DNA from: Candidatus Brevefilum sp.
Lineage (GTDB): Bacteria > Chloroflexota > Anaerolineae > Anaerolineales > Anaerolineaceae
Assembly (NCBI GenBank): GCA_019428905.1
Contig: JAHYJN010000003.1
Coordinates: 1 to 64,000, forward strand
Direction of reading: 5' to 3'
DNA: 64,000 nucleotides
The notes under the pieces were generated by a model. The model saw nothing but the letters and a program-made list of their open reading frames with translations. It was not told the DNA's origin and did not search any database. Below, piece by piece: positions 1 through 64,000 of the stretch (position 1 is its first letter; every line of letters begins with the position of its first letter). The position numbers were made by a program, and so were the translations under genes.

Positions 1-255
1 CAACTGGTGCGTTTCCATGGGATCTTTGTTGATCAACCCAACATCATCGAGGGACAAATCATTCAAGAGACGCTTGACCAATTTGTGGTTAAAGTTGTTC
101 CCACCACTGCCTTCAGTCAATTGGACATCGACGACATCCAGCAACGCATGTTCCAACGGCTTGGTTCGAAAATTTCAGTGCGAGTTATCACCGTGGATGA
201 TATCCCCAGAACAGAATCTGGAAAATTCCGCGCGGTGATTTCAAAAGTAGAATAA
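1..255 (+). CDS. C-terminal fragment of a PaaK/CapK-like AMP-forming ligase
   Basis: The reading frame is open from base 1 (first codons CAA CTG GTG) to the TAA at 253-255, so only the last 84 residues lie in the window. The fragment resembles the C-terminal domain of phenylacetate-CoA ligase/CapK-type adenylating enzymes. It has a beta-rich segment, then an SVRVITVDDIPRTESGKFR-like end in which the lysine of SGK would be the lysine used in the adenylation half-reaction of this superfamily. In surface polysaccharide clusters such CapK-like proteins often sit beside glycosyltransferases and methyltransferases, which fits the next gene. The substrate cannot be read from this piece. Family confidence is moderate because the nucleotide-binding core is outside the window. 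Confidence 0.7.
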   Translation, partial: QLVRFHGIFVDQPNIIEGQIIQETLDQFVVKVVPTTAFSQLDIDDIQQRMFQRLGSKISVRVITVDDIPRTESGKFRAVISKVE

Positions 256-696
256 TCATCGAATTTGCCCCTTATCGCAATCCTGATCCCAACCCAAAAT
301 GGAGCAAGCGAGATTAACGCTAAATGGATGCCGTCATGTCTCATGATCATCCCAAAAAATGCGAGCTCCTAGTCCTCCATGGTTTTCCACTGGCTGAATA
401 CGCCATAATCCCAACGCGTATTCAGCCAGTGAAAGGTGAAAGCCTGAACCATATAAATGGCCAATTTTCAATCGCACCGGACCATATCTCTATGTGGTTA
501 AGCTAATTGCAAGCGAAAAACATCCACAGTATCGGTTCCTCGCTGCAGTCCGTGGGGGAGAACAATGCTTCGCAGGTGTCCGCATTAGCTATGGGCTCCA
601 AATTTAGGTCTGAATTTCTTTTTAGTCTGTCCAAGTCCCTGAAATCATGGGTGAAAAAATGAACCATGGTTTCGCACCACAAACGCTTTCTTTCTC
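256..696. other. Gene-poor gap, no supported gene
   Basis: This 441-base stretch separates the ligase fragment from the methyltransferase. Short open frames exist but lack a ribosome binding site and resemble no protein family. The only clear structure is the 16-bp inverted repeat at 388-431. No promoter with both -10 and -35 boxes was recognised. Confidence 0.5.
388..431. repeat. 16-bp perfect inverted repeat (hairpin)
   Basis: The arms CACTGGCTGAATACGC (388-403) and its exact reverse complement (416-431) are separated by 12 bases. Short TTT/AAA flanks lengthen the stem with one bulged base. No T-run follows on either strand, so this is not a standard intrinsic terminator. It could be an RNA-stabilising hairpin or a decayed mobile palindrome. 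Confidence 0.6.
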
Positions 697-1383
697 ATGA
701 ATGATCTTGATCGATTAAAAACCGAATATCAACGGCGAAACACCAGTGATGTGGATCGTTATTCCTGGTTCAACCCTGTTTACATCTTCCAGATGCAATC
801 ACGAGAACGGGAGATCCTGAAATTATTCAGGTCTCAAAGTTTTCTATTGAGCGATGCTGAACAGTTTCTTGATATTGGCTGTGGGAATGGCAACGTCATT
901 CTTGATTTTATTAAATGGGGGCTAAAACCAGAGAATTGCTTTGGCCTGGATTTATTACAACATCGCCTCCTCCAGGCGAGAATTAAATTACCTACCAGCT
1001 TATTAATCCATGGGAACGGTGAAAAGTTACCCTTTATTTTAGAGTCCTTTGGCATTGTGACCCAATTTACGGCCTTTTCATCGGTTTTAGATCCAAGCAT
1101 CAAGCACAACATGGCCCAAGAACTGCTGCGCGTTCTCAAGCGGGATGGTATCATCCTGTGGTACGACTTTTGGTGGAATCCAACCAATCCGCACACAGCT
1201 GGCATAAAACCAAACGAGATAAAACAATTATTCCCTGATTGTGATTATGTTTTTCGAAAAATCACCCTGGCGCCGCCCATCGCTCGCAAAATTGTGCCGA
1301 TTTCTTGGGGGAGTAGTTATTTCCTTGAATCACTGAAAATATTCAACACCCATTTTCTTGTTTTAATCAAGAAGAAAAGTTAA
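697..1383 (+). CDS. Class I SAM-dependent methyltransferase
   Basis: A 228-residue protein with the Rossmann-type methyltransferase motif I FLDIGCGNGNVI near residues 63-74, followed by a motif II-like acidic residue in CFGLDLLQHRL (about 82-92) that should bind the ribose of S-adenosylmethionine. A motif III region follows at about residues 120-150. The length is typical of Methyltransf_11/25 proteins. The acceptor is unknown; the ligase fragment upstream suggests a surface glycan or lipid intermediate. The ATG at 697 has no obvious Shine-Dalgarno sequence, so the start is less certain than the stop. Confidence 0.75.
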   Translation: MNDLDRLKTEYQRRNTSDVDRYSWFNPVYIFQMQSREREILKLFRSQSFLLSDAEQFLDIGCGNGNVILDFIKWGLKPENCFGLDLLQHRLLQARIKLPTSLLIHGNGEKLPFILESFGIVTQFTAFSSVLDPSIKHNMAQELLRVLKRDGIILWYDFWWNPTNPHTAGIKPNEIKQLFPDCDYVFRKITLAPPIARKIVPISWGSSYFLESLKIFNTHFLVLIKKKS

Positions 1384-1428
1384 GACGTTCATCCTGTTTT
1401 GGACGCCTGTGCTTTTATGTGCGTCTCC

Positions 1429-1523
1429 CGTGTCCCGTCCTCTGTCTCCGGTCTTGATCCCGTCCTCCGTCCCCTGTCCCCGGTCTTGATCCCGTCCCCG
1501 GTCTTGATCCCGTCTTCCGTCCA
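1429..1523. repeat. Short C-rich tandem repeat (18-bp unit)
   Basis: The 18-base unit CCGGTCTTGATCCCGTCC occurs at 1448-1465 and 1480-1497, and with one final-base change at 1498-1515. The last two copies are directly adjacent. Decayed pieces rich in GTCCCGTCC flank them. It sits just after the methyltransferase gene, is non-coding and strongly C-rich on this strand, and is unlike its surroundings. It is likely a replication-slippage array. Confidence 0.7.
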
Positions 1524-1584
1524 CAAGTGCTATTCATTTTTCAAATTAGGACAAAATTACTTTGTTTTGACCAAACAGCTCTCA

Positions 1585-1797
1585 GAGAGTGTTGAAAAAC
1601 AGACAATGATCAAACAACATTTGTCAATGTTAATATATTATTCATATAAATGCTACTATACTCAACACTATATCGATTCGTAGGGGCAACCCTCCGTGGT
1701 TGCCTCGCGTAGCACTCTTTGAGCTGGGCGGACACGTAGGTCCGCCCCTACGATTAAATTTGTATTGCGAAGAATTTCATTTTCAACACCCTTTCTC
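1585..1797 (-). repeat. MITE-like dispersed palindromic element, copy 1 (inverted orientation)
   Basis: The ends are near-inverted repeats: GAGAGTGTTGAAAA at 1585-1598 and TTTTCAACACCCTTTCTC at 1780-1797. Inside are a GTAGGGGCAACC/GGTTGCC hairpin and a GGGCGGACACGTAGGTCCGCCC hairpin flanking GCGTAGCACTCTTTGAGC. The reverse complement matches copies at 13802-14069, 24053-24323 and 47608-47820 over both outer arms. It contains no transposase. The rest of the 1384-2099 gap holds the tandem repeat and the promoter of the next gene. Confidence 0.8.
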
Positions 1798-1965
1798 AAC
1801 TATTCCACAAATCATAATTCTATGCTAAAATACAAGAATAAATCTCAGGTTGAGATCTCATTTATTGGTATCGCAGTGCATAAAAGGAGGGCAGTCGAAT
1901 ATAGGCAAGATAATCCTAAACATTAATTAATCATTATTACTGTCGAATTTTTATCAAATTGGTGA

Positions 1966-1993
1966 TTGACACAGGACAAAAATCATTTAAAAT
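1966..1993 (+). promoter_or_regulatory. Sigma-70-type promoter of RiPP cluster A
   Basis: TTGACA (1966-1971), a 16-base spacer and TAAAAT (1988-1993) give a perfect -35 box and a 5/6 -10 box about 107 bases upstream of the ATG at 2100. The leader is unusually long. A strong GAGGAGG ribosome binding site precedes the start codon. No other promoter as good is seen before the end of the downstream gene series. Confidence 0.6.
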
Positions 1994-2099
1994 AGAATGA
2001 GAGTAAAAGGATTGCGCAATCTTACGTGTGTGCGCTGCATTCTGAGCAGCTGAAGTTTCATTAATTTTTTTATTTTCCCGCTGGGAAGAGGAGGATGTC

Positions 2100-3722
2100 A
2101 TGAACGAACGAAAGAAGAAGGGCACCCGCTGGCTCGGGCTGGTGACCGCGATATTATTGTTGGGATTGTTAACAGGTATAGCTTCTCAGGCAACGCCTGT
2201 AACTGCCCATGAGGACCCACCTGAACCAGGTGATGATCCTAGTATTCCCCCAACGTGGGGAGTCGGCCCCTGTGTATATGAAGATTGCGGTATCCAATAT
2301 CCCAGTCCAGGTTTAAATTGTACCTCTGAAGATATGAGAATTGCCCGACTTGATCTTTATGAAGTGACCAATTACTGCCAACAAGACCCCGAAGGAACCG
2401 GTATTTTTGAATTTCGGGTTGAGTTTATTGCCGGTTCTAAAGAACGCTATTCACCTTTCATCTGGATGGCTTTGGATGGCGGTGATGCCAAACTAGGTAC
2501 CTGCTACAAAGATTATTTAGAGCCGGTGGATGCTACCGCAGTTGACCTATTAGGAGGTTACGGTCCGTTTTGGGATTTGGATGGTGACGTCTGTGGCGAT
2601 GTTAAACAAAATGAGCTAAATGTTAAGATCATCGGTCCAGTTGCACTTAATTGCGACCACCTCGCACTCCTAGACACGAGTTATGTTGCTGTACTCCTCG
2701 GTTGGGATAATCAAGCGGTTGATTGTTCATTGGAAAATGGCTGTCCGGGTACAGCAGCCAAATGTAAATATGACGCTGAAGTTCCATTTGACGTCAGCTT
2801 GCGACAGGTCGATCTGGCCATCACCAAAACGGCAAAGTTCAATGATGAGGAGATCACAATAATCCCCGAAAATGGGATGTTCGATTATGACCTGGTCGTG
2901 ACACATACCGGTGCATTTGACCCGTATTTCGCAACTCTAGTTCCACCTGAGTATTATTGTTTTGATTCAACAGGCTACAGGATTACCGATAATCTACCCA
3001 CCTACTTGAAAATTCAAGATACATGGCTGCCTTATATGGAATACGATAACGGGGAATTGATGGTTGAATGCGATTCTGAACCTGACCCGACAGAATCCTG
3101 TTACCCAAATTGTGGCGGATATGGTGATAAATTAACCTGTCGTGTTTACCGTGATCTAGCATGTGCATCTACAACCAATCCGCCTGTTGTTATACCTAAC
3201 TCAGCCTCCGCCATAACCGTACCCGTTCAACTGTGGATGGGCAGGCCATCAGATCCAACTGGCACTCCCTTCGATGATCTGAACATTCTGCCCGATTTCA
3301 TTGAAAATACAGGCTGTGTTGCTGGAAATGAGTTTGACTGGATCGAAGCTAATAACTGTGACGATGCCGAAGTGACCGAGGTCACCCTGGCATACTTCAC
3401 CACCACCGCTTATAAACAGGAAATCGCCGTTGAATGGAAGACCGTCTCCGAAGTTGACAACCTGGGTTTCAAGCTATACCGGGGTACCAGCCCGTTGCGC
3501 AGCGACAGCGTCTTAATTTATGAGGTCAGTAGTACTACCAGCACAGGTGGTGCAACCTACACCTTCATCGACAAGATGGGTGGACGCATGGGCTTGCGAC
3601 CAAATACCGTTTATTACTACTGGCTTGCCGATATCCCAGCATCGGGTATACAAGCATCGGGTATACAAAACGTATATGGACCCGAATCAGCTTCTTTGTT
3701 GTTGGGTTCAAAAGGCAAATAA
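2100..3722 (+). CDS. Secreted beta-rich protein (DUF11-like and FN3-like domains) at head of cluster A
   Basis: A 540-residue protein. The N-terminus is a signal peptide: charged residues 1-11, a hydrophobic core ending near residue 30, then ASQATPVTA. The mature part is cysteine-rich (ICPGT-like and CYPNCGG-like stretches), suggesting disulfides outside the cell. Residues about 237-300 (VDLAITKTA, FDYDLVVTHTG) resemble DUF11-type beta domains. The last ~110 residues have WKTVSEVDNLGFKLYRGTS, typical of an FN3-like beta domain found at the end of many Chloroflexota surface proteins. It is the first gene after a good promoter and lies 13 bases before an S26-type peptidase gene. It could be a substrate or surface partner of the system, or merely co-transcribed. 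No catalytic motif was seen. Confidence 0.7.
   Translation: MNERKKKGTRWLGLVTAILLLGLLTGIASQATPVTAHEDPPEPGDDPSIPPTWGVGPCVYEDCGIQYPSPGLNCTSEDMRIARLDLYEVTNYCQQDPEGTGIFEFRVEFIAGSKERYSPFIWMALDGGDAKLGTCYKDYLEPVDATAVDLLGGYGPFWDLDGDVCGDVKQNELNVKIIGPVALNCDHLALLDTSYVAVLLGWDNQAVDCSLENGCPGTAAKCKYDAEVPFDVSLRQVDLAITKTAKFNDEEITIIPENGMFDYDLVVTHTGAFDPYFATLVPPEYYCFDSTGYRITDNLPTYLKIQDTWLPYMEYDNGELMVECDSEPDPTESCYPNCGGYGDKLTCRVYRDLACASTTNPPVVIPNSASAITVPVQLWMGRPSDPTGTPFDDLNILPDFIENTGCVAGNEFDWIEANNCDDAEVTEVTLAYFTTTAYKQEIAVEWKTVSEVDNLGFKLYRGTSPLRSDSVLIYEVSSTTSTGGATYTFIDKMGGRMGLRPNTVYYYWLADIPASGIQASGIQNVYGPESASLLLGSKGK
3639..3668 (+). repeat. 15-bp perfect tandem duplication inside a coding region
   Basis: GCATCGGGTATACAA occurs twice back to back (3639-3653 and 3654-3668). 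It adds a second ASGIQ pentapeptide to the FN3-like domain without changing the reading frame. This is a recent-looking slippage event near the protein C-terminus. Confidence 0.85.
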
Positions 3723-3735
3723 GTACGGAGACCTT

Positions 3736-4287
3736 GTGACGGACTTAACCACTTCTTCTGCAACTGAGCATATCAAACCAGTGGATGCGACGACCAGGAT
3801 CCCATGCACCTCGGCTGCTTTTACCGAGCTGAGCGCCGAGGTGCTCCGATCGGGTTGGTCAATCCGCTTCCGTGCCCACGGAAAAAGTATGACTCCCCTT
3901 TTGCGAGATGGCGACCTTTTGTTGGTCCAACCCGTAGAACATGGATCACTTCGACCAGGTGAGATTGTCCTATGCAGTCTGAGCCCAAGCCATGTGGTTG
4001 TACACCGTATCATCCGACATGCACGACAGTCTGATGGGGATAGGTTTCTAGTCCAGGGTGATCAAGCGTCAACACCTGATGGCTGGTTTAACTCCGATCA
4101 AATCTTTGGCAGGTTGGTTGAGATTGAAAGAGATGGGCGTCGTATCCAAATGGTTACGTTACATATCCGATTTCTTGACCAGATTGCAGTTTGGCGCCTG
4201 CGTTTGGGTTTTACTCGATTTTGGGTCACACGCACAGCTGGTGTAGCCTTAAAACGTCTACCTTGCTTTGGCCGCTTTTTTTCATAG
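3736..4287 (+). CDS. S26-type signal peptidase-like protease (cluster A)
   Basis: The chosen start is the GTG at 3736, preceded by GGAG at 3727-3730, giving 183 residues. Extending the frame upstream would overlap the previous gene. The catalytic serine sits in HGKSMTPLLRDGD (Ser51). The second conserved block VVVHRIIRH places a histidine (His90) where bacterial leader peptidases have lysine, which is the S26B (archaeal/ER/SipW-like) Ser-His form. A GDQ...PDGW block follows, giving the usual Asp region. No N-terminal membrane anchor is visible, though the C-terminus is hydrophobic and basic. The next gene, pqqD-like, starts 10 bases later. A related protein sits in the same relation to a pqqD-like gene at 18978. 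A role in cutting or exporting the modified peptide is inferred. Confidence 0.75.
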   Translation: MTDLTTSSATEHIKPVDATTRIPCTSAAFTELSAEVLRSGWSIRFRAHGKSMTPLLRDGDLLLVQPVEHGSLRPGEIVLCSLSPSHVVVHRIIRHARQSDGDRFLVQGDQASTPDGWFNSDQIFGRLVEIERDGRRIQMVTLHIRFLDQIAVWRLRLGFTRFWVTRTAGVALKRLPCFGRFFS

Positions 4288-4297
4288 GAGTTACCGT

Positions 4298-4594
4298 TTG
4301 GATAATCAAGATTTACACTTTGTTCGCAATCCGGATTTCATCTTCCGCAAGATCGTCGAGGAGACAATCTTGGTGCCTGTTTACCAGGATGTAGCCGACA
4401 TGGATGCCATTTACTCTCTTAATGAGCTGGGGGCATTTATTTGGGAGTGCCTGGCCACGCCATTAGAAATGTCCAAGCTTGAGGGGAACATCCTTGATGC
4501 TTTTGATGCTGACCCGAGTAAGGTCAGCGAGGACCTAATCCATTTCCTGGATGAGATGGAAGCCATCGGCGCTGTTACACGAGTAGAGGCATAA
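4298..4594 (+). CDS. PqqD-family peptide-chaperone protein (cluster A)
   Basis: The start chosen is TTG 4298 with AGGAG at 4286-4290 seven bases upstream, giving 98 residues. An ATG at 4268 in the same frame would overlap the peptidase gene and lacks this site. The sequence has the PqqD layout: two beta strands (RNPDFIFRKIVEETILVPV), then IYSLNELGAFIWECL, then a helical half ending in LIHFLDEMEAIGAV. PqqD proteins bind the leader of a RiPP precursor and deliver it to a radical SAM enzyme, whose gene here starts 5 bases downstream. The best-conserved feature is the LNELGAFIWE block. It is unlikely to be anything else. Confidence 0.85.
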   Translation: MDNQDLHFVRNPDFIFRKIVEETILVPVYQDVADMDAIYSLNELGAFIWECLATPLEMSKLEGNILDAFDADPSKVSEDLIHFLDEMEAIGAVTRVEA

Positions 4595-4599
4595 AGAAC

Positions 4600-5718
4600 A
4601 TGAGCTGCCCTGAGATTAACCTGGATGCCTGGAGCGATACACTTTTAGCGCCGCTTCATCAGAACGAGCGTTACCCAATCTCGGCTACCATGGATCTGAC
4701 GGAACGCTGCAATCTAAATTGCGTTCATTGCTACATTAACCAACCATCAGGATCGAAAATCGCCCACGCCAAAGAATTAAAAACCGACCAGGTGAAACAA
4801 ATACTTGACACCATCGCTGATGCCGGCTGTTTGTTCTTAGTGCTCACTGGTGGTGATCCCCTCTTGCGACCGGATTTTAGTGAAGTTTACATCCACGCCA
4901 GACGTCGGGGTTTTATCATCGATTTACTGACCAACGCAACCCTGATTACACCGAAAATTGCAGATATGCTAGCCGAGTCAAGGCCTCATTCAGTGGATGT
5001 GACCCTGTACGGTGCCTCGGAAGAGACTTATGAAGCTGTCACTCGGCTCCCTGGTTCTTTCAAACGGTTATTAAATGGGTTAGACCTGCTGACTGAAAGA
5101 GGAATTCGACTTTCATTAAAGTCTATTATTTTAAAGACAAACAGGCACGAACTGCCAGCTTTGATTGACTTAGCTAAAAGCTATGACGCACCTTTCCGCT
5201 ATGACGGGATCATTTGGCCTCGCCTGGATGGCGATCAAAGTCCGTATGAATACCAACTTTCACCGGAAGAACTGCTAGAAATGGACTTAGAATATCCAAA
5301 TCGAGCTGAAGAATGGCGGGAACAAGCACAAGTCTTTAAAGGTCAAATGGTACGTAAAGAGTATATTTACACCTGTGGTGCAGGGTTACGTTCCTTTCAT
5401 GTTGATAGTCATGGTAAAATGAGTATTTGTACGATGGCCCGTAAGCCGGCTTATGATTTAACAAAAATTCGCTTTGAAGAGGCTTGGGACCGCTTGGCTG
5501 ACCTGCGCCATGAGAAGCGGACATTAAATACACCCTGCGAGACTTGTTTGGCCGGTGCACTTTGTGCCCAATGCCCTGGCTGGTCTCAGGCGGTACATGG
5601 CGATGATGAAACGCCAGCAGAATTCATCTGCAAGCTTGGTAAACTGCGAGCAGAACAATTTTCATCATCCATTCTTTATTACGAGGAGATGAGGTATGAA
5701 AACCAAGAAATTATATAA
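4600..5718 (+). CDS. Radical SAM/SPASM peptide-modifying enzyme (cluster A)
   Basis: A 372-residue enzyme. The radical SAM cluster motif is C37-N-L-N-C41-V-H-C44 followed by YINQP. A TGGDPLLRPDF motif follows near residues 85-95. The C-terminal SPASM region has CGAG followed by further cysteines in CETCLAGALCAQCPGW and a final FICKLG cysteine, enough for auxiliary [4Fe-4S] clusters. Such enzymes make sactionine, thioether, C-C or epimer modifications in ribosomal peptides, using the 5'-deoxyadenosyl radical. The stop lies 23 bases inside the start of the precursor gene, implying translational coupling. The exact bond made cannot be predicted from sequence. Confidence 0.9.
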   Translation: MSCPEINLDAWSDTLLAPLHQNERYPISATMDLTERCNLNCVHCYINQPSGSKIAHAKELKTDQVKQILDTIADAGCLFLVLTGGDPLLRPDFSEVYIHARRRGFIIDLLTNATLITPKIADMLAESRPHSVDVTLYGASEETYEAVTRLPGSFKRLLNGLDLLTERGIRLSLKSIILKTNRHELPALIDLAKSYDAPFRYDGIIWPRLDGDQSPYEYQLSPEELLEMDLEYPNRAEEWREQAQVFKGQMVRKEYIYTCGAGLRSFHVDSHGKMSICTMARKPAYDLTKIRFEEAWDRLADLRHEKRTLNTPCETCLAGALCAQCPGWSQAVHGDDETPAEFICKLGKLRAEQFSSSILYYEEMRYENQEII

Positions 5719-5884
5719 GGCACCAAAAGTAAACAAGGTGCAGTTGTCCATCAATAATGCCATCCTATCAGTTTGTCACACCAGTCCGACAACATTACGA
5801 CCAAAGGATAGCTTTAGTACTTGTGCTTTGAACCCAGGCTGTTATTCTGGGCCAGGCGGACCTTTACCTTCGACCGAAGGATAA
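5696..5884 (+). CDS. Candidate RiPP precursor peptide, 62 residues (cluster A)
   Basis: A strong GAGGAG (5683-5688) lies 7 bases before the ATG, inside the end of the radical SAM gene. The leader-like half has Y-K-A-P-K-V-N-K-V-Q-L and N-A-I-L-S-V-C27, matching the Y..P.V..V.L....AIL..C pattern seen in leaders of several radical SAM/PqqD-associated peptides. The tail has cysteines 27, 43 and 49, many Ser/Thr, Pro and Gly, and ends GPGGPLPSTEG. Possible products are Cys-linked thioethers or cyclophane-like links. Size, position between radical SAM enzyme and kinase, and composition support a precursor role, but the core boundary is unknown. No double-glycine site is visible. Confidence 0.8.
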   Translation: MKTKKLYKAPKVNKVQLSINNAILSVCHTSPTTLRPKDSFSTCALNPGCYSGPGGPLPSTEG

Positions 5885-5960
5885 TCCAAGCTCTGGATCA
5901 GTCACGGTTCCACTTTTTGTATGAGGTGATTTTTTACCGGTATTTGCACATAATTTGCTG

Positions 5961-6869
5961 ATGTCTGTTAATGTGACAAAGCAACGCCTCAACATTTCTG
6001 TTGCAGATCTGGTACTGACTCTGGATGCCAGGAATACGGAGATCCATTTAAAATTACCTGACTCATGTCACTACCCCTTTCTAGTTGACCATACAGCCGA
6101 AGTTTCCCATACTTCGGCTGTATCCGAATCATTGCTCATCAAAGTTGACAATGTAACAACGCTTTCACTTTTACCAAAAGATCATCTTATCTCCCAAAAC
6201 TCCTTCTTTTCTGTTTATTGTAGCCCCGGTGGGGATTTAACCATTTTCGCAGAACGCGAATCCTTACCATTTTTACTGAACATCAACCCCAATTTTTCGT
6301 CAGGAACGATTGAAGGTCGATTTTTAAAGAATGGGGTCAAAGATATTTACCCGTTGCAGTCTATGGGAATTGTTTTGTATGCAAACTGGCTGGCACAATT
6401 TGGTGACCTGATTTTGCATGCTGCAGGGATCGCGGTTAATGGAAAAGGGTTTGCATTTATTGGTCCCTCAGGGGCTGGAAAATCAACGTTGATGAAACAT
6501 GTCCTCAGTCAAAATTCTGGAATCGTGTTGGGTGAAGATCAGGTAGTATTACGTTTTATTCATGATCGATTTTGGATTTATGGGACACCATGGCATGAAC
6601 GTCCTGAAATGTGTGATCCAGTTTCTGTCCCACTGGAAAGATTATTCTTTTTAGATCGAAATCAAAGGCAAGTAACATTGAAAATTAGTGCTATTGCTGG
6701 TGTCCAACGCCTGTTACAGACTGCATTTATCCCATTTTACCGAGCCGATCGCATACCCCTCATCCTAGATCAGCTAGCTAAATTGTCGGAACATGTACCC
6801 TTTTACTCATTAGCATACTGCCTTGGAACCGACATCTTATCCATTATTTTAAACACACAAGCTACATAA
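5961..6869 (+). CDS. HprK-like P-loop kinase (cluster A)
   Basis: 302 residues from the ATG at 5961; a TTG two codons upstream is an alternative and neither has a close ribosome binding site. The C-terminal half matches the HPr kinase/phosphorylase fold as found in RiPP clusters: LHAAGIAVNGKGFAFIG leading into the Walker A GPSGAGKST (residues 168-176), then GEDQVVLR in the position of the family's acidic DD/ED loop, then YGTPWHERPEM and PLERLFFLDR. The N-terminal 140 residues form a beta-rich domain that may recognise the substrate. Kinases of this type phosphorylate a Ser or Thr of lasso-type precursors in other systems. Here the Ser/Thr-rich precursor next door is the likely target, by inference. 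Confidence 0.75.
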   Translation: MSVNVTKQRLNISVADLVLTLDARNTEIHLKLPDSCHYPFLVDHTAEVSHTSAVSESLLIKVDNVTTLSLLPKDHLISQNSFFSVYCSPGGDLTIFAERESLPFLLNINPNFSSGTIEGRFLKNGVKDIYPLQSMGIVLYANWLAQFGDLILHAAGIAVNGKGFAFIGPSGAGKSTLMKHVLSQNSGIVLGEDQVVLRFIHDRFWIYGTPWHERPEMCDPVSVPLERLFFLDRNQRQVTLKISAIAGVQRLLQTAFIPFYRADRIPLILDQLAKLSEHVPFYSLAYCLGTDILSIILNTQAT

Positions 6870-6878
6870 ACATGACCC

Positions 6879-6909
6879 ATTAGGCCTGGTAACACCTAAT
6901 CTTTCTTTT
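6879..6909 (+). terminator. Possible weak terminator after the kinase gene
   Basis: ATTAGG (6879-6884) and CCTAAT (6895-6900) can pair across a 10-base loop, followed by CTTTCTTTTG. The stem is only 6 bp, so any termination would be partial. It lies between the kinase and the protease gene. Confidence 0.35.
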
Positions 6910-6938
6910 GTATTACAAAAGACTGGAGATTTCCACCA

Positions 6939-9900
6939 ATGAGCATAAAATTTGAAAAACCACTTATAATTATCCTTGTTTTCCTTTTAGTTATCGGTTT
7001 TCTTCCTTTCACAAATGCATACAGCACACCTGTTAATCCTGCACTTTCATTTACATTGGATAACAGCAATCAATTTACTGTGCAATTACCTTGGGACCAG
7101 GTTGAGCTTAACACCGTCACCTATGCCGATACCAAATATATCAGCGTTGACCTTCCAGAATGGGAGAAGACGAGCCAGCCAGGTTATCCAGAATTGCCCT
7201 ACACCACCAAATTATTTGGTGTTCCATTTGATGTGGAAATCTCCCTCGAGGTCAGATCAGGGGAAGTCCGTCAATACAACCTTTTGGCACCAGTATTTCC
7301 CACCCCAGATTTAATCACCAATTGGCCTCTAAATCGATTAGAAAACCAGGATAGCCTCATGCCTGAATTCACAAATGTGGTGGAAAAGGAGCCGCAGGTT
7401 TATCTGGGTGGCAACGTTTATCCTGGTGAATTGGCGAAAATTATCAATGACGGCATCCTACGTGGTCAACGGATCATTAGCGTCGCTGTTTTTCCAATCC
7501 AATATGAACCGTCAAGCAACCTTCTGATCATTTACAAAAACCTTGAAGTATTCATCAGTTTCAGTGACGATGCTTTTTTGCTACGATCACAACCATCATC
7601 TGATTCTTATGTTTACGAAAGCCTTTTTCAGGAAATGTTAGTTAATTATGAGGAGGCTCGTCAGTGGCGGCAAAAAGAAAGCGCTCTCCCCAGCACAACA
7701 ACAAGTCCTGATTCTTTTGATGCGAGAATTTCAAATTTTAGCGCACAGGAATGGATCCCCCCGTCACCATCCTGGCGTGTTGTCGTTCGGGAACAAGGGA
7801 TACACCACATCACATATGATGAATTGTTGGCAGCTGGTATATTGGTTGGTTCTCCTGACCCGGCAAATTTCAAAATGTACTATCAAGGGGTAGAAATTCC
7901 CATTGAGATCAGGGGTGGAGCAGGTGGTGTATTCAATAGCGGTGACAGGATTGTTTTTTTTGGTGAATCAATTAATAACAAGTACACGAAAGACAATGTT
8001 TACTGGTTGACTGTTGGGTCCTCACCCGGTTTGCGAATGACCTCGAGGGCCGGCACCCCCACTGGCGCCGACACACCCAGCCACTATCAGGCTGATATTC
8101 ATTTTGAAGAAAACAAATCCCATTGGTCACTAATGCCTGGCTCAGATGACCTTGAGCGTTTTTACTGGCAGTTAATCGCATCTCAATCTGCTGGATCACC
8201 ATCAAGTTGGGAACATCATTTCACTTTGCCCACACCAGTGTTGGACTTACCCGGAAGTATCACGGTTGCTATGATTGGGTACACATCTTATGCTGCTATC
8301 CAACCAGACCATCACGTCATCGTGCATCTTAATGGGCAACTTCTCGGTGAAACAAAATGGGATGGTCGCACATGGAAGATGCTCACTCTAGATATTCCAG
8401 GTGGGATACTCAACACTGGAAACAACACCCTCAGGCTAACCCTACCGAATGATACAGGGGCAGCCGAGGATACCATTCTTGTCGATTGGATCAATCTAAC
8501 TTATAACAACCAATTCTTCGCCCAAAACAATCTGTTTTCATTTAAGTATGACTCTGGAACATGGCAATACGTTGTGAACGGTTTTTCAACCAACCAGATT
8601 AGTGTTTATGATGTCACCAATCCAATTGCACCTGTGATTGTTGATGGCGCTCAAATTAGCGCATCGTCACCGTTTTCCCTGACATTTAAAGACACGATCA
8701 GTGCTAGAAAAAATTATCAGGTTGTAGGGCAAACAGCATTTAAGTCAGTCCTGTCCATTCAAGCAGGCAACAACGCTGCGAATCTCTACGACAAGACACA
8801 AGGTGCGGATTATATCATCATCTCCCATTCAGCTTTTCTTTCTCAAGCTGAGGCATTGCGGGCATTCCGAGCTTCCCAAGGTTTACACACAGTATTGGTG
8901 GACATCCAAGATGTGTATGATTTCTTCTCTTTTGGTGTGGCTGATGCGAGCGCTATTCATGATTTTCTTGCTTATACCTATGATAACTGGCAACCACCAG
9001 CACCCTCTTATGTACTACTCGTTGGGGATGGCCATTACGACCCCAAAGATTATTTAAATTATGGGCGCACAAGTTACATCCCACCCTACCTGGCAATGGC
9101 CGACCCAAAACTAGGAGAAACAGCAGCTGATAACCGCTATGTAACCCTGGATGGCGCTAACCGCATGCCCGATATGATGTTAGGTCGGCTGCCTGTTAAT
9201 AGCGCTGCTGAAGCAGATATCATGGTAAATAAGATTATAAATTACGAGACTGCTAGTCCCGCAGATTGGAACGCCAGGTTCCTGGCAGTAGCCGATAAAG
9301 CAGACAGTGCCGGGGACTTTCCGACCATTTCGGACAACATCATAACCCGCTACTTGCCTGATCATTACACTTTGTCGCGGGCTTATTTTGGTCTTTCACC
9401 CACAACAACCCCTGTACTGACCAAACAAGCCATTATCGATGCAATCAATACCGGTTCCCTGTTTGTCAATTACTTTGGACACGCGGGTGACACATTTTGG
9501 TCTGAACAAAACATTTTCTCCACAGCCGATTTAATTTCACTTAACAACAGCACACAACTGCCAGTCGTATTGGCAATGACTTGCCTGGAGGGCTTTTTCC
9601 ACAATCCCGACCCTGAACCCGCCTTTGCCGTCGCTATGACACGTGCGGCCGATAAAGGTTCCATTGCTAACTGGTCGCCAAGTGGCGTTGGCGTGGCAAC
9701 CGGGCATAGTTTCTTGAATCACGGTTTCTTGTGGTCGTTCTTTCAACGCGGCTCACTCACCCTGGGTGAACCTATCATCAGCGGCAAACTCCATCTTTGG
9801 GCAAGTGGTTCTGCCCAGGACCTATTAGATACTTACCATTTGTTTGGCGACCCAGCACTGCGCGTGCGCCGTATCCTGACTGGCATCCCTGACTCCTATG

Positions 9901-12212
9901 AGACAACAGAGAATATGAACCTATCAGTTATTGCCCCGGGAGTACTGACAAATGATATTAACCCGACTGACGCTGACTGGAGTGTAAGTCTTGTCCAGAA
10001 TGCATCTAATGGTACTGTAGCCTTAGCAGCAAATGGCGGTTTCACCTACAATCCAGAGCCCGGTTTTTCTGGTGTCGACCAGTTTTTCTATCAAATCTCG
10101 GCTGGTGGCGTTGTATCCAACACAACTCAAGTACGCATTACGGTAAATGGGGAAAACAGTTCACCGACGGATATCTTTCTCTCAAACGATAATGTGGCAG
10201 AAAATATGCCATCCTATACCGTCGTTGGCATCTTCTCCACCGAAGATCCTGACATTGGGGACACCTTTTTTTATAGTTTGGTGCCAGGCATTGGCGACAC
10301 GCATAATCACTTCTACAATATTTCTGGCGACCGGTTGCGAACGCTTTACACTTTTAATTATGAGGCCAGACAGGAGCACTACATCCGCGTGCGCTCTACC
10401 GACTCTGGTGGTTTGTATTTTGAAAAATCCTTCACGATATCCATCCTGGATGTCAACGAACCGCCATATTTCAGCGAGCTTTCAAACAGCACGGTACTTG
10501 AAAAAGAACCTGTGGGCACGGAGGTGGGTTTATTCAGTACACGCGATGAGGATCTTTATGATGATCATACCTACAGCCTAATTGACCCAGATAATTACCC
10601 TGACAATAGCGCTTTTACCATTATGGGTAACCGACTCCTGACCAAAATGGTCTTTTATTATGCGTCTCAATCTACCTACACAATCAATGTGCGCACGACT
10701 GATTCTGGTGGTTTGTATACTGATGATGAATTTACCATCACTGTCATACCAACAAATCAACCCCCCGTCGTCTCTGTCATCCCTGACCAGACGATCTACA
10801 AAGGTCAGAGCTTTGCCACCATTAACCTGGATAGCTATGTCTCAGACCCAGACAACACCGCCGATCAAATGACTTGGACTTACAGCGGTATTACCGAGTT
10901 GGCCGTATCCATTGACACAAACCGGGTCGCAACCATCACCGTCCCCAATCCTGACTGGACTGGTTCAGAAAATATCACCTTCCGGGCAACGGACCCCGGC
11001 GGTTTGTGGGACGAGGACACGGCCACATTCACAGTGACCTCAAAACTAATCGCTGATGTTCAATTAAGCAAATTGATCCAAACCTATGATGGCCAACCCA
11101 AACCAGTGACGGTTATTACAACCCCAGAAGGATTAAGTGTCACGGTCACTTATAATGGCAGCACAACAGTCCCCACAAATGCCGGCAGCTATGCTGTCGT
11201 CGCCACGGTCGTCGAACCCAACTACCAGGGTTCAGCAAGTGACACCCTGGTGATCGCCAAAGCCACCGCTACTGTGTCCCTGGGAAGCCTAAACCACACC
11301 TATGATGGCAACCCGAAAACCGCTTCAGTCACCACCTCCCCTTCCGGGCTAAGCGTCACGGTCACCTATGACGAAAGCACAACGACCCCAACCAATGCCG
11401 GCAGCTATCCCGTCGTCGCCACGGTGGTTGACCCCAACCACCAGGGCTCTGCAAATGGCAACTTAATCATCCATCCGAGACCAATCACCGTCACCGCCGA
11501 TAACAAGACGAAACCAGCCGGTGAACCTGATCCATCATTTACTTACCAAATCACGGATGGAGAGCTGGTCTCCACGGATCAATTTTCCGGCAGTTTAACC
11601 CGTGAAGAGGGCGAAGCTGTCGGTTTTTACGACATTCTACAAGGCACACTCTCATTGAGTGTAAATTATTTACTGGACTTTATTCCAGGCACCCTCACGA
11701 TTACCCATAAACCCATCATCGTGGTGACTGTCGACGCCCATTCTAAAGTTTATGGCGATGAGGACCCTACAGAATTCACTTTTACCTATACTCCTGATGA
11801 CCCACAGATGAATTTCACCGGTGCGCTGTCCAGGATCGCAGGTGAAGATGTCGGCTTATACACTTACACACTAAACACCCTTTCAGCAGGAGACGCTTAC
11901 ACGATTGACCTTGTGTCTGCTTACTTCAGCATTACACCCCGGCCAATCACCGTCACAGCCGATAACCGGACGAAATTCGTTGGTGATCCCGATCCAGAAT
12001 TAACCTACCAAATCACGGATGGAGAGCTGGTTCTTGGTGATGTCTTATCCGGTCCGCTTGAACGTGACCCAGGAGAAAGCATAGGTACATATCCTATACG
12101 AAAGGGTTCATTATCAGCTGGAAGTAATTACGACCTTAGTTTCATAAATGGCGTATTTACAATAACAATTGGAAGCGGGTTCAATATCTTCCTACCGCTG
12201 ATCCTGAAGTAA
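6939..12212 (+). CDS. Secreted C25 (gingipain-like) cysteine protease with cadherin-like and MBG repeats
   Basis: A 1757-residue secreted protein with signal peptide residues 1-27. A C25-type propeptide (WEKTSQPGYPELPYTTKLF) is followed by the caspase-like peptidase core. The catalytic pair is His848 in NYFGHAGDTFW and Cys882 in LAMTCLEGFF, 34 residues apart as in gingipains; RASQGLHTVLVDIQDVYDFF and YVLLVGDGHYDPKDY belong to the same core. After this come a dockerin-free series: a Big/cadherin-like block (about 1000-1370), two YDGQPKP/YDGNPKT repeats and three MBG-like repeats (about 1510-1745). The last residues, GSGFNIFLPLILK, match a hydrophobic tail common at the ends of Chloroflexota secreted proteins. 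It could process the mature peptide or other exported proteins; its position in the cluster is the only evidence. Start ATG 6939 has TGGAGA upstream. Confidence 0.8.
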   Translation: MSIKFEKPLIIILVFLLVIGFLPFTNAYSTPVNPALSFTLDNSNQFTVQLPWDQVELNTVTYADTKYISVDLPEWEKTSQPGYPELPYTTKLFGVPFDVEISLEVRSGEVRQYNLLAPVFPTPDLITNWPLNRLENQDSLMPEFTNVVEKEPQVYLGGNVYPGELAKIINDGILRGQRIISVAVFPIQYEPSSNLLIIYKNLEVFISFSDDAFLLRSQPSSDSYVYESLFQEMLVNYEEARQWRQKESALPSTTTSPDSFDARISNFSAQEWIPPSPSWRVVVREQGIHHITYDELLAAGILVGSPDPANFKMYYQGVEIPIEIRGGAGGVFNSGDRIVFFGESINNKYTKDNVYWLTVGSSPGLRMTSRAGTPTGADTPSHYQADIHFEENKSHWSLMPGSDDLERFYWQLIASQSAGSPSSWEHHFTLPTPVLDLPGSITVAMIGYTSYAAIQPDHHVIVHLNGQLLGETKWDGRTWKMLTLDIPGGILNTGNNTLRLTLPNDTGAAEDTILVDWINLTYNNQFFAQNNLFSFKYDSGTWQYVVNGFSTNQISVYDVTNPIAPVIVDGAQISASSPFSLTFKDTISARKNYQVVGQTAFKSVLSIQAGNNAANLYDKTQGADYIIISHSAFLSQAEALRAFRASQGLHTVLVDIQDVYDFFSFGVADASAIHDFLAYTYDNWQPPAPSYVLLVGDGHYDPKDYLNYGRTSYIPPYLAMADPKLGETAADNRYVTLDGANRMPDMMLGRLPVNSAAEADIMVNKIINYETASPADWNARFLAVADKADSAGDFPTISDNIITRYLPDHYTLSRAYFGLSPTTTPVLTKQAIIDAINTGSLFVNYFGHAGDTFWSEQNIFSTADLISLNNSTQLPVVLAMTCLEGFFHNPDPEPAFAVAMTRAADKGSIANWSPSGVGVATGHSFLNHGFLWSFFQRGSLTLGEPIISGKLHLWASGSAQDLLDTYHLFGDPALRVRRILTGIPDSYETTENMNLSVIAPGVLTNDINPTDADWSVSLVQNASNGTVALAANGGFTYNPEPGFSGVDQFFYQISAGGVVSNTTQVRITVNGENSSPTDIFLSNDNVAENMPSYTVVGIFSTEDPDIGDTFFYSLVPGIGDTHNHFYNISGDRLRTLYTFNYEARQEHYIRVRSTDSGGLYFEKSFTISILDVNEPPYFSELSNSTVLEKEPVGTEVGLFSTRDEDLYDDHTYSLIDPDNYPDNSAFTIMGNRLLTKMVFYYASQSTYTINVRTTDSGGLYTDDEFTITVIPTNQPPVVSVIPDQTIYKGQSFATINLDSYVSDPDNTADQMTWTYSGITELAVSIDTNRVATITVPNPDWTGSENITFRATDPGGLWDEDTATFTVTSKLIADVQLSKLIQTYDGQPKPVTVITTPEGLSVTVTYNGSTTVPTNAGSYAVVATVVEPNYQGSASDTLVIAKATATVSLGSLNHTYDGNPKTASVTTSPSGLSVTVTYDESTTTPTNAGSYPVVATVVDPNHQGSANGNLIIHPRPITVTADNKTKPAGEPDPSFTYQITDGELVSTDQFSGSLTREEGEAVGFYDILQGTLSLSVNYLLDFIPGTLTITHKPIIVVTVDAHSKVYGDEDPTEFTFTYTPDDPQMNFTGALSRIAGEDVGLYTYTLNTLSAGDAYTIDLVSAYFSITPRPITVTADNRTKFVGDPDPELTYQITDGELVLGDVLSGPLERDPGESIGTYPIRKGSLSAGSNYDLSFINGVFTITIGSGFNIFLPLILK
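11481..12032 (+). repeat. Two DNA-level copies of an MBG-domain segment
   Basis: Bases 11481-11570 and 11943-12032 align without gaps and share long identical runs, such as CCAATCACCGTCAC at the start and ACCAAATCACGGATGGAGAG near the end. The 462-base spacing equals two MBG-like domains. A second pair of related segments lies at about 11090-11460. The conservation suggests recent duplication or gene conversion within the repeat region. Confidence 0.75.
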
Positions 12213-12235
12213 AATTCTCCTTGTCCTGAAAATAC

Positions 12236-12261
12236 TTGGCTGCCCGGAAACGGGCAGTCAA
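12236..12261 (+). terminator. GAAA-capped hairpin after the C25 protease gene
   Basis: TTGGCTGCCCG and CGGGCAGTCAA form a stem of about 11 bp with one G-U pair around a GAAA tetraloop (12236-12261). It is 24 bases after the stop codon. No T-run follows, so it may slow RNA decay or act as a weak terminator rather than a classic intrinsic one. Confidence 0.5.
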
Positions 12262-12347
12262 TGATTAGCTCAATGTAAAGAATTATCAACACACCTGCCA
12301 TTAATCTTTCATTCGTAAAGTCTCAACACTCGATTGGTTAACCTTAC

Positions 12348-13604
12348 ATGACCGCACCCGATCTCACCCTGCTCCTGTGCCAGGCGCTTACAGCGCATTC
12401 CATTCCTGTTGAAATGCAAACAGACCTGCTACAGTTCACACTTGAGGATTGGAAAGCTTTGCTCTATCTGGCGGATCAACACAACCTGACACCCATCCTC
12501 TATCAACAGCTGAGGGAATGCAAGCAAGAGCTTGCTATTCCACCGGAGATAACTGACCGCATGCGTCGGGCTTTTTTAACCAATGCAGCCCGCAATACAT
12601 ATTTCTTACACGAAACAGGCCGCATTCTGCAGGCTTTTTCAGAAGCTGGCCTGCCGGCTATCGGCCTTAAAGGCGTTTTCCTGCTGGAAAATATTTATCC
12701 AAATGTCGCTTTGCGATCGATGTCTGACCTAGACCTGATGGTCGAAAAAAGCGATATCACAGAAGCGCTGGCGATCATCGAAAAATTGGGATTCCACCCG
12801 ACAACCTTTTTTGATATTCTGGATAAAAATATCGATATTAAACATGTGCCCCCTTTCGTCAAAGGGGAAGGTCCCTTTCTAGAGCTGCATTGGACGCTGC
12901 TGGAAGAAAACGAACCCTTCAGCATTGAGACGGATGGGATTTGGCAGCGCGCCCAACCTGCGAAAATCGCGGGCGTGGATGCATTGGCACTCTCCCCAGA
13001 AGATCTGATCCTGCACCTTTGTATCCACCTCACCTATCAACATTACTTGACTTTGGGCTTGCGCGGTCTTTACGACATTGCTGAGGTTTTACGTATATAC
13101 AATAGCCAAATTGATTGGCGGACTTTGGAAGAAATAGCACACAGGTGGGGAACAGAGCGAGTGCTGTGGTTAACGCTGGCCCTGGCACAGGAGCTCTTGG
13201 ATGCAAAGATCCCACCAAGCTTGTTAGCTAGCCGGCAGCCGCAGGGATGGGTCCTGGCAGGTGCAAGGGCACAACTGTTGGAGCGGTCAAGGCGTGGGGT
13301 TATTATGACCCCTGACCTGGCCGCCTTATCAACAGAAAGAGGACTCTTTAACCGAATCAAGTTGATCTTGAGCCGGATCTTCCTTCCTAGGCGAACGTTG
13401 GCCCGGATATATAACGTCCCGCCGAACTCCATCCACATTATTGGCGGTTACATCAAGCGTTTTCTCGACCTGAACAAACAATATGGCATTGCAGCCAGGC
13501 GTTTACTAAAGAAAGACCAGCGTATGATGGCTGGTGTTGAAAATGAACATGCGATTGCGAGCTTAAGAGGATGGATGACAGCAGGCAATCACAACAACGA
13601 ATAA
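12348..13604 (+). CDS. NTP_transf_5-like nucleotidyltransferase (cluster A)
   Basis: A 418-residue protein of the uncharacterised nucleotidyltransferase family found near RiPP genes. Visible motifs are GLKG at residues 106-109, then a Y..... R.MSDLDLMV block with the metal-binding aspartates Asp127 and Asp129, then FLELHWTLLEEN, where E/H would complete the site. The C-terminal half is helical. In lasso peptide clusters relatives sit next to HprK-like kinases and act on the precursor or a phosphorylated residue. Here the HprK-like kinase is two genes upstream. Transfer of a nucleotide or glycosyl-type group to the peptide is inferred. No clear Shine-Dalgarno sequence precedes ATG 12348. Confidence 0.7.
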   Translation: MTAPDLTLLLCQALTAHSIPVEMQTDLLQFTLEDWKALLYLADQHNLTPILYQQLRECKQELAIPPEITDRMRRAFLTNAARNTYFLHETGRILQAFSEAGLPAIGLKGVFLLENIYPNVALRSMSDLDLMVEKSDITEALAIIEKLGFHPTTFFDILDKNIDIKHVPPFVKGEGPFLELHWTLLEENEPFSIETDGIWQRAQPAKIAGVDALALSPEDLILHLCIHLTYQHYLTLGLRGLYDIAEVLRIYNSQIDWRTLEEIAHRWGTERVLWLTLALAQELLDAKIPPSLLASRQPQGWVLAGARAQLLERSRRGVIMTPDLAALSTERGLFNRIKLILSRIFLPRRTLARIYNVPPNSIHIIGGYIKRFLDLNKQYGIAARRLLKKDQRMMAGVENEHAIASLRGWMTAGNHNNE

Positions 13605-13801
13605 GATTTATTAAATAATACCGTCAAAAAGGACTCCTGAGAGAAACAATCCACCGGATCAAATCTTCAATCGGAAGACAGGAATAATAATGATCGAATG
13701 CAACATGCCTTTCCGAGCTATTAAACAGTTGTCCATCAAGAAATGCGGAATTTGAATTGGAAAACCTCATCATTCCCATAGTGAAATCAGAAGAATTATA
13801 T

Positions 13802-14069
13802 GAGGGTGTTGTAAATGATATTTTTCTCAATACAAATTTAATCGTGGGGGCGGACCTCCTTGTCCGCCTCGCGTAGCATTCTTTGAGCTGGGCAATACCC
13901 TGGCGGGCACAGACCACAGTTACGACTCGATGAGCCTTCGCAGAGAGTGCTAGGCGAAGGGTTGCCCCTATGCATCGGTATAATATTGATGATAAAAGTA
14001 TTATGATGAAATTATTTATGGACTTTAACAAATATTGATTGATCATTATCCATTTTTCAACACTCTCTC
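13802..14069 (+). repeat. MITE-like dispersed palindromic element, copy 2
   Basis: It starts GAGGGTGTTGTAAATGATAT (13802) and ends TTTTTCAACACTCTCTC (to 14069). The GTGGGGGCGGACCTCCTTGT arm and the GGGTTGCCCCTATGCAT arm match the other copies. The inner GCGTAGCATTCTTTGAGC module is in the opposite sense to the corresponding part of copy 1, as if the centre had flipped. GGTATAATATTG in the right arm is a conserved -10-like motif. Minus-strand open frames across it are by-products of the palindrome. The remaining gap 13605-13801 shows nothing. Confidence 0.8.
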
Positions 14070-14127
14070 ATAATTTACTATTAAATATTTGATATTCTAA
14101 TTGAGTCGGCAAAAGTGACTGATGGAC

Positions 14128-14156
14128 TTGACGAAATCAAGTAAATCATTTACGAT
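14128..14156 (+). promoter_or_regulatory. Promoter of the second precursor peptide gene
   Basis: TTGACG (14128-14133), 17 bases, then TACGAT (14151-14156): 5/6 and 4/6 matches to the housekeeping consensus. It lies 35 bases upstream of the precursor ATG at 14192 and just downstream of dispersed element copy 2. Confidence 0.55.
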
Positions 14157-14191
14157 AATCAAAGGATTCAATCACACACAGGAGATGCATT

Positions 14192-14404
14192 ATGGATGAG
14201 AAAACCCAACCGTGGGAAAAACCACAATTGATCATCATGGCAAAGGGCGAGCCTGAAGAGAGTGTGCTTACCCACTGCAAGACGATGAACCCAAATCGAC
14301 CTCAAACAGGCCCGACAGATTTGGTATACCAAGATACTTGCGCGGGTGGACCGGATTATGACAGTTGTACAAATTGCCAGTCCAGGGCAGTTAACGCGAC
14401 CTAG
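14192..14404 (+). CDS. Candidate RiPP precursor peptide, 70 residues (cluster B)
   Basis: AGGAG at 14180-14184 and ATG at 14192 give ideal spacing. The leader half reads W8-E-K-P-Q-L-I-I-M and P21-E-E-S-V-L-T-H-C29-K, a pattern (aromatic-EKPQL ... PEExVLxxCK) that recurs in radical SAM-associated precursors of uncultured bacteria. The tail has cysteines 50, 59 and 62 with aspartates, glycines and a C-T-N-C pair. It is unrelated in sequence to the cluster A peptide beyond the shared P-x-L/V...VL..C layout. It sits under its own promoter ahead of three radical SAM genes. The modification and cleavage sites are unknown. The short length and absence of other homology leave some uncertainty. Confidence 0.8.
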   Translation: MDEKTQPWEKPQLIIMAKGEPEESVLTHCKTMNPNRPQTGPTDLVYQDTCAGGPDYDSCTNCQSRAVNAT

Positions 14405-14497
14405 TTTTTTCTAAAACATTGGTTTATCATTTCCATTTATCTGTAGGAGAAGATATATTTAATTTTAAATATTGGTAAACATGACATATACAGCTTA

Positions 14498-14559
14498 GAT
14501 TCACTTAGATTACACTGATTAGTTTGAATTATCGTTAATTTTCGGTGTCTAAGTGAATC
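14498..14559 (+). promoter_or_regulatory. Long hairpin between precursor 2 and its modification genes
   Basis: GATTCACTTAGA (14498-14509) and its exact complement TCTAAGTGAATC (14548-14559) form 12 bp; six further inner pairs are possible with a small bulge. No T-run follows. Placed between a precursor gene and the downstream enzymes, it could keep peptide mRNA stable and lower read-through into the enzyme genes. Confidence 0.5.
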
Positions 14560-14610
14560 GATTCTTATTGGTAAAGTTTTAATTAACAAAATGGTTCCCT
14601 GCCAGGATTT

Positions 14611-16581
14611 ATGAAAAACGTATCTACACGGAAATACTTCCCAAGGCTTCCTCTGGATGGGCGACTAGACCTGACCTACCGCTGCAATAATCATTGCCGC
14701 CATTGCTGGCTGTGGGAGTCCTCCCAGTCAAGCTTAGCAGCGAGAGAGTTAAGTTTTGCTGAGATTCGAGACATTGTCGACCAGGCCCGGGCAATGGGCT
14801 GCCAAACCTGGGCCATCTCAGGCGGGGAGCCGATGCTGCGGCCAGATTTTGTAGATATTTTCGATTACATCACCCAAAAAACCGTTTCCTATAAGCTAAA
14901 TACCAATGGCACCCTGATCACGCCAGAGATTGCTCACTTGCTGAGGCGCAATGGCAATACCATGGTCGCACTCTATGGCGCAACACCCGCTGTGCACGAT
15001 CATGTAACCCGCACGCCGGGATCTTATGAGGCTGCCATGCGGGGCTTTGCTTACCTCAAGGAAGCCGGTGTCAATTTCACGGTGCAGATTGTGCCGATGC
15101 GCGACAACATTCACCAATACGACCAGATGGTTCAATTAGCCCAAACGATAAGCGAAAACATCCGCATTGGTGCGCCCTGGCTCTGGCTCTCAGCGGATGG
15201 CTCAGCAGCCTGCAACCAAGGAATTATTAACCAGAGGTTGGAGCCAAAGGATGTGTTGCAGATCAACATGCCGAATCCTGCAAGTGCAGCACTAAACGAA
15301 TCGCATAACGATCAATCTGTTCGAATTTCAGCTGGGTGTGGCACGCTCACGGACAATGAATATTTGTTTGCCGCTTGCATCTCCGAACGCCGTGATTTCC
15401 ACATTGACCCCTATGGCGGCATGTCCTTCTGTTATTATATTAAAGATCCAGCGTTGCGCTATGACCTGCGCCAGGGCTCATTTCAACAGGCCTGGGATGA
15501 GTTCATCCCCTCCCTTGCCAAACTTGTGCGCGGCGGACAGGAGTATCGGGAGAACTGCGCTACTTGTGATCTGCAATCGGACTGCCTGTGGTGCCCGGTG
15601 TATGGCTACCTCGAGCATGGGCGCTATTCCGCCAAAGTGGATTATCTCTGCCAGGTCGCACAGGAGACCAGGCGCTTCAAGGAGAATTGGAAATTGACCA
15701 ACCTTCGCTATTATCACATCGGGGGCATCACCATCCAAATTGCATCAGATTTCCCTATGCTTGAGGACACCTTCAAACCGAAATTTGAAGCCTTCCGAAA
15801 AGATGCACCGGGCGAGGATACGATTTCTATTAAACTTGCCTCAGGTGTTCCTACGCTCTCTGATCTTCGACTCGGTCAGGAGGTCTTTCGCAGGCCACCC
15901 TGGGCTATCTATCAAGGCCGTGATTCATACGTTTATCGGGTCATCACCACAGACGATGATCACAGTGACCCCAAAACACTGGCCATCGTCAGCCGTGACC
16001 ACACCCAGATCACGATTTACCGAGATCATCACATCTATCAACAAGGCGGGTTGCCCTCCCTGACGACATTCACATCTGATCAGATCCTGCTGGCTCCAGT
16101 CTTAGCAGACCGCCAAGGATGTTTTATACATGCTTCAGGTATGATCATGGCGGGCCAGGGGTTGTTGTTTGTCGGTCATTCAGAAGCTGGCAAATCAACC
16201 ATGCTTAAAATGCTCAGAGACCAGGGTGAAATTTTATGTGATGACCGCATTATCGTCCGCAGCTGGCCAGAAGGTTTCCGCATCCATGGCACCTGGAGCC
16301 ATGGTGAACTGCCGAATGTTTCGCCAGCCAGTGCCCCCCTGCGAGCCATCCTGTTCCTGGAGCAGGCCAAGACCAACCAGCTGATACCGATTGATAACAT
16401 GCAAGAAAAGCTCGGGAAATTGCTCTCCCATGTTGTCAAAGCACTGATCACGGAAGAATGGTGGGATAAAACCCTCACATTAGCGGGTACCATTGCAGCA
16501 CAAGTCCCGATTTATCGACTCAAGTTCGATCTAAGCGGACAAGTCTTAGATGTGCTCAAGGAACTATATGAGGAAATCTAG
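14611..16581 (+). CDS. Radical SAM/SPASM enzyme fused to an HprK-like kinase (cluster B)
   Basis: A 656-residue fusion. Residues 1-365 are a radical SAM/SPASM enzyme: C25-N-N-H-C29-R-H-C32 motif, SGGEPMLRPDF, SPASM cysteines in CATCDLQSDCLWCPVYG and a final YLCQVA. Residues about 370-656 resemble the HprK-like kinases of cluster A: a beta-rich linker, FIHASGMIMAGQGLLFVG, Walker A GHSEAGKST (522-530), then LCDDRIIVRSW with the acidic DD pair and RIHGTWSHGELPN. One chain would therefore hold a radical modification site and an ATP-dependent kinase site. In cluster A the same two functions are separate genes. No frame break is seen at the joint, so fusion is real unless assembly is wrong. AGGA lies just before ATG 14611. 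Confidence 0.85.
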   Translation: MKNVSTRKYFPRLPLDGRLDLTYRCNNHCRHCWLWESSQSSLAARELSFAEIRDIVDQARAMGCQTWAISGGEPMLRPDFVDIFDYITQKTVSYKLNTNGTLITPEIAHLLRRNGNTMVALYGATPAVHDHVTRTPGSYEAAMRGFAYLKEAGVNFTVQIVPMRDNIHQYDQMVQLAQTISENIRIGAPWLWLSADGSAACNQGIINQRLEPKDVLQINMPNPASAALNESHNDQSVRISAGCGTLTDNEYLFAACISERRDFHIDPYGGMSFCYYIKDPALRYDLRQGSFQQAWDEFIPSLAKLVRGGQEYRENCATCDLQSDCLWCPVYGYLEHGRYSAKVDYLCQVAQETRRFKENWKLTNLRYYHIGGITIQIASDFPMLEDTFKPKFEAFRKDAPGEDTISIKLASGVPTLSDLRLGQEVFRRPPWAIYQGRDSYVYRVITTDDDHSDPKTLAIVSRDHTQITIYRDHHIYQQGGLPSLTTFTSDQILLAPVLADRQGCFIHASGMIMAGQGLLFVGHSEAGKSTMLKMLRDQGEILCDDRIIVRSWPEGFRIHGTWSHGELPNVSPASAPLRAILFLEQAKTNQLIPIDNMQEKLGKLLSHVVKALITEEWWDKTLTLAGTIAAQVPIYRLKFDLSGQVLDVLKELYEEI

Positions 16582-16644
16582 CATTCGTTTAAAAGTGTAC
16601 GAGTTCACCGGTGTTCCTTTTATGAAACAAAATAATTATCTATA

Positions 16645-17874
16645 ATGAGCGATCAAGGTTTTGTCCTCAAAAAAAATGCCCAGGGTTCGAGCTTGTTCAA
16701 ATCGAAACAACCCCTGTTGAGCCATTTGGATATTGAGTTAACCGAGCGTTGCAACAATGCCTGCATGCATTGTTATATCAATCTCCCCGAAAGAGACACA
16801 AACGCCCAAGGCCGCGAACTGGGAACAGACCAGTGGAAAGCAATCCTCACGCAGGCGGCTGACCTGGGGGCGCTGTCTGTGCGTTTCACCGGCGGTGAAC
16901 CCCTGCTCAGGGATGATTTTGCTGAGCTGTATCTCTACACCCGCCGGTTGGGGATGAAGGTTGTTTTGTTTACAAACGCCCGGTTGATGACGCCTGAACT
17001 GGCGGACCTGTTCGCTAGGTTCCCGCCTTTGATGGAGATCGAGGTCAGTGTCTATGGCATGCATGCCGATTCTTATGACGCCATAGCCTATGCACCAGGT
17101 GCGTTTGCTGAATTTCGCCGTGGTTTAAACTTATTGTTGGAAAGGCAGATCCCTTTCGGCCTTAAATCTGTGTTGCTTCCACCTAACCAACATGAAAGAG
17201 ACGAATACGAATCCTGGATAAGGACACTTCCAGGAAACATGAAACCATCCTATTCCCTCCTCCTTGATTTTCGCACCCGCCGTGATAACCCCGCTAAGAA
17301 TCGCATCATCGAGCGTTTGCGCCTGAAACCTGAGGATAGCCTGGCCTTGCTAACACGTCATGAAGCAGATTACTGCCGCGCAATGACCCAGTTCAGTGAA
17401 AAATTCTTATACCCGCAAGGTGATGAACTATTCAATTGCGGAGCTGGCCATAACGGATGTGTCGATGCCTATGGGCAATACCAGATGTGTATGTTGTTGC
17501 GCCATCCAGATATGGTTTATGATTTATCCAATGGTACGCTGAAAGAAGCATTGACAGAAACCTTTCCAAACTTTCGCCAGAAAAAGGCCAGCAACCCGGC
17601 TTATTTACAGCGCTGTGCACGTTGTTTTCTCAAAGGACTGTGTGAGCAATGCCCTGCGAAATCCTGGGCTGAATATGGAACCCTGGATACACCCGTAGAA
17701 TATCTCTGTCAAATTGCTCACCTGCAGGGGCGTTACCTGGGTTTAATTGAAGAAGGTGAAATGGCTTGGGAAGTCAACGACTGGCAGAAACGCATCCAAA
17801 CCTTCGTTCACAAGATGGAAATGCAAGCATCAACAGAAATATCTCAAGCTGATTTATCGGGTGTCAAACCATGA
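16645..17874 (+). CDS. Radical SAM/SPASM enzyme (cluster B, second)
   Basis: 409 residues. The cluster motif is C36-N-N-A-C40-M-H-C43 followed by YINLPER, with FTGGEPLLRDDF next. The SPASM region has CGAGHNGCVDAYGQYQMC, then CARCFLKGLCEQCP and YLCQIA. It is closely related to the enzyme at 19490: same YINLP, SVYGMH and LRHPDMVYDL blocks. The stop codon overlaps the methyltransferase start by 4 bases (ATGA), so it heads a tightly packed unit of five genes running to 20605. It may act on precursor 2 after or alongside the fusion enzyme. Confidence 0.9.
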   Translation: MSDQGFVLKKNAQGSSLFKSKQPLLSHLDIELTERCNNACMHCYINLPERDTNAQGRELGTDQWKAILTQAADLGALSVRFTGGEPLLRDDFAELYLYTRRLGMKVVLFTNARLMTPELADLFARFPPLMEIEVSVYGMHADSYDAIAYAPGAFAEFRRGLNLLLERQIPFGLKSVLLPPNQHERDEYESWIRTLPGNMKPSYSLLLDFRTRRDNPAKNRIIERLRLKPEDSLALLTRHEADYCRAMTQFSEKFLYPQGDELFNCGAGHNGCVDAYGQYQMCMLLRHPDMVYDLSNGTLKEALTETFPNFRQKKASNPAYLQRCARCFLKGLCEQCPAKSWAEYGTLDTPVEYLCQIAHLQGRYLGLIEEGEMAWEVNDWQKRIQTFVHKMEMQASTEISQADLSGVKP

Positions 17875-18683
17875 GGATGCGCATCCGCGTTTCACGATTC
17901 TTATTGGGCTTGGGGGAATTCATTCAAACGCTGCCGATCGTCATCATGAAACCTGATGACCTGGTCGTGTTCAGCCGACAGAGCTATGCCAAACCAGGCG
18001 ATGTTGAAAGTTGGTCAGAAGATGCGCTGGTTAACGCTGGTCTGAATGCAGAGGAACATGACCTGTTGAAAACGTTAACAACCCAAAAAGGAAACCTTCT
18101 CTTATTGGGTGTTGGCGGTGGCCGTGAAGCTATTCCAATGGCTGAAATGGGATTTCAGGTCACAGGTGTAGATTATATTCCAGCCATGGTTGACCGCGCC
18201 AAAGAAAATGCCACCCGTCGTGGTGTAGAAATCGATGGATTTGTACAAGAGATCTCAAAGCTGGATGTTCCTGAGGCTGTCTTTGATGTGGTTTGGATCT
18301 CCAAATCTATGTATTCTTGCATCCCCACAAGAGCCAGGCGGGTGCAAATGGTCCAGCGGATCCGTTCCGCATTGAAACCTGGCGGGGAATTTGTCTGCCA
18401 ATTTCAAATTTGGGCGGGGCAAGAAAATCGTAGCAAAGCAGAGCGTCTGCGCCAATTAATCGCGGCCAGTCCCATTGGCAACCGAACGTACGAAGATGGT
18501 GACAAATTATGGCTAAATGTCGAATTTGTGCATGTATTTCGTTCAGAAGATGAAGTTCGCACAGAATTAGAAGAGGGTGGTCTGGATATCGCTCACATCA
18601 AATTCGACGAATCATCCATCAGGGGTGCTGCGGTTGCAATAAAAACCGATACACAAACATCTATTAGCAAAGGAAAAACATAA
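17871..18683 (+). CDS. SAM-dependent methyltransferase (cluster B)
   Basis: 270 residues with motif I LLLLGVGGGREAIPMAE (about residues 76-92), the acidic ribose-binding residue in VTGVDYIPAMVDRA and a motif IV/post-I region FDVVWISKSMY. ALKPGGEFVCQF marks the usual beta-strand after the substrate pocket. The start overlaps the radical SAM gene by 4 bases and the stop overlaps the pqqD-like start by 1 base. This packing argues that it methylates the peptide or a precursor residue, but methylation of another small molecule cannot be excluded. The N-terminal 35 residues are basic and hydrophobic. Confidence 0.75.
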   Translation: MRMRIRVSRFLLGLGEFIQTLPIVIMKPDDLVVFSRQSYAKPGDVESWSEDALVNAGLNAEEHDLLKTLTTQKGNLLLLGVGGGREAIPMAEMGFQVTGVDYIPAMVDRAKENATRRGVEIDGFVQEISKLDVPEAVFDVVWISKSMYSCIPTRARRVQMVQRIRSALKPGGEFVCQFQIWAGQENRSKAERLRQLIAASPIGNRTYEDGDKLWLNVEFVHVFRSEDEVRTELEEGGLDIAHIKFDESSIRGAAVAIKTDTQTSISKGKT

Positions 18684-18991
18684 TGGAAAACATTCACAAC
18701 GATACCGTTTTTACAATTTCTGAGGATGTTGTCGCCCGTGAGATTGAGGGTGAATTGATCATTATTCCACTGGTAGCCGGAATCGGTGACTTAGAAGATG
18801 AGTTGTTTACGCTTAATGAGACCGGTAAGGCCATCTGGAAACAGATCGATGGCCAAAACAGCTTAGAGACGATCATCACACACCTGATGGAAGCCTACAC
18901 AGCCGAAAGAGATGAGATTGAACAGGACGTGCTCGGATTGGTCGCAGAATTAGCCAAACGCAAAATGGTGGTCGAGATTGCAGGGCTTTGA
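18683..18991 (+). CDS. PqqD-family peptide-chaperone protein (cluster B)
   Basis: 102 residues. The N-terminal strands (FTISEDVVAREIEGELIIIP) and LFTLNETGKAIWKQIDG match the PqqD fold, and the helical end contains QDVLGLVAELAKRKMV. It parallels the cluster A protein (LNETGKAIW versus LNELGAFIW). It overlaps the methyltransferase stop by one base and the peptidase start by 14. Its job would be to bring precursor 2 to the radical SAM enzymes. Confidence 0.85.
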   Translation: MENIHNDTVFTISEDVVAREIEGELIIIPLVAGIGDLEDELFTLNETGKAIWKQIDGQNSLETIITHLMEAYTAERDEIEQDVLGLVAELAKRKMVVEIAGL

Positions 18992-19493
18992 ATCCCCACA
19001 GCTTTTCACCACCCATGTTGATGAATTCCCGCTATCCGGTGAAGCCTTATTAGATCTGTTGCAAACAGTCCTATCCAAAGGTAAACTGTTTCGTTTCAAG
19101 GCAAGGGGTTGGAGCATGTCGCCATTCATCCAGGATGGAGACGTAATCACCATTGCCCCATTAAATAATCGCAAGCCAAGCGTTGGTGAAGTGGTGGCTT
19201 TCATCCGCCCAGAGTCCGGCAATCTGGTTGTCCACCGGATCGTTGCCAGGTACGGCGACCATGTGCTGATCCATGGCGATGATATCCCGGAATTTCCCGA
19301 TGGCATCATCCCATTACACAATATCCTCGGTTCTGTTATCCGTAACGAGCGAAACAATCGGCGTATCTGGTTAGGGCTTGGCCCTGAAAGGGTCTTGATC
19401 GCTTGGCTTTCGCGGGTAAAGTTACTAACACCACTGCGAGTGTGCATCGCACACATACGCAGACCTTTTTCACGCAGGGAACACAGAACATGA
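18978..19493 (+). CDS. S26-type signal peptidase-like protease (cluster B)
   Basis: 171 residues from TTG 18978, the only in-frame start near the domain; it has no clear Shine-Dalgarno sequence but overlaps the pqqD-like gene by 14 bases, consistent with coupling. Ser46 in GWSMSPFIQDGD and His86 in VVHRIVARY form the S26B-type Ser-His pair, and GDDIPEFPDG follows. The cluster A protease shares the same order and spacing (39-40 residues between Ser and His). The basic, membrane-adjacent C-terminus (VKLLTPLRVCIAHIRR) could touch the membrane. It is the best candidate to cut the leader of precursor 2. Alternatively it may only assist export. Confidence 0.75.
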   Translation: MQGFESPQLFTTHVDEFPLSGEALLDLLQTVLSKGKLFRFKARGWSMSPFIQDGDVITIAPLNNRKPSVGEVVAFIRPESGNLVVHRIVARYGDHVLIHGDDIPEFPDGIIPLHNILGSVIRNERNNRRIWLGLGPERVLIAWLSRVKLLTPLRVCIAHIRRPFSRREHRT

Positions 19494-20605
19494 CATCATT
19501 TGTTGCTCGCAACCGAATAAAAGATTTTGCTTTATGGCAAAAAATTGCCAATCAGCGTGTCCCTTTAGATTTCTATCTGGAGATCACTGCACGCTGCAAC
19601 AATAATTGCAGGCATTGCTATATCAATCTACCTGCAGGGAACATGCAAGCCAGCCAGAAGGAACTCAGCCTCGCTGAAATTAGCGATGTTGCTGACCAGG
19701 CAGTTGAGTTGGGTGCCTTATGGTGCCTGATCACCGGTGGTGAGCCCTTGCTGCGGTCAGATTTTGTTGATATCTACCTCTCCCTCAAACGAAAAGGTTT
19801 GCTGGTCTCAATCTTTACCAACGCTTGCCTGGTCAGCGAGGAGCATATCGCCCTCTTCAAACGCTATCCGCCCCGTGACATCGAAGTGTCTGTTTATGGG
19901 GTCAGTGAGACGACTTATGACAGAGTCACACGGAAACCCGGATCTTACGCTGCCTTTCGCCGAGGTCTAGATCTCTTACTGGAAACGGGGATTAAGATCA
20001 AGCTCAAGGCCATGGCATTACGCTCGAATGTACATGAATTGCCACAAATCGCAGAATTTTGTCGCGAGCACAGCAGTGAATCCTTCCGTTTTGACCCTTT
20101 ATTGCACCTGCGCTATGATCAAGATCCTGTTCGAAACGTAGAAATCATGGACGAACGGCTGTCACCAGAAGAAATCGTTGCCATTGAGATGGCTGATGCT
20201 GAACGATCCGCTGCTTTGAAAAACAATTGTGATAGCTTGATTTTTTCAGATCCTGGTCACCACCAGTGCAATCATATGTTTCACTGTGGCGCGGGAAATG
20301 GCAGTTTTACCGTCAGCTATAATGGCATCTTTCGCTTATGTGCTGATCTATGGCATCCAGACACGGTATATGACCTGCGCAAAGGCAGTCTAGCAGATGC
20401 TTGGATAAATTTGGTGCCGCGCGTTCGAGATCAGCAATCCAGCAATCCTGAATTCCTGAATAAATGCCGTGATTGTCCTATCATTAATCTATGTTTATGG
20501 TGCCCTGCCCACGCCCACCTGGAAACAGGTGAGATGGATGCCTTGGTGCCTTATTTTTGCCAGGTCGCTCATGCCAGGGCAGTAGCTTTGCAAAATTCAT
20601 TGTAG
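19490..20605 (+). CDS. Radical SAM/SPASM enzyme (cluster B, third)
   Basis: 371 residues from ATG 19490, which overlaps the peptidase stop (ATGA). A longer frame from 19403 would run through the peptidase gene and is not needed. The cluster motif is C36-N-N-N-C40-R-H-C43 with YINLPAG, then ITGGEPLLRSDF. SPASM cysteines are in FHCGAG, FRLCADLWH, CRDCPIINLCLWCPAHA and YFCQVAH. It is the last gene of the cluster; downstream the DNA is non-coding for 554 bases. Compared with the enzyme at 16645 it is shorter, with an extra HHQCNHMFHC stretch before SPASM. Confidence 0.9.
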   Translation: MTSFVARNRIKDFALWQKIANQRVPLDFYLEITARCNNNCRHCYINLPAGNMQASQKELSLAEISDVADQAVELGALWCLITGGEPLLRSDFVDIYLSLKRKGLLVSIFTNACLVSEEHIALFKRYPPRDIEVSVYGVSETTYDRVTRKPGSYAAFRRGLDLLLETGIKIKLKAMALRSNVHELPQIAEFCREHSSESFRFDPLLHLRYDQDPVRNVEIMDERLSPEEIVAIEMADAERSAALKNNCDSLIFSDPGHHQCNHMFHCGAGNGSFTVSYNGIFRLCADLWHPDTVYDLRKGSLADAWINLVPRVRDQQSSNPEFLNKCRDCPIINLCLWCPAHAHLETGEMDALVPYFCQVAHARAVALQNSL

Positions 20606-20854
20606 AGTGATATCAACTAATCGATTTTTTATTATTCGATTTATTGCAGCATCGGTGCATATTGGATTGATGTTTCAGATAAACCTGTTTCAAGTAATGA
20701 TCCAAAGAAACACAAATTACCCTTGGTGTGTGTCCATTAACGAACGGTTCTGATGAATAAACTGCTGATCATGATCGCTATCTCACTGGATTTTCCACAA
20801 TAACGGGTGAATTGCTTTTTTTAATTGATGTAATCATCGCTAACAGAATAAACC

Positions 20855-20900
20855 AGTTGGCAGTACACGGTTTTTACCGTGAATTGCTCTCAAGCCAACT
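20855..20900. repeat. Nested inverted repeat
   Basis: An outer pair AGTTGGC (20855-20861) and GCCAACT (20894-20900) encloses a tight hairpin CACGGT-TTTT-ACCGTG (20866-20881). It lies about 260 bases upstream of the autokinase gene. Its role is unknown; a cis-regulatory or RNA structure is possible. Confidence 0.4.
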
Positions 20901-21028
20901 TTAATTAGGTGTCATATAATTTGCTTGTTAAGCACAATCTTAAGTAAAAAAATCGTAACAATGACATTCATCATTGTCACCTTTGTCCGGTAATGAATAA
21001 TTAATTTATATGAGAAATCAAATTCAGT

Positions 21029-21057
21029 TTGTGGTATCCTTAGTCTCCGGATATATT
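21029..21057 (+). promoter_or_regulatory. Possible promoter of the tyrosine autokinase gene
   Basis: TTGTGG (21029-21034), 17 bases, then TATATT (21052-21057). The -10 box is a 5/6 match and the -35 a 3/6 match. It is 102 bases before ATG 21160, which has GGAG upstream. Confidence 0.4.
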
Positions 21058-21159
21058 TTAGAATACGGTTAGCGATTCAACAATGATGGTATGCTCGACA
21101 ATTAACACAAAATTGATCTCAGTGGTCTTTCTTTTTCCTCAATTTTTGGAGATTTTTTA

Positions 21160-23022
21160 ATGGATCTAAAGAACATTATTCGGATATTTAAGCGTTGGGT
21201 CTGGCTACTTGTTTTGGGTTCAGTTCTCGCTGGTGGAACAGCATATTACATCAGCAGTCGGGAAACACCCATGTATCAAGCCAGTACACGTTTTTACATC
21301 TTAAGAGCAGCCTCAACTGGGTATTATGATTATTACTCATATATTGATTTTCAACAACTTATATCCACCTACTCACAATTGCTCTCAACGGACAGATTGC
21401 TCGAGCAAGCATCTGAAGAACTGGGGTATTCAGCGTTTGGAATTAGGGCTAACGCCACCCAGATTGGTGAAACGCAATTTGTATTATTAACCGTCATCCA
21501 TCACGATCCGGTCAAAGCTGCGGAGATTGCCAATGTTTTGGTTAAAGTATTAAGTGAAGTAAACGAACAATTACAATCGATTCGTTACGAGACCACAGAA
21601 CGAAATTTACTTGAGAGGGTTGATCAAGCCGAGGAACAAATTGAACTGCTGCAATCGCAAATCAATGAGATATCAACGACGTCTGTCCAGGAGCAATTAA
21701 CGCAGGTTGAAGCGGAAATCGAAAAATTACAATCTCAATTAATTGAGTATGATACCGAAATTAAGAACCTGGAATCAAGCATCGCGGCCTTTGTCCCCAC
21801 CTTTGCCACTGAAGAACAAATTGCCCAAAACGAACAAGAAAGAGCGCGTTTGGCTGAGTTACGCGCCAACTATAATCAAATCGAACCCGTACTAGGGTTA
21901 TATCAACAAATTTATACCAACCTGACCGTTCTTGGCAGAACATCGGACAGTAGTACGACTTCATCTGTTGAACTGTCACAACTTCAAACAAACCTGAACC
22001 TGTATCAGCAGATTTACATAAACAGCATCAGTAGTTTGGAAGCGCTCAACTTGACTCGTGCCCAAAACGCCCCCAATGTCATCCAGGTTGAACCAGCCAG
22101 GACGCCACAAACACCCATCTCACCTAAGCCATTACAATCCATGATGCTTTATGGCTCTGTGGGTTTATTAGCCATGGCAGGTGTTGCTTTTTTAGTTGAA
22201 TATCTCGATGACACCATTAAAACCCCCGATGAAGTCAAAGATGTTTTAGGGCTTCCGGTCATCGGATTGGTGGCAGATATGAACGACAGCTTGGTTAAGC
22301 GTAAGGAGGTTAATAAAGGTGTCTTCGTAGCCAACCAACCGCGTTCTCCAATCTCGGAAGCCTTTCGATCCATGCGAACCAGCTTAGAGTTTTACAGTGT
22401 TGATAAACCTTTACAGGTTCTGCTTGTCACCAGCTCAGGAGCGGAAGAAGGCAAAACAACAGTTGCCACTAATCTTGCAGTCATCCTCGCCAAAGGTAAC
22501 AAGAATGTATTGCTTTTGGATGCCGATATGCGCCGACCAAATGTTCACAACCATTTAAACATCTCCAATCGTGTTGGACTTTCTCATCTGATCAGGGGCC
22601 GATCAACCTTAGAAGAAGTCATTCAGGTCTTTTCAGATGTACCAAATTTGAGTGTCATCACCTCGGGTAGCCTACCACCAAACCCTGCTGAGCTGTTAGC
22701 CAGCGAGAAAATGAAAAGCATACTTACAGCTCTTAAAGCCCAATTTGACATGATCATTATTGACACCCCACCTGCGCTTGTAACAGATGCACAAATTCTT
22801 GCCACAAGATCAGATGGTGTGATTTACGTATTAAGACCTGGCAAAACACGCGTTATTGCTGCCCAAACACCTCTCGAGGAATTTGAAAGGATTGGCGCAA
22901 ACATGATTGGCGTGGTAATGAACCGGATCCCCCGCAACCGTGAATATTACTATGGCGGTTATGACTATTACGCACCAGGTACTCAAAAAGATGGCAAATA
23001 CTTCCAGACAGATGAAAGCTGA
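21160..23022 (+). CDS. Chain-length regulator fused to BY-type tyrosine autokinase
   Basis: 620 residues. Residues 1-330 are a Wzz-type domain: transmembrane segment at about 13-32 (WVWLLVLGSVLAGGTAYYI), a long coiled coil (about 130-220) and a second transmembrane segment near 325-345 preceded by PKPLQSM. Residues 395-600 are a BY-kinase: Walker A SGAEEGKTT (426-434), VLLLDADMRRP as Walker A', FDMIIIDTPPAL as Walker B. The tail YYYGGYDYYAPG is a tyrosine cluster, the autophosphorylation site. Such proteins govern polymer length in Wzy-dependent polysaccharide export. It is followed by a LysM protein and then by a phosphotyrosine phosphatase that probably reverses its phosphorylation. Confidence 0.9.
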   Translation: MDLKNIIRIFKRWVWLLVLGSVLAGGTAYYISSRETPMYQASTRFYILRAASTGYYDYYSYIDFQQLISTYSQLLSTDRLLEQASEELGYSAFGIRANATQIGETQFVLLTVIHHDPVKAAEIANVLVKVLSEVNEQLQSIRYETTERNLLERVDQAEEQIELLQSQINEISTTSVQEQLTQVEAEIEKLQSQLIEYDTEIKNLESSIAAFVPTFATEEQIAQNEQERARLAELRANYNQIEPVLGLYQQIYTNLTVLGRTSDSSTTSSVELSQLQTNLNLYQQIYINSISSLEALNLTRAQNAPNVIQVEPARTPQTPISPKPLQSMMLYGSVGLLAMAGVAFLVEYLDDTIKTPDEVKDVLGLPVIGLVADMNDSLVKRKEVNKGVFVANQPRSPISEAFRSMRTSLEFYSVDKPLQVLLVTSSGAEEGKTTVATNLAVILAKGNKNVLLLDADMRRPNVHNHLNISNRVGLSHLIRGRSTLEEVIQVFSDVPNLSVITSGSLPPNPAELLASEKMKSILTALKAQFDMIIIDTPPALVTDAQILATRSDGVIYVLRPGKTRVIAAQTPLEEFERIGANMIGVVMNRIPRNREYYYGGYDYYAPGTQKDGKYFQTDES

Positions 23023-23060
23023 GTCATTAAACATCTTGAGAAAATTGGCCACCGGCTCAC

Positions 23061-23984
23061 ATGGAAAATCGACCTCCACAAGCTAACCCATTTGAACCTA
23101 ACAATGGGACTCGATTTGTAAATTGCCCCTATATCGGCCTTTTAGGTGATGCGGTGACTTTCTCAGATTTTCCTGCACAAATGAACGCCTGTCACCATGT
23201 GGACCCTGTCAGCACACCAGATCTTTACCATCAACGATCTTTTTGCCTGTCTCCCGCCTTTGTTGACTGCCCTATATATCAAAACGACCACGGCATTCGT
23301 ATGCCCAAAGCCATTCAATTTAGATCTCGTACGCTAGCAAAAAAGAAAAAGGAATTCCTCATCTACATCGGTTTAGGTGTCATAGTCTTAACCATAATTT
23401 TTGGCCTGTTATTTATCAGCAACTGGCTGCCTTCAGCATCTATTACAGATGTACCTGAAGAAACCGGCATTTCACAGACTTTCAGTGAGACCGCTGTGAC
23501 ACGAACTCAGGAATTGGTTAAAGCCACCTTACCACAGGTTACAGCAACACCGGCGAGGACTTTGGTGTCAGCCACCCAAGAACCACCAACACCAACACAT
23601 GAACCCCAAAACCTTGTATTGGATTCACCGATTGGTAAGGAATACCAATTTATCATCCACCGTGTGGCGGAGGGTGAGACTCTCCAGTTCTTTGCGGATC
23701 AGTATAACACCAGCATTGAAGCGATCACGGCTGTTAATTATGATTTAATTTCTCCTTTATGGATAGATTGGATGGTTATAATTCCTTTAAATTCCATTGA
23801 TGTTACCAATTTGCCAGCCTTTGAAGCCTATCTAGCCCAACAGCAGAGCATCCCCTTACGCGAACTCGCCCCACAACTTTCAGTATCACTTGAGGATTTA
23901 GCTTTTTATAATAACATTAGTACCGACTATGTGATTACAGAGGGGGAATGGCTGCTTGTCCCAAGGGAGAGACCCGCACCATAA
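23061..23984 (+). CDS. LysM-containing membrane protein with N-terminal Cys/His motif
   Basis: 307 residues. The N-terminal ~75 residues carry CPYIG, NACHHVDP, HQRSFCLS and VDCPIYQ, a Cys/His pattern that may bind zinc in the cytoplasm. A transmembrane helix follows at about residues 100-120 after AKKKKEF. Next is a Pro/Thr-rich spacer and a LysM module (YQFIIHRVAEGETLQFFADQ through VIIPL, about 193-245). A second, degenerate LysM-like segment reaches the C-terminus. LysM domains bind glycans such as peptidoglycan. It could link intracellular sensing to the cell wall, in line with the autokinase gene 38 bases upstream. Nothing resembling a ribosome binding site precedes ATG 23061, so the start is uncertain. 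Confidence 0.7.
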   Translation: MENRPPQANPFEPNNGTRFVNCPYIGLLGDAVTFSDFPAQMNACHHVDPVSTPDLYHQRSFCLSPAFVDCPIYQNDHGIRMPKAIQFRSRTLAKKKKEFLIYIGLGVIVLTIIFGLLFISNWLPSASITDVPEETGISQTFSETAVTRTQELVKATLPQVTATPARTLVSATQEPPTPTHEPQNLVLDSPIGKEYQFIIHRVAEGETLQFFADQYNTSIEAITAVNYDLISPLWIDWMVIIPLNSIDVTNLPAFEAYLAQQQSIPLRELAPQLSVSLEDLAFYNNISTDYVITEGEWLLVPRERPAP

Positions 23985-24018
23985 AGCACGATATTCAGGC
24001 ACAATCCCAGTTTGTCGT

Positions 24019-24052
24019 AATGGCTTCACAAATATGTGAAGTCATTTTCTTT
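24019..24052 (+). terminator. Intrinsic terminator of the autokinase-LysM unit
   Basis: AATGGCTTCACA (24019-24030) and TGTGAAGTCATT (24035-24046) pair over 12 positions (one G-T) around an AATA loop, and TTCTTTG follows. It lies 35 bases after the LysM stop codon and immediately before dispersed element copy 3. Confidence 0.7.
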
Positions 24053-24323
24053 GAAAGTGTCAAAAATGATATTTTTCTCGACAAAAATATTTACCGTAGG
24101 GGCGGACCTGCCTTAGCCTCCCGAAAGGGGGCAGTGTCCGCCTTGCGTAGCACTCTCTGCGAAGCGCTCTTCGAGTTGAGCAGGGCAACCACGGCTCGAA
24201 AAGTGCTACGCGAAGGGTTGCCCCTACGCATTGATATAATGTTGATAATCATTGTTAATGGAATTAATCATAGATTTTGACAAATGATGATAAATCATTG
24301 TCCGTTTTCCAACACCCTCTTTC
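24053..24323 (+). repeat. MITE-like dispersed palindromic element, copy 3
   Basis: It begins GAAAGTGTCAAAAATGATAT and ends TTTTCCAACACCCTCTTTC. It has the GTAGGGGCGGACC arm, the GCGTAGCACT/AGTGCTACGC inner pair and the GGGTTGCCCCTACGCATTGA right arm. A ~30-base hairpin module (24107-24135) inserted in the left arm recurs, inverted, in the right arm of copy 4. GATATAATG in the right arm is a -10-like motif shared by copies 2-4. It directly follows a terminator and ends 9 bases before the phosphatase promoter. Together these fill most of the 23985-24463 gap. Confidence 0.8.
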
Positions 24324-24331
24324 TTTATTAG

Positions 24332-24360
24332 TTGCATATGCTACCCGCATCCTGTATAAT
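24332..24360 (+). promoter_or_regulatory. Promoter of the phosphotyrosine phosphatase gene
   Basis: TTGCAT (24332-24337), 17 bases, then a perfect TATAAT (24355-24360). It starts 9 bases after the right end of dispersed element copy 3 and 104 bases before ATG 24464. Confidence 0.5.
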
Positions 24361-24463
24361 AATGTCTGCTTAATTTATACTTATCTATCAAATCATTGCC
24401 TCCTAACTCAATCGGGGCAACTTGAAGTTAAGAGTAAACACAACCAAGGATAATTGCCGCTCT

Positions 24464-24955
24464 ATGCCATCCATTTTGTTCGTCTGCACAGCTAACCGCT
24501 TTCGCTCACCCATTGCAGCGATAGCGTTTGCCCGTGAAGTTGTCAAACGGGGTGATGACCACCGCATCAGCGTCTCCAGTGCCGGCACCTGGACGGCGCC
24601 TGGTCTCACAGCCACTACCGAGGCGCTTAAACAAGCCGAAAAGTACAATCTCAATTTATCCTTCCATAGATCCCGCCCAATATCACAAAAAAACTTGTCC
24701 CAGGCAGACCTGGTATTGGTGATGGACGACAACCACAAGGAAGGCATCACCCATGAATTCCCGGCTGTTGCAAACAAGGTTTACCTGCTTTCAGAGGTGG
24801 CTAATGGCGCATCCTATGACATCCCTGACCCCTATTCTACAGATGAATCCCCGGCAGTTGTTGCCAGGGAAATCGTTGAAATGATCGACCGAGGCTATGA
24901 GAAGATATTACAGCTGGTGCTACAGATGGCACAACACCCAAAAGAGAACGCATAA
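24464..24955 (+). CDS. Low-molecular-weight protein-tyrosine phosphatase
   Basis: 163 residues from ATG 24464; an upstream TTG at 24422 would add a non-conserved extension. The P-loop CTANRFRS (Cys8, Arg14) opens the protein as in all members of the family, and ISVSSAGTW follows. The general acid aspartate lies in DIPDPYSTDE. The enzyme removes phosphate from tyrosine through a phosphocysteine intermediate. Its location shortly after the BY-kinase gene makes the autokinase tyrosine tail the likely substrate, as in Wzb/Wzc pairs. An arsenate reductase role is less likely. Confidence 0.85.
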   Translation: MPSILFVCTANRFRSPIAAIAFAREVVKRGDDHRISVSSAGTWTAPGLTATTEALKQAEKYNLNLSFHRSRPISQKNLSQADLVLVMDDNHKEGITHEFPAVANKVYLLSEVANGASYDIPDPYSTDESPAVVAREIVEMIDRGYEKILQLVLQMAQHPKENA

Positions 24956-25033
24956 ACGTAAAAACACCTGATTACTCACACAGGATAACAGTGTTGGATT
25001 GCCTCCACACACAATCTTGTGTAGAAATCGATC

Positions 25034-25073
25034 AAAATAATCCCTCCCACTGATTTGTAATTGGGAGGGATTA
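25034..25073 (-). terminator. Terminator of the minus-strand 25-28 kb genes
   Basis: TAATCCCTCCCA (25038-25049) and TGGGAGGGATTA (25062-25073) form a perfect 12-bp stem with a 12-base loop. On the minus strand it is followed by ATTTTGAT. It lies 25 bases beyond the stop of the phosphotriesterase-like gene, between convergent genes. Confidence 0.7.
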
Positions 25074-25097
25074 ATGATTAACTGACCTAATCAAAGA

Positions 25098-26042
25098 CTA
25101 TACGAAATATTCCTTGGGATTCTCAACCCATATCTGCGCTAGCATCTCAGGCGTGAATCCGAGTGCCATCAACTTATCTTCCAGGCCAGAAACCAGATAG
25201 GCTAAACCAGGGTCGCCCCCATAACAAGTCCAATAAGAACGCCTGGCAAGATCGCCTGCAAACAAGATGTTCTCCCCGTAACAATGATCAACTAAACTTC
25301 TTATCGATTGCACTAAAAGATCTAAGGGCGGTGCTGGGCGAATCATCTCATCAAATTCAAGGAAATAACCTTTTTCTGCTAGGTCTTGAAACAATTCGGG
25401 GTTCAGGCTCTTCCCCATATGGCAAATCATGACTTTACTGGGGTGAATCTTTTGCTGTTCGAAATAGCCAATCACTTCTTCAAAGGGCACCCCTGGCTCA
25501 GTGTGGATCATACAGGGGATTCCACACCCACCAATCACTTCTGCGGCTGCATCAATAACATTGCGAATAACGGGCGTCAGCCCGCTGCGATCTATACCAA
25601 TCTTAATTATATTGGCTTTGACGATGTGCTTGCCTGAATCAAAAGGCTGGTCCTCATCCATCAAGACCCCTTCAGTACATTCTTTGTTGAGGAGGTCAGC
25701 CAGTTCATTCGTCGAGGCATGAAACAGCCAGTGATTGGGTGGATAATAGCTCAGCTTATGAAATCCCGTGGCAACGATGATCGGCACCTGTGAAACCAGG
25801 CTGACCTCATTCAGCAACTGAACATTCCTGCCTGCTCCAATCGGTGAGCTGTCGATGATTGCCCCACCTTCGGCCGCCTTCCAAGCCAATAAATCAGATG
25901 CAATCAAGTCGATATCGGTGTGGTGGAAATCTTGAGGGATGCGCTCATTGTTCGACCAGTCAATAATCACATGCTCATGCATGTCAACTTTGCCCAGCTG
26001 GTCAAGAGAGATCGAACCCAAGGTTGTGTTCACCTGTTTCAT
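25098..26042 (-). CDS. Phosphotriesterase-family amidohydrolase (possible sugar lactonase)
   Basis: 314 residues from the ATG at 26042, which has GAGGAAA upstream; a TTG four codons earlier overlaps that site. The metal-binding motif is HEHVIID near residue 22-28. VKANIIKIGIDRSGLTP holds the lysine region of the family. Further ligands are in PCMIHTEPG and ICHMGKS, with AGDLARRSYW near the C-terminus as the final aspartate. Phosphotriesterase-related proteins in sugar clusters often act as lactonases on sugar lactones. The neighbours here (shikimate dehydrogenase-like, KDPG aldolase, hydroxyacid dehydrogenase) suggest a sugar-acid pathway. The natural substrate is not readable. Confidence 0.7.
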   Translation of the reverse strand: MKQVNTTLGSISLDQLGKVDMHEHVIIDWSNNERIPQDFHHTDIDLIASDLLAWKAAEGGAIIDSSPIGAGRNVQLLNEVSLVSQVPIIVATGFHKLSYYPPNHWLFHASTNELADLLNKECTEGVLMDEDQPFDSGKHIVKANIIKIGIDRSGLTPVIRNVIDAAAEVIGGCGIPCMIHTEPGVPFEEVIGYFEQQKIHPSKVMICHMGKSLNPELFQDLAEKGYFLEFDEMIRPAPPLDLLVQSIRSLVDHCYGENILFAGDLARRSYWTCYGGDPGLAYLVSGLEDKLMALGFTPEMLAQIWVENPKEYFV

Positions 26043-26081
26043 TGGTTTCCTCAATCAGAATTGACTCGCGTTGAATACCAG

Positions 26082-27029
26082 TTACGACCCGCTTCTGACC
26101 GTCTCAGCAGTTTGCTCAAGCTTCTCCAGCAAAGCAGGCGTCAGGTCAAAATGCAGCACCTGGGCGATCACCTGGGTCCAGCCGTGGATAAAGTACAGCC
26201 ACCCATCCTCAACTGTGACGTTTCGTGAGTCTACCTGCGCCCTGGCTTGGTGCAAGAAGTCCAATTCGCCCCGATAGTTGAATTCCCATGCAATCCCATC
26301 TTGCGGGAATAAACCATCCCAAGTCACCGGGGAACCTGGGGTATCCTTGCCCATCCCGGTGGCATTGATCACGATGCTTTTCGGCGGGAGCTTTGCCATA
26401 ATCTGATTGTTGACAGCCGGATCAGAATTTTGGATGTAATTCACCCTGATATCTGTATCCAGCTTTGAAATCATCTCCTGAGCGTGGTCCAAACGTCCTT
26501 GCGAGCGATTGACAAAGGTGAACACATCTGGTCTGTCGGCTTTATCCTGTTTGTTCGCCAGGTGTAAAAAGGTGGCAATAGCAGAGCCGCCAGCACCAAA
26601 CGAGAGCACTTCACCGCCCGTCCTGCCAAAATAATCTTCACCAATGATGGCATCCAGACTCAATCCAGAGGTGATTGGGTCTTTGGCATGGCCTTCAAGC
26701 CGTCCATCCCGCTTTGAGATGCTGGAGATTTCGCCTGTTATTTCGGCATACGGATCCAGGTAATCAAACATATCGCGTGCGGCATTTAACAGATCGATCT
26801 TATGGGTTGTCACTAATGCGCCCAACGAGAGCGGGTCAAACTTAATTTGGGCCACAGCTTCGCGGTACTTTTCGGGTTCATCATGGATTTTGCAATCCCA
26901 GCCCTCAATCACCACATCTTCACGTCCTAAATCCCGCATCCACAAAGGGAAAACCTTCATGATCGAGGATTGTTTCGTCGTCACACCGATAAAATAAAAG
27001 GTTGGTTGTTTTTTCTCGATAATTTCCAT
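26082..27029 (-). CDS. Shikimate/quinate dehydrogenase-like oxidoreductase
   Basis: 315 residues. FIGVTTKQSSIMKVFPLW at the N-terminus occupies the position of the substrate-binding SxS loop of AroE, and LGALVTTHKIDLL carries the catalytic Lys of the TxxK motif. The NAD(P) domain has LSFGAGGSAIATFLHLAN (GAGGS fingerprint) and INATGMGKDTPGSP, typical of this family. The sequence is longer and more divergent than biosynthetic AroE, so a catabolic relative is likelier than an aromatic biosynthesis enzyme. GGGAGGTTC precedes ATG 27029. It lies 28 bases from the aldolase gene in the same direction. Confidence 0.7.
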   Translation of the reverse strand: MEIIEKKQPTFYFIGVTTKQSSIMKVFPLWMRDLGREDVVIEGWDCKIHDEPEKYREAVAQIKFDPLSLGALVTTHKIDLLNAARDMFDYLDPYAEITGEISSISKRDGRLEGHAKDPITSGLSLDAIIGEDYFGRTGGEVLSFGAGGSAIATFLHLANKQDKADRPDVFTFVNRSQGRLDHAQEMISKLDTDIRVNYIQNSDPAVNNQIMAKLPPKSIVINATGMGKDTPGSPVTWDGLFPQDGIAWEFNYRGELDFLHQARAQVDSRNVTVEDGWLYFIHGWTQVIAQVLHFDLTPALLEKLEQTAETVRSGS

Positions 27030-27057
27030 ATAAGAACCTCCCGTGTTTCTTCAGCGT

Positions 27058-27705
27058 TTATGCTTTGGATTGATTGACAATTTCAACATATTCGGCTGCC
27101 CGTTTTGAGATTTCAGCAAATTTCCCTTCCAGAGCCAGGTGTTTCGGACACAAAGCGCTGCCTGCGCCAACTGCAATCACCCCGGCAGCAAACCAGGCCG
27201 GGATATTCTCTTTTGAAACACCACCCGTAGGCATCAAGTCGATATAGGGGAAAGGACCATGAATATCTTTAATATATTTCGGTCCCGTAATTGAACCGGG
27301 GAAAACTTTTACCACATCAGAACCCAAGCGATAAGCCTGGAAGATCTCTGTGGGCGTCAGGGCACCAGCCATGGTCACCAGGCCAGAAGCCACCATCGCC
27401 TTTACCAAATTCGGCTCACACATCGGGCTGACAATAAAATTGGCACCAGCAGCTTTGGCAGATTCTGCCTGCCCAGGTTCGGTTAATGTTCCCATTCCCA
27501 ACACAATCTCATCCCCAAAGGCATTGTTCAGAGCAGCTACAACGTCCTCTGCATTTGGTGTGGAGTAGGTGATCTCAATGCCGATCACACCCCCTGCCAC
27601 CAGTGCTTCCACGATTCTAAGTGTCAAATCCTGAGATGGCCCCCGAATCACCGCCAGCAGACCAATCTCCTTGATTTTTTGTAAAACAGCCTGTTTATCT
27701 TGCAT
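27058..27705 (-). CDS. KDPG/KHG aldolase
   Basis: 215 residues from ATG 27705, preceded by GGAGGGA; a second ATG at 27720 overlaps this site. It is a class I aldolase of the 2-keto-3-deoxy-6-phosphogluconate / 4-hydroxy-2-oxoglutarate family. The Schiff-base lysine region is SDVVKVFPGSITGPKYI, and GIEITYSTPNAEDVV near residue 40 holds the catalytic glutamate. GMGTLTEPGQ is another family signature. The enzyme splits a 2-keto-3-deoxy sugar acid phosphate into pyruvate and an aldehyde. It lies 18 bases downstream of a hydroxyacid dehydrogenase gene in one transcription unit. Confidence 0.9.
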   Translation of the reverse strand: MQDKQAVLQKIKEIGLLAVIRGPSQDLTLRIVEALVAGGVIGIEITYSTPNAEDVVAALNNAFGDEIVLGMGTLTEPGQAESAKAAGANFIVSPMCEPNLVKAMVASGLVTMAGALTPTEIFQAYRLGSDVVKVFPGSITGPKYIKDIHGPFPYIDLMPTGGVSKENIPAWFAAGVIAVGAGSALCPKHLALEGKFAEISKRAAEYVEIVNQSKA

Positions 27706-27723
27706 GCTTCCCTCCATCATGAA

Positions 27724-28542
27724 TTAATTGACCTGGTAAAGAGGTTGTTCACCGCTCAGAACTCTCACGCATTCATCCAATGCCTTGCGGCCCATGTTAT
27801 TGGTTGCACCATCGGTTTGGACGACGAGATGGGGCGTACAGATCACCTGGGGAAACGCGAGCAACGGGTTATCAAGATCAGGTGGCTCTTTGATAAATGC
27901 ATCCAGCCCAGCCCCTCGCAGATGTCCTGAAGCCAAGCCATTTACCAGGGCAGCTTCATCAACCAATTCTCCCCGGGAGGTATTGATCAGAAATGAACCT
28001 TTCTTCATGGACTGGATAAACGTATCATTCACCATACCGCGCGTCTCAGGCAGAACTGGCAAATGCAGACTGATAAAGTCCGATTGCGAGACCAATTCCT
28101 CCAAGGGCACCAATGCAATATTGTGTAATTTGGCAAAAGCTTCATCGGCATAAGGGTCATGGGCAATCAATCGGCAGTCAAAATTGACCAGGCGCTTGGC
28201 AAAATGTTTACCAATCGCACCTAAGCCCAAAATTCCAACCGTTTTTCCTTCTAAAGTCAAGCCCGGTAGTCGAGGCCACTCACCGCTTTGAATAGCGCTG
28301 GTGGCAGCGGGGATCTGCCTGGCTAACATCAGCAGCATTCCCACAGCCAATTCAGCAACTGATGCTGAATTTGCGCCTGGCGTATTGGAAACGATGATGC
28401 CTTTATCCCTGGCGGCTCCCAGGTCAACCTGGTCCACACCCACACCGTAGCGGGCGATGATTTTTAATGTATCTGCAGATTGTAATGCTAATGTATTGAT
28501 CAAAGTCAAACTGACCGGCATTTGCGGTACCGACTGGAGCAT
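27724..28542 (-). CDS. D-2-hydroxyacid dehydrogenase, N-terminus missing
   Basis: The open frame begins at 28542, but recognisable homology starts only at about LALQSADTLKIIARYGVGVD (near 28490), so the first ~50-60 residues of the catalytic domain are absent. The remaining part is well formed: NAD-binding VGILGLGAIGKHFAKRL, INTSRGELVDEAAL with the catalytic arginine, the glutamate in LDAFIKEPP and the histidine in VICTPHLVVQTDGAT. Family: phosphoglycerate/glyoxylate dehydrogenase-like. Upstream codons to 28542 match the antisense of the neighbouring alcohol dehydrogenase, not a dehydrogenase. This gene is therefore 5'-truncated by a rearrangement or an assembly join; see the junction entry. 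Confidence 0.7.
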   Translation of the reverse strand: MLQSVPQMPVSLTLINTLALQSADTLKIIARYGVGVDQVDLGAARDKGIIVSNTPGANSASVAELAVGMLLMLARQIPAATSAIQSGEWPRLPGLTLEGKTVGILGLGAIGKHFAKRLVNFDCRLIAHDPYADEAFAKLHNIALVPLEELVSQSDFISLHLPVLPETRGMVNDTFIQSMKKGSFLINTSRGELVDEAALVNGLASGHLRGAGLDAFIKEPPDLDNPLLAFPQVICTPHLVVQTDGATNNMGRKALDECVRVLSGEQPLYQVN

Positions 28543-29461
28543 TTACAATGGCTGGTATTCCGCAGATAAGTTACCTATGATCCCTGGGCATGAATTTTCA
28601 GGCGTGATCAGCAAGGTCGGTCAAAACGTTGATCGTTTCAAAGAAGGCGATCGTGTCACAGCAGACATCAACATGAGCTGCGGTCACTGTTTTTATTGCA
28701 TGCGGGGTGAAAAGCTCTTGTGTGACAGCTTTACCCAACTCGGAATCCATACTGATGGGACCTTTGCTGAATTTGTGAAAGCCCCAGCCGCCCTTGTACA
28801 TCTCCTGCCCGACAACCTCAGTTTCGAAGAAGGTGCCTTCATCGAACCCGTTTCGTGCGTGGTCCATGCTGCCAAAGCCCTGGATGCCAAATTGGGCAGC
28901 AGCATCGTCATCCTGGGTGACGGTCTGGGAGTATTGCATGCCCGCTTGGCAGTACTGCGAGCTTGTGCGCCGGTGATTGTGTTTGGGCATAATCGTAAAA
29001 GGCTGCAAATCGCCAAAGATATGGGCGCAGATTATGTGTTCCACACCGATGATGTCGCTGATCCCGTCGCCAAAGTGATGGAATTAACCGGTGGTCGCGG
29101 TGCGGATTATGCGATCGAGGCTGCAGGTAAAGTTGAAACATACGAACAAGCCTTTGCTATGCTGCGCCGTGGCGGGACACTTTCTTCCTTTGGCATCACA
29201 GGCGAAGACGAAGAAATGAAGATTAAACCTTTTGACTTCGTCCTGGGTGAGAAGAAGATCACCGGATCTTGCGCCGGGGTTGGCCAGGATTGGCCAGATG
29301 CGATGACCCTGATTTCTAGCGGTCGGATAGATCCGAAACCACTCTTCTCCATGAAAGTCCCATTAGAAGACTTGGAATGGGCATTGCATGAACTTCGCAC
29401 AGACCGCCAGCTCTTCAAGATCTTTGTCTCACCTGAGATCACGGGACGCGAAGCCATGTAA
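28457..29461 (+). CDS. Zinc-dependent medium-chain alcohol dehydrogenase, N-terminus missing
   Basis: Homology begins abruptly at VLIKVKLTGICGTDW (codon at 28493); the preceding 12 residues match nothing and the usual ~25 N-terminal residues are absent. The rest is complete: catalytic zinc Cys in GICGTD, GHEFSGVI, structural zinc cysteines in CGHCFYCMRGEKLLC, the glutamate in FIEPVSC, and the NAD domain VILGDGLGVLHARLAV (a GDG variant of GxGxxG). The closest types are threonine/sorbitol dehydrogenases. It faces the truncated hydroxyacid dehydrogenase head-to-head with overlapping open frames. Confidence 0.7.
   Translation: MIFNVSADCNANVLIKVKLTGICGTDWSIYNGWYSADKLPMIPGHEFSGVISKVGQNVDRFKEGDRVTADINMSCGHCFYCMRGEKLLCDSFTQLGIHTDGTFAEFVKAPAALVHLLPDNLSFEEGAFIEPVSCVVHAAKALDAKLGSSIVILGDGLGVLHARLAVLRACAPVIVFGHNRKRLQIAKDMGADYVFHTDDVADPVAKVMELTGGRGADYAIEAAGKVETYEQAFAMLRRGGTLSSFGITGEDEEMKIKPFDFVLGEKKITGSCAGVGQDWPDAMTLISSGRIDPKPLFSMKVPLEDLEWALHELRTDRQLFKIFVSPEITGREAM
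28485..28500. other. Junction joining two 5'-truncated genes head-to-head
   Basis: To the left of about 28490 the minus strand codes the start of the surviving hydroxyacid dehydrogenase; to the right the plus strand codes the surviving alcohol dehydrogenase. Each loses its N-terminal part exactly here, and no intergenic DNA, promoter or ribosome binding site remains. This is expected of an inversion or deletion breakpoint or of a misassembly. Confidence 0.7.
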
Positions 29462-29581
29462 CGAAACCTTCACGGTGGTTCAACAAGCTTGACCCACCGC
29501 GAGTATTCATCACGAGGATGAAAATTCTTGTTTGCTCTGACTTGTAGGGCAAATTAATACACAACAACAGAGGAGAAAAGC

Positions 29582-30823
29582 ATGGATAAGAGAGAGATAC
29601 TTCTTTCACCCATTCAAATCGGACCCCACACCAGTCTGAACCGCTTCTTCATTCAGCCGATGGAATGCTCTGACGGTGATGCCGACGGCAACCCCACAGA
29701 CCTGACCTACAAGCGCTATGAAAATCTGTTCAAAGGCGAGGCGGGCGTCATCACCCTTGAGGCAATAACGATCACCGATAAAAACCGCAGCCGGATGAAC
29801 CAGCTGTTCATTATGCCTGAAAACCAACCTGCGCTGACCAATTTCGTCACAAAACTCAAACAGCTCAATCCAAACCCCATCTTTTTATTCCAGTTAACCC
29901 ATTCCGGGGAACTGAGCAATCCTGAGTTCTCAAAGCGATTAGCCGTGAAACTCCTGCCGGGGTTTGAGGGCGACATTTTCACCGAAGATGAATTTGAAAA
30001 GATTATGGCGGATTATGTGCTTGCTGCGAAAATCGCCTATGACGCAGGTGCTGATGGCATCGATATGAAATTATGCCACGGATACCTGGGTTCCCAGATC
30101 CTGCGTCCCTACAACACCCGCAAATGGAAATATGGCGGGCCGTGGGAAAATCGACGCCAATTTGCCTTTGACCTGTACGAGCGCATCAGGGCTGCAGTGC
30201 CAGACCCCAATTTCATCATCGGCTCCAAGCTTTCCGTTTGGGAAGGATTCCCGGGCGGCATGGGCACAGCAGGGCCTGATACACCTGTGATTGACCTGAG
30301 CGAAGTGATTGACCTGGTCAAAGGGCTGGAAGAACGCGGCGCAGCCTACTTCGTTCAATCTGCCGGCAGCCCATCGATTACCATCAGCCTCACCCAAGCT
30401 GACCGAGATCACCCCTATTTCGCCTACCTGCACCAGTATTTTGCCAAAGTGCTTAAAGACAACTTAAAGCCCGAGACCGTTGTCGTGGGATCAAACTATT
30501 CCATCTTTGGGAATGGCCGCAATAAGCTGCTGGCGGTTGACCGCGAAGATCGCTCACTGCTGACGTATGGCGCAAAGAATATCCACAGAGGTTACGTCGA
30601 CATGATCGCCCTGGGCAGGCAGTCTTTGGCCGACCCATTGCTCCCCTTGAAATTCCGTGAGGGAAAAGAAGACGAGATCGATTTTTGTACCGCCTGTGAC
30701 AATTGCCTGGAGTTGCTCATTCAGCAGAGCCCGATTGGCTGCTGCACATATAACCGCTTCTACACCGAGGTGTTGAAGGAAACGCGCAAGAAAAAAGGAC
30801 GGCTGGTAGTAGATCACACTTAA
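29582..30823 (+). CDS. Old yellow enzyme-type NADH:flavin oxidoreductase
   Basis: 413 residues. The TIM-barrel FMN domain begins LLSPIQIGPHTSLNRFFIQPM. LFQLTHSGE and AYDAGADGIDMKLCHGYLGSQ hold FMN and substrate-binding residues of the family, with DMIALGRQSLADP near the phosphate site. The C-terminal CTACDNCLELL and CCTYN give four cysteines for a [4Fe-4S] cluster, as in 2,4-dienoyl-CoA reductase and bile-acid reductases, but the FAD/NAD domains of those enzymes are absent. It probably reduces a C=C bond next to a carbonyl. The RBS AGAGGAG and ATG 29582 are clear. It follows the truncated dehydrogenase by 120 bases. Confidence 0.8.
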   Translation: MDKREILLSPIQIGPHTSLNRFFIQPMECSDGDADGNPTDLTYKRYENLFKGEAGVITLEAITITDKNRSRMNQLFIMPENQPALTNFVTKLKQLNPNPIFLFQLTHSGELSNPEFSKRLAVKLLPGFEGDIFTEDEFEKIMADYVLAAKIAYDAGADGIDMKLCHGYLGSQILRPYNTRKWKYGGPWENRRQFAFDLYERIRAAVPDPNFIIGSKLSVWEGFPGGMGTAGPDTPVIDLSEVIDLVKGLEERGAAYFVQSAGSPSITISLTQADRDHPYFAYLHQYFAKVLKDNLKPETVVVGSNYSIFGNGRNKLLAVDREDRSLLTYGAKNIHRGYVDMIALGRQSLADPLLPLKFREGKEDEIDFCTACDNCLELLIQQSPIGCCTYNRFYTEVLKETRKKKGRLVVDHT

Positions 30824-30885
30824 TTTCAGCCAGCTAACCCAAATTACTTAAAATTTTTTCCAGATAACCAACTTCCGGTTATCAA

Positions 30886-30923
30886 TAAAAAAGAGGCTGC
30901 TCTAAGTCCAAAAGCAGCCTCTT
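30886..30923 (-). terminator. Strong intrinsic terminator of the fucI-E2 operon
   Basis: AAGAGGCTGCT (30891-30901) and AGCAGCCTCTT (30913-30923) form a perfect 11-bp stem. On the minus strand it leads into a TTTTTT run (complement of 30887-30892). It sits 18 bases after the stop of the acyltransferase gene and may also stop the convergent plus-strand gene. Confidence 0.85.
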
Positions 30924-30941
30924 CCATTTAAAATAATACGG

Positions 30942-32330
30942 CTATACGAATATCATCACTGGGTACTCAAGGTATTCCTTCACCCGCTGCAGGAACCGGG
31001 CGGCTGGGGCACCATCCACCAGCCGGTGGTCAAACACCAGGCTCAGGGTGATCATCTTGCGAACTTTAATCTCACCTTCATACGGCACAACCTTGTCAAA
31101 AATCCGGCCCACACCCAGGATTGCCAGCTCTGGCACGTTGATCACCGGCGTAAAGGCGTCCACGTCAAAGTTGCCCAGGTTGGTGATCGTAAATGTACTT
31201 CCTGTCAGGTTCTCCGGTGAAATTTGCCCGTTTTGGATTTCCTCAACCAGCTTCCGGAAACGCTGACCAAAAGTTTGTAAGTCCAACGTGTCTGCGCCCC
31301 TGATCACCGGCACCACCAACCCGCGCTCCGTATCCACAGCCATCCCCAGGTTGATCTCGGCCAATGTTTCTATGCTCTGACCATCCTTGCTTACCCGGGC
31401 GTTCATATAGGGAAACTCACTGAGCGCATGTGCCACAATTTTTGCCAGCAGGTCATTGTAACCAGGCGTGAATCCCCACTGTTCAGATTTATCCGCTTTA
31501 AGTTTTTCGCGCAACCTGACCAAATCCGTCGCATCCGCTTCTGCAACCAGGGTCACTCGGACGGTGCTCTGATCGCTGGCGGTCATGCGCTCAAAAATCC
31601 GTTTCCGGACGCCGCGCAATGGGGTTCGCTCCGCGACTTCGATCACAGGATATTTGATATCTGGAATAACAGCAGAAAAGCCAGACACGGGCTGTGAAAG
31701 CCTGTCACGGATCGCGCCTTCGACATCGGACCGGGTAACCGCCCCAGCTGGACCGGTGCCACTGACCTGCCCCAGGTCCAACCCAACTTCAGCTGCCAGG
31801 GCAGACGCAATTGGCGTAACCTTCGTTTTCTGCTGCAGATAATCAATCACATCCTGCTCAACCACCCTCACGCCCTCCCCGCCCGTAGGGTGAATACGAG
31901 ATAGATCAACCTGTTTGGCTCCAGCCATTTTTTTAGCACGGGGAGAGGCAAACACCTTCTCCCGCTCTTGGGCTTTGGGGCTTTCCGGCTTGCTTTCGTC
32001 CACAGCTGGTAGGTCAACTGCTGGTGCATCCCCTCCGCCTTCGGGGAGCGCCTCTACCTGTGGTGCCTGGTCGCTGGGTAAAAAACCCTCGTCTTTCTTG
32101 CCTATCGTTGCCACGACAGTCAACACGGGCAAGGTCTCACCCACCTGATAAGGCCCAAAGTGGACGTAACCTTTGGCATTGGCTTCAACATTGAAGACGG
32201 CCTTATCTGTTTCAACTTCCAACACCGAGTCGCCAAAATCGACCTTAGCGCCATCTTCGACCAACCAGCTGATCAAAACCACCTCTTCAACAGTCTGGCC
32301 CAATTGGGGGACAAATAGATCTACTGCCAT
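30942..32330 (-). CDS. E2 acyltransferase of a 2-oxoacid/acetoin dehydrogenase complex
   Basis: 462 residues from ATG 32330, preceded by AAAGGTGAT; the frame extends further upstream only inside E1. The lipoyl domain has Lys43 in VETDKAVF. A first subunit-binding domain is at SPRAKKMAGAKQVDLSRIHP, and a second, similar one at PIASALAAEVGLDLGQVSG. The catalytic domain carries the active-site block SLVFDHRLVDGAPAARFL. The enzyme transfers the acyl group from the lipoyl arm to CoA. The start overlaps the E1 stop by one base (TGATG). No E3 gene is nearby, so a lipoyl dehydrogenase from elsewhere is needed. Two binding domains in tandem are unusual. Confidence 0.9.
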   Translation of the reverse strand: MAVDLFVPQLGQTVEEVVLISWLVEDGAKVDFGDSVLEVETDKAVFNVEANAKGYVHFGPYQVGETLPVLTVVATIGKKDEGFLPSDQAPQVEALPEGGGDAPAVDLPAVDESKPESPKAQEREKVFASPRAKKMAGAKQVDLSRIHPTGGEGVRVVEQDVIDYLQQKTKVTPIASALAAEVGLDLGQVSGTGPAGAVTRSDVEGAIRDRLSQPVSGFSAVIPDIKYPVIEVAERTPLRGVRKRIFERMTASDQSTVRVTLVAEADATDLVRLREKLKADKSEQWGFTPGYNDLLAKIVAHALSEFPYMNARVSKDGQSIETLAEINLGMAVDTERGLVVPVIRGADTLDLQTFGQRFRKLVEEIQNGQISPENLTGSTFTITNLGNFDVDAFTPVINVPELAILGVGRIFDKVVPYEGEIKVRKMITLSLVFDHRLVDGAPAARFLQRVKEYLEYPVMIFV

Positions 32331-34420
32331 CAGCTCATCACCTTTCTGCAAGCTGCCATAATGCGCGCCACATTCGGGATCGCGATGTCCTCTAAAACCT
32401 CTGCCCGCGGGACTGGCACATTGGCAGCCGCCACCCGCACCATCGGGGCATCCAGCCAATCAAAAGCCTGTTCGTTTACCCGGGCCATCACCTCGTTGAT
32501 GAAACTGGTGTTTTCGTAGGCTTCAGTCACACCCACAAAACGACCGGTTTTTTTAATTGATTCAATAATGGTTTCCATGTCCAAGGGGTTAAGCGTACGC
32601 AGATCGATCACCTCCACATCGATGCCTTCTTTGGCCAGCAGCTCGGCTGCCTCCAGAGAGCGTAATACCATCCGGGAGTAGGTCACGATCGTCAGGTCTT
32701 TGCCGGGTCGCTTAATATCAGCCACACCAAAGGGGATGATGTAATCTTCCTCTGGGACGGGTCCTTTTTCCTTGTATAACATCTTATGTTCAATGAACAT
32801 CACCGGGTTATCGTCACGGATGGCTGTTTTCAGCAAACCTTTGGCATCATATGGCGTTGAGGGCATCACCACATAGATCCCTGGGAAATGCGTCCATAAA
32901 CTCTCAAGACTTTGGGAGTGGTGCGCGGCAATGGCACGCCCTGCACCACCTTCGGTGCGGATCACCATGGGGACGGAGGTTTTCCCGCCAAACATATATC
33001 GGTTCTTGGCGCCCTGGTTGGCGATCTGGTCCATCGCCAGGGGGGTGAAATCAACATACATGATCTCCGCAATAGGCCGCATCCCTGCCATAGCCGCCCC
33101 AACAGCCGCACCACCGATCGTCGCTTCAGAAATGGGGGTGTCAATCACACGTTCCTCACCAAATTCCTCAAATAAACCGCGGGTTGCACCGTAAGCGCCG
33201 CCATACAATCCCACATCCTCACCCATCACAAACACGGTTTCATCACGCAGCATTTCTTCACGCATTGCTTCTACCAAGGCCTGGGCATAGCTGATCTCAC
33301 GGATGCTCGCATCCGTCCGAATCTTTTCCCTTAATTTTTGCTCTGCTTCTACATCTGCAGGTGTTGTTTTTAATGGCGCAAACACATCTGTTTCGATTTG
33401 ATTTGGGTCGGGCGACGGGGAATCTTCACTGAATTGCATCGCCTGGTCGAGTTTTTCTTCAACAACCTCCTCCATGTGTTCAAACTCCGCATCTTCTAAA
33501 AAGCCAATCGCTGCCATATCCCGGTTGAGCTGTTTGATCGGGTCTTTATCGCGGAATTCTTTTTCCTCCTCACGAGTGCGGTAAGCACGTGGGTCTGAAT
33601 GTGAGTGGCCGTAGTAGCGATAAGTCAAGCATTCTACGATCGTGGGTCCTTTTCCCGAGCGGGCGCGCGCCACAGCTTCTGCCACGGCCTTGCGCACCAT
33701 CAATACATTCATCCCATCCACCGTCTCACCGGGGATGCCATACGCCTTTGCCCTTTCAGAGATGCGCGGAAGTTTACTGGCGTTATCCCAGGGTACTGAC
33801 ATCGCATACAGGTTATTTTCAACGACAAAAACCACCGGCAGATCCCATAAAGATGCCATATTGAGGGATTCATGGAAATTCCCAGTATTTGAAGCGCCAT
33901 CGCCAAAGAAACACAGCACCACAGAATCAGTCTTCTTTAATTTCTGCGCCAAGCCTGCCCCAACGGCAACAGGAATATTACCGCCAACGATACCGGTAGC
34001 ACCCAGATTGCCATGGGCTACATCGGCAATGTGCATCGAACCGCCTTTGCCTTTGCAATACCCGCCGGATTTGCCTAGAACCTCGGCCATCATCTTATTG
34101 TAATGTTCTTGTTTCTCTTCCGGGGTTTGTGCTGCTGAGTCGCCATGGGCGTGGGCGTGACCATGGCCGCGATGCGTGCTGGTGATAAAATCATGATCCT
34201 CAAGGGCACCAATTGCACCCACAGCGACTGCCTCTTGGCCAGCATACAGGTGGGAAGCGCCCTTCAACACTGCTTTTCCCAGTAAGTTGGCGATGTTATT
34301 CTCTAACGCGCGGATTTCCATCATCTGCCGCAGATAAGTCATCAATTGTTCTTTGGTCAGTGATTGCTCTTCGATGAGAGCCGTCACTTGTTCGATTGTT
34401 GTGATTTTTTCATCGGTCAT
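32330..34420 (-). CDS. Fused E1 alpha-beta of a thiamine-diphosphate-dependent dehydrogenase complex
   Basis: 696 residues from ATG 34420, seven bases after GGAG; an ATG two codons earlier is too close to that site. Residues 1-330 are E1 alpha: GHGHAHAHGDS and VVLCFFGDGASNTGNFHES, with the thiamine-binding GDG...N motif. Residues ~375-696 are E1 beta: QALVEAMREEMLRDETVFVMGEDVG and the TEGGAGRAIAAHHSQSLE loop. The alpha-beta fusion resembles acetoin and branched-chain types. The enzyme decarboxylates a 2-oxo acid or cleaves a diketone and loads the acyl group on E2. The first step in the operon being a sugar isomerase suggests a carbohydrate-derived substrate, by inference. Confidence 0.9.
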   Translation of the reverse strand: MTDEKITTIEQVTALIEEQSLTKEQLMTYLRQMMEIRALENNIANLLGKAVLKGASHLYAGQEAVAVGAIGALEDHDFITSTHRGHGHAHAHGDSAAQTPEEKQEHYNKMMAEVLGKSGGYCKGKGGSMHIADVAHGNLGATGIVGGNIPVAVGAGLAQKLKKTDSVVLCFFGDGASNTGNFHESLNMASLWDLPVVFVVENNLYAMSVPWDNASKLPRISERAKAYGIPGETVDGMNVLMVRKAVAEAVARARSGKGPTIVECLTYRYYGHSHSDPRAYRTREEEKEFRDKDPIKQLNRDMAAIGFLEDAEFEHMEEVVEEKLDQAMQFSEDSPSPDPNQIETDVFAPLKTTPADVEAEQKLREKIRTDASIREISYAQALVEAMREEMLRDETVFVMGEDVGLYGGAYGATRGLFEEFGEERVIDTPISEATIGGAAVGAAMAGMRPIAEIMYVDFTPLAMDQIANQGAKNRYMFGGKTSVPMVIRTEGGAGRAIAAHHSQSLESLWTHFPGIYVVMPSTPYDAKGLLKTAIRDDNPVMFIEHKMLYKEKGPVPEEDYIIPFGVADIKRPGKDLTIVTYSRMVLRSLEAAELLAKEGIDVEVIDLRTLNPLDMETIIESIKKTGRFVGVTEAYENTSFINEVMARVNEQAFDWLDAPMVRVAAANVPVPRAEVLEDIAIPNVARIMAACRKVMS

Positions 34421-34451
34421 ATTCATTCTCCAATATTGTATACGTTAATAA

Positions 34452-35249
34452 TTATCGCATTTCCTGCCCGCCAGTGACGTTGATCGCCTGGCCGGTCATA
34501 TAACTTGATTGTTCAGATGCTAAAAATACCAGCAAATTACACACATCATCGTAAGTGCATCCCCGCTTTAAAGGCACCTGGTCAACATAATACTGGCGCA
34601 CTTCCGCTTCTGTCATCCCCCGTGTGCGGGCATATTGTTTAAACAGGGAATCTACCCACAGCGGTGAATCAAGCATATTCCCGGGGCAGATTGCATTCAC
34701 ACGCACCCCATATTCAGCCAATTCCAATGCGAGGGATTGCGTTAATCCAATCCCGCCAAATTTCGATGCGGCGTAAGCTGAGTTTTTATAGCTGCCCTTC
34801 TTACCAGATTTCGAGTTGATCTGGATGATTACACCGGATCGCTGGGTTTTCATCACCCGGGCGGCATGCTTGGCGACGAGGAAATAACCAAATAAGTTCA
34901 CTTCCATCACTTTCTTCCAATGCTCAGCCGGGAATTCATCCACCGGTTGGGCAATCAGGATGCCTGCATTGCTGACTAAAATATCCAACCCGCCAAACTT
35001 TGAGACGGTTTCATCTACCAGCGCTTGCACCTGGTCTTCCTGGGTCACATCAGTAACCATTCCCAGTGTCTCCCTACCAAATTCGGCCTGGATTTTAGCT
35101 TCCGTGTCATGGATGCCAGCCTGATTGATGTCAGCAATCACAACATTGCAGCCTTCCTGTGCCAGGCGTATGCTGATTGCTTCACCCAGACCTTGGGCGC
35201 CGCCTGTGACGATCGCAATTTTTCCGTTTAGGTTTTTCACATTATCCAT
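34452..35249 (-). CDS. Short-chain dehydrogenase, sorbitol-6-phosphate dehydrogenase-like
   Basis: 265 residues. The start chosen is ATG 35249, because AAGGA is well spaced for it; the earlier ATG at 35258 is immediately next to the site. Cofactor motif TGGAQGLGEAISIRLA, VSNAGILIAQP (NAG), the catalytic Ser in IQINSKSG and YAASKFGG with the Tyr-Lys pair. ICPGNMLDSPLW and the GQEMR end resemble sorbitol-6-phosphate 2-dehydrogenase (SrlD). It overlaps the zinc dehydrogenase gene by 8 bases. In this operon it likely oxidises a ketose or polyol intermediate derived from L-fuculose or a related sugar. Confidence 0.8.
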   Translation of the reverse strand: MDNVKNLNGKIAIVTGGAQGLGEAISIRLAQEGCNVVIADINQAGIHDTEAKIQAEFGRETLGMVTDVTQEDQVQALVDETVSKFGGLDILVSNAGILIAQPVDEFPAEHWKKVMEVNLFGYFLVAKHAARVMKTQRSGVIIQINSKSGKKGSYKNSAYAASKFGGIGLTQSLALELAEYGVRVNAICPGNMLDSPLWVDSLFKQYARTRGMTEAEVRQYYVDQVPLKRGCTYDDVCNLLVFLASEQSSYMTGQAINVTGGQEMR

Positions 35250-36978
35250 CGATCTCATCCTTCAGCATCGCCTCTAAAAAGGCATTTTCCGCTTCTTTCG
35301 TCCAAGAGCGGCCGTCTTTGAGTTTCTCCGCCACTTCCGGTAAAACCGTTGCCAGGTCGCTCACACTCGTTAGAGGCAAGTCCTTGATATTTGGAAAGAT
35401 CACCACTTTACCTGGGTAGGTCGCATCGATTAATGCCTGTAAGCCATCTTTCGCTGCCTCCAACGATCCTACAGCCGCCACTGAGCGGTTGGTCGATAAT
35501 TCACCATCTTCTACCTTGTTCAGCATGGTCAGCATATCCTCAATTTGTGAGGCAGAATGCCCGATCACACGTGCATTTCTGAAAACCATATCATTCAAAT
35601 CTAGTTTTGCGGTTGTACCGCGGGCAACCCCCGCAAATACGTTCATCACCCCATCCTCGGCCAACCACGGGGCAGAATCCGCAATTACGGCTGGTATTGG
35701 AACCAAAATGATGATGTCATCAAAACCTGTACCCTCAAACTGGCCCATTGTTTGTTCATAGGCTATTTTTTCCATTGGGTTAGTGCAGATCCACTCAATC
35801 CCTTTTGCCCTGGCCTCCTCGCCAAAGGTTTCATCCAAATCTTGCAAACGGGCATCGCTGGCATCTGAACACACGATCAGCCTGGGGTGGTCCTTCGACT
35901 CGATCGCATGTTGAACGTGCATGCGCCCCATCGGACCCCCAGCCCCTACAAACAAAGCCTGACCACCTTTGCGCAGTTTTGATCGCTGCGGCGCTTTGCG
36001 GTATATGGCACTGAGATCACGATTATTACCACCCAGGAATAACCAGCGGTTGTAATGCACCCGCCCAATATCAAGGTTGGCTTTCTCCGTAAAAGGTTGG
36101 TCAGCATAAAAAGTCAACACACCATGGTATGCTAGGTAAGGGCTGATTTTTTCAATCAACGGGATGGTTGGCGAAAGGAGGATGATATCATCCACCTGGT
36201 CTGCCTTGGCTGCTTCATCCTCGACTATCTCGAAATCTTCCACTTCCACCACCTGAACGCCAAGCGCTTCAGCCCTTTTGCGCAGCCATTCTCCTAAGGG
36301 GCCGTTCATCTCCGTCAGCTTGACGACGGCCGGGTGTGAATCCTGGTCAAAACCTTCAGACAGCGAGAATTGCCCCGTCTCAGGTCCAACGAACCAGGCT
36401 GTCCCCCCATCTTTCAACCCCTGGCGATATTGCAGGTAATACGCAGCAATCACACACGCCCAAGGCTCAACCAGAGCTGATTCGGCATAGCCTGTTTCAG
36501 GGTGGATCGGGATCAGGTAATTGCCATGATCACCATTCAAAATGCGCTGGTCAATCACGTTATACTGCGAAAGACCGCCCTGGATCTCATAACCGTAAGC
36601 GTAACCCACACCGTCCACAAAGATATCAGCCTGGATAATAAAGCGATCGCCCGGTTTGTATTGATCTTTCAGGTTTTCCCCAACGCCAACCACGGTCATC
36701 ACCACTTCATGCCCCAACACAACCGGGTCTTCCCCCATATTGCGGTAAATGCGGGGATGGTCTTCACCCTGACGGATGACTTTGATGTCTGAAAAACATA
36801 GGCCGCAGGCGTCATGGCGGATGAGCAATTCATCCGGACCAAAATCAGGCATAGGGACCTCAATCGGTTGATCGTTTTTCCCTAAGTTTTCAAACCCTGC
36901 ACCATATAAGGGCCACACTCGGTTGATCGAACTTGTGGGCATTTTCCCCTGCCGGTAATTATCCAGTTTTGTTGTCAT
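35242..36978 (-). CDS. Large zinc-type dehydrogenase with two Rossmann-like domains
   Basis: 578 residues, far above the usual 340-400. The GroES-like N-terminal part has CGLCFSDIKV, VVLGHEVVMTVVGVG and ALVEPWAC, as in medium-chain dehydrogenases. A first nucleotide-fold region follows (about 200-320), with no GxGxxG left intact (FVGPETGQFS). A second one then has the full fingerprint FVGAGGPMGRMHVQHA (about 345-360) and FDDIIILVPIPAVI. The N-terminal part loosely resembles sorbose-1-phosphate reductase (SorE)-type proteins. AAGGAATAAATA precedes ATG 36978. It lies 3 bases from the PHP gene. Substrate unknown, probably a sugar or sugar phosphate in this operon. Confidence 0.75.
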   Translation of the reverse strand: MTTKLDNYRQGKMPTSSINRVWPLYGAGFENLGKNDQPIEVPMPDFGPDELLIRHDACGLCFSDIKVIRQGEDHPRIYRNMGEDPVVLGHEVVMTVVGVGENLKDQYKPGDRFIIQADIFVDGVGYAYGYEIQGGLSQYNVIDQRILNGDHGNYLIPIHPETGYAESALVEPWACVIAAYYLQYRQGLKDGGTAWFVGPETGQFSLSEGFDQDSHPAVVKLTEMNGPLGEWLRKRAEALGVQVVEVEDFEIVEDEAAKADQVDDIILLSPTIPLIEKISPYLAYHGVLTFYADQPFTEKANLDIGRVHYNRWLFLGGNNRDLSAIYRKAPQRSKLRKGGQALFVGAGGPMGRMHVQHAIESKDHPRLIVCSDASDARLQDLDETFGEEARAKGIEWICTNPMEKIAYEQTMGQFEGTGFDDIIILVPIPAVIADSAPWLAEDGVMNVFAGVARGTTAKLDLNDMVFRNARVIGHSASQIEDMLTMLNKVEDGELSTNRSVAAVGSLEAAKDGLQALIDATYPGKVVIFPNIKDLPLTSVSDLATVLPEVAEKLKDGRSWTKEAENAFLEAMLKDEIDG

Positions 36979-36981
36979 TAT

Positions 36982-38415
36982 TTATTCCTTAATTTTCTTG
37001 TGTAATTCTTGTAAAACCTGGTGAGGAGTTTTATCGGTTTTACTCTCTAATTGTTCAAAATCTACAGCTGGTGGGATCAATCGGCCAACTGCCTCATAAA
37101 AATCATTTTTTGCTTTTCGACCGGCCAAATAATTATGAGACCACTGGCTCTGATATCCCATACCCCACAGCATTTCCATGCGCGTGTGCCCATACAGGAA
37201 ATACGCGCCTTTGATAAACTGTTCTTTGACCGGATTAAGTTCGGGAGCATCAAAATCATCCACCCGCTTTTGGCCAAAGCTGTTCATTTCGGTGCCCACG
37301 ATAATCGGCAGGTCGAGTGAATCAGCCAAATCAACGATATGATACAGTTTTTCAAGTTTGACGGCCTTGATTTTTTCATCGGGGATATTCCAGTTGCGGT
37401 CTGGGATGATGTTAATTGCTGCAACCCCTTTATCCATCAACAGGCTCAATAAACGCTCAATTTCTGCTTCACCAGCCGAGGTGCCATCCAGCCAAGCTGA
37501 ACACGGGATCGCATTCTCAGCTAAAATGATCTCGTGAAAAACCTCAACACTTGGAAACGATTCGCCCTCAGGCTGCACATAAGCCACACCGCCACGCTTC
37601 ATCAATTTTTGGCGTAGATAATTTTGAAAAAGATTTGGATCTTCAACGATTCTCTCGATCAAATCACGTGATTCCCCAAATTTCTCTGCCCAGAAGCGGA
37701 TGGGCTCTTCGATAACATCAAAGGATTGCTCAGCGATTTTCTGAACCATGTGCCGTTCTGTGGCATAGCCAGAAGGCGTCAGTGGTAGTACATCAGCTTC
37801 ATAATCCAGTGAGAGGGGGGTGAGAAATCGATTGACTCGCGCCATAATTTGCAGGTTCCGTTGAACCGCTTGATTCCGGATTTCAACGAAGGCCCCTCTT
37901 GCAGAGTCAACAACCGACGATCGCACAAAACCCACCCCCATGTGATAGGCAATCCCCGGTTCACCGGGTGAATTGATCTCAGCGTGTCTAAACTCTGGAA
38001 TGTAGACCCGCGTTTCGATCCCCGCTGTCCCGCGTACACCAGTGATCTCGCAGGCGGCAAGAAACTCATCGACGCCATCTAAAATGTCAAAATCGACAAT
38101 TCCCATAAATTTGATGCCGTGTTTCCTGCCCAGCCAGGCCAAATGCGAAGGCGAATAACCATATCCGTTATACGAAAAGAAGGAATGGCAATGCAGGTTG
38201 AGGATGTCAGCTGCTTCAGGCAGGTCCACAGATCCGGCATCGATCATTGACATTAATGCCAGCAGGCTTTCTCGTCTCACTGCCGGATCGAAACTGTCCA
38301 AGCCCTGTTCAAAGCGCTCAATTTCATGATGATCAGACGCAGGTGGCTTCATGGTTGTTCTCACTATTTTCTTTCTTGTTTTTGGCTGTTGGCTTCCATT
38401 TTTCAGGTTAATCAT
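36982..38415 (-). CDS. PHP-domain metal-dependent hydrolase-like protein
   Basis: 477 residues. The PHP signature is ILNLHCHSFFSYNGYG (HxH at about residues 89-91), followed by FMGIVDFDILDGVDEFL and GIETRVYIPEF, which supply metal ligands, and IVGTEMNSFGQKRVDDF, the last cluster of ligands. PHP proteins hydrolyse phosphate esters (histidinol phosphate, nucleotide 3'-phosphates) or act in DNA polymerase proofreading. Here the position between fucI and a dehydrogenase suggests a sugar-phosphate phosphatase or cyclic-ester hydrolase. An inner ATG at 38352 is an alternative start; neither has an ideal ribosome binding site. Confidence 0.7.
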   Translation of the reverse strand: MINLKNGSQQPKTRKKIVRTTMKPPASDHHEIERFEQGLDSFDPAVRRESLLALMSMIDAGSVDLPEAADILNLHCHSFFSYNGYGYSPSHLAWLGRKHGIKFMGIVDFDILDGVDEFLAACEITGVRGTAGIETRVYIPEFRHAEINSPGEPGIAYHMGVGFVRSSVVDSARGAFVEIRNQAVQRNLQIMARVNRFLTPLSLDYEADVLPLTPSGYATERHMVQKIAEQSFDVIEEPIRFWAEKFGESRDLIERIVEDPNLFQNYLRQKLMKRGGVAYVQPEGESFPSVEVFHEIILAENAIPCSAWLDGTSAGEAEIERLLSLLMDKGVAAINIIPDRNWNIPDEKIKAVKLEKLYHIVDLADSLDLPIIVGTEMNSFGQKRVDDFDAPELNPVKEQFIKGAYFLYGHTRMEMLWGMGYQSQWSHNYLAGRKAKNDFYEAVGRLIPPAVDFEQLESKTDKTPHQVLQELHKKIKE

Positions 38416-38512
38416 ACCTTGCTTGTAAATCAGGCACCCGATATCCGTTCAGCTAAGCCAATAATGTGATAAATTGAACAATCCATCCCAAACGGGATGG
38501 TTTGCTTCACTC

Positions 38513-40318
38513 CTAATAACGACCGTAAAGTGGTCCAAAATTATGACACGCGCGGAAGTCAGCGCCTTGTGCGTCTTTGGTTCCAAAGGCAGTCCAAGCA
38601 CTTGGTCGGAACAATTGCTCTTGCTCAACATTGTGCATGCACACAGGAATCCGGAGGATTGACGCCAGCGTGATCAGGTCAGCCCCGATGTGTCCAAAGC
38701 TGATAGAGCCATGGTTGGCGCCCCAGTTGGCCATCACCGAGTAAACATCTTTGAAAGCCGGGTCGTCAGAAAGGCGCGGCACGAACCAGTGCGTTGGCCA
38801 GGTGGGGTCTGTGCGCTCATTGAGGGTCTTGTGTACCTCTTCGGGGATGTCCACCGTCCAACCTTCAGCAATTTGCAGCACTGGCCCTAACCCTTTAACA
38901 ATATTCAAGCGGCTCATCGTCATCGGCATACCGCCTTTGGTCAGGAACCCAGATGAATAACCGCCGCCGCGGAAGTAACCGGTGTTGGCTGGATACCAGG
39001 AAACTTCCTCGAGACACGCATTAGCTTCGTCTTCTGTGATCTCCCAGTAGGGCTTCATTACCGGCTTACCATCTCGCGCTTGCTGTCCGGTCGCATCGAC
39101 AGTGGCAGCGCCTGAATTGATCAGGTGGATCATGCCGTTTGCCGCTCGACCTTGTAATTCATAACCGGTCACACGTTTGACGGCCTCAGGGCTCCAATAA
39201 GTGCGCACATCTGCAAAGATCTGGGCCGTGTTGGTCAGCAGGTAACCAAATAACATCCCAGCGCCATTCATAGCATCGTTTTCCGTTGCCACAATAAACG
39301 GTGCGCGGATGCCATTCCAATCAAAGGAGGAATTTAAGATCGCTTCCATAAAATCACCGTTGGGTGAGTGATCGGTCCATTGGCGTTGACCTTGGAAACC
39401 GCTGGCGATGGCGTTATGTCCCATCGCTTCTTCACCAAAGCCTGCCTTTTCGAGTTGTGGATTGCCGACCATCAGGTCACGGGCAATCATTGTCATTTTG
39501 ACGACGGTCTCCCAATCCTTATCTTTCTGCTCACGGGAGCGCTGCATATCTTCGGTATTGTGATCCCGACCTTCTTTGCAGTGGGCTTTGGTCCAGGCTA
39601 AGGCCAATTCGTATTCTTCTTTGTCGTAAATTTCCTCTTCCAGGCGCCTGGTAAATTCGCTCATATCAACGGATTCCACCCGCATGCCCAGGTAGGTCTC
39701 AAAGAACGATTGGTCAACGATCGATCCGGCAATCCCCATGGATGTACCCCCCATCGCCAGGTACGATTTTCCGCGCATAATCGCTGTTGCCAAACCAGCA
39801 CGGGCAAACCGTAACAACTTCTCCTGGACATCTTCAGGGATGCTCTCATCATCGTTATCCTGCACGTCATGACCATAAATCGAAAAAGCCGGCAGACCCT
39901 TCTGAGTGTGGGCAGCCAACACTGCAGCCAAATAGACTGCCCCAGGTCTTTCTGTACCATTAAAGCCCCACACTGCTTTGGGTGTTAAGGGATCCATATC
40001 CATGGTTTCTGAACCATAGCACCAACAAGGGGTAACCGTGATGGAAACACCGACGCCTTCGCGTGCAAACTTTTCTGCACACTTGGCCGATTCTGCCACC
40101 CCTCCTATGGTGGTGTCAGCTATCACACATTCCACCGGCGTGCCATCAGGATAGCGCAGGTTTTCAGTCAACAGTTGTGCTACCCTTTTAGCCATCCCCA
40201 TGGTTTGGTCTTCGAGGCTTTCTCGCACGCCATTCATTCGTCCATCGATCGTCGGTCGGATGCCGATCTTCGGCATCGCACCGATCCATCGATCTCCAAA
40301 TCCACCATTGTCTGACAT
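38513..40318 (-). CDS. fucI: L-fucose isomerase
   Basis: 601 residues, close to the 591 of E. coli FucI and readable along it block by block: [20 protein letters not shown] at the N-terminus, [119 protein letters not shown]-like and [13 protein letters not shown]. The catalytic Glu/Asp of the family lie in the ATENDAMNG region. It converts L-fucose to L-fuculose and, in some relatives, D-arabinose to D-ribulose. AAAGGAGGT precedes ATG 40318. It is probably co-transcribed from the regulator gene 155 bases upstream. Confidence 0.95.
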
Positions 40319-40436
40319 TGTTAACCTCCTTTGGTTTTATCTCATTTTATTTTTCGATATTTTGCTACGAAACATTCGATTATTCGATCGATAAAGCCTG
40401 CAGATGATTCAATTTCTGACCTAAAATTATCTATTT

Positions 40437-40448
40437 TGATCATGATCA
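40437..40448. promoter_or_regulatory. 12-bp palindrome TGATCATGATCA upstream of fucI
   Basis: A perfect palindrome in the 155-base gap between the regulator and fucI. It may be a protein-binding site. It does not match the LacI-type operators at 41517 and 41717, and no convincing promoter was seen near it. Confidence 0.35.
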
Positions 40449-40473
40449 TCACCAACGCAATCTTATATAAACA

Positions 40474-41484
40474 CTAATTCACCTTGCCGCCGCTGGATTC
40501 TCGCACGATTAACTCGACGGGAAACACAACTTCTTGAAATTCTACTGGGACATCCTGATCGTTTTTAATCCTCGACACCAAAATTTCGGTTGCTTTTTGG
40601 CCAATAGCATAGGGCGGTTGGGAGATAACCGTCATAAAAGGATCGTAAGATAAACTTTCAGGGATATCATCAAAACTCACAACAGCCACATCGTCAGGAA
40701 CCTTGATTCCCATCTGGCGCAATGCTGAAAGTGCCCCGATCGAGACCAGGTTGTTCCCGCCAAAAATCGCTGTGGGTTTTTCTTTCCGGGAAAATATCTC
40801 TCGTGTTAGTTGAGCGCCGCTTTCCTGCGAATATTTTCCATAAAAATAATCAACAAATTCGTTTAAATGATGATCACACATTGCCTGTTTATACCCACGC
40901 ACACGATCAATCGATGTTGACACCGTATCTGGGCCGCTGAGAAGCGTGATCCGTTTATGACCTAAATCGATCAGGAATTTTGTGAGTTGATAGGCACCAC
41001 TTTCCGAGTCTCCACGAACCACATCCACACCCCCATTTTCAACATAGCGATCGATGATCACGACAGGGGTATTGTGTTTACGAAGCAATTCAATCGATTG
41101 GGAGTGCGTTTCAGCTGGTACAAGCAAGATTCCATCCACCCGTTTCTGTAATAGCAGCTGGATGTAATTATCTTCTTGCTCTTGTGATTCGTCTGTATTA
41201 CAAATAATTACATTAAACCCGGCCTTAAACGCCGCATCTTCAACCCCCCTGGCAAGAATGTTAAAAAAAGGATTGGTGATATCAGTGATAACCAGTGCGA
41301 TGGTGTTGGTGCGTTTTGACTTCAGACTGCGTGCGATCACATTCGGCACATAACCCAGTTCATCAATAACAGCATTGACCTTGGTGCGCACATGATCGCT
41401 GACATAGCCAGAGTTGTTGATCACCCTGGAAACTGTAATGGGTGCTACACCTGCCTTTTTTGCAACATCATGAATGGTTGGCAT
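40474..41484 (-). CDS. LacI-family transcriptional regulator of the sugar operons
   Basis: 336 residues. The helix-turn-helix is at residues 4-23 (IHDVAKKAGVAPITVSRVIN), followed by the hinge helix region VPNVIARSLKSKRTN. The periplasmic-binding-protein-like ligand domain follows (IALVITDITNPFFNILARGVE, VDGILLVPAETHS, VVSFDDIPESLSYDP). A plausible ligand is a sugar or sugar phosphate of the adjacent pathway. The divergent genes on both sides each have a TGGTA-type operator beside the -10 box, so it probably represses its own operon and the importer. Start ATG 41484. Confidence 0.9.
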   Translation of the reverse strand: MPTIHDVAKKAGVAPITVSRVINNSGYVSDHVRTKVNAVIDELGYVPNVIARSLKSKRTNTIALVITDITNPFFNILARGVEDAAFKAGFNVIICNTDESQEQEDNYIQLLLQKRVDGILLVPAETHSQSIELLRKHNTPVVIIDRYVENGGVDVVRGDSESGAYQLTKFLIDLGHKRITLLSGPDTVSTSIDRVRGYKQAMCDHHLNEFVDYFYGKYSQESGAQLTREIFSRKEKPTAIFGGNNLVSIGALSALRQMGIKVPDDVAVVSFDDIPESLSYDPFMTVISQPPYAIGQKATEILVSRIKNDQDVPVEFQEVVFPVELIVRESSGGKVN

Positions 41485-41516
41485 TAGGTCAAAACTCGAG
41501 TTCTCTCGCTTAATTA

Positions 41517-41530
41517 TGGTACCGTTACCA
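41517..41530. promoter_or_regulatory. LacI-family operator O1
   Basis: TGGTACCGTTACCA: half sites TGGTA and TACCA around a central CG, the arrangement used by most LacI-family regulators, within a longer near-palindrome TATGGTACCGTTACCATA (41515-41532). It begins directly after the -10 box of the regulator promoter, so binding would block initiation. Confidence 0.75.
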
Positions 41531-41558
41531 TATTATCATGTTTAAATTCCTATGTCAA
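41530..41558 (-). promoter_or_regulatory. Promoter of the regulator-fucI operon
   Basis: On the minus strand TTGACA (41558-41553), 17 bases, then TAATAT (41535-41530): a perfect -35 and 5/6 -10 box. Operator O1 abuts the -10 box. The regulator start codon is 46 bases downstream. Confidence 0.75.
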
Positions 41559-41688
41559 TAGCTAAACAGATTCTTGATAAAAATAGGCCCTCGGAACAAC
41601 AATCTTCCTGATCACATGCCGAATTGTCATCCTTTATTTTTCTGAAAACTGCAACAGCGTTCTAATTATTAATTAACCGATAATTGCA

Positions 41689-41717
41689 TTGACAAGAAAA
41701 ATCAATTATGATAGTAT
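41689..41717 (+). promoter_or_regulatory. Promoter of the sugar ABC importer
   Basis: TTGACA (41689-41694), 17 bases, then TAGTAT (41712-41717). The -35 is perfect and the -10 a 4/6 match. Operator O2 starts at the last base of the -10 box. The importer start codon is 81 bases downstream. Confidence 0.75.
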
Positions 41718-41730
41718 GGTATCGTTATCA
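41717..41730. promoter_or_regulatory. LacI-family operator O2
   Basis: TGGTATCGTTATCA, with one half-site mismatch (TATCA instead of TACCA) relative to O1. It sits at the same position relative to the importer promoter as O1 does to the regulator promoter. Together the sites are 200 bases apart, and a looped repression complex is possible. The rest of the 41485-41797 gap is A/T-rich and gene-free. Confidence 0.7.
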
Positions 41731-41797
41731 CAAATCCGTATGAAGCTTTTCGCCCTGGCGTTCGTGTATCAAATACTGTGGCAGTAAAGGATATCTC

Positions 41798-43324
41798 ATG
41801 AATGACACGCTCGTTTTGATGGAGGGAATTGACAAGCGTTTTCCTGGTGTTCAAGCGCTCAAGGGTTGCCAATTTAACCTACAGCGTGGCGAAGTCCATG
41901 CCCTCGTGGGTGAAAATGGCGCAGGAAAATCCACATTGATGAAAATCCTGGCTGGCATTTACCAAGTTGATGGCGGCACAATCACATTCAAAGGCGAACA
42001 AGTCACCATCCCCAACCCCCATACCGCCCAGACCATGGGCATCAGCATGGTACACCAGGAACTCAACCTGATGTCGCATTTGACGGCAGCCCAAAACATT
42101 TTTATCGGGCGTGAACCCACTAAAAGCTTTCTTATTGACGAAAACACCCAAAACAATAAAACCAAAGAGATCTTCGAGCTGATGAATCTCAACCTTGATC
42201 CCACGATGAGGGTGAGCAAGATGACGGTTGCCAAGCAGCAAATGGTTGAGATTGCCAAAGCGCTGTCTTTTAATGCGGACGTATTGATTTTTGATGAGCC
42301 CAGCGGTGCTTTGACGGATGTTGAAACGGCAGAGCTGTTTCGCATCATTCGCCAATTAAAAGCAGAAGGAACGGGGATCATCTACATCACCCACCGCATG
42401 GAGGAGCTCAAAGAAATTTCCGACCGCATCACCGTATTGCGTGATGGTTTATATGTAAATACGGTTAACACCCGGGAAACCAGCATCAATGAAATCATCA
42501 ACATGATGGTTGGTCGTGTGATTTATGAATCATCTCCTGAAATTCCTGAAGAGCGCAGCCAGGAAATCGTGTTGGAAGTAAAAAACCTTTCTCGCGGCAA
42601 TGAGTTGAAAGATGTCAGTTTCCAATTGATGAAAGGTGAAATTTTGGGCTTTGCCGGGTTAATTGGCGCGGGCAGAACGGAAACAGCACGCGCCATCTTC
42701 GGCGCAGACCCCGTCGATTCCGGTGAAGTTTTTATTAATGGCAAACCAGTGCATATAAAACGTCCCAGCGACGCAGTCGCCCATGATATTGCCTATCTCT
42801 CAGAAGATCGTAAACGCTATGGTTTGTGTCTGAGCTTGGATCTAAAAACCAACATCGTTCTCCCCATTTATCAAAAGCTCTCTTCCGTTTTGGGATGGGT
42901 TAAAGACAAACGCGCTTACACAATTTCCAAAAATATCGTGGATCAACTTTCCATTCGCACGCCCAGTCTGGAGCAAAAAGCTAAAAACCTTTCTGGCGGC
43001 AACCAACAAAAAGTGGTCGTCGGAAAGTGGCTGGCAAAAGATGCGGATATCTTAATCTTTGACGAGCCCACACGGGGTATTGATGTTGGCGCTAAACAAG
43101 AAATTTATTCCTTATTGAATGAGCTTGCTGCACAGGGAAAATCAATTATCATGATTTCCTCTGAATTACCGGAAATCATTCGCATGAGCCACCGTGTGAT
43201 TGTCATGTGTGAGGGCCGTGTTACCGGCAATTTGGATTATTCAGAGGCAACGCAGGAAAACATTATGAAATTTGCCACTATGCGCAATGGTGGCAATGCG
43301 AAAAAATCAGCTCAACCATCATAA
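41798..43324 (+). CDS. Sugar ABC importer ATP-binding protein (RbsA-like, two ATPase domains)
   Basis: 508 residues with two ABC domains. Domain 1: Walker A GENGAGKST (about residues 38-46), signature VAKQQMVEIAKAL (degenerate), Walker B VLIFDEPSGAL. Domain 2: LIGAGRTE in place of a canonical Walker A and LSGGNQQKVVVGKWL, ILIFDEPTRGIDVG. This asymmetric pattern, with one degenerate site, is typical of the CUT2/RbsA family. It drives import of a monosaccharide with the permease and binding protein that follow. The stop is directly followed by the next gene. Confidence 0.9.
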   Translation: MNDTLVLMEGIDKRFPGVQALKGCQFNLQRGEVHALVGENGAGKSTLMKILAGIYQVDGGTITFKGEQVTIPNPHTAQTMGISMVHQELNLMSHLTAAQNIFIGREPTKSFLIDENTQNNKTKEIFELMNLNLDPTMRVSKMTVAKQQMVEIAKALSFNADVLIFDEPSGALTDVETAELFRIIRQLKAEGTGIIYITHRMEELKEISDRITVLRDGLYVNTVNTRETSINEIINMMVGRVIYESSPEIPEERSQEIVLEVKNLSRGNELKDVSFQLMKGEILGFAGLIGAGRTETARAIFGADPVDSGEVFINGKPVHIKRPSDAVAHDIAYLSEDRKRYGLCLSLDLKTNIVLPIYQKLSSVLGWVKDKRAYTISKNIVDQLSIRTPSLEQKAKNLSGGNQQKVVVGKWLAKDADILIFDEPTRGIDVGAKQEIYSLLNELAAQGKSIIMISSELPEIIRMSHRVIVMCEGRVTGNLDYSEATQENIMKFATMRNGGNAKKSAQPS

Positions 43325-43336
43325 ATGAGGGATCTT

Positions 43337-44332
43337 ATGAAAGCAAACTCAAGCACACAGCAGAAAAAGACCGGCGCAGATACCATTCAACGGTTGATGG
43401 CATTTGGCGCATTAATCATCCTGTTTGTTGTTTTTTCACTGGCATCGCCATATTTCTTTACCTTAAGTAACGTCATTGGCATCCTGGTTTCAACAGCTGT
43501 CAATGGCTTGCTGGCAATTGGTGTGACCTTCATCATCATCAGCGGCGGGATCGACCTCTCGGTTGGAACAGTGATGACCCTTTCAGCAGTTATGGCTGCG
43601 GTCACCGTTAGAAATTGGGGCATGCCCAATATTTTTGGTGTGCTGGCTGCCGTTCTTACCGGTACTTTCGCAGGGGCGGTTAACGGTTTGATGGTCTCAA
43701 AACTGAAACTGCCCCCATTTATTGCTACTTTGGGCATGTTAAATGTCGCTCGGGGTTTATCACTTGTGATCACCGACCTCTCCCCGATTTATTTTCCCTT
43801 GGAGACCGGCTGGAACCGGATTGCCATGGGATCGGTGTTAGGTACCATTATCCCAGGCTTCGATATCCCCAATGGCGTATTAATCATGTTTGGCTCAGCC
43901 CTCGTTGCAGGGCTGATTCTCTCCAAAACAGTTATCGGTCGTTACGCCTTTGCCATCGGAAGCAATGAAGAAGCAGCCAGGCTGTCGGGTCTTAATATTG
44001 TCTTATGGAAAACCGCCATTTATGCGGTAGGCGGTTTATTTGTCGGTATCGGCGGTGTGATCATTGCTGCCAGGTTAAACTCAGCCCAACCCGCGTTAGG
44101 TCTGGGCTATGAGTTGGATGCGATTGCAGCAGCCGTAATTGGCGGCGTTTCGTTAAGCGGTGGTGAGGGCAACATCCTGGGCACCATTATCGGCGCCTTC
44201 ATCATTAGCACCCTGACCAACGGGTTGCGGATTTTATCTGTTCCACAAGAGTGGCAGATTGTTGTTACCGGTTTGATCATCTTATCAGCCGTTTATTTAG
44301 ATATTCTCCGTAAAAAGGCTAGTGCCAATTAA
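43337..44332 (+). CDS. Sugar ABC importer permease (RbsC-like)
   Basis: 331 residues from ATG 43337, five bases after GAGGG; an ATG at 43325 has no such site. It is a polytopic membrane protein of the RbsC family with about eight to ten helices. The GIDLSVGTVMTLSAVMAAV segment (about residues 72-90) and GYELDAIAAAVIGGVSLSGGEG (near 255-280) are family hallmarks, the latter including the loop that touches the ATPase. There is one copy, so the permease would be a homodimer. Its partner genes flank it. Confidence 0.9.
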   Translation: MKANSSTQQKKTGADTIQRLMAFGALIILFVVFSLASPYFFTLSNVIGILVSTAVNGLLAIGVTFIIISGGIDLSVGTVMTLSAVMAAVTVRNWGMPNIFGVLAAVLTGTFAGAVNGLMVSKLKLPPFIATLGMLNVARGLSLVITDLSPIYFPLETGWNRIAMGSVLGTIIPGFDIPNGVLIMFGSALVAGLILSKTVIGRYAFAIGSNEEAARLSGLNIVLWKTAIYAVGGLFVGIGGVIIAARLNSAQPALGLGYELDAIAAAVIGGVSLSGGEGNILGTIIGAFIISTLTNGLRILSVPQEWQIVVTGLIILSAVYLDILRKKASAN

Positions 44333-44350
44333 TCAAGACAATGTTGGCAA

Positions 44351-44370
44351 ATTGTTTTCTGGAAAACAAT
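44351..44370 (+). promoter_or_regulatory. Intercistronic hairpin before the binding-protein gene
   Basis: ATTGTTTT (44351-44358) and AAAACAAT (44363-44370) form an 8-bp stem around a CTGG loop, in the 132-base gap between permease and binding protein. Such hairpins often raise binding-protein mRNA levels relative to the membrane parts. An AGGAGGTGG at 44380-44388 resembles a ribosome binding site but has no gene behind it. Confidence 0.5.
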
Positions 44371-44464
44371 CAAAATCGAAGGAGGTGGTTCATTCAGAAA
44401 GATTTTAAAAATTTGTTGTACCGCTGTTGTTTCTAAATTGAATTAGAGTTTAAGGAGAAAAGAA

Positions 44465-45448
44465 ATGAAATCCAAAAAAATGTTGATTATTGCAAGTGTG
44501 CTGATGATTTTAGCCATGCTTGCCGCCTGTGCCCCTGCTGCAGAAACACCAACCACGGTCGATGAACCTGCAGTCGAAGAAACACTGTATATCCCTGTGA
44601 TCTCTAAAGGCTTTCAGCATGCATTCTGGCTGGCAGTAAAAGCTGGCGCTGAACGAGCTGCAGCCGATTACGGTGTGGAAATCACCTTTGAAGGCCCCGA
44701 GTCTGAGGCAATGGTTGACAAGCAAATGGACATGCTCCAAGCTGCTATCGACAAAGATCCTGCCGCGATTTGTTTTGCGGCCGTCGACTCACAGGCTGCC
44801 ATCCCCTTGCTTGAACAAGCCCAGGCAAAAGGCATCCCTGTGATCGGCTTCGACTCCGGTGTGGATAGCGATATCCCCCTGGCAACCGCCGCAACCGACA
44901 ACGTTGCTGCCGCAGCTTTAGCAGCTGACAAAATGGTTGAACTGATCGGTGGTTCGGGTGAAGTTGCTGTTATCGCCCATGACAACACCAGCCGTACAGG
45001 CATTGACCGGGTAGCCGGTTTCAAAGATCGCATCGAATCTACATATCCAGATGTAACCATCGTTGATATTCAATACGGCGGCGGCGATCACCTGCGCTCG
45101 ACAGACCTGGCCAAGGCCATTATCCAGGGTAACCCCGACCTGAAGGGCTTCTTCGGTGCCAACGAAGGCTCCATCATCGGTGTCCTGAATGCTGTGTCCG
45201 AACTTGGTCGTGATGACATTGTTGTGATCGGCTACGACTCTGGTCAGCAGCAGTTAGAGGCTATCCGCTCAGGTCAGCAAGCGGGTGCCATCACCCAGGA
45301 TCCCATCGGCATTGGCTACAAGTGTGTTGAAGCTGCAGTCAAAGCTGTTCGCGGCGAAACACTCCCCAAATTTATCGACACCGGCTTCCACTGGTTTGAT
45401 GCCACCAACATTGACGACCCAGATATCGCAGCACTGCTTTACGAGTAA
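44465..45448 (+). CDS. Sugar-binding lipoprotein of the ABC importer (RbsB-like)
   Basis: 327 residues. The lipobox LAAC puts the lipidated cysteine at residue 22 of a signal sequence, so it is anchored outside the membrane. A Thr/Pro/Glu-rich linker follows. The mature part is a CUT2/peripla_BP_4 protein: IPVISKGFQHAFWLAVKAGAE, PAAICFAAVDSQAAIPLLEQA, IPVIGFDSGVDSDIPLATA, GFFGANEGSIIGVLNA and IGYDSGQQQLEAI. These resemble ribose/xylose/allose-type binding proteins. The ligand may be L-fucose or another substrate of the adjacent isomerase, but this is inferred from context. AAGGAG precedes ATG 44465. Confidence 0.9.
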   Translation: MKSKKMLIIASVLMILAMLAACAPAAETPTTVDEPAVEETLYIPVISKGFQHAFWLAVKAGAERAAADYGVEITFEGPESEAMVDKQMDMLQAAIDKDPAAICFAAVDSQAAIPLLEQAQAKGIPVIGFDSGVDSDIPLATAATDNVAAAALAADKMVELIGGSGEVAVIAHDNTSRTGIDRVAGFKDRIESTYPDVTIVDIQYGGGDHLRSTDLAKAIIQGNPDLKGFFGANEGSIIGVLNAVSELGRDDIVVIGYDSGQQQLEAIRSGQQAGAITQDPIGIGYKCVEAAVKAVRGETLPKFIDTGFHWFDATNIDDPDIAALLYE

Positions 45449-45490
45449 TTCTGTTTTGCGTTTCTGAGTTTGATAATTAAACAATAGCTG

Positions 45491-45524
45491 AAAGGCTGTC
45501 CCGCACGGACAGCCTTTTGTGTTT
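45491..45524 (+). terminator. Intrinsic terminator of the ABC importer operon
   Basis: AAAGGCTGTCC (45491-45501) and GGACAGCCTTT (45507-45517) form an 11-bp stem with a 5-base loop, followed by TGTGTTTT. It is 42 bases after the binding-protein stop. Confidence 0.85.
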
Positions 45525-45571
45525 TAAGTGATCAGTTATAATTACCGTAAATTATCAAACACGGAGGTTCC

Positions 45572-46507
45572 ATGATCATCTGCTGCGGCGAAGCCTTAAT
45601 TGACTTTATTCCTTCGAAAAATAACCAGACCTACCAACCCTGTCCCGGTGGATCAATTCTCAACATTGCAGTCGGACTGGGCCGAATGGGCGTGCCAGTA
45701 GGGTTCCTATCGCGATTATCGACTGATTTATTTGGCGATATTCTTGAAAAACAACTCACCAGCAACGATGTTGACCTGAGATATTGTCCCCGAGTCGATG
45801 GGCAAACCACCCTAGCCTTTGTGAGCATTGATGATCAGAGGACCCAAGAGCCGCAGTATGCGTTTTATGCAGAAGGCGCCGTAGATCGAAAGATGACTTT
45901 AAAAGACCTTCCTCCAAGTTTGCCTGAAGAGGTGTGCGCGCTCCATTTTGGCTCGATTTCACTGGTCCTTGAACCTGGTGCCAGCACATTAGAAGCGCTG
46001 ATGCAGCGCGAAAAGCGCCGTCGGGTGATCACACTTGACCCCAACGTGAGACCGATCGTGATCAAAGATTGGGAGGCTTACCGCACGCGGTTTGAGAACT
46101 GGTTAACCTGCGTGGATATCTTACGCCTCAGCCAGGCCGACTTGGACCTGCTCTACCCCGGAATAGAAATCGAAGCCCATCTTCCCCAATGGTTCGAGCT
46201 TGGGGTGAGCCTGGTCATCCTGACACAGGGCATGGCTGGTTCCAGGGGTTACTTGCCGGATGGAACGACCGTCTTTGTTCCCGCCCAAATGGTCCAGGTC
46301 AAAGACACCGTCGGCGCTGGAGACACCTTTTTCTCAGCATTTCTCACATATCTATACGAAAAGGGTTATTTAACAAATCGTAGGGCGCTTTCCAATATCA
46401 ATAGAGAAGAACTACAAGCATGTCTATCTTTCGCCAGCAAGGCAGCTGCCATTAACTGCACTCGCGACGGGGCCGATCCACCCTACCGCCATGAAATGGA
46501 CCAATAA
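45572..46507 (+). CDS. PfkB-family sugar kinase (fructokinase-like)
   Basis: 311 residues. ICCGEALIDFIPS opens the protein, CPGGSILNIAVGLGRMG is the N-terminal ribokinase signature, and DTVGAGDTFFSAFLTYL near residues 248-264 is the C-terminal signature with the catalytic Asp. The short FIPS/GGSILN layout resembles fructokinases. It would phosphorylate the ketose made by the isomerase or a similar sugar. The GGAGG site and ATG 45572 are clear, and it has its own leader after the importer terminator. Substrate confidence is low. Confidence 0.85.
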   Translation: MIICCGEALIDFIPSKNNQTYQPCPGGSILNIAVGLGRMGVPVGFLSRLSTDLFGDILEKQLTSNDVDLRYCPRVDGQTTLAFVSIDDQRTQEPQYAFYAEGAVDRKMTLKDLPPSLPEEVCALHFGSISLVLEPGASTLEALMQREKRRRVITLDPNVRPIVIKDWEAYRTRFENWLTCVDILRLSQADLDLLYPGIEIEAHLPQWFELGVSLVILTQGMAGSRGYLPDGTTVFVPAQMVQVKDTVGAGDTFFSAFLTYLYEKGYLTNRRALSNINREELQACLSFASKAAAINCTRDGADPPYRHEMDQ

Positions 46508-46528
46508 TAAAGCGATAGACTTGGTAAG

Positions 46529-47491
46529 CTATATCACCGGGTTGAGTGCGTAATAGATGATAAATATCACAATCGTTACCAGGGTATGTAATGTGAGCGT
46601 GTTATCGACGCTGTGAAGCTCTTCTTTCAGGTCCTGCTTCATAAATAGGGTCAAAATAAATGGTGGCGGAAGAATGAGCAGGGTAAATAAAGCTGCCTGG
46701 AAACCGAGATCCAAACCCATCAAACCCCTCACCACAAAATGGTTGAGCAGCAGCGCTGCGGGAATATTAACGGCTAACCGGATTAAAATCACACGCATGG
46801 CGTAAACAAACTCACGCATGTCGATCTGGATACCATAGCCCACCACGATCAGGATCAACGGCACAGTTAAGCTGCCAATCAATTCCACAGCATTCAACAA
46901 CCCATTTGCTAGAGGGATATCATCGATCACACGCGGCAGACCAACCAGGTTGAGCACCAAGCCAGCCAGGATCGCAATGATCACCGGTGAGGTAGCAAAC
47001 ATTTTTAACAACTTGCCGGCACTGGTGGCACCATCCCGCTTTCTGATCAGCAGCGCCACGTAAATGAACCATATAAAAGTTTCTTGCCCTAAATCAATAA
47101 TGGCGATTTTCCCAATCTGGCTCAAACCGTAAGCCGCGCCAAACAGGCTGACGCCCATCATGCCGTATTCAAACCCCGTTATTAAGAATGGGAAATATTC
47201 GCCTTTGACTTTGAGAAGCCGGTGCAAACCTAACCCCAACAGGTACAGCAAAATACAATATGCCAAGATCATCGGCACAAACAGAAAATACTCGGTTTCC
47301 AGATCCACAAACAAGAAAGAGGTGAACAGCACCGCTGGTAAGGCAAGATTGACAACCAGTTTCTTTAATTCGACGACTGTCTGAACACTGATAAATTTCT
47401 TAACTTGGAAAAGCTTACCGATTCCCAGCAAAATGATGATGGGGGCGATCCGATTAATAATTTGAAACAAAGGACCCTCCCATTGTAACAA
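46529..47491 (-). CDS. AEC-family permease (auxin efflux carrier-like)
   Basis: 320 residues beginning at TTG 47491, five bases after AAAGGA; an ATG eight bases inside is out of frame. The protein is almost entirely hydrophobic, with about ten helices. FQIINRIAPIIILLGIGKLFQVKKFI and LIGSLTVPLILIVVGYGIQIDM fit AEC-family transporters, which export or import small organic anions. It lies convergent with the kinase gene, so it is not part of the importer operon. Its substrate is not predictable. Confidence 0.8.
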   Translation of the reverse strand: MLQWEGPLFQIINRIAPIIILLGIGKLFQVKKFISVQTVVELKKLVVNLALPAVLFTSFLFVDLETEYFLFVPMILAYCILLYLLGLGLHRLLKVKGEYFPFLITGFEYGMMGVSLFGAAYGLSQIGKIAIIDLGQETFIWFIYVALLIRKRDGATSAGKLLKMFATSPVIIAILAGLVLNLVGLPRVIDDIPLANGLLNAVELIGSLTVPLILIVVGYGIQIDMREFVYAMRVILIRLAVNIPAALLLNHFVVRGLMGLDLGFQAALFTLLILPPPFILTLFMKQDLKEELHSVDNTLTLHTLVTIVIFIIYYALNPVI

Positions 47492-47607
47492 AAATTCCTT
47501 TGAAAAAGTTCACAAAACGATTATTTTTCACGCTAAAATTCACAACAATTCTATCATTAGATTCAACACTCAGTGAACCAATGCAGGAAATAGAAGGGAA
47601 GCTTGGT

Positions 47608-47820
47608 AAGAAAATGGGCGTAGATTCCTAGGGACGGACATCCGTGTCCGCCCTGATCAACTCAAAGAGTGCTTCGCGAGGTAACCACTGCCCCCATTTG
47701 GGGGGCTAAGACAGGGTTGCCCCTACGCATTGATATAATGCAGATAATAATAGTCGTTAATGGAAATATTTCTGGATTTTGACAAAAATGATTTATCATT
47801 GTCTGTTTTTCACTACCCTT
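47608..47820 (+). repeat. MITE-like dispersed palindromic element, copy 4
   Basis: The left end is eroded (AAAATGGGCGTAGATTCCTA), but GGGACGGACATCCGTGTCCG, CTCAAAGAGTGCTTCGCGAGG, GGGTTGCCCCTACGCATTGA and the right end CTGTTTTTCACTACCCTT match copies 1-3. A CCCCCATTTGGGGGG hairpin module (47686-47715) is the inverted equivalent of the module in copy 3. The other bases of the 47492-47953 gap carry no gene. Confidence 0.75.
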
Positions 47821-47953
47821 ACGATCAGTTAAAAGTAGTTTGTCTAATCTTGAGAGATGAATTGTTATTTCCGTCAATAATATCTGTATTATGCCCCGGT
47901 CAGGATAGAGATCAATTGTCATACCGAGATCGACTTAATTTAAATGCTACGTT

Positions 47954-50014
47954 TTAAGGCTGACCCTTTGCCCAAACAGCATAGGCATCTGCAAGACTTT
48001 CTGCAACGGGTTTTGCCTGCACACGGTCCATATCATACAGGCCCATGGTTTGTTCACGCGTGATTGCAGTATACCAGTCAAACATCGCCCACCACGTAAT
48101 GCCACCGATAAAGCCATCGGGATTGAGCTTTCCCTCCGCTCCCCAAGCGGCAGATTCGAAAAAGACGGGGAACAACGCATCAAAAAGAGCAACCTGGCGC
48201 TGTTTGCTGCTGTTCCCGCCTTTGGACCAAATCCCATATTCGGTGACAAAGATGGGCTTTGCGGGATTAGCGGAATGCGCATCCTGTAAAAAAGTGCGTG
48301 AATCAGAGGCATAATCCTCGCCATAGAACACACCAAAATACAATGTCCATCCCGCGATGTCCAATCCACCCTGGGTGGGGTCACCAGGTCCGCCACGGTC
48401 TGCAGCAGCGGATTGCATCAACAAGCGGCCATCTTGCAAATATTGCTCATAATCTGCGGTCAGGCGCTGAACATATGCCAAACGCTCTGGAATATCTTGC
48501 GATTCGTTGTGCATACTCCAAAGAATAACAGAAGGACGGTTACTGCCCATCAGGATCATTTCGCGCCACATCTGATCAGCGATCATCCGCTGTTCCTGTG
48601 CGGCAAACTCATCAGGCCCGTATTGCCAGACGGGAATCTCAACAGCGGCAAGCAGGCCCAAGCGGTCGGTGAGCAGGTAGGTGTATGGATGATTAGGATA
48701 ATGGGCAGTACGCACAAAATTCGCATGGAGTGCTTGAATCATCTCCAGGTCCGCCAGGATTTTCTCCCACGTTGCCGTCCGTCCACTATCTGGCCATTCT
48801 TCATGACGGGCAATACCAACCATAAAATACGGTTGGCCATTCAGCTGCCATTGATGGCCACTGACCGCCAACGAGCGAATGCCAAACTGCGTCATAAAGG
48901 AATCGCTGGTATGGTTTGTATCAAGGCTGGCCTTCAAGACATACAGGGCAGGGTCCTCTGGCGTCCATAATTTGGGGTTGGGAATAGTAAGCTTTACAGC
49001 GGGTAAGACAAGTGCCTGACCGGGTTCCAGTCTGACTTCTTGGCTGAAGGGTTCGCCAATGGCATCCCCCGCGATCGCGGCTGGTTGGGGGTCCGTAAGC
49101 CAACCGGGGGATTGGGGATCGGTCGTGTACGCCTGTAAGGTGAGCGTCCCTTTTTGAGTACGGTCACCCGCATTATGCAGTACAACCTTGGCCAGAATAT
49201 TTCCGGAGGTGTCGGGGGTTTGGATATCTGTCCGTACGATCCAGAGTGGCGGCGCAAGCTCAAGGTAAAAGTCCTGAATAATCCCCGTATAGTTCCACCA
49301 GTCAGACGTGATGCCCGGAACGATATCATTACGGCTTCCCCAGGCGGGGTTATCGACCCGGATTGAAATTATATTTTCTTCACCGTAGGCAAGTGAGGGT
49401 GAGATTTCTAACATAAAAGGTGTATAGCCACCTTCATGGTAGCCTACCCATTGGCCGTTGACCCAAATGTCGGCAATATAATTGATTGCCAGTGCATTAA
49501 AAGTCACACGTTGACCTGCCCATTCAGCAGGAACGAAAACGCTGCGACGGTACCATACCCCACCCTGGTAGTCTTCTGGGCCGTAGTCCGTCATGACGTT
49601 TTCAGGACCGGGAAGGTGGATTTCATCCCAACGGCTGTCGTCATAAACGGCCTGGAAGCGTCCCATTGCTTCAGTTTCTAAAGCAGTTAATCCTTCAATG
49701 CCACGTCCGCTAAGGGTCAATGTGTTATCAGCTTCAAAACGTTCCTTCAGCCAGGTACCGGAAAGATCAATCCGTGGACGTTCTTGCGGGTCGAAACTTG
49801 TCAGGGGGAAACCCGCCTGCCAGGCAACGGACACAATATCACCATCAGGGGTTTTAGCCTCTTGGAAGGTCAGTGAGGGCAGCAGGGTTTCAGAATCCAC
49901 CCCCAGCGCAATGGCACTACCCGATTCTAAGTGGGTGACCTGGTTTGTAGATTGGCAACCTGTTAACAGGAGAGCAAAGCCCAAAATTCCGATAAACAAG
50001 AAATATGTTTTCAT
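47954..50014 (-). CDS. GH2-family glycoside hydrolase lipoprotein
   Basis: 686 residues from ATG 50014, with AAGGA well spaced; longer frames upstream are not conserved. The signal peptide ends in a lipobox (LLTGC, Cys20), so it is exported and lipid-anchored. A GH2 sugar-binding jelly roll (GVWYRRSVFVPAEWAGQRVTF) and an Ig-like domain precede the TIM barrel. Acid/base Glu is in ILWSMHNES and the nucleophile in IFVTEYGIWS. It would cleave beta-galactosides, beta-glucuronides or beta-mannosides outside the cell. Together with the second GH2 and xylB it indicates plant or algal oligosaccharide use. Confidence 0.85.
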   Translation of the reverse strand: MKTYFLFIGILGFALLLTGCQSTNQVTHLESGSAIALGVDSETLLPSLTFQEAKTPDGDIVSVAWQAGFPLTSFDPQERPRIDLSGTWLKERFEADNTLTLSGRGIEGLTALETEAMGRFQAVYDDSRWDEIHLPGPENVMTDYGPEDYQGGVWYRRSVFVPAEWAGQRVTFNALAINYIADIWVNGQWVGYHEGGYTPFMLEISPSLAYGEENIISIRVDNPAWGSRNDIVPGITSDWWNYTGIIQDFYLELAPPLWIVRTDIQTPDTSGNILAKVVLHNAGDRTQKGTLTLQAYTTDPQSPGWLTDPQPAAIAGDAIGEPFSQEVRLEPGQALVLPAVKLTIPNPKLWTPEDPALYVLKASLDTNHTSDSFMTQFGIRSLAVSGHQWQLNGQPYFMVGIARHEEWPDSGRTATWEKILADLEMIQALHANFVRTAHYPNHPYTYLLTDRLGLLAAVEIPVWQYGPDEFAAQEQRMIADQMWREMILMGSNRPSVILWSMHNESQDIPERLAYVQRLTADYEQYLQDGRLLMQSAAADRGGPGDPTQGGLDIAGWTLYFGVFYGEDYASDSRTFLQDAHSANPAKPIFVTEYGIWSKGGNSSKQRQVALFDALFPVFFESAAWGAEGKLNPDGFIGGITWWAMFDWYTAITREQTMGLYDMDRVQAKPVAESLADAYAVWAKGQP

Positions 50015-50247
50015 GACCATTTTCCTTATGCTGTAGTTTCGGTATTGTATCATCGCTCCAACTCGGTAGATGAACACAACGACGACCGATAATATATCCA
50101 TCATTGATCGCTCGTTGATTATTATTACTTCGGATAACACGCAGGATAAATCGCATGAAAACCGCCAGTCGCCCACAACAAGGTGGACAGATTAAATCCA
50201 GTCAAATCCGGCATGACAAATCTATACAAAATCAGCAACGCATGCGC

Positions 50248-51297
50248 TTAACCATGATCACTGGATTGGGCCCACAGGTTGATGCCACCTTCTTTGGCGT
50301 GTTGATCAATACGTGCCAATTCATCCGTGCTGAATTCAAGACGGTCAAGTGATCTGACATTTTCTTCGACCTGTTCAGGGCTGCTGGCGCCGATCAAAAC
50401 GCTGACCACCCGCTTGTCACGCAGGACCCAGGCGAGGGCCATCTGTGCCAGGGTCTGACCGCGTTCTTTCGCAATCTCATTTAAAGCCAGGATGTTTGCC
50501 AGGTTTTCTTCAGACAGCAATTCCATTTCCAATGAGCTGTTCTGAAGAACGCGAGACCCATCTGGAATGCCATGTAAATATTTATCAGTCAGCATTCCCT
50601 GAGCTAATGGAGAAAAAGCAATCAGTCCAATGCCATGTTCACCCAACACATCTAACAGCCCATCTTCAACCCAGCGGTTTAACATGGAATAGGAGGACTG
50701 ATGAATCAGGCAAGGTGTCCCCAGTTCGGCTAAGATCTTGACGGCTTTCAGCGTGTTTTTCGGCCCGTAGGAAGAAATACCCACATACAGCGCTTTGCCC
50801 TGCCGGACAACGTGATCTAAAGCCTGCATGGTCTCTTCCAGGGGTGTGTCAGGATCAAAGCGGTGGGAATAAAAAATATCCACATAATCCAACCCCATTC
50901 GTTTTAAGCTTTGATCTAAACTTGCCACCAGGTATTTTCTCGACCCCCACTCCCCATACGGCCCCGGCCACATGTAATAACCCGCTTTGGTGGATATGAT
51001 CAATTCATCACGAAAAGGGAGGAAATCCTGCTTAAAAATTTTACCAAAATTCTCTTCAGCCGCACCAGGTGGAGGGCCGTAGTTATTCGCCAGGTCGAAA
51101 TGGGTAATACCTAAATCAAATGCTTTCCCCAGCATCTGCCGTCCATTTTCAAAAGGCGTTACACCGCCAAAGTTATGCCACAATCCTAAAGAGACCAATG
51201 GCAATTTCAAGCCGCTCTTTCCGCAATGCCGATATTGCATAGATTGATAACGTTCCTCTACGGGTAAGTAAGGATCAACTTCTTTCACATAACCCAT
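50248..51297 (-). CDS. Aldo/keto reductase, YghZ/L-glyceraldehyde-3-phosphate reductase-like
   Basis: 349 residues from ATG 51297 with GAGGAG upstream; the frame before it has no homology. Family features are ITHFDLANNYG with the catalytic Asp and Tyr, ELIISTKAGYYMWPGPYGEW with the Lys, DYVDIFYSHRFDPDTP, and VLRDKRVVSVLIGASSPEQVEEN for cofactor binding. The PGPYGEWGSRKYL block resembles the YghZ subgroup (KB-type). It reduces aldehydes or ketones with NADPH. Neighbours are glycosidases, so a sugar-derived aldehyde is likely. Independent gene, stop well away from the next gene. Confidence 0.85.
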   Translation of the reverse strand: MGYVKEVDPYLPVEERYQSMQYRHCGKSGLKLPLVSLGLWHNFGGVTPFENGRQMLGKAFDLGITHFDLANNYGPPPGAAEENFGKIFKQDFLPFRDELIISTKAGYYMWPGPYGEWGSRKYLVASLDQSLKRMGLDYVDIFYSHRFDPDTPLEETMQALDHVVRQGKALYVGISSYGPKNTLKAVKILAELGTPCLIHQSSYSMLNRWVEDGLLDVLGEHGIGLIAFSPLAQGMLTDKYLHGIPDGSRVLQNSSLEMELLSEENLANILALNEIAKERGQTLAQMALAWVLRDKRVVSVLIGASSPEQVEENVRSLDRLEFSTDELARIDQHAKEGGINLWAQSSDHG

Positions 51298-51599
51298 CGT
51301 AATCTCCTCTATTGAATGAAAAAATACTTTGTTGTCATTTATTTTACACGCATTTGGGGTGAAATATCCCAAATCACAATGGAGCACTGCGACGACAACT
51401 TATCAGCAATATCAATTTTTTGTACTAGCAATCGTTCCTGCAGATTTCCAGTAAAATTAGGTTAATCTACACCGAAGATAAGCTTGCATCTGAGGGTAAG
51501 CGCAGATAGTGTCTGCATTGATTAACCACAATCAAGAAATGGTTGTTTTAATTAGGAAACTGTTACAGCAAATATTATTATGTGAGGTATCTGAAAAGA
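51298..51599. other. Divergent intergenic region, nothing clearly recognised
   Basis: The 302 bases lie between the divergent aldo/keto reductase and the second GH2 gene. They are A/T-rich. No complete promoter pair, operator or repeat was identified, although both genes must start here. Confidence 0.5.
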
Positions 51600-53786
51600 A
51601 TGAGAAGAAAAACATTATTTAACCAAAGTTGGCAATTTGCTGCGCAAATCTTGCCTTTGGACGCACCGGATGAGCTTTTCTTAGAAATCACCCTCCCCCA
51701 CACCAATCAGACCTTTACCCAAAACAACATTAATCATCTTGATTATGAGTTTATTTCGACCTACCGTAAACGGTTTGATTACAACCTCAACGATCCAGAG
51801 AAACTGGTTTTCCTGGATTTTGATGGGGTATTAATCGCCTGCAAAATATACTTGAACGGTGAATTTCTTACTGAACACTTAGGTGGGTTTACGCCATTCT
51901 CTGTGGATATCACCTCGGCATTACAACCAGGAGAAAATCTCCTGACAATTTATGTTGATTCGCGTGAAAGAAAAGATATTCCACCCTTTGGGCATTTGGT
52001 CGATTACCTGACGTTCGGCGGTATTTACCGGGATGTTTACCTGCGAACGGTCCACCCGACCTTTATCCAGGACCTCTTTGTTCAAACACACCGCATATTT
52101 GACAATCCTGAGGTCACTTGTAATATTACTCTGAGCAAAATTGACACGACACTCTCACTAATAGCCAATTTAATCGATCCAAAGGGGACGATTATCGCCT
52201 CGACCCAAACAAATCTAAATGATGATTCCCCAACCGTGGAATTCTCATCCTTACCGGAAATCAATTTGTGGGACTTAGAGCAACCCGACCTCTACACAAT
52301 TGAGGTTTCGTTATTCAAAGAAGGTCAATTGATTGACAACCAAACAGCCCGGTTTGGATTTCGCGCCTGTGAGTTCAAACAAGATGGTGGATTTTACCTT
52401 AATGGTCAAAGGATCAAGCTGTTTGGCCTCAACCGGCATCAGACCTATCCGTATATTGGTGCGGCTGCACCAGCACGACTTCAGAAGAGAGATGCAGAAA
52501 TCCTCAAATACGAGTTAGGCTGCAACGTCGTGCGCACCTCGCATTATCCCCAGTCCCCCCATTTTCTCAATCGGTGTGACGAAATTGGGTTGTTGGTATT
52601 CGAAGAGATCCCGGGCTGGCAGTATATTGGTGATACCGATTGGCAAAATATCAGCCTGAACGAGTTGGAAGCGATGATTATGAGGGATCGGAACCACCCT
52701 TCAATTGTGCTGTGGGGCGTTCGGATCAACGAATCCCATGATAACGACGATTTTTACACAAAAACGAATGCCTTAGCCCACCAGGTAGATCCGACCCGCC
52801 AGACCGGTGGCGTCCGGTACTTCATGGGAAGTTCATTTTTAGAGGATGTATATACATATAACGATTTCTCCAACTCAGTCCAAGAACCCCAAGTCCAGCC
52901 GCATCTGATTACCGAATTTGCGGGGCATATGTTCCCTACGAAGATTTTTGATCACGAACAACGGCTGATTGACCATGCCCTGCTGCATGCAAAAATCCAC
53001 AATCTTCAAATGGGAAACCCAAAAATTGCCGGCGCCATTGGATGGTGTGCCTTTGATTATGCTACCCACATTGAATTTGGCTCAGGTGACCGGATTTGCT
53101 ATCACGGGGTGATGGATACTTTCCGAAACCCGAAATGGGCGGCCTATTTTTACCAAAGCCAGCAGGATCCATCCCAGCAAATCATCTTACAAGCTGCAAC
53201 CCACTGGACCATGGGTGACCGCTCAGGCGGCGGGAATGACCCTCTGACCGTGTTCAGCAACTGTGATCAAGTCGAGGTCATCATTGGTGATATTTCTTTG
53301 GGTAGGTTCGACCCAGACCGTGAAAACTATCCACACCTCAACCGCCCGCCATTCACCATCCCAATTGCCATGCATTACACAGCCTGGGGTCAGTCCGAAT
53401 TTCACGATTTGCACCTGGTGGGCTTAATTCAGGATCAGCCTGTCACAGAACAGTGGATTTCCAGCAATAAGCTGCCAAACACGCTGGAATTGGTGCTAGA
53501 TTCTGACCGGTTGGTCGCAGACGGGAGTGATATGACCCGTTTGACCTGCAGGGTCACAGATCAATACGGTAACCCATTACCTTATGCCTTTTCGATCGTC
53601 CATTTAGAGATTGAAGGACCAGCTGAAATAATTGGAGAAAATCCACTAATATTGGTTGGCGGGGCTGCTGGTGTTTACATCAAAGCCCAGTACCAAGCAG
53701 GTGAAGTGACGATTCGTGCCCGTGTTAATCGTCTACCAGAGGCATCTATTGAATTGAAAATCGGTAGCCAAGAATCTGCACCCTAA
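51600..53786 (+). CDS. GH2-family beta-galactosidase-like glycosidase (cytoplasmic)
   Basis: 728 residues from ATG 51600; a GTG six codons upstream is an alternative. There is no signal peptide, in contrast to the GH2 at 47954. The order is jelly roll (YRKRFDYNLNDPEKL), Ig-like domain, TIM barrel with acid/base Glu in VLWGVRINESHDN and the nucleophile in PHLITEFAGHM, then C-terminal beta domains (DMTRLTCRVTDQYGNPLPY) like those ending other GH2 enzymes. It probably cleaves imported beta-galactosyl or related oligosaccharides. It ends 16 bases from the convergent xylB. Confidence 0.85.
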   Translation: MRRKTLFNQSWQFAAQILPLDAPDELFLEITLPHTNQTFTQNNINHLDYEFISTYRKRFDYNLNDPEKLVFLDFDGVLIACKIYLNGEFLTEHLGGFTPFSVDITSALQPGENLLTIYVDSRERKDIPPFGHLVDYLTFGGIYRDVYLRTVHPTFIQDLFVQTHRIFDNPEVTCNITLSKIDTTLSLIANLIDPKGTIIASTQTNLNDDSPTVEFSSLPEINLWDLEQPDLYTIEVSLFKEGQLIDNQTARFGFRACEFKQDGGFYLNGQRIKLFGLNRHQTYPYIGAAAPARLQKRDAEILKYELGCNVVRTSHYPQSPHFLNRCDEIGLLVFEEIPGWQYIGDTDWQNISLNELEAMIMRDRNHPSIVLWGVRINESHDNDDFYTKTNALAHQVDPTRQTGGVRYFMGSSFLEDVYTYNDFSNSVQEPQVQPHLITEFAGHMFPTKIFDHEQRLIDHALLHAKIHNLQMGNPKIAGAIGWCAFDYATHIEFGSGDRICYHGVMDTFRNPKWAAYFYQSQQDPSQQIILQAATHWTMGDRSGGGNDPLTVFSNCDQVEVIIGDISLGRFDPDRENYPHLNRPPFTIPIAMHYTAWGQSEFHDLHLVGLIQDQPVTEQWISSNKLPNTLELVLDSDRLVADGSDMTRLTCRVTDQYGNPLPYAFSIVHLEIEGPAEIIGENPLILVGGAAGVYIKAQYQAGEVTIRARVNRLPEASIELKIGSQESAP

Positions 53787-53802
53787 TTCGCAGATTACAT
53801 CC

Positions 53803-55296
53803 CTAGATATGTGCCAACTGATGAAATATCGGTTTCAGTGCGGGGTAAAGTTGGCAGTACAGACCATACAACGTTTGATAAGTCCCCACCTGTGCCCTGT
53901 GCGGCGTCACAGAATCCGTAATCTTAATCAATGATTCACAAGCACCCTCCACGCTATTCCAGTGCTCAACGCCCACCCCAGCAAGAATTGCCGCGCCATA
54001 GGCCGCGCCTTCTGTCGTATTGACTGTCACCAGCTCTGCATCCAGCACATTCGCTAAAATCTGCCGCCATAAGGGCGACTTTGCGCCGCCACCAGACACC
54101 CTGACCTGTTGAATAGATTCAACGCCGGAAGCTTTCAGTAATTCAAATGAGTCCTTCAATCCAAAGGCAACACCCTCTAACACAGCCCGGGTGCAGTGTG
54201 CCGCACCATGCCTGACGGTCAAACCGATAAATCCGCCGCGTGCCAGGGGATCAGGATGTGGCGTGCGCTCACCCGTCAGGTAGGGCAGGAATAATAAGCC
54301 TTCAGAACCTGCTGCGATGTCAACTGCAGGTTTCAGCAAGTTTTCATAGCTCAGATCAGGAGAAAACTGGTCCCGATACCAGCGTAGGCTACCTGCAGCG
54401 GAAAGCATCACCCCCATCAAATGCCATTTACCCGGAACGGCATGGCAAAATGCGTGTAAGCGACCTTCAGGCTCAATGAAAGGCTGATCGGTACTGGTAA
54501 AGATGACGCCGCTGGTACCCAGGGTAAGCGCAGCAATGCCACTGTTCACCGCCCCCACCCCGACCGCCTGGGCTGACTGGTCACCCCCGCCAGCTATGAC
54601 GGGTGTGCCAGGCCTCAATCCTGTTACCTTTGCAGCTTCAGACGTGATCCAGCCCGTTATTTGTGTCCCCTCAAACAACGGGGGCAACCATTCTGGTGGG
54701 ATATTCAGTGCTTCTAACAACGTATCTGACCAGAGTCTCTCCCTGATATCCATTAGCACGGTGCCTGCCCCATCGGCTTTATCCATCGCGTAAACACCAG
54801 TCAAGTGCAACCGTACATAATCCTTCGGCAGAAGAATGTGTGCAATCTGTGCATAAAGCTCTGGTTCATTTTCTCTCACCCACAAAATCTTTGGGGCGGT
54901 AAAGCCGGTCAGGGCGAGATTGCCGGTGGTTTGGATGAATCGTTTTCGGCCAATCAGGTGATGAATTTCATCACATTGGGGTTGAGTGCGCTGATCGTTC
55001 CATAAGATGGCTTTTCGCAACACCCGACCAGATTGATCCAGCAAGACAAGCCCATGCATCTGCCCGGTCAAACCGACCGAAGCTATCTCATCAGGGTTAA
55101 TGCTTGCTTCCTGCAGTGCTGCATGGATCGCGTTTTGTGTGCCCGCCCACCATAAATTCGGGTGCTGCTCGCTCCATAGGGGTTGTGGCGTCTCAAAACC
55201 GTACTGCGCTACGCCTACACCAACAACAACGCCCGTCCGATCCATGAGCAGTGCTTTAGTGGCCGTCGTTGAAACATCAATGCCTAAGAAATACAA
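53803..55296 (-). CDS. xylB: Xylulokinase
   Basis: 497 residues from TTG 55296, four bases after AGGAGGT. FGGY-kinase features are GIDVSTTATKALLMD at the N-terminus, VGLTGQMHGLVLLD, WNDQRTQPQCDEI, AGGGDQSAQAVGVG and GEGAAYGAAI-like TTEGAAYGAAILAGVG near the C-terminus. The QMHG block is typical of D-xylulose kinases rather than glycerol or fuculose kinases. It phosphorylates D-xylulose to xylulose-5-phosphate. It stands alone, convergent with the second GH2. A related pentulose substrate cannot be excluded. Confidence 0.85.
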   Translation of the reverse strand: MYFLGIDVSTTATKALLMDRTGVVVGVGVAQYGFETPQPLWSEQHPNLWWAGTQNAIHAALQEASINPDEIASVGLTGQMHGLVLLDQSGRVLRKAILWNDQRTQPQCDEIHHLIGRKRFIQTTGNLALTGFTAPKILWVRENEPELYAQIAHILLPKDYVRLHLTGVYAMDKADGAGTVLMDIRERLWSDTLLEALNIPPEWLPPLFEGTQITGWITSEAAKVTGLRPGTPVIAGGGDQSAQAVGVGAVNSGIAALTLGTSGVIFTSTDQPFIEPEGRLHAFCHAVPGKWHLMGVMLSAAGSLRWYRDQFSPDLSYENLLKPAVDIAAGSEGLLFLPYLTGERTPHPDPLARGGFIGLTVRHGAAHCTRAVLEGVAFGLKDSFELLKASGVESIQQVRVSGGGAKSPLWRQILANVLDAELVTVNTTEGAAYGAAILAGVGVEHWNSVEGACESLIKITDSVTPHRAQVGTYQTLYGLYCQLYPALKPIFHQLAHI

Positions 55297-55495
55297 CGAT
55301 ACCTCCTGTTATTATCATCATCTTGACCAACATCTGTTTCGTCAATCTGATTTCAATCCCATACCTTACTTTGAGGCTAGGCTAATCCTTTCGTTACAAT
55401 CCGCTGATTTGATTATAATATAGGTACATTCAAAAACAATCTTTCCCCGTAAGATTGATTCTTGGTCAATTTTTGTGACAGTGAAGGAGGAAAGC

Positions 55496-55711
55496 ATGTC
55501 AAAGAAAACCATCAGCTTAGTTGCCATTATCTTGGGAGTGGTTGTCACCCTTATTTCGCTAACCGCTGACCTAATCGGAATCGGCTCGTACCCGGGTATC
55601 AATTGGGCACAGCTGACCGGCACGGCCATCGGTCTGATCCTGATCCTGCTGGGGCTTCGCTTGCGCAGGCTGGAAGGCGAAAAAGTAATCGAAAACGAAG
55701 AAGCGGAATAG
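55496..55711 (+). CDS. Small two-helix membrane protein
   Basis: 71 residues from ATG 55496 with AAGGAGG upstream. Two hydrophobic segments are seen: about residues 6-27 (ISLVAIILGVVVTLISLTAD) and 36-53 (AQLTGTAIGLILILLG), joined by a short GIGSYPGIN loop. The C-terminal tail is charged (RLRRLEGEKVIENEEAE). It resembles small conserved Chloroflexota membrane proteins of unknown function. The function is unknown. Confidence 0.7.
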   Translation: MSKKTISLVAIILGVVVTLISLTADLIGIGSYPGINWAQLTGTAIGLILILLGLRLRRLEGEKVIENEEAE

Positions 55712-56182
55712 TTCGCATAAAGTCATCTATTTTCTCTGTACGACACATTTAGGTCGCATTTCCTAACCCAATGTGGGTGACTTTCGATTGCTAATTATCA
55801 CGATTGCACTTGAAGCTTGAATCCAAGTTCTAAATCCACCACCCTATAAATAATCTCATAAATTCAAGTACACCACAGATTTTGAAACTCGTTATTCAGG
55901 GTAATCGCAAAGTGGGAGAAATGTCTGTAATTTCGTTGTTCGTGAGTTAACAAACCCCATCCCCGGCCCTTCCCCTCCCCGAGGGGAAGGGTGCCCGGAA
56001 GGTGGGAAGGGGTGATTATCGTGTGAAGATCATTGATTCTGCGAAAATGTTTGACTTTGCGATCGCCCTAACTCGTTATTGCTTCGGTTTTCAAATAATT
56101 TCTGGTAAGATAAAATCGGTTGAAGTCGGGACCATCGAAGATAAAGCAAATATTTTCTACACGAAACAAAGAAACATTAATT
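55712..56182. other. Non-coding gap with a C/G-rich palindrome
   Basis: These 471 bases hold no supported gene; a frame starting near 56002 has no ribosome binding site or homology. The main feature is the hairpin at 55967-55991 within an unusual C-rich then G-rich block (55955-56015). Confidence 0.5.
55967..55991. repeat. C-rich/G-rich palindrome
   Basis: CCCTTCCCCT (55967-55976) and AGGGGAAGGG (55982-55991) pair perfectly around CCCCG, with further GGTGGGAAGGGG just beyond. It is compositionally very different from its surroundings and resembles REP-type dispersed palindromes; only one copy is seen in this window. Confidence 0.6.
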
Positions 56183-57025
56183 ATGAATCTCATCTCCCTG
56201 ATTGAAAGCATCCCCCCAGCATTTTACGGTGTCCTGATCGGTTCACTGCTCACCATTATCGGCGTTGGCCTGACCAATATTTCCAACACCAAGCGCTTGC
56301 GCATCCAACATCAACACGAGGTTGCAATCAGAAATAAAGAACGCGATCTCAGCATGCGCCGGGAAGTCTACATGGATGCCATGGAGGCCATTTCAGCCGG
56401 GATCACCGCCATCAGCCGTTTCAGTGAGCTCAGTGAAACCCCTGAGGCTTTGATGCAATCCTATTCCAGCCTTTCATCAAAGCTCGGCAAAGTGACCATT
56501 GTCGGCCAGAATGAGACCATCGAAGCGCTGGCTAATTTCCAACTGGAAGTAAATGGTGCTTTTCTTCGAATGAGCGCAAAGCGGGACAAATTTGACAAGC
56601 AACTACGCCAATCTCAAGCCATAGAAGATGAAATCGAACAATTAAAAGAAAATTTGAACCAATTGACCGCAGACTTCACCCAAGCCAAGGTCAATCAAGA
56701 ACATGATTTTGCCGTACGATATCAAACCGAAATTGACAACCACAAAAATGAACTGGCGGTTTTGCAAGCCCAGGAGCAGGAGATTGGCAATCAGCTGATG
56801 CAAACCATTGCAAATCTAGTTCAGACCTCAATGGCTGAAGTCTCGAGTTTGAACAAACTGTTAGTGCCGCTGATCAGCCTAATGCGTACGGAGCTTGAGC
56901 TGCCCTTCAATAGTGAACATTTCGCCCGCATCCTCGAAAAGGGCAATGATGAACTAGAAGCCTACATGGCCTCCTTCTTCAGCGAATACGAAGAGACATC
57001 TGTTGAAACCAAAACAATCGATTAG
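56183..57025 (+). CDS. Membrane-anchored coiled-coil protein of unknown function
   Basis: 280 residues from ATG 56183. A single transmembrane helix at about 11-31 (PPAFYGVLIGSLLTIIGVGL) is followed by a basic segment, a helical region (about 60-130) and a long coiled coil (about 130-215, IEQLKENLNQL and ELAVLQAQEQEIGNQL). The C-terminus is acidic. No enzymatic motif is seen. It lies convergent with the DUF4230 gene. An upstream TTG frame is possible but not supported. Function unknown. Confidence 0.65.
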   Translation: MNLISLIESIPPAFYGVLIGSLLTIIGVGLTNISNTKRLRIQHQHEVAIRNKERDLSMRREVYMDAMEAISAGITAISRFSELSETPEALMQSYSSLSSKLGKVTIVGQNETIEALANFQLEVNGAFLRMSAKRDKFDKQLRQSQAIEDEIEQLKENLNQLTADFTQAKVNQEHDFAVRYQTEIDNHKNELAVLQAQEQEIGNQLMQTIANLVQTSMAEVSSLNKLLVPLISLMRTELELPFNSEHFARILEKGNDELEAYMASFFSEYEETSVETKTID

Positions 57026-57102
57026 AGAATAACCCGCTTCATCTTTTCCATGGGTTGCTACTTTTAAATACCGATTTTTGATCTCAATTTGATCAAGAAA
57101 TT

Positions 57103-57774
57103 CTATTCAAAGACCACACGCAGATACCCTAACGTATTAAATAACCGCTCCAAGAATATTTCCGCATTCAATTGTGCTTGTTCCAGGATCCCATCCTCAA
57201 TGGCGCCATTTAAAATTTCTTGCTCTGCAACTCGCCGAGCAGCTGTTTCCAGTTCAGGATCGCTTTTTCTTAGTAACCCCGTGGTTCGGTCATAAATATA
57301 GGATCGTTCATTGTTGAGCGTCGCCACAAACACCTCAGCTTCTGGCAAGGTCACATACAGGGTGTCATCCTCTAATCTCAAATCTTCGCCTGAAATGCTC
57401 GCCAGGTCGACGCCGGCGATCACGTACCCATGCGCTACAAGCAGCAGTCGATCACCAAATAACGGGCCTAACACACCCTGGTTGACCTCTGCGGTGATGA
57501 TTTTCTCAACCGAATACTGGATTGTCTCCAAACGCGCCAGCGATTGCACCTCTCGAATGATGGTGATTGGGTCTGGAATCACCGTCGGCGTCGGATTTAA
57601 CAATTGTGAGACTTGGGTGCTCAGCATGTGGTTGACACTTTGAATCGGCGACAATGCCGAATCGATTGTGCGCGTAAAGCTGATGACCAGAAAGATAGCT
57701 GATCCGATGACGATAACCAACAAAATCACCAGAAGTACGCCAATCAAAGTAATTCCGTTAAATTTCTTTTCCAT
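57103..57774 (-). CDS. DUF4230-type membrane protein
   Basis: 223 residues. A transmembrane helix is at 9-32 (ITLIGVLLVILLVIVIGSAIF). The extracytoplasmic part has the DUF4230 pattern: SLARLETIQYSVEKIITAEV, LLVAHGYVIAGVDLASIS, LYVTLPEAEVF and a helix-rich end with RRVAEQEILNGAIEDGIL. The function of DUF4230 proteins is not known. It lies upstream of the GNAT-like gene on the same strand, 131 bases away. Confidence 0.7.
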   Translation of the reverse strand: MEKKFNGITLIGVLLVILLVIVIGSAIFLVISFTRTIDSALSPIQSVNHMLSTQVSQLLNPTPTVIPDPITIIREVQSLARLETIQYSVEKIITAEVNQGVLGPLFGDRLLLVAHGYVIAGVDLASISGEDLRLEDDTLYVTLPEAEVFVATLNNERSYIYDRTTGLLRKSDPELETAARRVAEQEILNGAIEDGILEQAQLNAEIFLERLFNTLGYLRVVFE

Positions 57775-57905
57775 TGCGTCAAATAACCCTTTTGTTAAGC
57801 GAACGAGTGATCAGTTTACCACCAACATAAAGAATTAATCAAATTGCTCCATCATCTTGAGAAGAATGCTCATTACCGTTGAAAGCTGCTTGTATCCCTA
57901 TCACA

Positions 57906-59036
57906 TCACAGGTCTCGCTGATATACCCTGTGATTTTTGTAGAACCTCACACCCAGGTTCTTCAAATCTTTGCGCATTTGCTCGGCGGTCTCCGCCACCT
58001 GGGTCAACTCAGAATGGACAAATTGGGTGTTCTGATGCATTGATTTTTCAAGCTCAGCATACATGACCGCGTTACCGCCTAAACCCTGGTACTCTGGCAA
58101 GATCCCTACCCCATTGAAGGATATCCAATTGGTGCGTTTGATCTCGATCAACAAACGCAGGATCTCGATTGGGCCTAATTTTCCTTTGTTCTTTTGCATT
58201 GCCGCCGATACATCCGGGAAGGGGAACACAAAGCCGACCACCTCTCCTTCTTTAACAATAATTTTGATCAGGTCAGGGTCAACGATCGTCATGACATTAT
58301 CCACCACAAAGTCGATCTCACGTTGCGTGAGCGGGTAATACTCCCAGTTCTTGACGAAGGCTTTGTTGTAAGCCTGGCCAATCCGACCTGCCCAATTACG
58401 CAGTGCGCGTTTGTTCTTAAAATCTAACACTAAGAAAGTTCCCCGTTTTTTCGCAATATCTGCCGCTTTGCGGACTTTTGGCGACAGATGAAAAGCTTGC
58501 GGGTCAACATAACTTGACACAAAATCCACAATTTTCGCGAATCCCAGGTTCTCAACCAGGTCACGATAATAGGGATAGTTGTAATTCATCATGTTCATCA
58601 TCTGGCGGTGTTCAAAACCCTCAATTTGAATGCCATAGCCATCCAGTGGTCCAAATCCCTTGGGCCCAACCAGTCGATTCAAACCGCGACTGCGTGCCCA
58701 GTCAAATACAGTTTCAAAAAGAGCATTTGCGACTTCCTGGTCATTTACACATTCAAACAGGTAAAACTCTGCATCTTTTGCATCATGATACTGGTTAAAG
58801 GGTTTGTTCTCCAGTGCAGCGATCCTTCCCACAACATCTCCATCCTTAATCGCCACAAAAAACTCAGCGTCTGAATGTTCATAGTAGGGGTGCTTATCAG
58901 GGTTTAACATCGTTTTCACATCAGCGATGAAGGGCGGCACCCACTGGGGATGTCCAGCATAAAGATCGAAGGGCAGCTGAATAAACCGCATCACATCTGA
59001 TTTATCATTTAGGTCAATTTTTCGAATGGATATCAT
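57906..59036 (-). CDS. GNAT-like acyltransferase family protein
   Basis: 376 residues (an ATG at 59039 is an alternative, both behind GAGGAA). RKIDLNDKSDVMRFIQLPFDLY starts a conserved domain common in Chloroflexota and Bacteroidota and annotated as GNAT-like. AEFFVAIKDGDVVGRIAALENKPFN is a GNAT-like beta region, GPKGFGPLDGYGIQIEGFEH a signature of the family, and VGILPEYQGLGGNAVMYAEL, the acetyl-CoA-binding Q/RxxGxG/A-like motif. The overall structure appears to be two joined GNAT domains. The substrate is unknown. Confidence 0.6.
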   Translation of the reverse strand: MISIRKIDLNDKSDVMRFIQLPFDLYAGHPQWVPPFIADVKTMLNPDKHPYYEHSDAEFFVAIKDGDVVGRIAALENKPFNQYHDAKDAEFYLFECVNDQEVANALFETVFDWARSRGLNRLVGPKGFGPLDGYGIQIEGFEHRQMMNMMNYNYPYYRDLVENLGFAKIVDFVSSYVDPQAFHLSPKVRKAADIAKKRGTFLVLDFKNKRALRNWAGRIGQAYNKAFVKNWEYYPLTQREIDFVVDNVMTIVDPDLIKIIVKEGEVVGFVFPFPDVSAAMQKNKGKLGPIEILRLLIEIKRTNWISFNGVGILPEYQGLGGNAVMYAELEKSMHQNTQFVHSELTQVAETAEQMRKDLKNLGVRFYKNHRVYQRDL

Positions 59037-59279
59037 CATTTCCTCATTTTCACAATAACATCGAATTATTACATCAAGTTAAACATCTAGCTTGATCAGG
59101 GGTTACGCAGTTAACCGAAAAGGTCAACAATCTGAACTAAAGATGATGCTAACATATGCGGAAACACAAAGAGCTTCCTCAAAATTATAAACCCATTTGC
59201 CCTACATTCGATGATGATTAGGTACAATTTCATTAATAGAATAACATAATGAATCTGCTCAACTACAGAAAGAAGCCGT

Positions 59280-61340
59280 ATGCCAAACCATTTGTCATCT
59301 GAGACCTCGCCATATCTCTTCCAGCATAAAGACAACCCAGTTGATTGGTACCCCTGGAACGAGACTGCGCTTGCGCGCGCCAGGCAAGAAAATAAACCTA
59401 TCTTCTTGAGCATCGGGTATTCTGCCTGTCATTGGTGCCATGTGATGGCCCATGAATCCTTTGAAGACCCACACACCGCCCAAATCCTCAACGAAAATTT
59501 CGTCAGCATCAAAGTTGATCGCGAAGAACGCCCCGATATCGATGATATTTACATGCAAGCGGTGGTGCTGCTAACAGGTCAAGGCGGTTGGCCTTTGAGC
59601 GTCTTCTTAACGCCTGACCTCAAGCCATTTTACGGCGGCACATATTTTCCGCCACTGCCCCGGCATGGACTGCCAGCTTTCACCCAAGTTCTGCTATCGA
59701 TCGTTGAAACATGGCATAACCAGCCAGCGTCAATTAGTAACAACGCTGAGATCCTGACAAAAGCCATCCAAAAGCAGCAAATCACCCAAGAAGAACCTGG
59801 GGAACAGCTGGATCTCGGGGCAATTGTCGACCGACTCGCCGTTACCTACGATTGGGATACCGGCGGTTGGGGGCATGCGCCGAAATTTCCCCAACCGATG
59901 TTGATCGAGTTTTTAATCCAACAAGCGCTGAACCGCAATCAAAAAGCATTGAAGGTTGCCGATCACTTACTCGATCAAATGGCCTATGGCGGGATGTACG
60001 ATGTGGTCGGCGGTGGTTTTCACCGCTACAGCACCGATGTGAATTGGCTGATCCCCCACTTTGAAAAAATGTTGTACGACAACGCCCAATTGGCTTCGGT
60101 TTATCTCCATGCTTATGCCATTACAGGAAAAACAACCTTTTTAGAAGTCACCAACGCAACCCTTGAATTTATCCAAAGAGAAATGACCAGTCCCGAAGGT
60201 GGATTTTATGCCAGCATTGACGCAGATACACCTGAAGGTGAAGGGCGCTATTATGGTTGGCAGGTGGATGAGCTGCGTGAGGTGCTATCGCCTAGCGAGT
60301 TCAACACACTTGAAGAACGTATGGGCATCAGCGCGCAAGGCAATTTTGAACATGGTTTCAATATTCTGCGATATAAAAGTACTGTAAAAGATAACCCATC
60401 TGGAATACGCCTTGGAGATCATCAATCCTCTGGATTTGATCAGTTGCTTCTAAAATTGAGAGAAACCCGCGCCAAACGCACACCTCCCGGAAAAGATCGA
60501 AAAGTCATCACAGAGTGGAATGCCATGGCCATCCGAGCTTTTGCTGAAGCAGGCATATTGCTAAACCGGACTGATTATCTCAGAACTGCGGAGAGAGGTG
60601 CCCAGTTCATATTAAACAACCTCATCTCCACCGAGGGGAAACTCTACCGCACCTGGCAAAACGGTAAGGCCAGCCAGCCAGCAACCCTAGCAGATTATGC
60701 CGGTTTGATCGCTGCCCTACATGCTGTTTATCAGATTGCTTTTGACCAGGAATATTTTCAATCCATTCGCATGTTGTTTGAGAGCATGCAGAGCATTTTT
60801 GAATCCCAGGATGCCCTGTATTTTGATGCTGCACAGGATGTTGTAGATCTGATCGTGCGGCCCCGCAGCCTCCAGGATAATGCCACCCCTTCCGGTAATG
60901 CGCTGGCAGCTTATGCCCATTGGCTGATTTCAAATTATGATCATCAACCATCACACACAGACCGAGCCCAACAAATGATTGCTCAGGTCGCTAAGCTTGC
61001 CTCAGCCTACCCCACCAGTTTCGGGTTCTGGCTGCAAGTGGCTGGGTTATCCACACAAACCATCCAGCAAGTAGCATTGGTCAGCAATGATGATTTACTT
61101 TCATTGGATCCTTTTCTGTCTATCTATCGCAAAGCATATCGCCCGTTTAGTATTATTGGGGCCAGAATTGCGGATCAATCGGGAAAAAGCGAGCACCCAG
61201 CCATTTTAGATGATCGCCCAACCCTCAACGGAATACCAACCGCTTACGTCTGCCAGGGTTTCATCTGCCGCAATCCGGTTACTGACCTTTCTGAATTTGA
61301 GGAGCAACTTGACCAGTTTCCTCATCATGATCAAATCTGA
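59280..61340 (+). CDS. DUF255 thioredoxin-fold protein (YyaL/SSP411 family)
   Basis: 686 residues. The N-terminal thioredoxin-like domain contains [20 protein letters not shown] with a CxxC pair (CHWC), [19 protein letters not shown] and [17 protein letters not shown], all hallmarks of YyaL-type proteins. The C-terminal two thirds is an (alpha/alpha)6-like domain related to N-acylglucosamine 2-epimerase folds ([32 protein letters not shown]). The human homologue is SPATA20. The biochemical role of the family is not established; a redox or carbohydrate link is proposed. It precedes efp on the same strand. Confidence 0.85.
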
Positions 61341-61376
61341 TCTAAGATTTTTCTTAAGAGAGCGTGGTTGTTTAAC

Positions 61377-61405
61377 TTGTAAACCCTGACCCTGTGGGCT
61401 ATAAT
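61377..61405 (+). promoter_or_regulatory. Promoter of efp
   Basis: TTGTAA (61377-61382), 17 bases, then TATAAT (61400-61405). Perfect -10 and 4/6 -35. It starts 36 bases after the preceding stop and lies 39 bases before ATG 61445, which has AAAGGAAG upstream. Confidence 0.6.
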
Positions 61406-61444
61406 CCTGTTGGTATTTTTCTAGAAATAAAGGAAGAAAGATAA

Positions 61445-62002
61445 ATGATTGATGTCAACGAATTGCGTAAAGGTGTGACCTTCGAACAGGATGGCAGCCT
61501 GTATAAAGTATTGGATTATGCCCACAACAAACCCGGTCGGGGCGCAGCGACCATTCGCATCAAGGCACGCGACCTGCGTAAGGGAACCACGTTAGAAATG
61601 ACATTTAACTCCGGTAACCGGGTGCAGGATGTTCGCCTGGAATATCATAATTCACAATTCTTATACTCTGATGACCGCTTTTATTACTTCATGGATAACC
61701 AAAACTATGAGCAATATTCTGTCAACGCAGAAATCGTCGGGGATCAGGCACCTTACCTTAAACCAAACATGGATGTTAAACTCATGTTCTTTGAATCTGA
61801 GGCGTTGGATGTTGAACTGCCAACATCTGTTGATTTGCTCATCACCAAAGCTGAACCATCTGTGCGCGGGGACACAGCTACAGGCGTCACTAAAAGGATC
61901 ATCACCGAAACCGGGCTCGAAGTCCAGGTGCCTTCTTTTGTCAACCAAGGTGATACGATTCGAGTCGATACACGCAACGGCAACTACGTTACCCGGGTAT
62001 GA
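61445..62002 (+). CDS. efp: Elongation factor P
   Basis: 185 residues, standard for EF-P. The three beta domains are easily read: DVNELRKGVTFEQDG and KPGRGAATIRIKARDLR (domain I), VQDVRLEYHNSQFLY (domain II), and VLPFVN-like VPSFVNQGDTIRVDTRNG (domain III). The residue at the domain I loop tip, which is usually modified, is Arg32 (KPGRG). In rhamnosylated EF-P this is Arg, in lysylated EF-P it is Lys; which modification, if any, occurs here is unknown. EF-P relieves stalling at polyproline. The gene has its own promoter and terminator. Confidence 0.95.
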   Translation: MIDVNELRKGVTFEQDGSLYKVLDYAHNKPGRGAATIRIKARDLRKGTTLEMTFNSGNRVQDVRLEYHNSQFLYSDDRFYYFMDNQNYEQYSVNAEIVGDQAPYLKPNMDVKLMFFESEALDVELPTSVDLLITKAEPSVRGDTATGVTKRIITETGLEVQVPSFVNQGDTIRVDTRNGNYVTRV

Positions 62003-62039
62003 GAATTTTTACCTGCACCAGTAAACTATAAATAATCAG

Positions 62040-62066
62040 AGGATCCCCACCCGGGGATCCTGTTTT
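62040..62066 (+). terminator. Intrinsic terminator of efp
   Basis: AGGATCCCC (62040-62048) and GGGGATCCT (62053-62061) form a perfect 9-bp stem with a 4-base loop, followed by GTTTT. It is 38 bases after the efp stop. Confidence 0.8.
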
Positions 62067-62076
62067 AAGTGAGGTT

Positions 62077-62406
62077 ATGATGAGAGTACCTGAAACTGGA
62101 AAAGAGTGCCCCTATTTCTACGGTGATTATCACCGTGGCCGGCACCATGAGGAATGCCGCTTGATTGGTTCGGCTAATCCACCTTGGGAAATAAAGTACT
62201 GCAAAACCTGTCCTGTCCCGGATATTGTCCTGGCGAACGCCTGCCCACATATGATCCTGTCGGGTGAAATTAAGGCCGGGATGTTTGGACTTAACAAACG
62301 GGTTAGTGTATCTGCTTATTGCACAAAGACTCATAAAGATGTTGAGAACCCCTACCTCGGCTGCAGCGAATGCCATCCGATCCTCGACCTGTTCAAGGAA
62401 GCCTGA
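62077..62406 (+). CDS. Small Cys-rich protein, possible metal-binding
   Basis: 109 residues. Cysteines lie in GKECPYFYG, HHEECRLI, YCKTCPVPD, NACPHM, YCTKTH and GCSECHP, giving at least four CxxC-like or Cys-Pro pairs together with many histidines. This pattern fits zinc ribbons or iron-sulfur ligands. GAGG is just before the ATGs at 62077 and 62080. The stop overlaps the HAD gene start by one base, so the two are co-translated. Function unknown; it may help the HAD-DinB protein or serve in metal handling. Confidence 0.65.
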   Translation: MMRVPETGKECPYFYGDYHRGRHHEECRLIGSANPPWEIKYCKTCPVPDIVLANACPHMILSGEIKAGMFGLNKRVSVSAYCTKTHKDVENPYLGCSECHPILDLFKEA

Positions 62407-63596
62407 TGACGCCAACCGTGTTATTTGATTTGGATGACACCTTGCTCTCCACCAATATGGATCAATTTTTACCAGATTATTTTAAAGGTTTAAGCACAGC
62501 CCTCTGTCACCTGGGGTCCGCGTGGAAGGTCACCCGCCAGGTCAACACCGCAGTTAAACAGATGGTTGCCAACCAGGACCCTGATAAAACACTGAAGGAG
62601 GTCTTTGACCAACACTTCTATCCCCCATTAGGTTCAACGGAAGCGGCCTGCAAACAACAAATCAAAGCATTCTATCAATATGATTACCCGCATCTCAAAC
62701 CTATCACACAACCCAGGCCAGAAGCAAAACAACTGGTTGATTGGTGCTTATCCCAGGGCGTGCGCATGGCGATTGCCACCAATCCGCTCTTTCCTTTAAC
62801 CGCCACGCGTCAGAGAATTGAGTGGGCTGGCTTAAATCCTGATGACTTTGAATTCTTCACCACTTATGACGATTTTCACTTCACCAAACCCCACCTGGCA
62901 TATTACGCTGAAGTGCTCGGACGCTTAGGTTGGCCCGAGGGACCGGTTGCGATGACTGGGGATAACTTTGCTCATGACCTGCTGCCAATGGACACAATGG
63001 GTTATCAAACCTTTTGGGTCGACCCCAGTGTCCCAGGGGTGAGATGGAAAGGTGGAGCCTTAGCAGAAGTCAAGCCCTGGCTGAGCCAAATCATGCAAGA
63101 CAGCATTCCACAACTTGCAGATGACCCTGAAGTGCATATTGCTATCCTACGCGCCACACCAGCCGTTCTAGACACCTGGCTGCGTCAAATTCGAGTAGAT
63201 CTGGTATCCGAAAAAAGCGCTTCAAAGCATGAACATTTTTCCCACATGCTGTCTCACATTGCGGACTATGAATGCCAGGTCTTCCACCCCCTATGGGCTT
63301 CGCTTTCAAAGGACCCATCCAGCACCCTGCCACCACTGGGGGAAATCGAACCCCCAACACACATAGATGACCAACGACACGACCCACAGAAGGATTTCAA
63401 CCGTTTCCTTGAAGCTCGTCTTACCGCACTGGACATTATTGATCATCTGGATCATAAGGGCGCATTCAACCAACCGGATCATAACGATCAAAGCGGGTCA
63501 CAATCCATCAAAGATGTGTTAAGACGGATCTCTGAACAAGACCGGAAGGCACTTCAAAATTTGAATAATTTGTTAGATATTCATAAGATTTATTAA
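62406..63596 (+). CDS. HAD-type hydrolase with a DinB-like C-terminal domain
   Basis: 396 residues from ATG 62406, which overlaps the preceding stop (TGATG). HAD motifs: VLFDLDDTLLSTN (Asp nucleophile), MAIATNPLF (motif II), FTKPHLAYY near the Lys position, VAMTGDNFAHDLLP (motif IV). This part reaches about residue 230. The rest (about 240-396) reads HIAILRATPAVLDTWL, HFSHMLSHIADYECQVF and FNRFLEARLTALDIIDHL, resembling DinB-like four-helix bundles with metal-binding histidines (H at HFSHML and HIADYE). A HAD-DinB fusion is unusual. Substrate unknown. Confidence 0.7.
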   Translation: MTPTVLFDLDDTLLSTNMDQFLPDYFKGLSTALCHLGSAWKVTRQVNTAVKQMVANQDPDKTLKEVFDQHFYPPLGSTEAACKQQIKAFYQYDYPHLKPITQPRPEAKQLVDWCLSQGVRMAIATNPLFPLTATRQRIEWAGLNPDDFEFFTTYDDFHFTKPHLAYYAEVLGRLGWPEGPVAMTGDNFAHDLLPMDTMGYQTFWVDPSVPGVRWKGGALAEVKPWLSQIMQDSIPQLADDPEVHIAILRATPAVLDTWLRQIRVDLVSEKSASKHEHFSHMLSHIADYECQVFHPLWASLSKDPSSTLPPLGEIEPPTHIDDQRHDPQKDFNRFLEARLTALDIIDHLDHKGAFNQPDHNDQSGSQSIKDVLRRISEQDRKALQNLNNLLDIHKIY

Positions 63597-63633
63597 ATTA
63601 TTCAGACAGTACCTAGTAAACCACTGTCAGGGT

Positions 63634-63642
63634 TGGTATAAT
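63634..63642 (+). promoter_or_regulatory. Extended -10 promoter of ftsH
   Basis: TGGTATAAT (63634-63642) is a TGnTATAAT extended -10 motif. No -35 box is visible at the right distance. It is 50 bases before the GTG start at 63693. Confidence 0.5.
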
Positions 63643-63692
63643 ACTTGGGCATGTAAAATCACAGAAATATGAATTAAAATCTGGAGGAATCA

Positions 63693-64000
63693 GTGAATTC
63701 TCGCAACCAATCGTTTATCATCTACATATTGCTTTTCATAGCAATCATTGCGATGGTATTCTTCACAGTTAACCAACAAAGTTCACAAGTGGTTGAAATT
63801 CCAATCAACAAACTCGCCACGGATATTCGTGAGGGCAAAGTCAAGTCGATCATCGAGGACGAAAGCCGTCTAGAAATCACGTATAAGAACAATGATATTA
63901 GAACATCAACCAAAGACCCAAGCACACCGCTCATAGCGCAGTTGGTTGAACTCGGGGTCACCCCAGAAGACCTTTCATCAGAACAAATCTCTGTTGAAAT
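63693..64000 (+). CDS. ftsH: FtsH ATP-dependent zinc metalloprotease, N-terminal part
   Basis: The frame starts at GTG 63693, with GGAGG at 63683-63687, and runs off the window end after about 102 codons. The visible part has a transmembrane helix (FIIYILLFIAIIAMVFFTV, residues about 8-26), then the FtsH extracytoplasmic domain: VVEIPINKLATDIREGKVKS, IIEDESRLEITYKN and LVELGVTPEDL. This is the arrangement at the start of FtsH proteins in Chloroflexota. The AAA and protease domains lie outside the window. FtsH is a membrane protease for misassembled proteins. Confidence 0.8.
   Translation, partial: MNSRNQSFIIYILLFIAIIAMVFFTVNQQSSQVVEIPINKLATDIREGKVKSIIEDESRLEITYKNNDIRTSTKDPSTPLIAQLVELGVTPEDLSSEQISVE

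Follow-up and report, generated by a model that had tools for sequence, protein, structure and literature searches.

Two adjacent gene clusters, A and B, in a Candidatus Brevefilum sp. contig are, judged by their sequences, two branches of a single family of pathways for ribosomal peptides, a family that is apparently widespread and undescribed. We analysed positions 1 to 64,000 of contig JAHYJN010000003.1 on the forward strand (hereafter the window). The reading that we favour, with a probability of roughly 65%, is PqqD-guided radical SAM crosslinking combined with C-terminal phosphorylation in cluster B, with a kinase step that was redirected or lost in cluster A. If true, a single cassette that recurs across phyla would combine the crosslinking of peptides by radical SAM enzymes with C-terminal phosphorylation of the HprK type, both well studied but so far separate.

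Two neighboring cassettes in the window

All cluster genes lie on the + strand, at the positions that the first-pass annotation had given. Cluster A opens with a gene for a secreted protein (2100-3722) without a Pfam or NCBIfam match, a relative of which precedes the cassette in loci L024-L030 by BLAST. The next genes encode an S26B-type (Ser-His) signal-peptidase-like protein (about 3736-4287, from a GTG start codon chosen by judgement; GKSMTP...VVHRI; PF00717, 28.3 bits against a cut-off of 23.3), a PqqD-like leader-binding protein, or RRE (4268-4594; PF05402, 39.6 bits, cut-off 23.4), and a radical SAM/SPASM enzyme with CNLNCVHC and seven SPASM-type cysteines (4600-5718). The precursor (5696-5884) has the leader YKAPKVNKV...AILSVC, then two cysteines, and ends in Gly rather than Ser/Thr. 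It is followed by genes for an HprK-fold kinase, the fold being assigned by model (5955-6869; H155, K176, E194-D195-Q), a secreted C25 peptidase of the gingipain/PorU type with MBG repeats (6939-12212) and an accessory nucleotidyltransferase (12348-13604; PF14907, 222 bits).

Cluster B starts with its precursor (14192-14404), which has the leader WEKPQL...EESVLTHCK, the tail CTNCQSRAVNAT and a C-terminal Thr. Downstream are genes for a radical SAM/SPASM enzyme fused to an HprK-type kinase (14611-16581; H-K-D-D-R), a second radical SAM/SPASM enzyme (16645-17874), a SAM methyltransferase (17871-18683; PF13649), a PqqD-like protein (18683-18991; TIGR03859, 43.4 bits, under the cut-off of 46), an S26B-type peptidase (18978-19493; GWSMSP...VVHRI) and a third radical SAM/SPASM enzyme (about 19490-20605). 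The "two extra" radical SAM enzymes proposed earlier for B are therefore present, as three radical SAM genes of which one is the fusion. Both S26B genes score under curated signal-peptidase cut-offs (TIGR02228, 44.3 bits for A and 37.4 bits for B, cut-off 51.85). An opposite-strand ORF between the clusters (13624-14046) is probably not a gene. No exporter was recognized among the cluster genes of the window, and no structured RNA reached Rfam gathering scores within its 64,000 nucleotides.

The proposal that both clusters are RiPP pathways is supported because precursor-enzyme synteny is conserved across several phyla: in many genomes, a short precursor with a conserved leader stands beside modifying enzymes. 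In seven other genomes, relatives of the A precursor are flanked by the same radical SAM and kinase genes, and relatives of the B precursor lie beside the same radical SAM-kinase fusion in loci L040-L042. A ribosome-binding-site-like stretch precedes both precursor ORFs. As far as synteny shows, then, both precursors are real genes.

One family with a shared leader

The A and B precursors align over a common leader, [Y/W]xxPx[I/L]...EEAVLxxCK, plus further shared cysteines. A radical SAM tree was built from 76 rows, of which the 72 from cassettes split from the other four (SH-aLRT 100); those four came from loci without any other cassette gene. The A clade comprised 13 rows (SH-aLRT 100) and the B paralogues 27 rows (SH-aLRT 99) in three subclades, a pattern that points to duplication within the family as the origin of the three radical SAM genes in B. 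The shared leader and the joint radical SAM clade led us to reject two unrelated systems, and the earlier description of A and B as "differently built" is misleading because they branch within one family.

Radical SAM, PqqD-like, HprK-fold kinase and S26B genes, together with a precursor of this kind, form a cassette that recurs in several phyla; loci were titled Nitrospirae, Desulfobulbaceae, Omnitrophota, Myxococcales, Methanomicrobiales and others. The first-pass annotation had suspected an undescribed class in Chloroflexota. "Undescribed" stands as far as tested, with 23 precursors giving no convincing NCBIfam match (two chance-level rows, E 0.03 and 0.048), but Chloroflexota is too narrow. 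The row at E 0.048 is the paeninodin lasso family, again at chance level. The window radical SAM proteins reached no curated NCBIfam cut-off among the matches listed (best 25 each), and a literature search, run by term and largely over open-access papers, returned no recognized description of this family. The leader could also be used to find many precursors that lack annotation. Three matches to the A precursor (G030, G032 and G099) were dropped, having no cassette gene around them. Genome G492 gave six matches; among the five stretches examined, one (L070) had cassette genes, whereas in the other four BLAST against the window proteins showed a precursor-like match and no cassette gene.

Several known systems share parts with the family. 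SynChlorMet cassettes contain a kinase-like ScmC, a PqqD-like ScmD and two radical SAM/SPASM proteins, ScmE/ScmF, and the window clusters, having the same kinds of parts, could represent a variant of them. ScmC indeed matches the B kinase domain, and ScmF and ScmE match the radical SAM domains, but every SynChlorMet model stayed under its curated cut-off (ScmC 46.5/125, ScmD 23.5/100, ScmE 79.9/400 and ScmF 103.3/400 bits). No SCM-type precursor match appeared among the 23 precursors, and seven proteins of L083, L093 and L094 fell under every SCM cut-off among the matches listed. A variant SynChlorMet cassette is accordingly improbable. For the cassette itself, the literature search found no paper.

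We consider it highly improbable that the core is cut out as a small molecule to give a peptide-derived redox cofactor like PQQ or mycofactocin. PqqD and PqqE-like enzymes are present, and mycofactocin and PqqE models occur among the NCBIfam rows; their scores are, however, far under cut-off (the B fusion reaches 116.9 bits with the mycofactocin model, cut-off 265, and 70.5 bits with PqqE, cut-off 381.35), and the core is highly variable between genomes while the Cys and the terminal Ser are constant. Membership in PQQ/mycofactocin and in SynChlorMet is rejected on the curated cut-offs.

The StsA/StsB/StsC sactipeptide system also has a radical SAM/SPASM maturase. Its further likeness is a WxxP leader with a discrete PqqD-like RRE; RREs recognize the motif W/YxxP, which StsC binds in the case of a sactipeptide, and the YxxP leader motif of paeninodin-type lasso peptides is likewise read by an RRE (PMC12710340, in the portion available). 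The window clusters differ by their added kinase, S26B and C25, and the StsB and PapB (ranthipeptide) models gave 90.4 bits (cut-off 625) and 55.3 bits (cut-off 340). Sactipeptides are defined by a thioether from Cys to an alpha carbon, ranthipeptides by one to a beta or gamma carbon. Unlike lasso peptides, the window clusters have radical SAM/SPASM enzymes and a core with Cys; the lasso B2 leader peptidase and the asparagine-synthetase-like cyclase were absent among the NCBIfam matches listed for 15 cluster proteins and the Pfam matches for ten.

The precursor C-terminus and the HprK-fold kinase

Using the leader profile, we gathered 102 distinct precursor candidates near cassette genes; an earlier motif pattern for short ORFs had caught chance ones. 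The pool held 13 members of the cluster-A clade, four unreadable candidates (frame-broken, doubtful or masked) and 85 others. Every one of these 85 readable precursors outside the A clade ended in Ser/Thr, against 465 of 2871 other small ORFs (40-90 aa) from the same loci and 43 of 337 cassette enzymes. A search of two phyla with the leader alone, using a model that contains no tail, yielded 26 new distinct peptides, all with a Ser end. A Ser/Thr end was also present in 17 of 18 leader-bearing ORFs without a cassette gene within 2 kb, and no kinase was seen for 24 of the 102 near-cassette precursors, mostly on short stretches. The terminal Ser/Thr goes with the leader family rather than with the kinase itself. 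One weak candidate that the profile did not capture, L129:8923-9075, has a C-terminal Arg and a G-D-D-L kinase nearby.

Of 71 distinct kinases, 70 retain the catalytic His and Lys, and the remaining one is a fragment. In precursor-kinase pairs, D-[DE] accompanied a Ser/Thr end in 60 of 63 cases, and the three misses were broken or doubtful frames. In L096, the kinase has E-D-R and the precursor is still Ser-ending. PadeK of paeninodin has the His-Lys-Asp-Asp motif and a phosphorylated C-terminal Ser as its product, according to the available part of PMC9266682; cluster B has H-K-D-D-R and a terminal Thr. Because the terminal residue is nearly exceptionless and the catalytic residues are kept, the terminal Ser/Thr is likely the target of the cluster's own kinase.

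The cassettes could instead be RiPP pathways with an unphosphorylated terminal Ser/Thr at which the radical SAM enzyme, the peptidase or a nucleotidyl/glycosyl transferase docks or cleaves, the HprK-fold protein phosphorylating another residue or having another role. The HprK-fold proteins do score far under curated kinase models, PF14907 is present in some loci, and Ser/Thr ends occur where no kinase is in view, as in the ORFs without nearby cassette genes and in L095 (Smithellaceae), where a profile search found no kinase in 19.6 kb that contain two radical SAM genes and a precursor with a Ser end. The paeninodin precedent, with the same H-K-D-D and terminal Ser, and the near-invariant His and Lys argue against an unphosphorylated end, which we consider unlikely.

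Cluster A departs from the pairing of D-D with a terminal Ser/Thr, having E-D-Q and a terminal Gly. Its kinase is weakly recognized by sequence (HprK_rel_B, 34.8 bits, cut-off 200), and its structural model (pLDDT 84.6) matches HprK/P and PEPCK entries, which supports an HprK fold. Across the A clade, E-D-[Q/T] replaces D-D-R and most precursors have lost the terminal Ser/Thr (Thr persists in 2 of 13), while Ser/Thr at leader Cys+3 occurs in 13 of 13 members compared with 26 of 85 elsewhere. This change in kinase and acceptor is one event in one clade. The kinase step may have moved to the invariant Cys+3 residue or been lost. The genome of the window, with the ordinary form (B) beside the diverged form (A), would be a natural experiment on target change in a peptide kinase.

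Proposed maturation and accessory enzymes

In the pathway that we favour, the PqqD-like protein would grip the leader through the Y/WxxP motif and present the core, which probably begins near the leader cysteine, and the radical SAM/SPASM enzyme or enzymes would most likely crosslink the conserved cysteines. The HprK-type kinase would, in B as in the presumed ancestral form, phosphorylate Ser/Thr at the very C-terminus of the precursor, like PadeK. The S26B peptidase may act in maturation or release outside the cytoplasm, as may the secreted C25 peptidase in A. The terminal residue, the kinase motif and the leader motif each offer a handle for cheap, sharp tests.

The C25 peptidase of A matches the whole PF01364 model (294 bits) with the His/Cys dyad motif GHAG...TC, like gingipain and PorU, and differs from these in neighboring a RiPP cassette. 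A term search of a review of RiPP leader proteases (PMC10885120) found no mention of C25, gingipain, S26 or signal peptidase. We tentatively suggest that in one Anaerolineae branch the kinase was redirected to the Ser at the first core Cys+3 and the secreted gingipain-type C25 peptidase matures the peptide extracellularly or fixes it to the surface. Among 13 loci chosen from 52 C25 matches, two had PqqD, radical SAM, precursor and kinase genes, with no S26 seen in these; two had PqqD and S26, one of them also a kinase; and nine had none, or only an S26 or secreted-protein match. C25 holds partly as a cassette marker.

The methyltransferase was present in all five loci with a C..C.[AST]R tail, three of which were used to build the profile, and in none of 11 W-leader loci without it; L101 had a methyltransferase match (100 bits) without this tail. 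In B, the enzyme would act on the tail with which it co-occurs. Profile search placed a PF14907 nucleotidyltransferase no more than 8 kb from the kinase in 4 of the 13 A-clade loci. Its presence recalls pseudomycoidin, whose cluster contains the nucleotidyltransferase-like PsmN (PMC9266682, in the part available).

Two gene sets of one family

The assembly containing the window comprises 149 contigs (3.04 Mb in total). The genes assigned to clusters A (2100-13604) and B (14192-20605) in the first-pass annotation agreed with two plus-strand gene sets in the window. The genes within each cluster mostly overlap or are closely spaced, and about 590 bases separate the end of cluster A from the start of cluster B.

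Judged by their sequences, clusters A and B are one family. A joint alignment of the A and B precursors revealed a common layout of [Y/W]xxPx[I/L], then EEAVLxxCK and mostly two further Cys residues. We built a tree from 76 radical SAM proteins of chosen loci (quick method, SH-aLRT support only, midpoint root), in which 72 were separate from the four proteins whose loci carry no other cassette gene (radical SAM, PqqD-like, HprK-fold kinase or S26B). The window's A protein fell within a 13-row clade (support 100), and its three B proteins represented three subclades (100, 100 and 97) of one 27-row clade (99), which also holds proteins of loci titled Omnitrophota, Methanomicrobiales, Desulfobulbaceae and Aminicenantes. 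With an alignment of A-type radical SAM proteins as query, we searched genome contigs and kept the best 80 of 552 confirmed loci. Using our own profiles, we found one or more additional types of cassette gene in 40 of these 80 loci (19/19 of L076-L094 and 21/61 of L095-L155) and the radical SAM gene alone in 40. Among the matches listed, the closest named cassettes came from Anaerolineaceae/Anaerolineales assemblies (L076-L079), on which basis we assign the window to the Anaerolineae (Chloroflexota).

Cluster A is a conserved unit. The A precursor search matched 11 out of 101 related genomes, the window's own included. No cassette gene was seen in three of the 11 matched genomes. In the other eight, the precursor sits between the cluster-A radical SAM and kinase genes, with PqqD, S26 and C25 usually present too, and the alignment of the eight precursors had invariant Tyr, Pro, Val, Ser and three Cys residues. 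A profile of these eight matched 15 out of 400 genomes in a scan of the phylum (own included), from which we fetched ten stretches. PqqD, radical SAM, precursor, kinase, S26 and C25 were kept together in L066-L068 from the same phylum, the cassette was present with no C25 within view in L069 and L070, L073 was a member of the A clade, and no cassette enzyme was seen in four of the ten stretches. Genome G492 contains two related leaders (L072:6061-6213 and L075:2479-2625; KPYQRPEIVQVKLVPTEAVLGGCK); since BLAST recognised no cassette enzyme near either, further classes of enzyme may also use this leader.

We searched 396 genomes of the class for the radical SAM-kinase fusion of cluster B and detected it in five, own included, at E-values no higher than 1e-60. 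A B-like precursor adjoins the fusion in L040, L041 and L042; none was seen on the short contig L043, where the fusion is present. A second B set lies on contig C86 of the window's genome (L023:3700-4320), with an ABC transporter gene (PF00664/PF00005) immediately upstream of this copy. A short tandem repeat breaks its precursor frame; the break could be genuine or result from faulty assembly.

Precursor termini and the kinase

We pooled the leader-bearing ORFs of loci up to L248, obtaining 120 distinct sequences, of which 102 lie no more than 2 kb from a cassette gene. Thirteen of the 102 belonged to the cluster-A clade, two of which end in Thr, and four were unreadable (the C86 copy, two doubtful L092 frames and one masked sequence). 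All of the remaining 85 (85/85) end in Ser or Thr, as do 17 of the 18 ORFs lacking a cassette gene within 2 kb. The control frequencies of Ser/Thr ends were 465/2871 for other small ORFs of the same loci and 43/337 for cassette enzymes. The joint profile includes the terminal Ser and might favour Ser ends, which the leader-only model cannot; searching two phyla with the latter yielded 26 distinct peptides, all ending in Ser (26/26) and 24 situated within 2 kb of a cassette gene. This count disregards repeats and four loci: L219 and L233 were training rows, L248 comes from a genome used in training (its peptide ends in Ser as well), and L229 offered no readable ORF. A weak candidate in L129, missed by the profile, ends in Arg. 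Because the peptides are related, we attach no probability to the terminal-residue counts. No kinase was seen in 24 of the 102 near-cassette cases. Across the pool, flanks often measured 1.5 kb.

The structure model of the A kinase (pLDDT 84.6) matched HprK/P and PEP carboxykinase entries with low TM-scores to the query, 0.27-0.43 (31 rows, E 0.001 or better); the two folds are related. A MAFFT alignment of 71 distinct kinases indicated that His and Lys are present in 70, the remaining one being a fragment, with D-D or D-E in 56 and E-D in 14. Where the paired kinase has D-D or D-E, the precursor ends in Ser/Thr in 60 out of 63 pairs, the three misses being broken or doubtful frames. The 13 cluster-A pairs have E-D-Q/T kinases and Thr ends in two, and L096 combines an E-D-R kinase with a precursor ending in Ser. 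Under a looser motif search, a few rows were classed differently.

Excerpts of PMC9266682 describe modification of the C-terminal Ser by the lasso kinases PadeK and ThcoK, which requires a His-Lys-Asp-Asp set, and link PsmN, a nucleotidyltransferase homologue, to hexose on phospho-Ser. Given the PadeK/ThcoK precedent, our leading reading is that the B precursor would be phosphorylated at its C-terminus. In cluster A, the PF14907 nucleotidyltransferase could act downstream of the kinase step; its gene lies near the kinase in 4 out of 13 A-clade loci. Immediately after the leader Cys, A-clade precursors have His, Asn, Phe or, in one case, Arg, where the others have Lys, Ser or Arg; the third residue past this Cys is Ser/Thr in 13/13 versus 26/85, respectively. 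As only one clade is concerned, this shift counts as one event.

Accessory genes

Using a profile built from the window, L023 and L040, we found a methyltransferase in all five loci with C..C.[AST]R close to the precursor's C-terminus (the window, L023, L040, L262 and L263); in L262, it was sought on account of the tail and then found. It was missing from 11 out of 11 other W-leader loci, with one duplicate contig uncounted and some flanks short. L101, which has a different leader type, gave a methyltransferase match of 100 bits without this tail.

C25 adjoins 12 of the 13 distinct A-clade cassettes; at the thirteenth, L030, a contig end cuts the locus and a C25 fragment is still visible. Our own profile also placed C25 beside L066-L068, L088, L091 and L102, as well as Anaerolineae L252 and L259, which have D-D kinases and Ser-ending precursors. 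Thus, the C25 association need not coincide with loss of the terminal Ser. PF01364 produced 52 matches in 37 out of 101 related genomes, many without a cassette. The secreted C25 proteins of the window (6939-12212), L024, L026, L073, L076, L079, L252 and L259 end in an [FY]LP[LI]-like motif or FMPM plus a few residues, which may be a surface-sorting signal; others, such as those of L025 and L027, are without it. Glycan genes (sugar transferase PF02397, epimerase, nucleotidyl transferase and Wzz/AAA_31) occur near the window's clusters (21160-23022) and some A-type cassettes (L029:2179-5999 and L025:17105-18628), hinting at a connection to surface polysaccharide.

Spread over phyla and precedents

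Our literature searches returned no paper on SynChlorMet or on the combination of radical SAM, HPr kinase, RiPP and nucleotidyltransferase, and none pairing HprK with PqqD and radical SAM or Herpetosiphon with RiPP. A 2014 anaerobe survey (PMC4289311) brings up HPr kinase solely in connection with lasso clusters, and a passage of it tabulates no Chloroflexi sactipeptide.

The joint profile matched 15 out of 18 genomes reached via the loci. When the phylum to which a given locus belongs was searched, this profile matched 11 out of 297 genomes (the Desulfobulbaceae locus) and 21 out of 193 (an Omnitrophota locus), and the leader-only model matched 12 out of 178 (a Nitrospirae locus) and 13 out of 149 (an Aminicenantes locus, whose phylum we take to be Acidobacteriota in GTDB); many matched genomes are metagenome bins, and individual assignments may be wrong. 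Genome G1158 (1.3 Mb, phylum of the Omnitrophota locus) had 12 joint-profile matches, an unusually high number of copies.

In clostridial L106-L109, L115 and L124, a radical SAM gene is accompanied by HprK-like and, in many cases, PqqD-like genes; a motif pattern failed to detect the expected type of Walker A in their kinases, and no precursor bearing the cassette family's leader was found there. Elusimicrobial L103, L104, L114 and L122, kept outside the terminal-residue pool, encode small Ser-ending peptides whose leader is of another kind (YEKPxM...ETAALACGKC); genes for radical SAM, PqqD and kinase proteins lie nearby.
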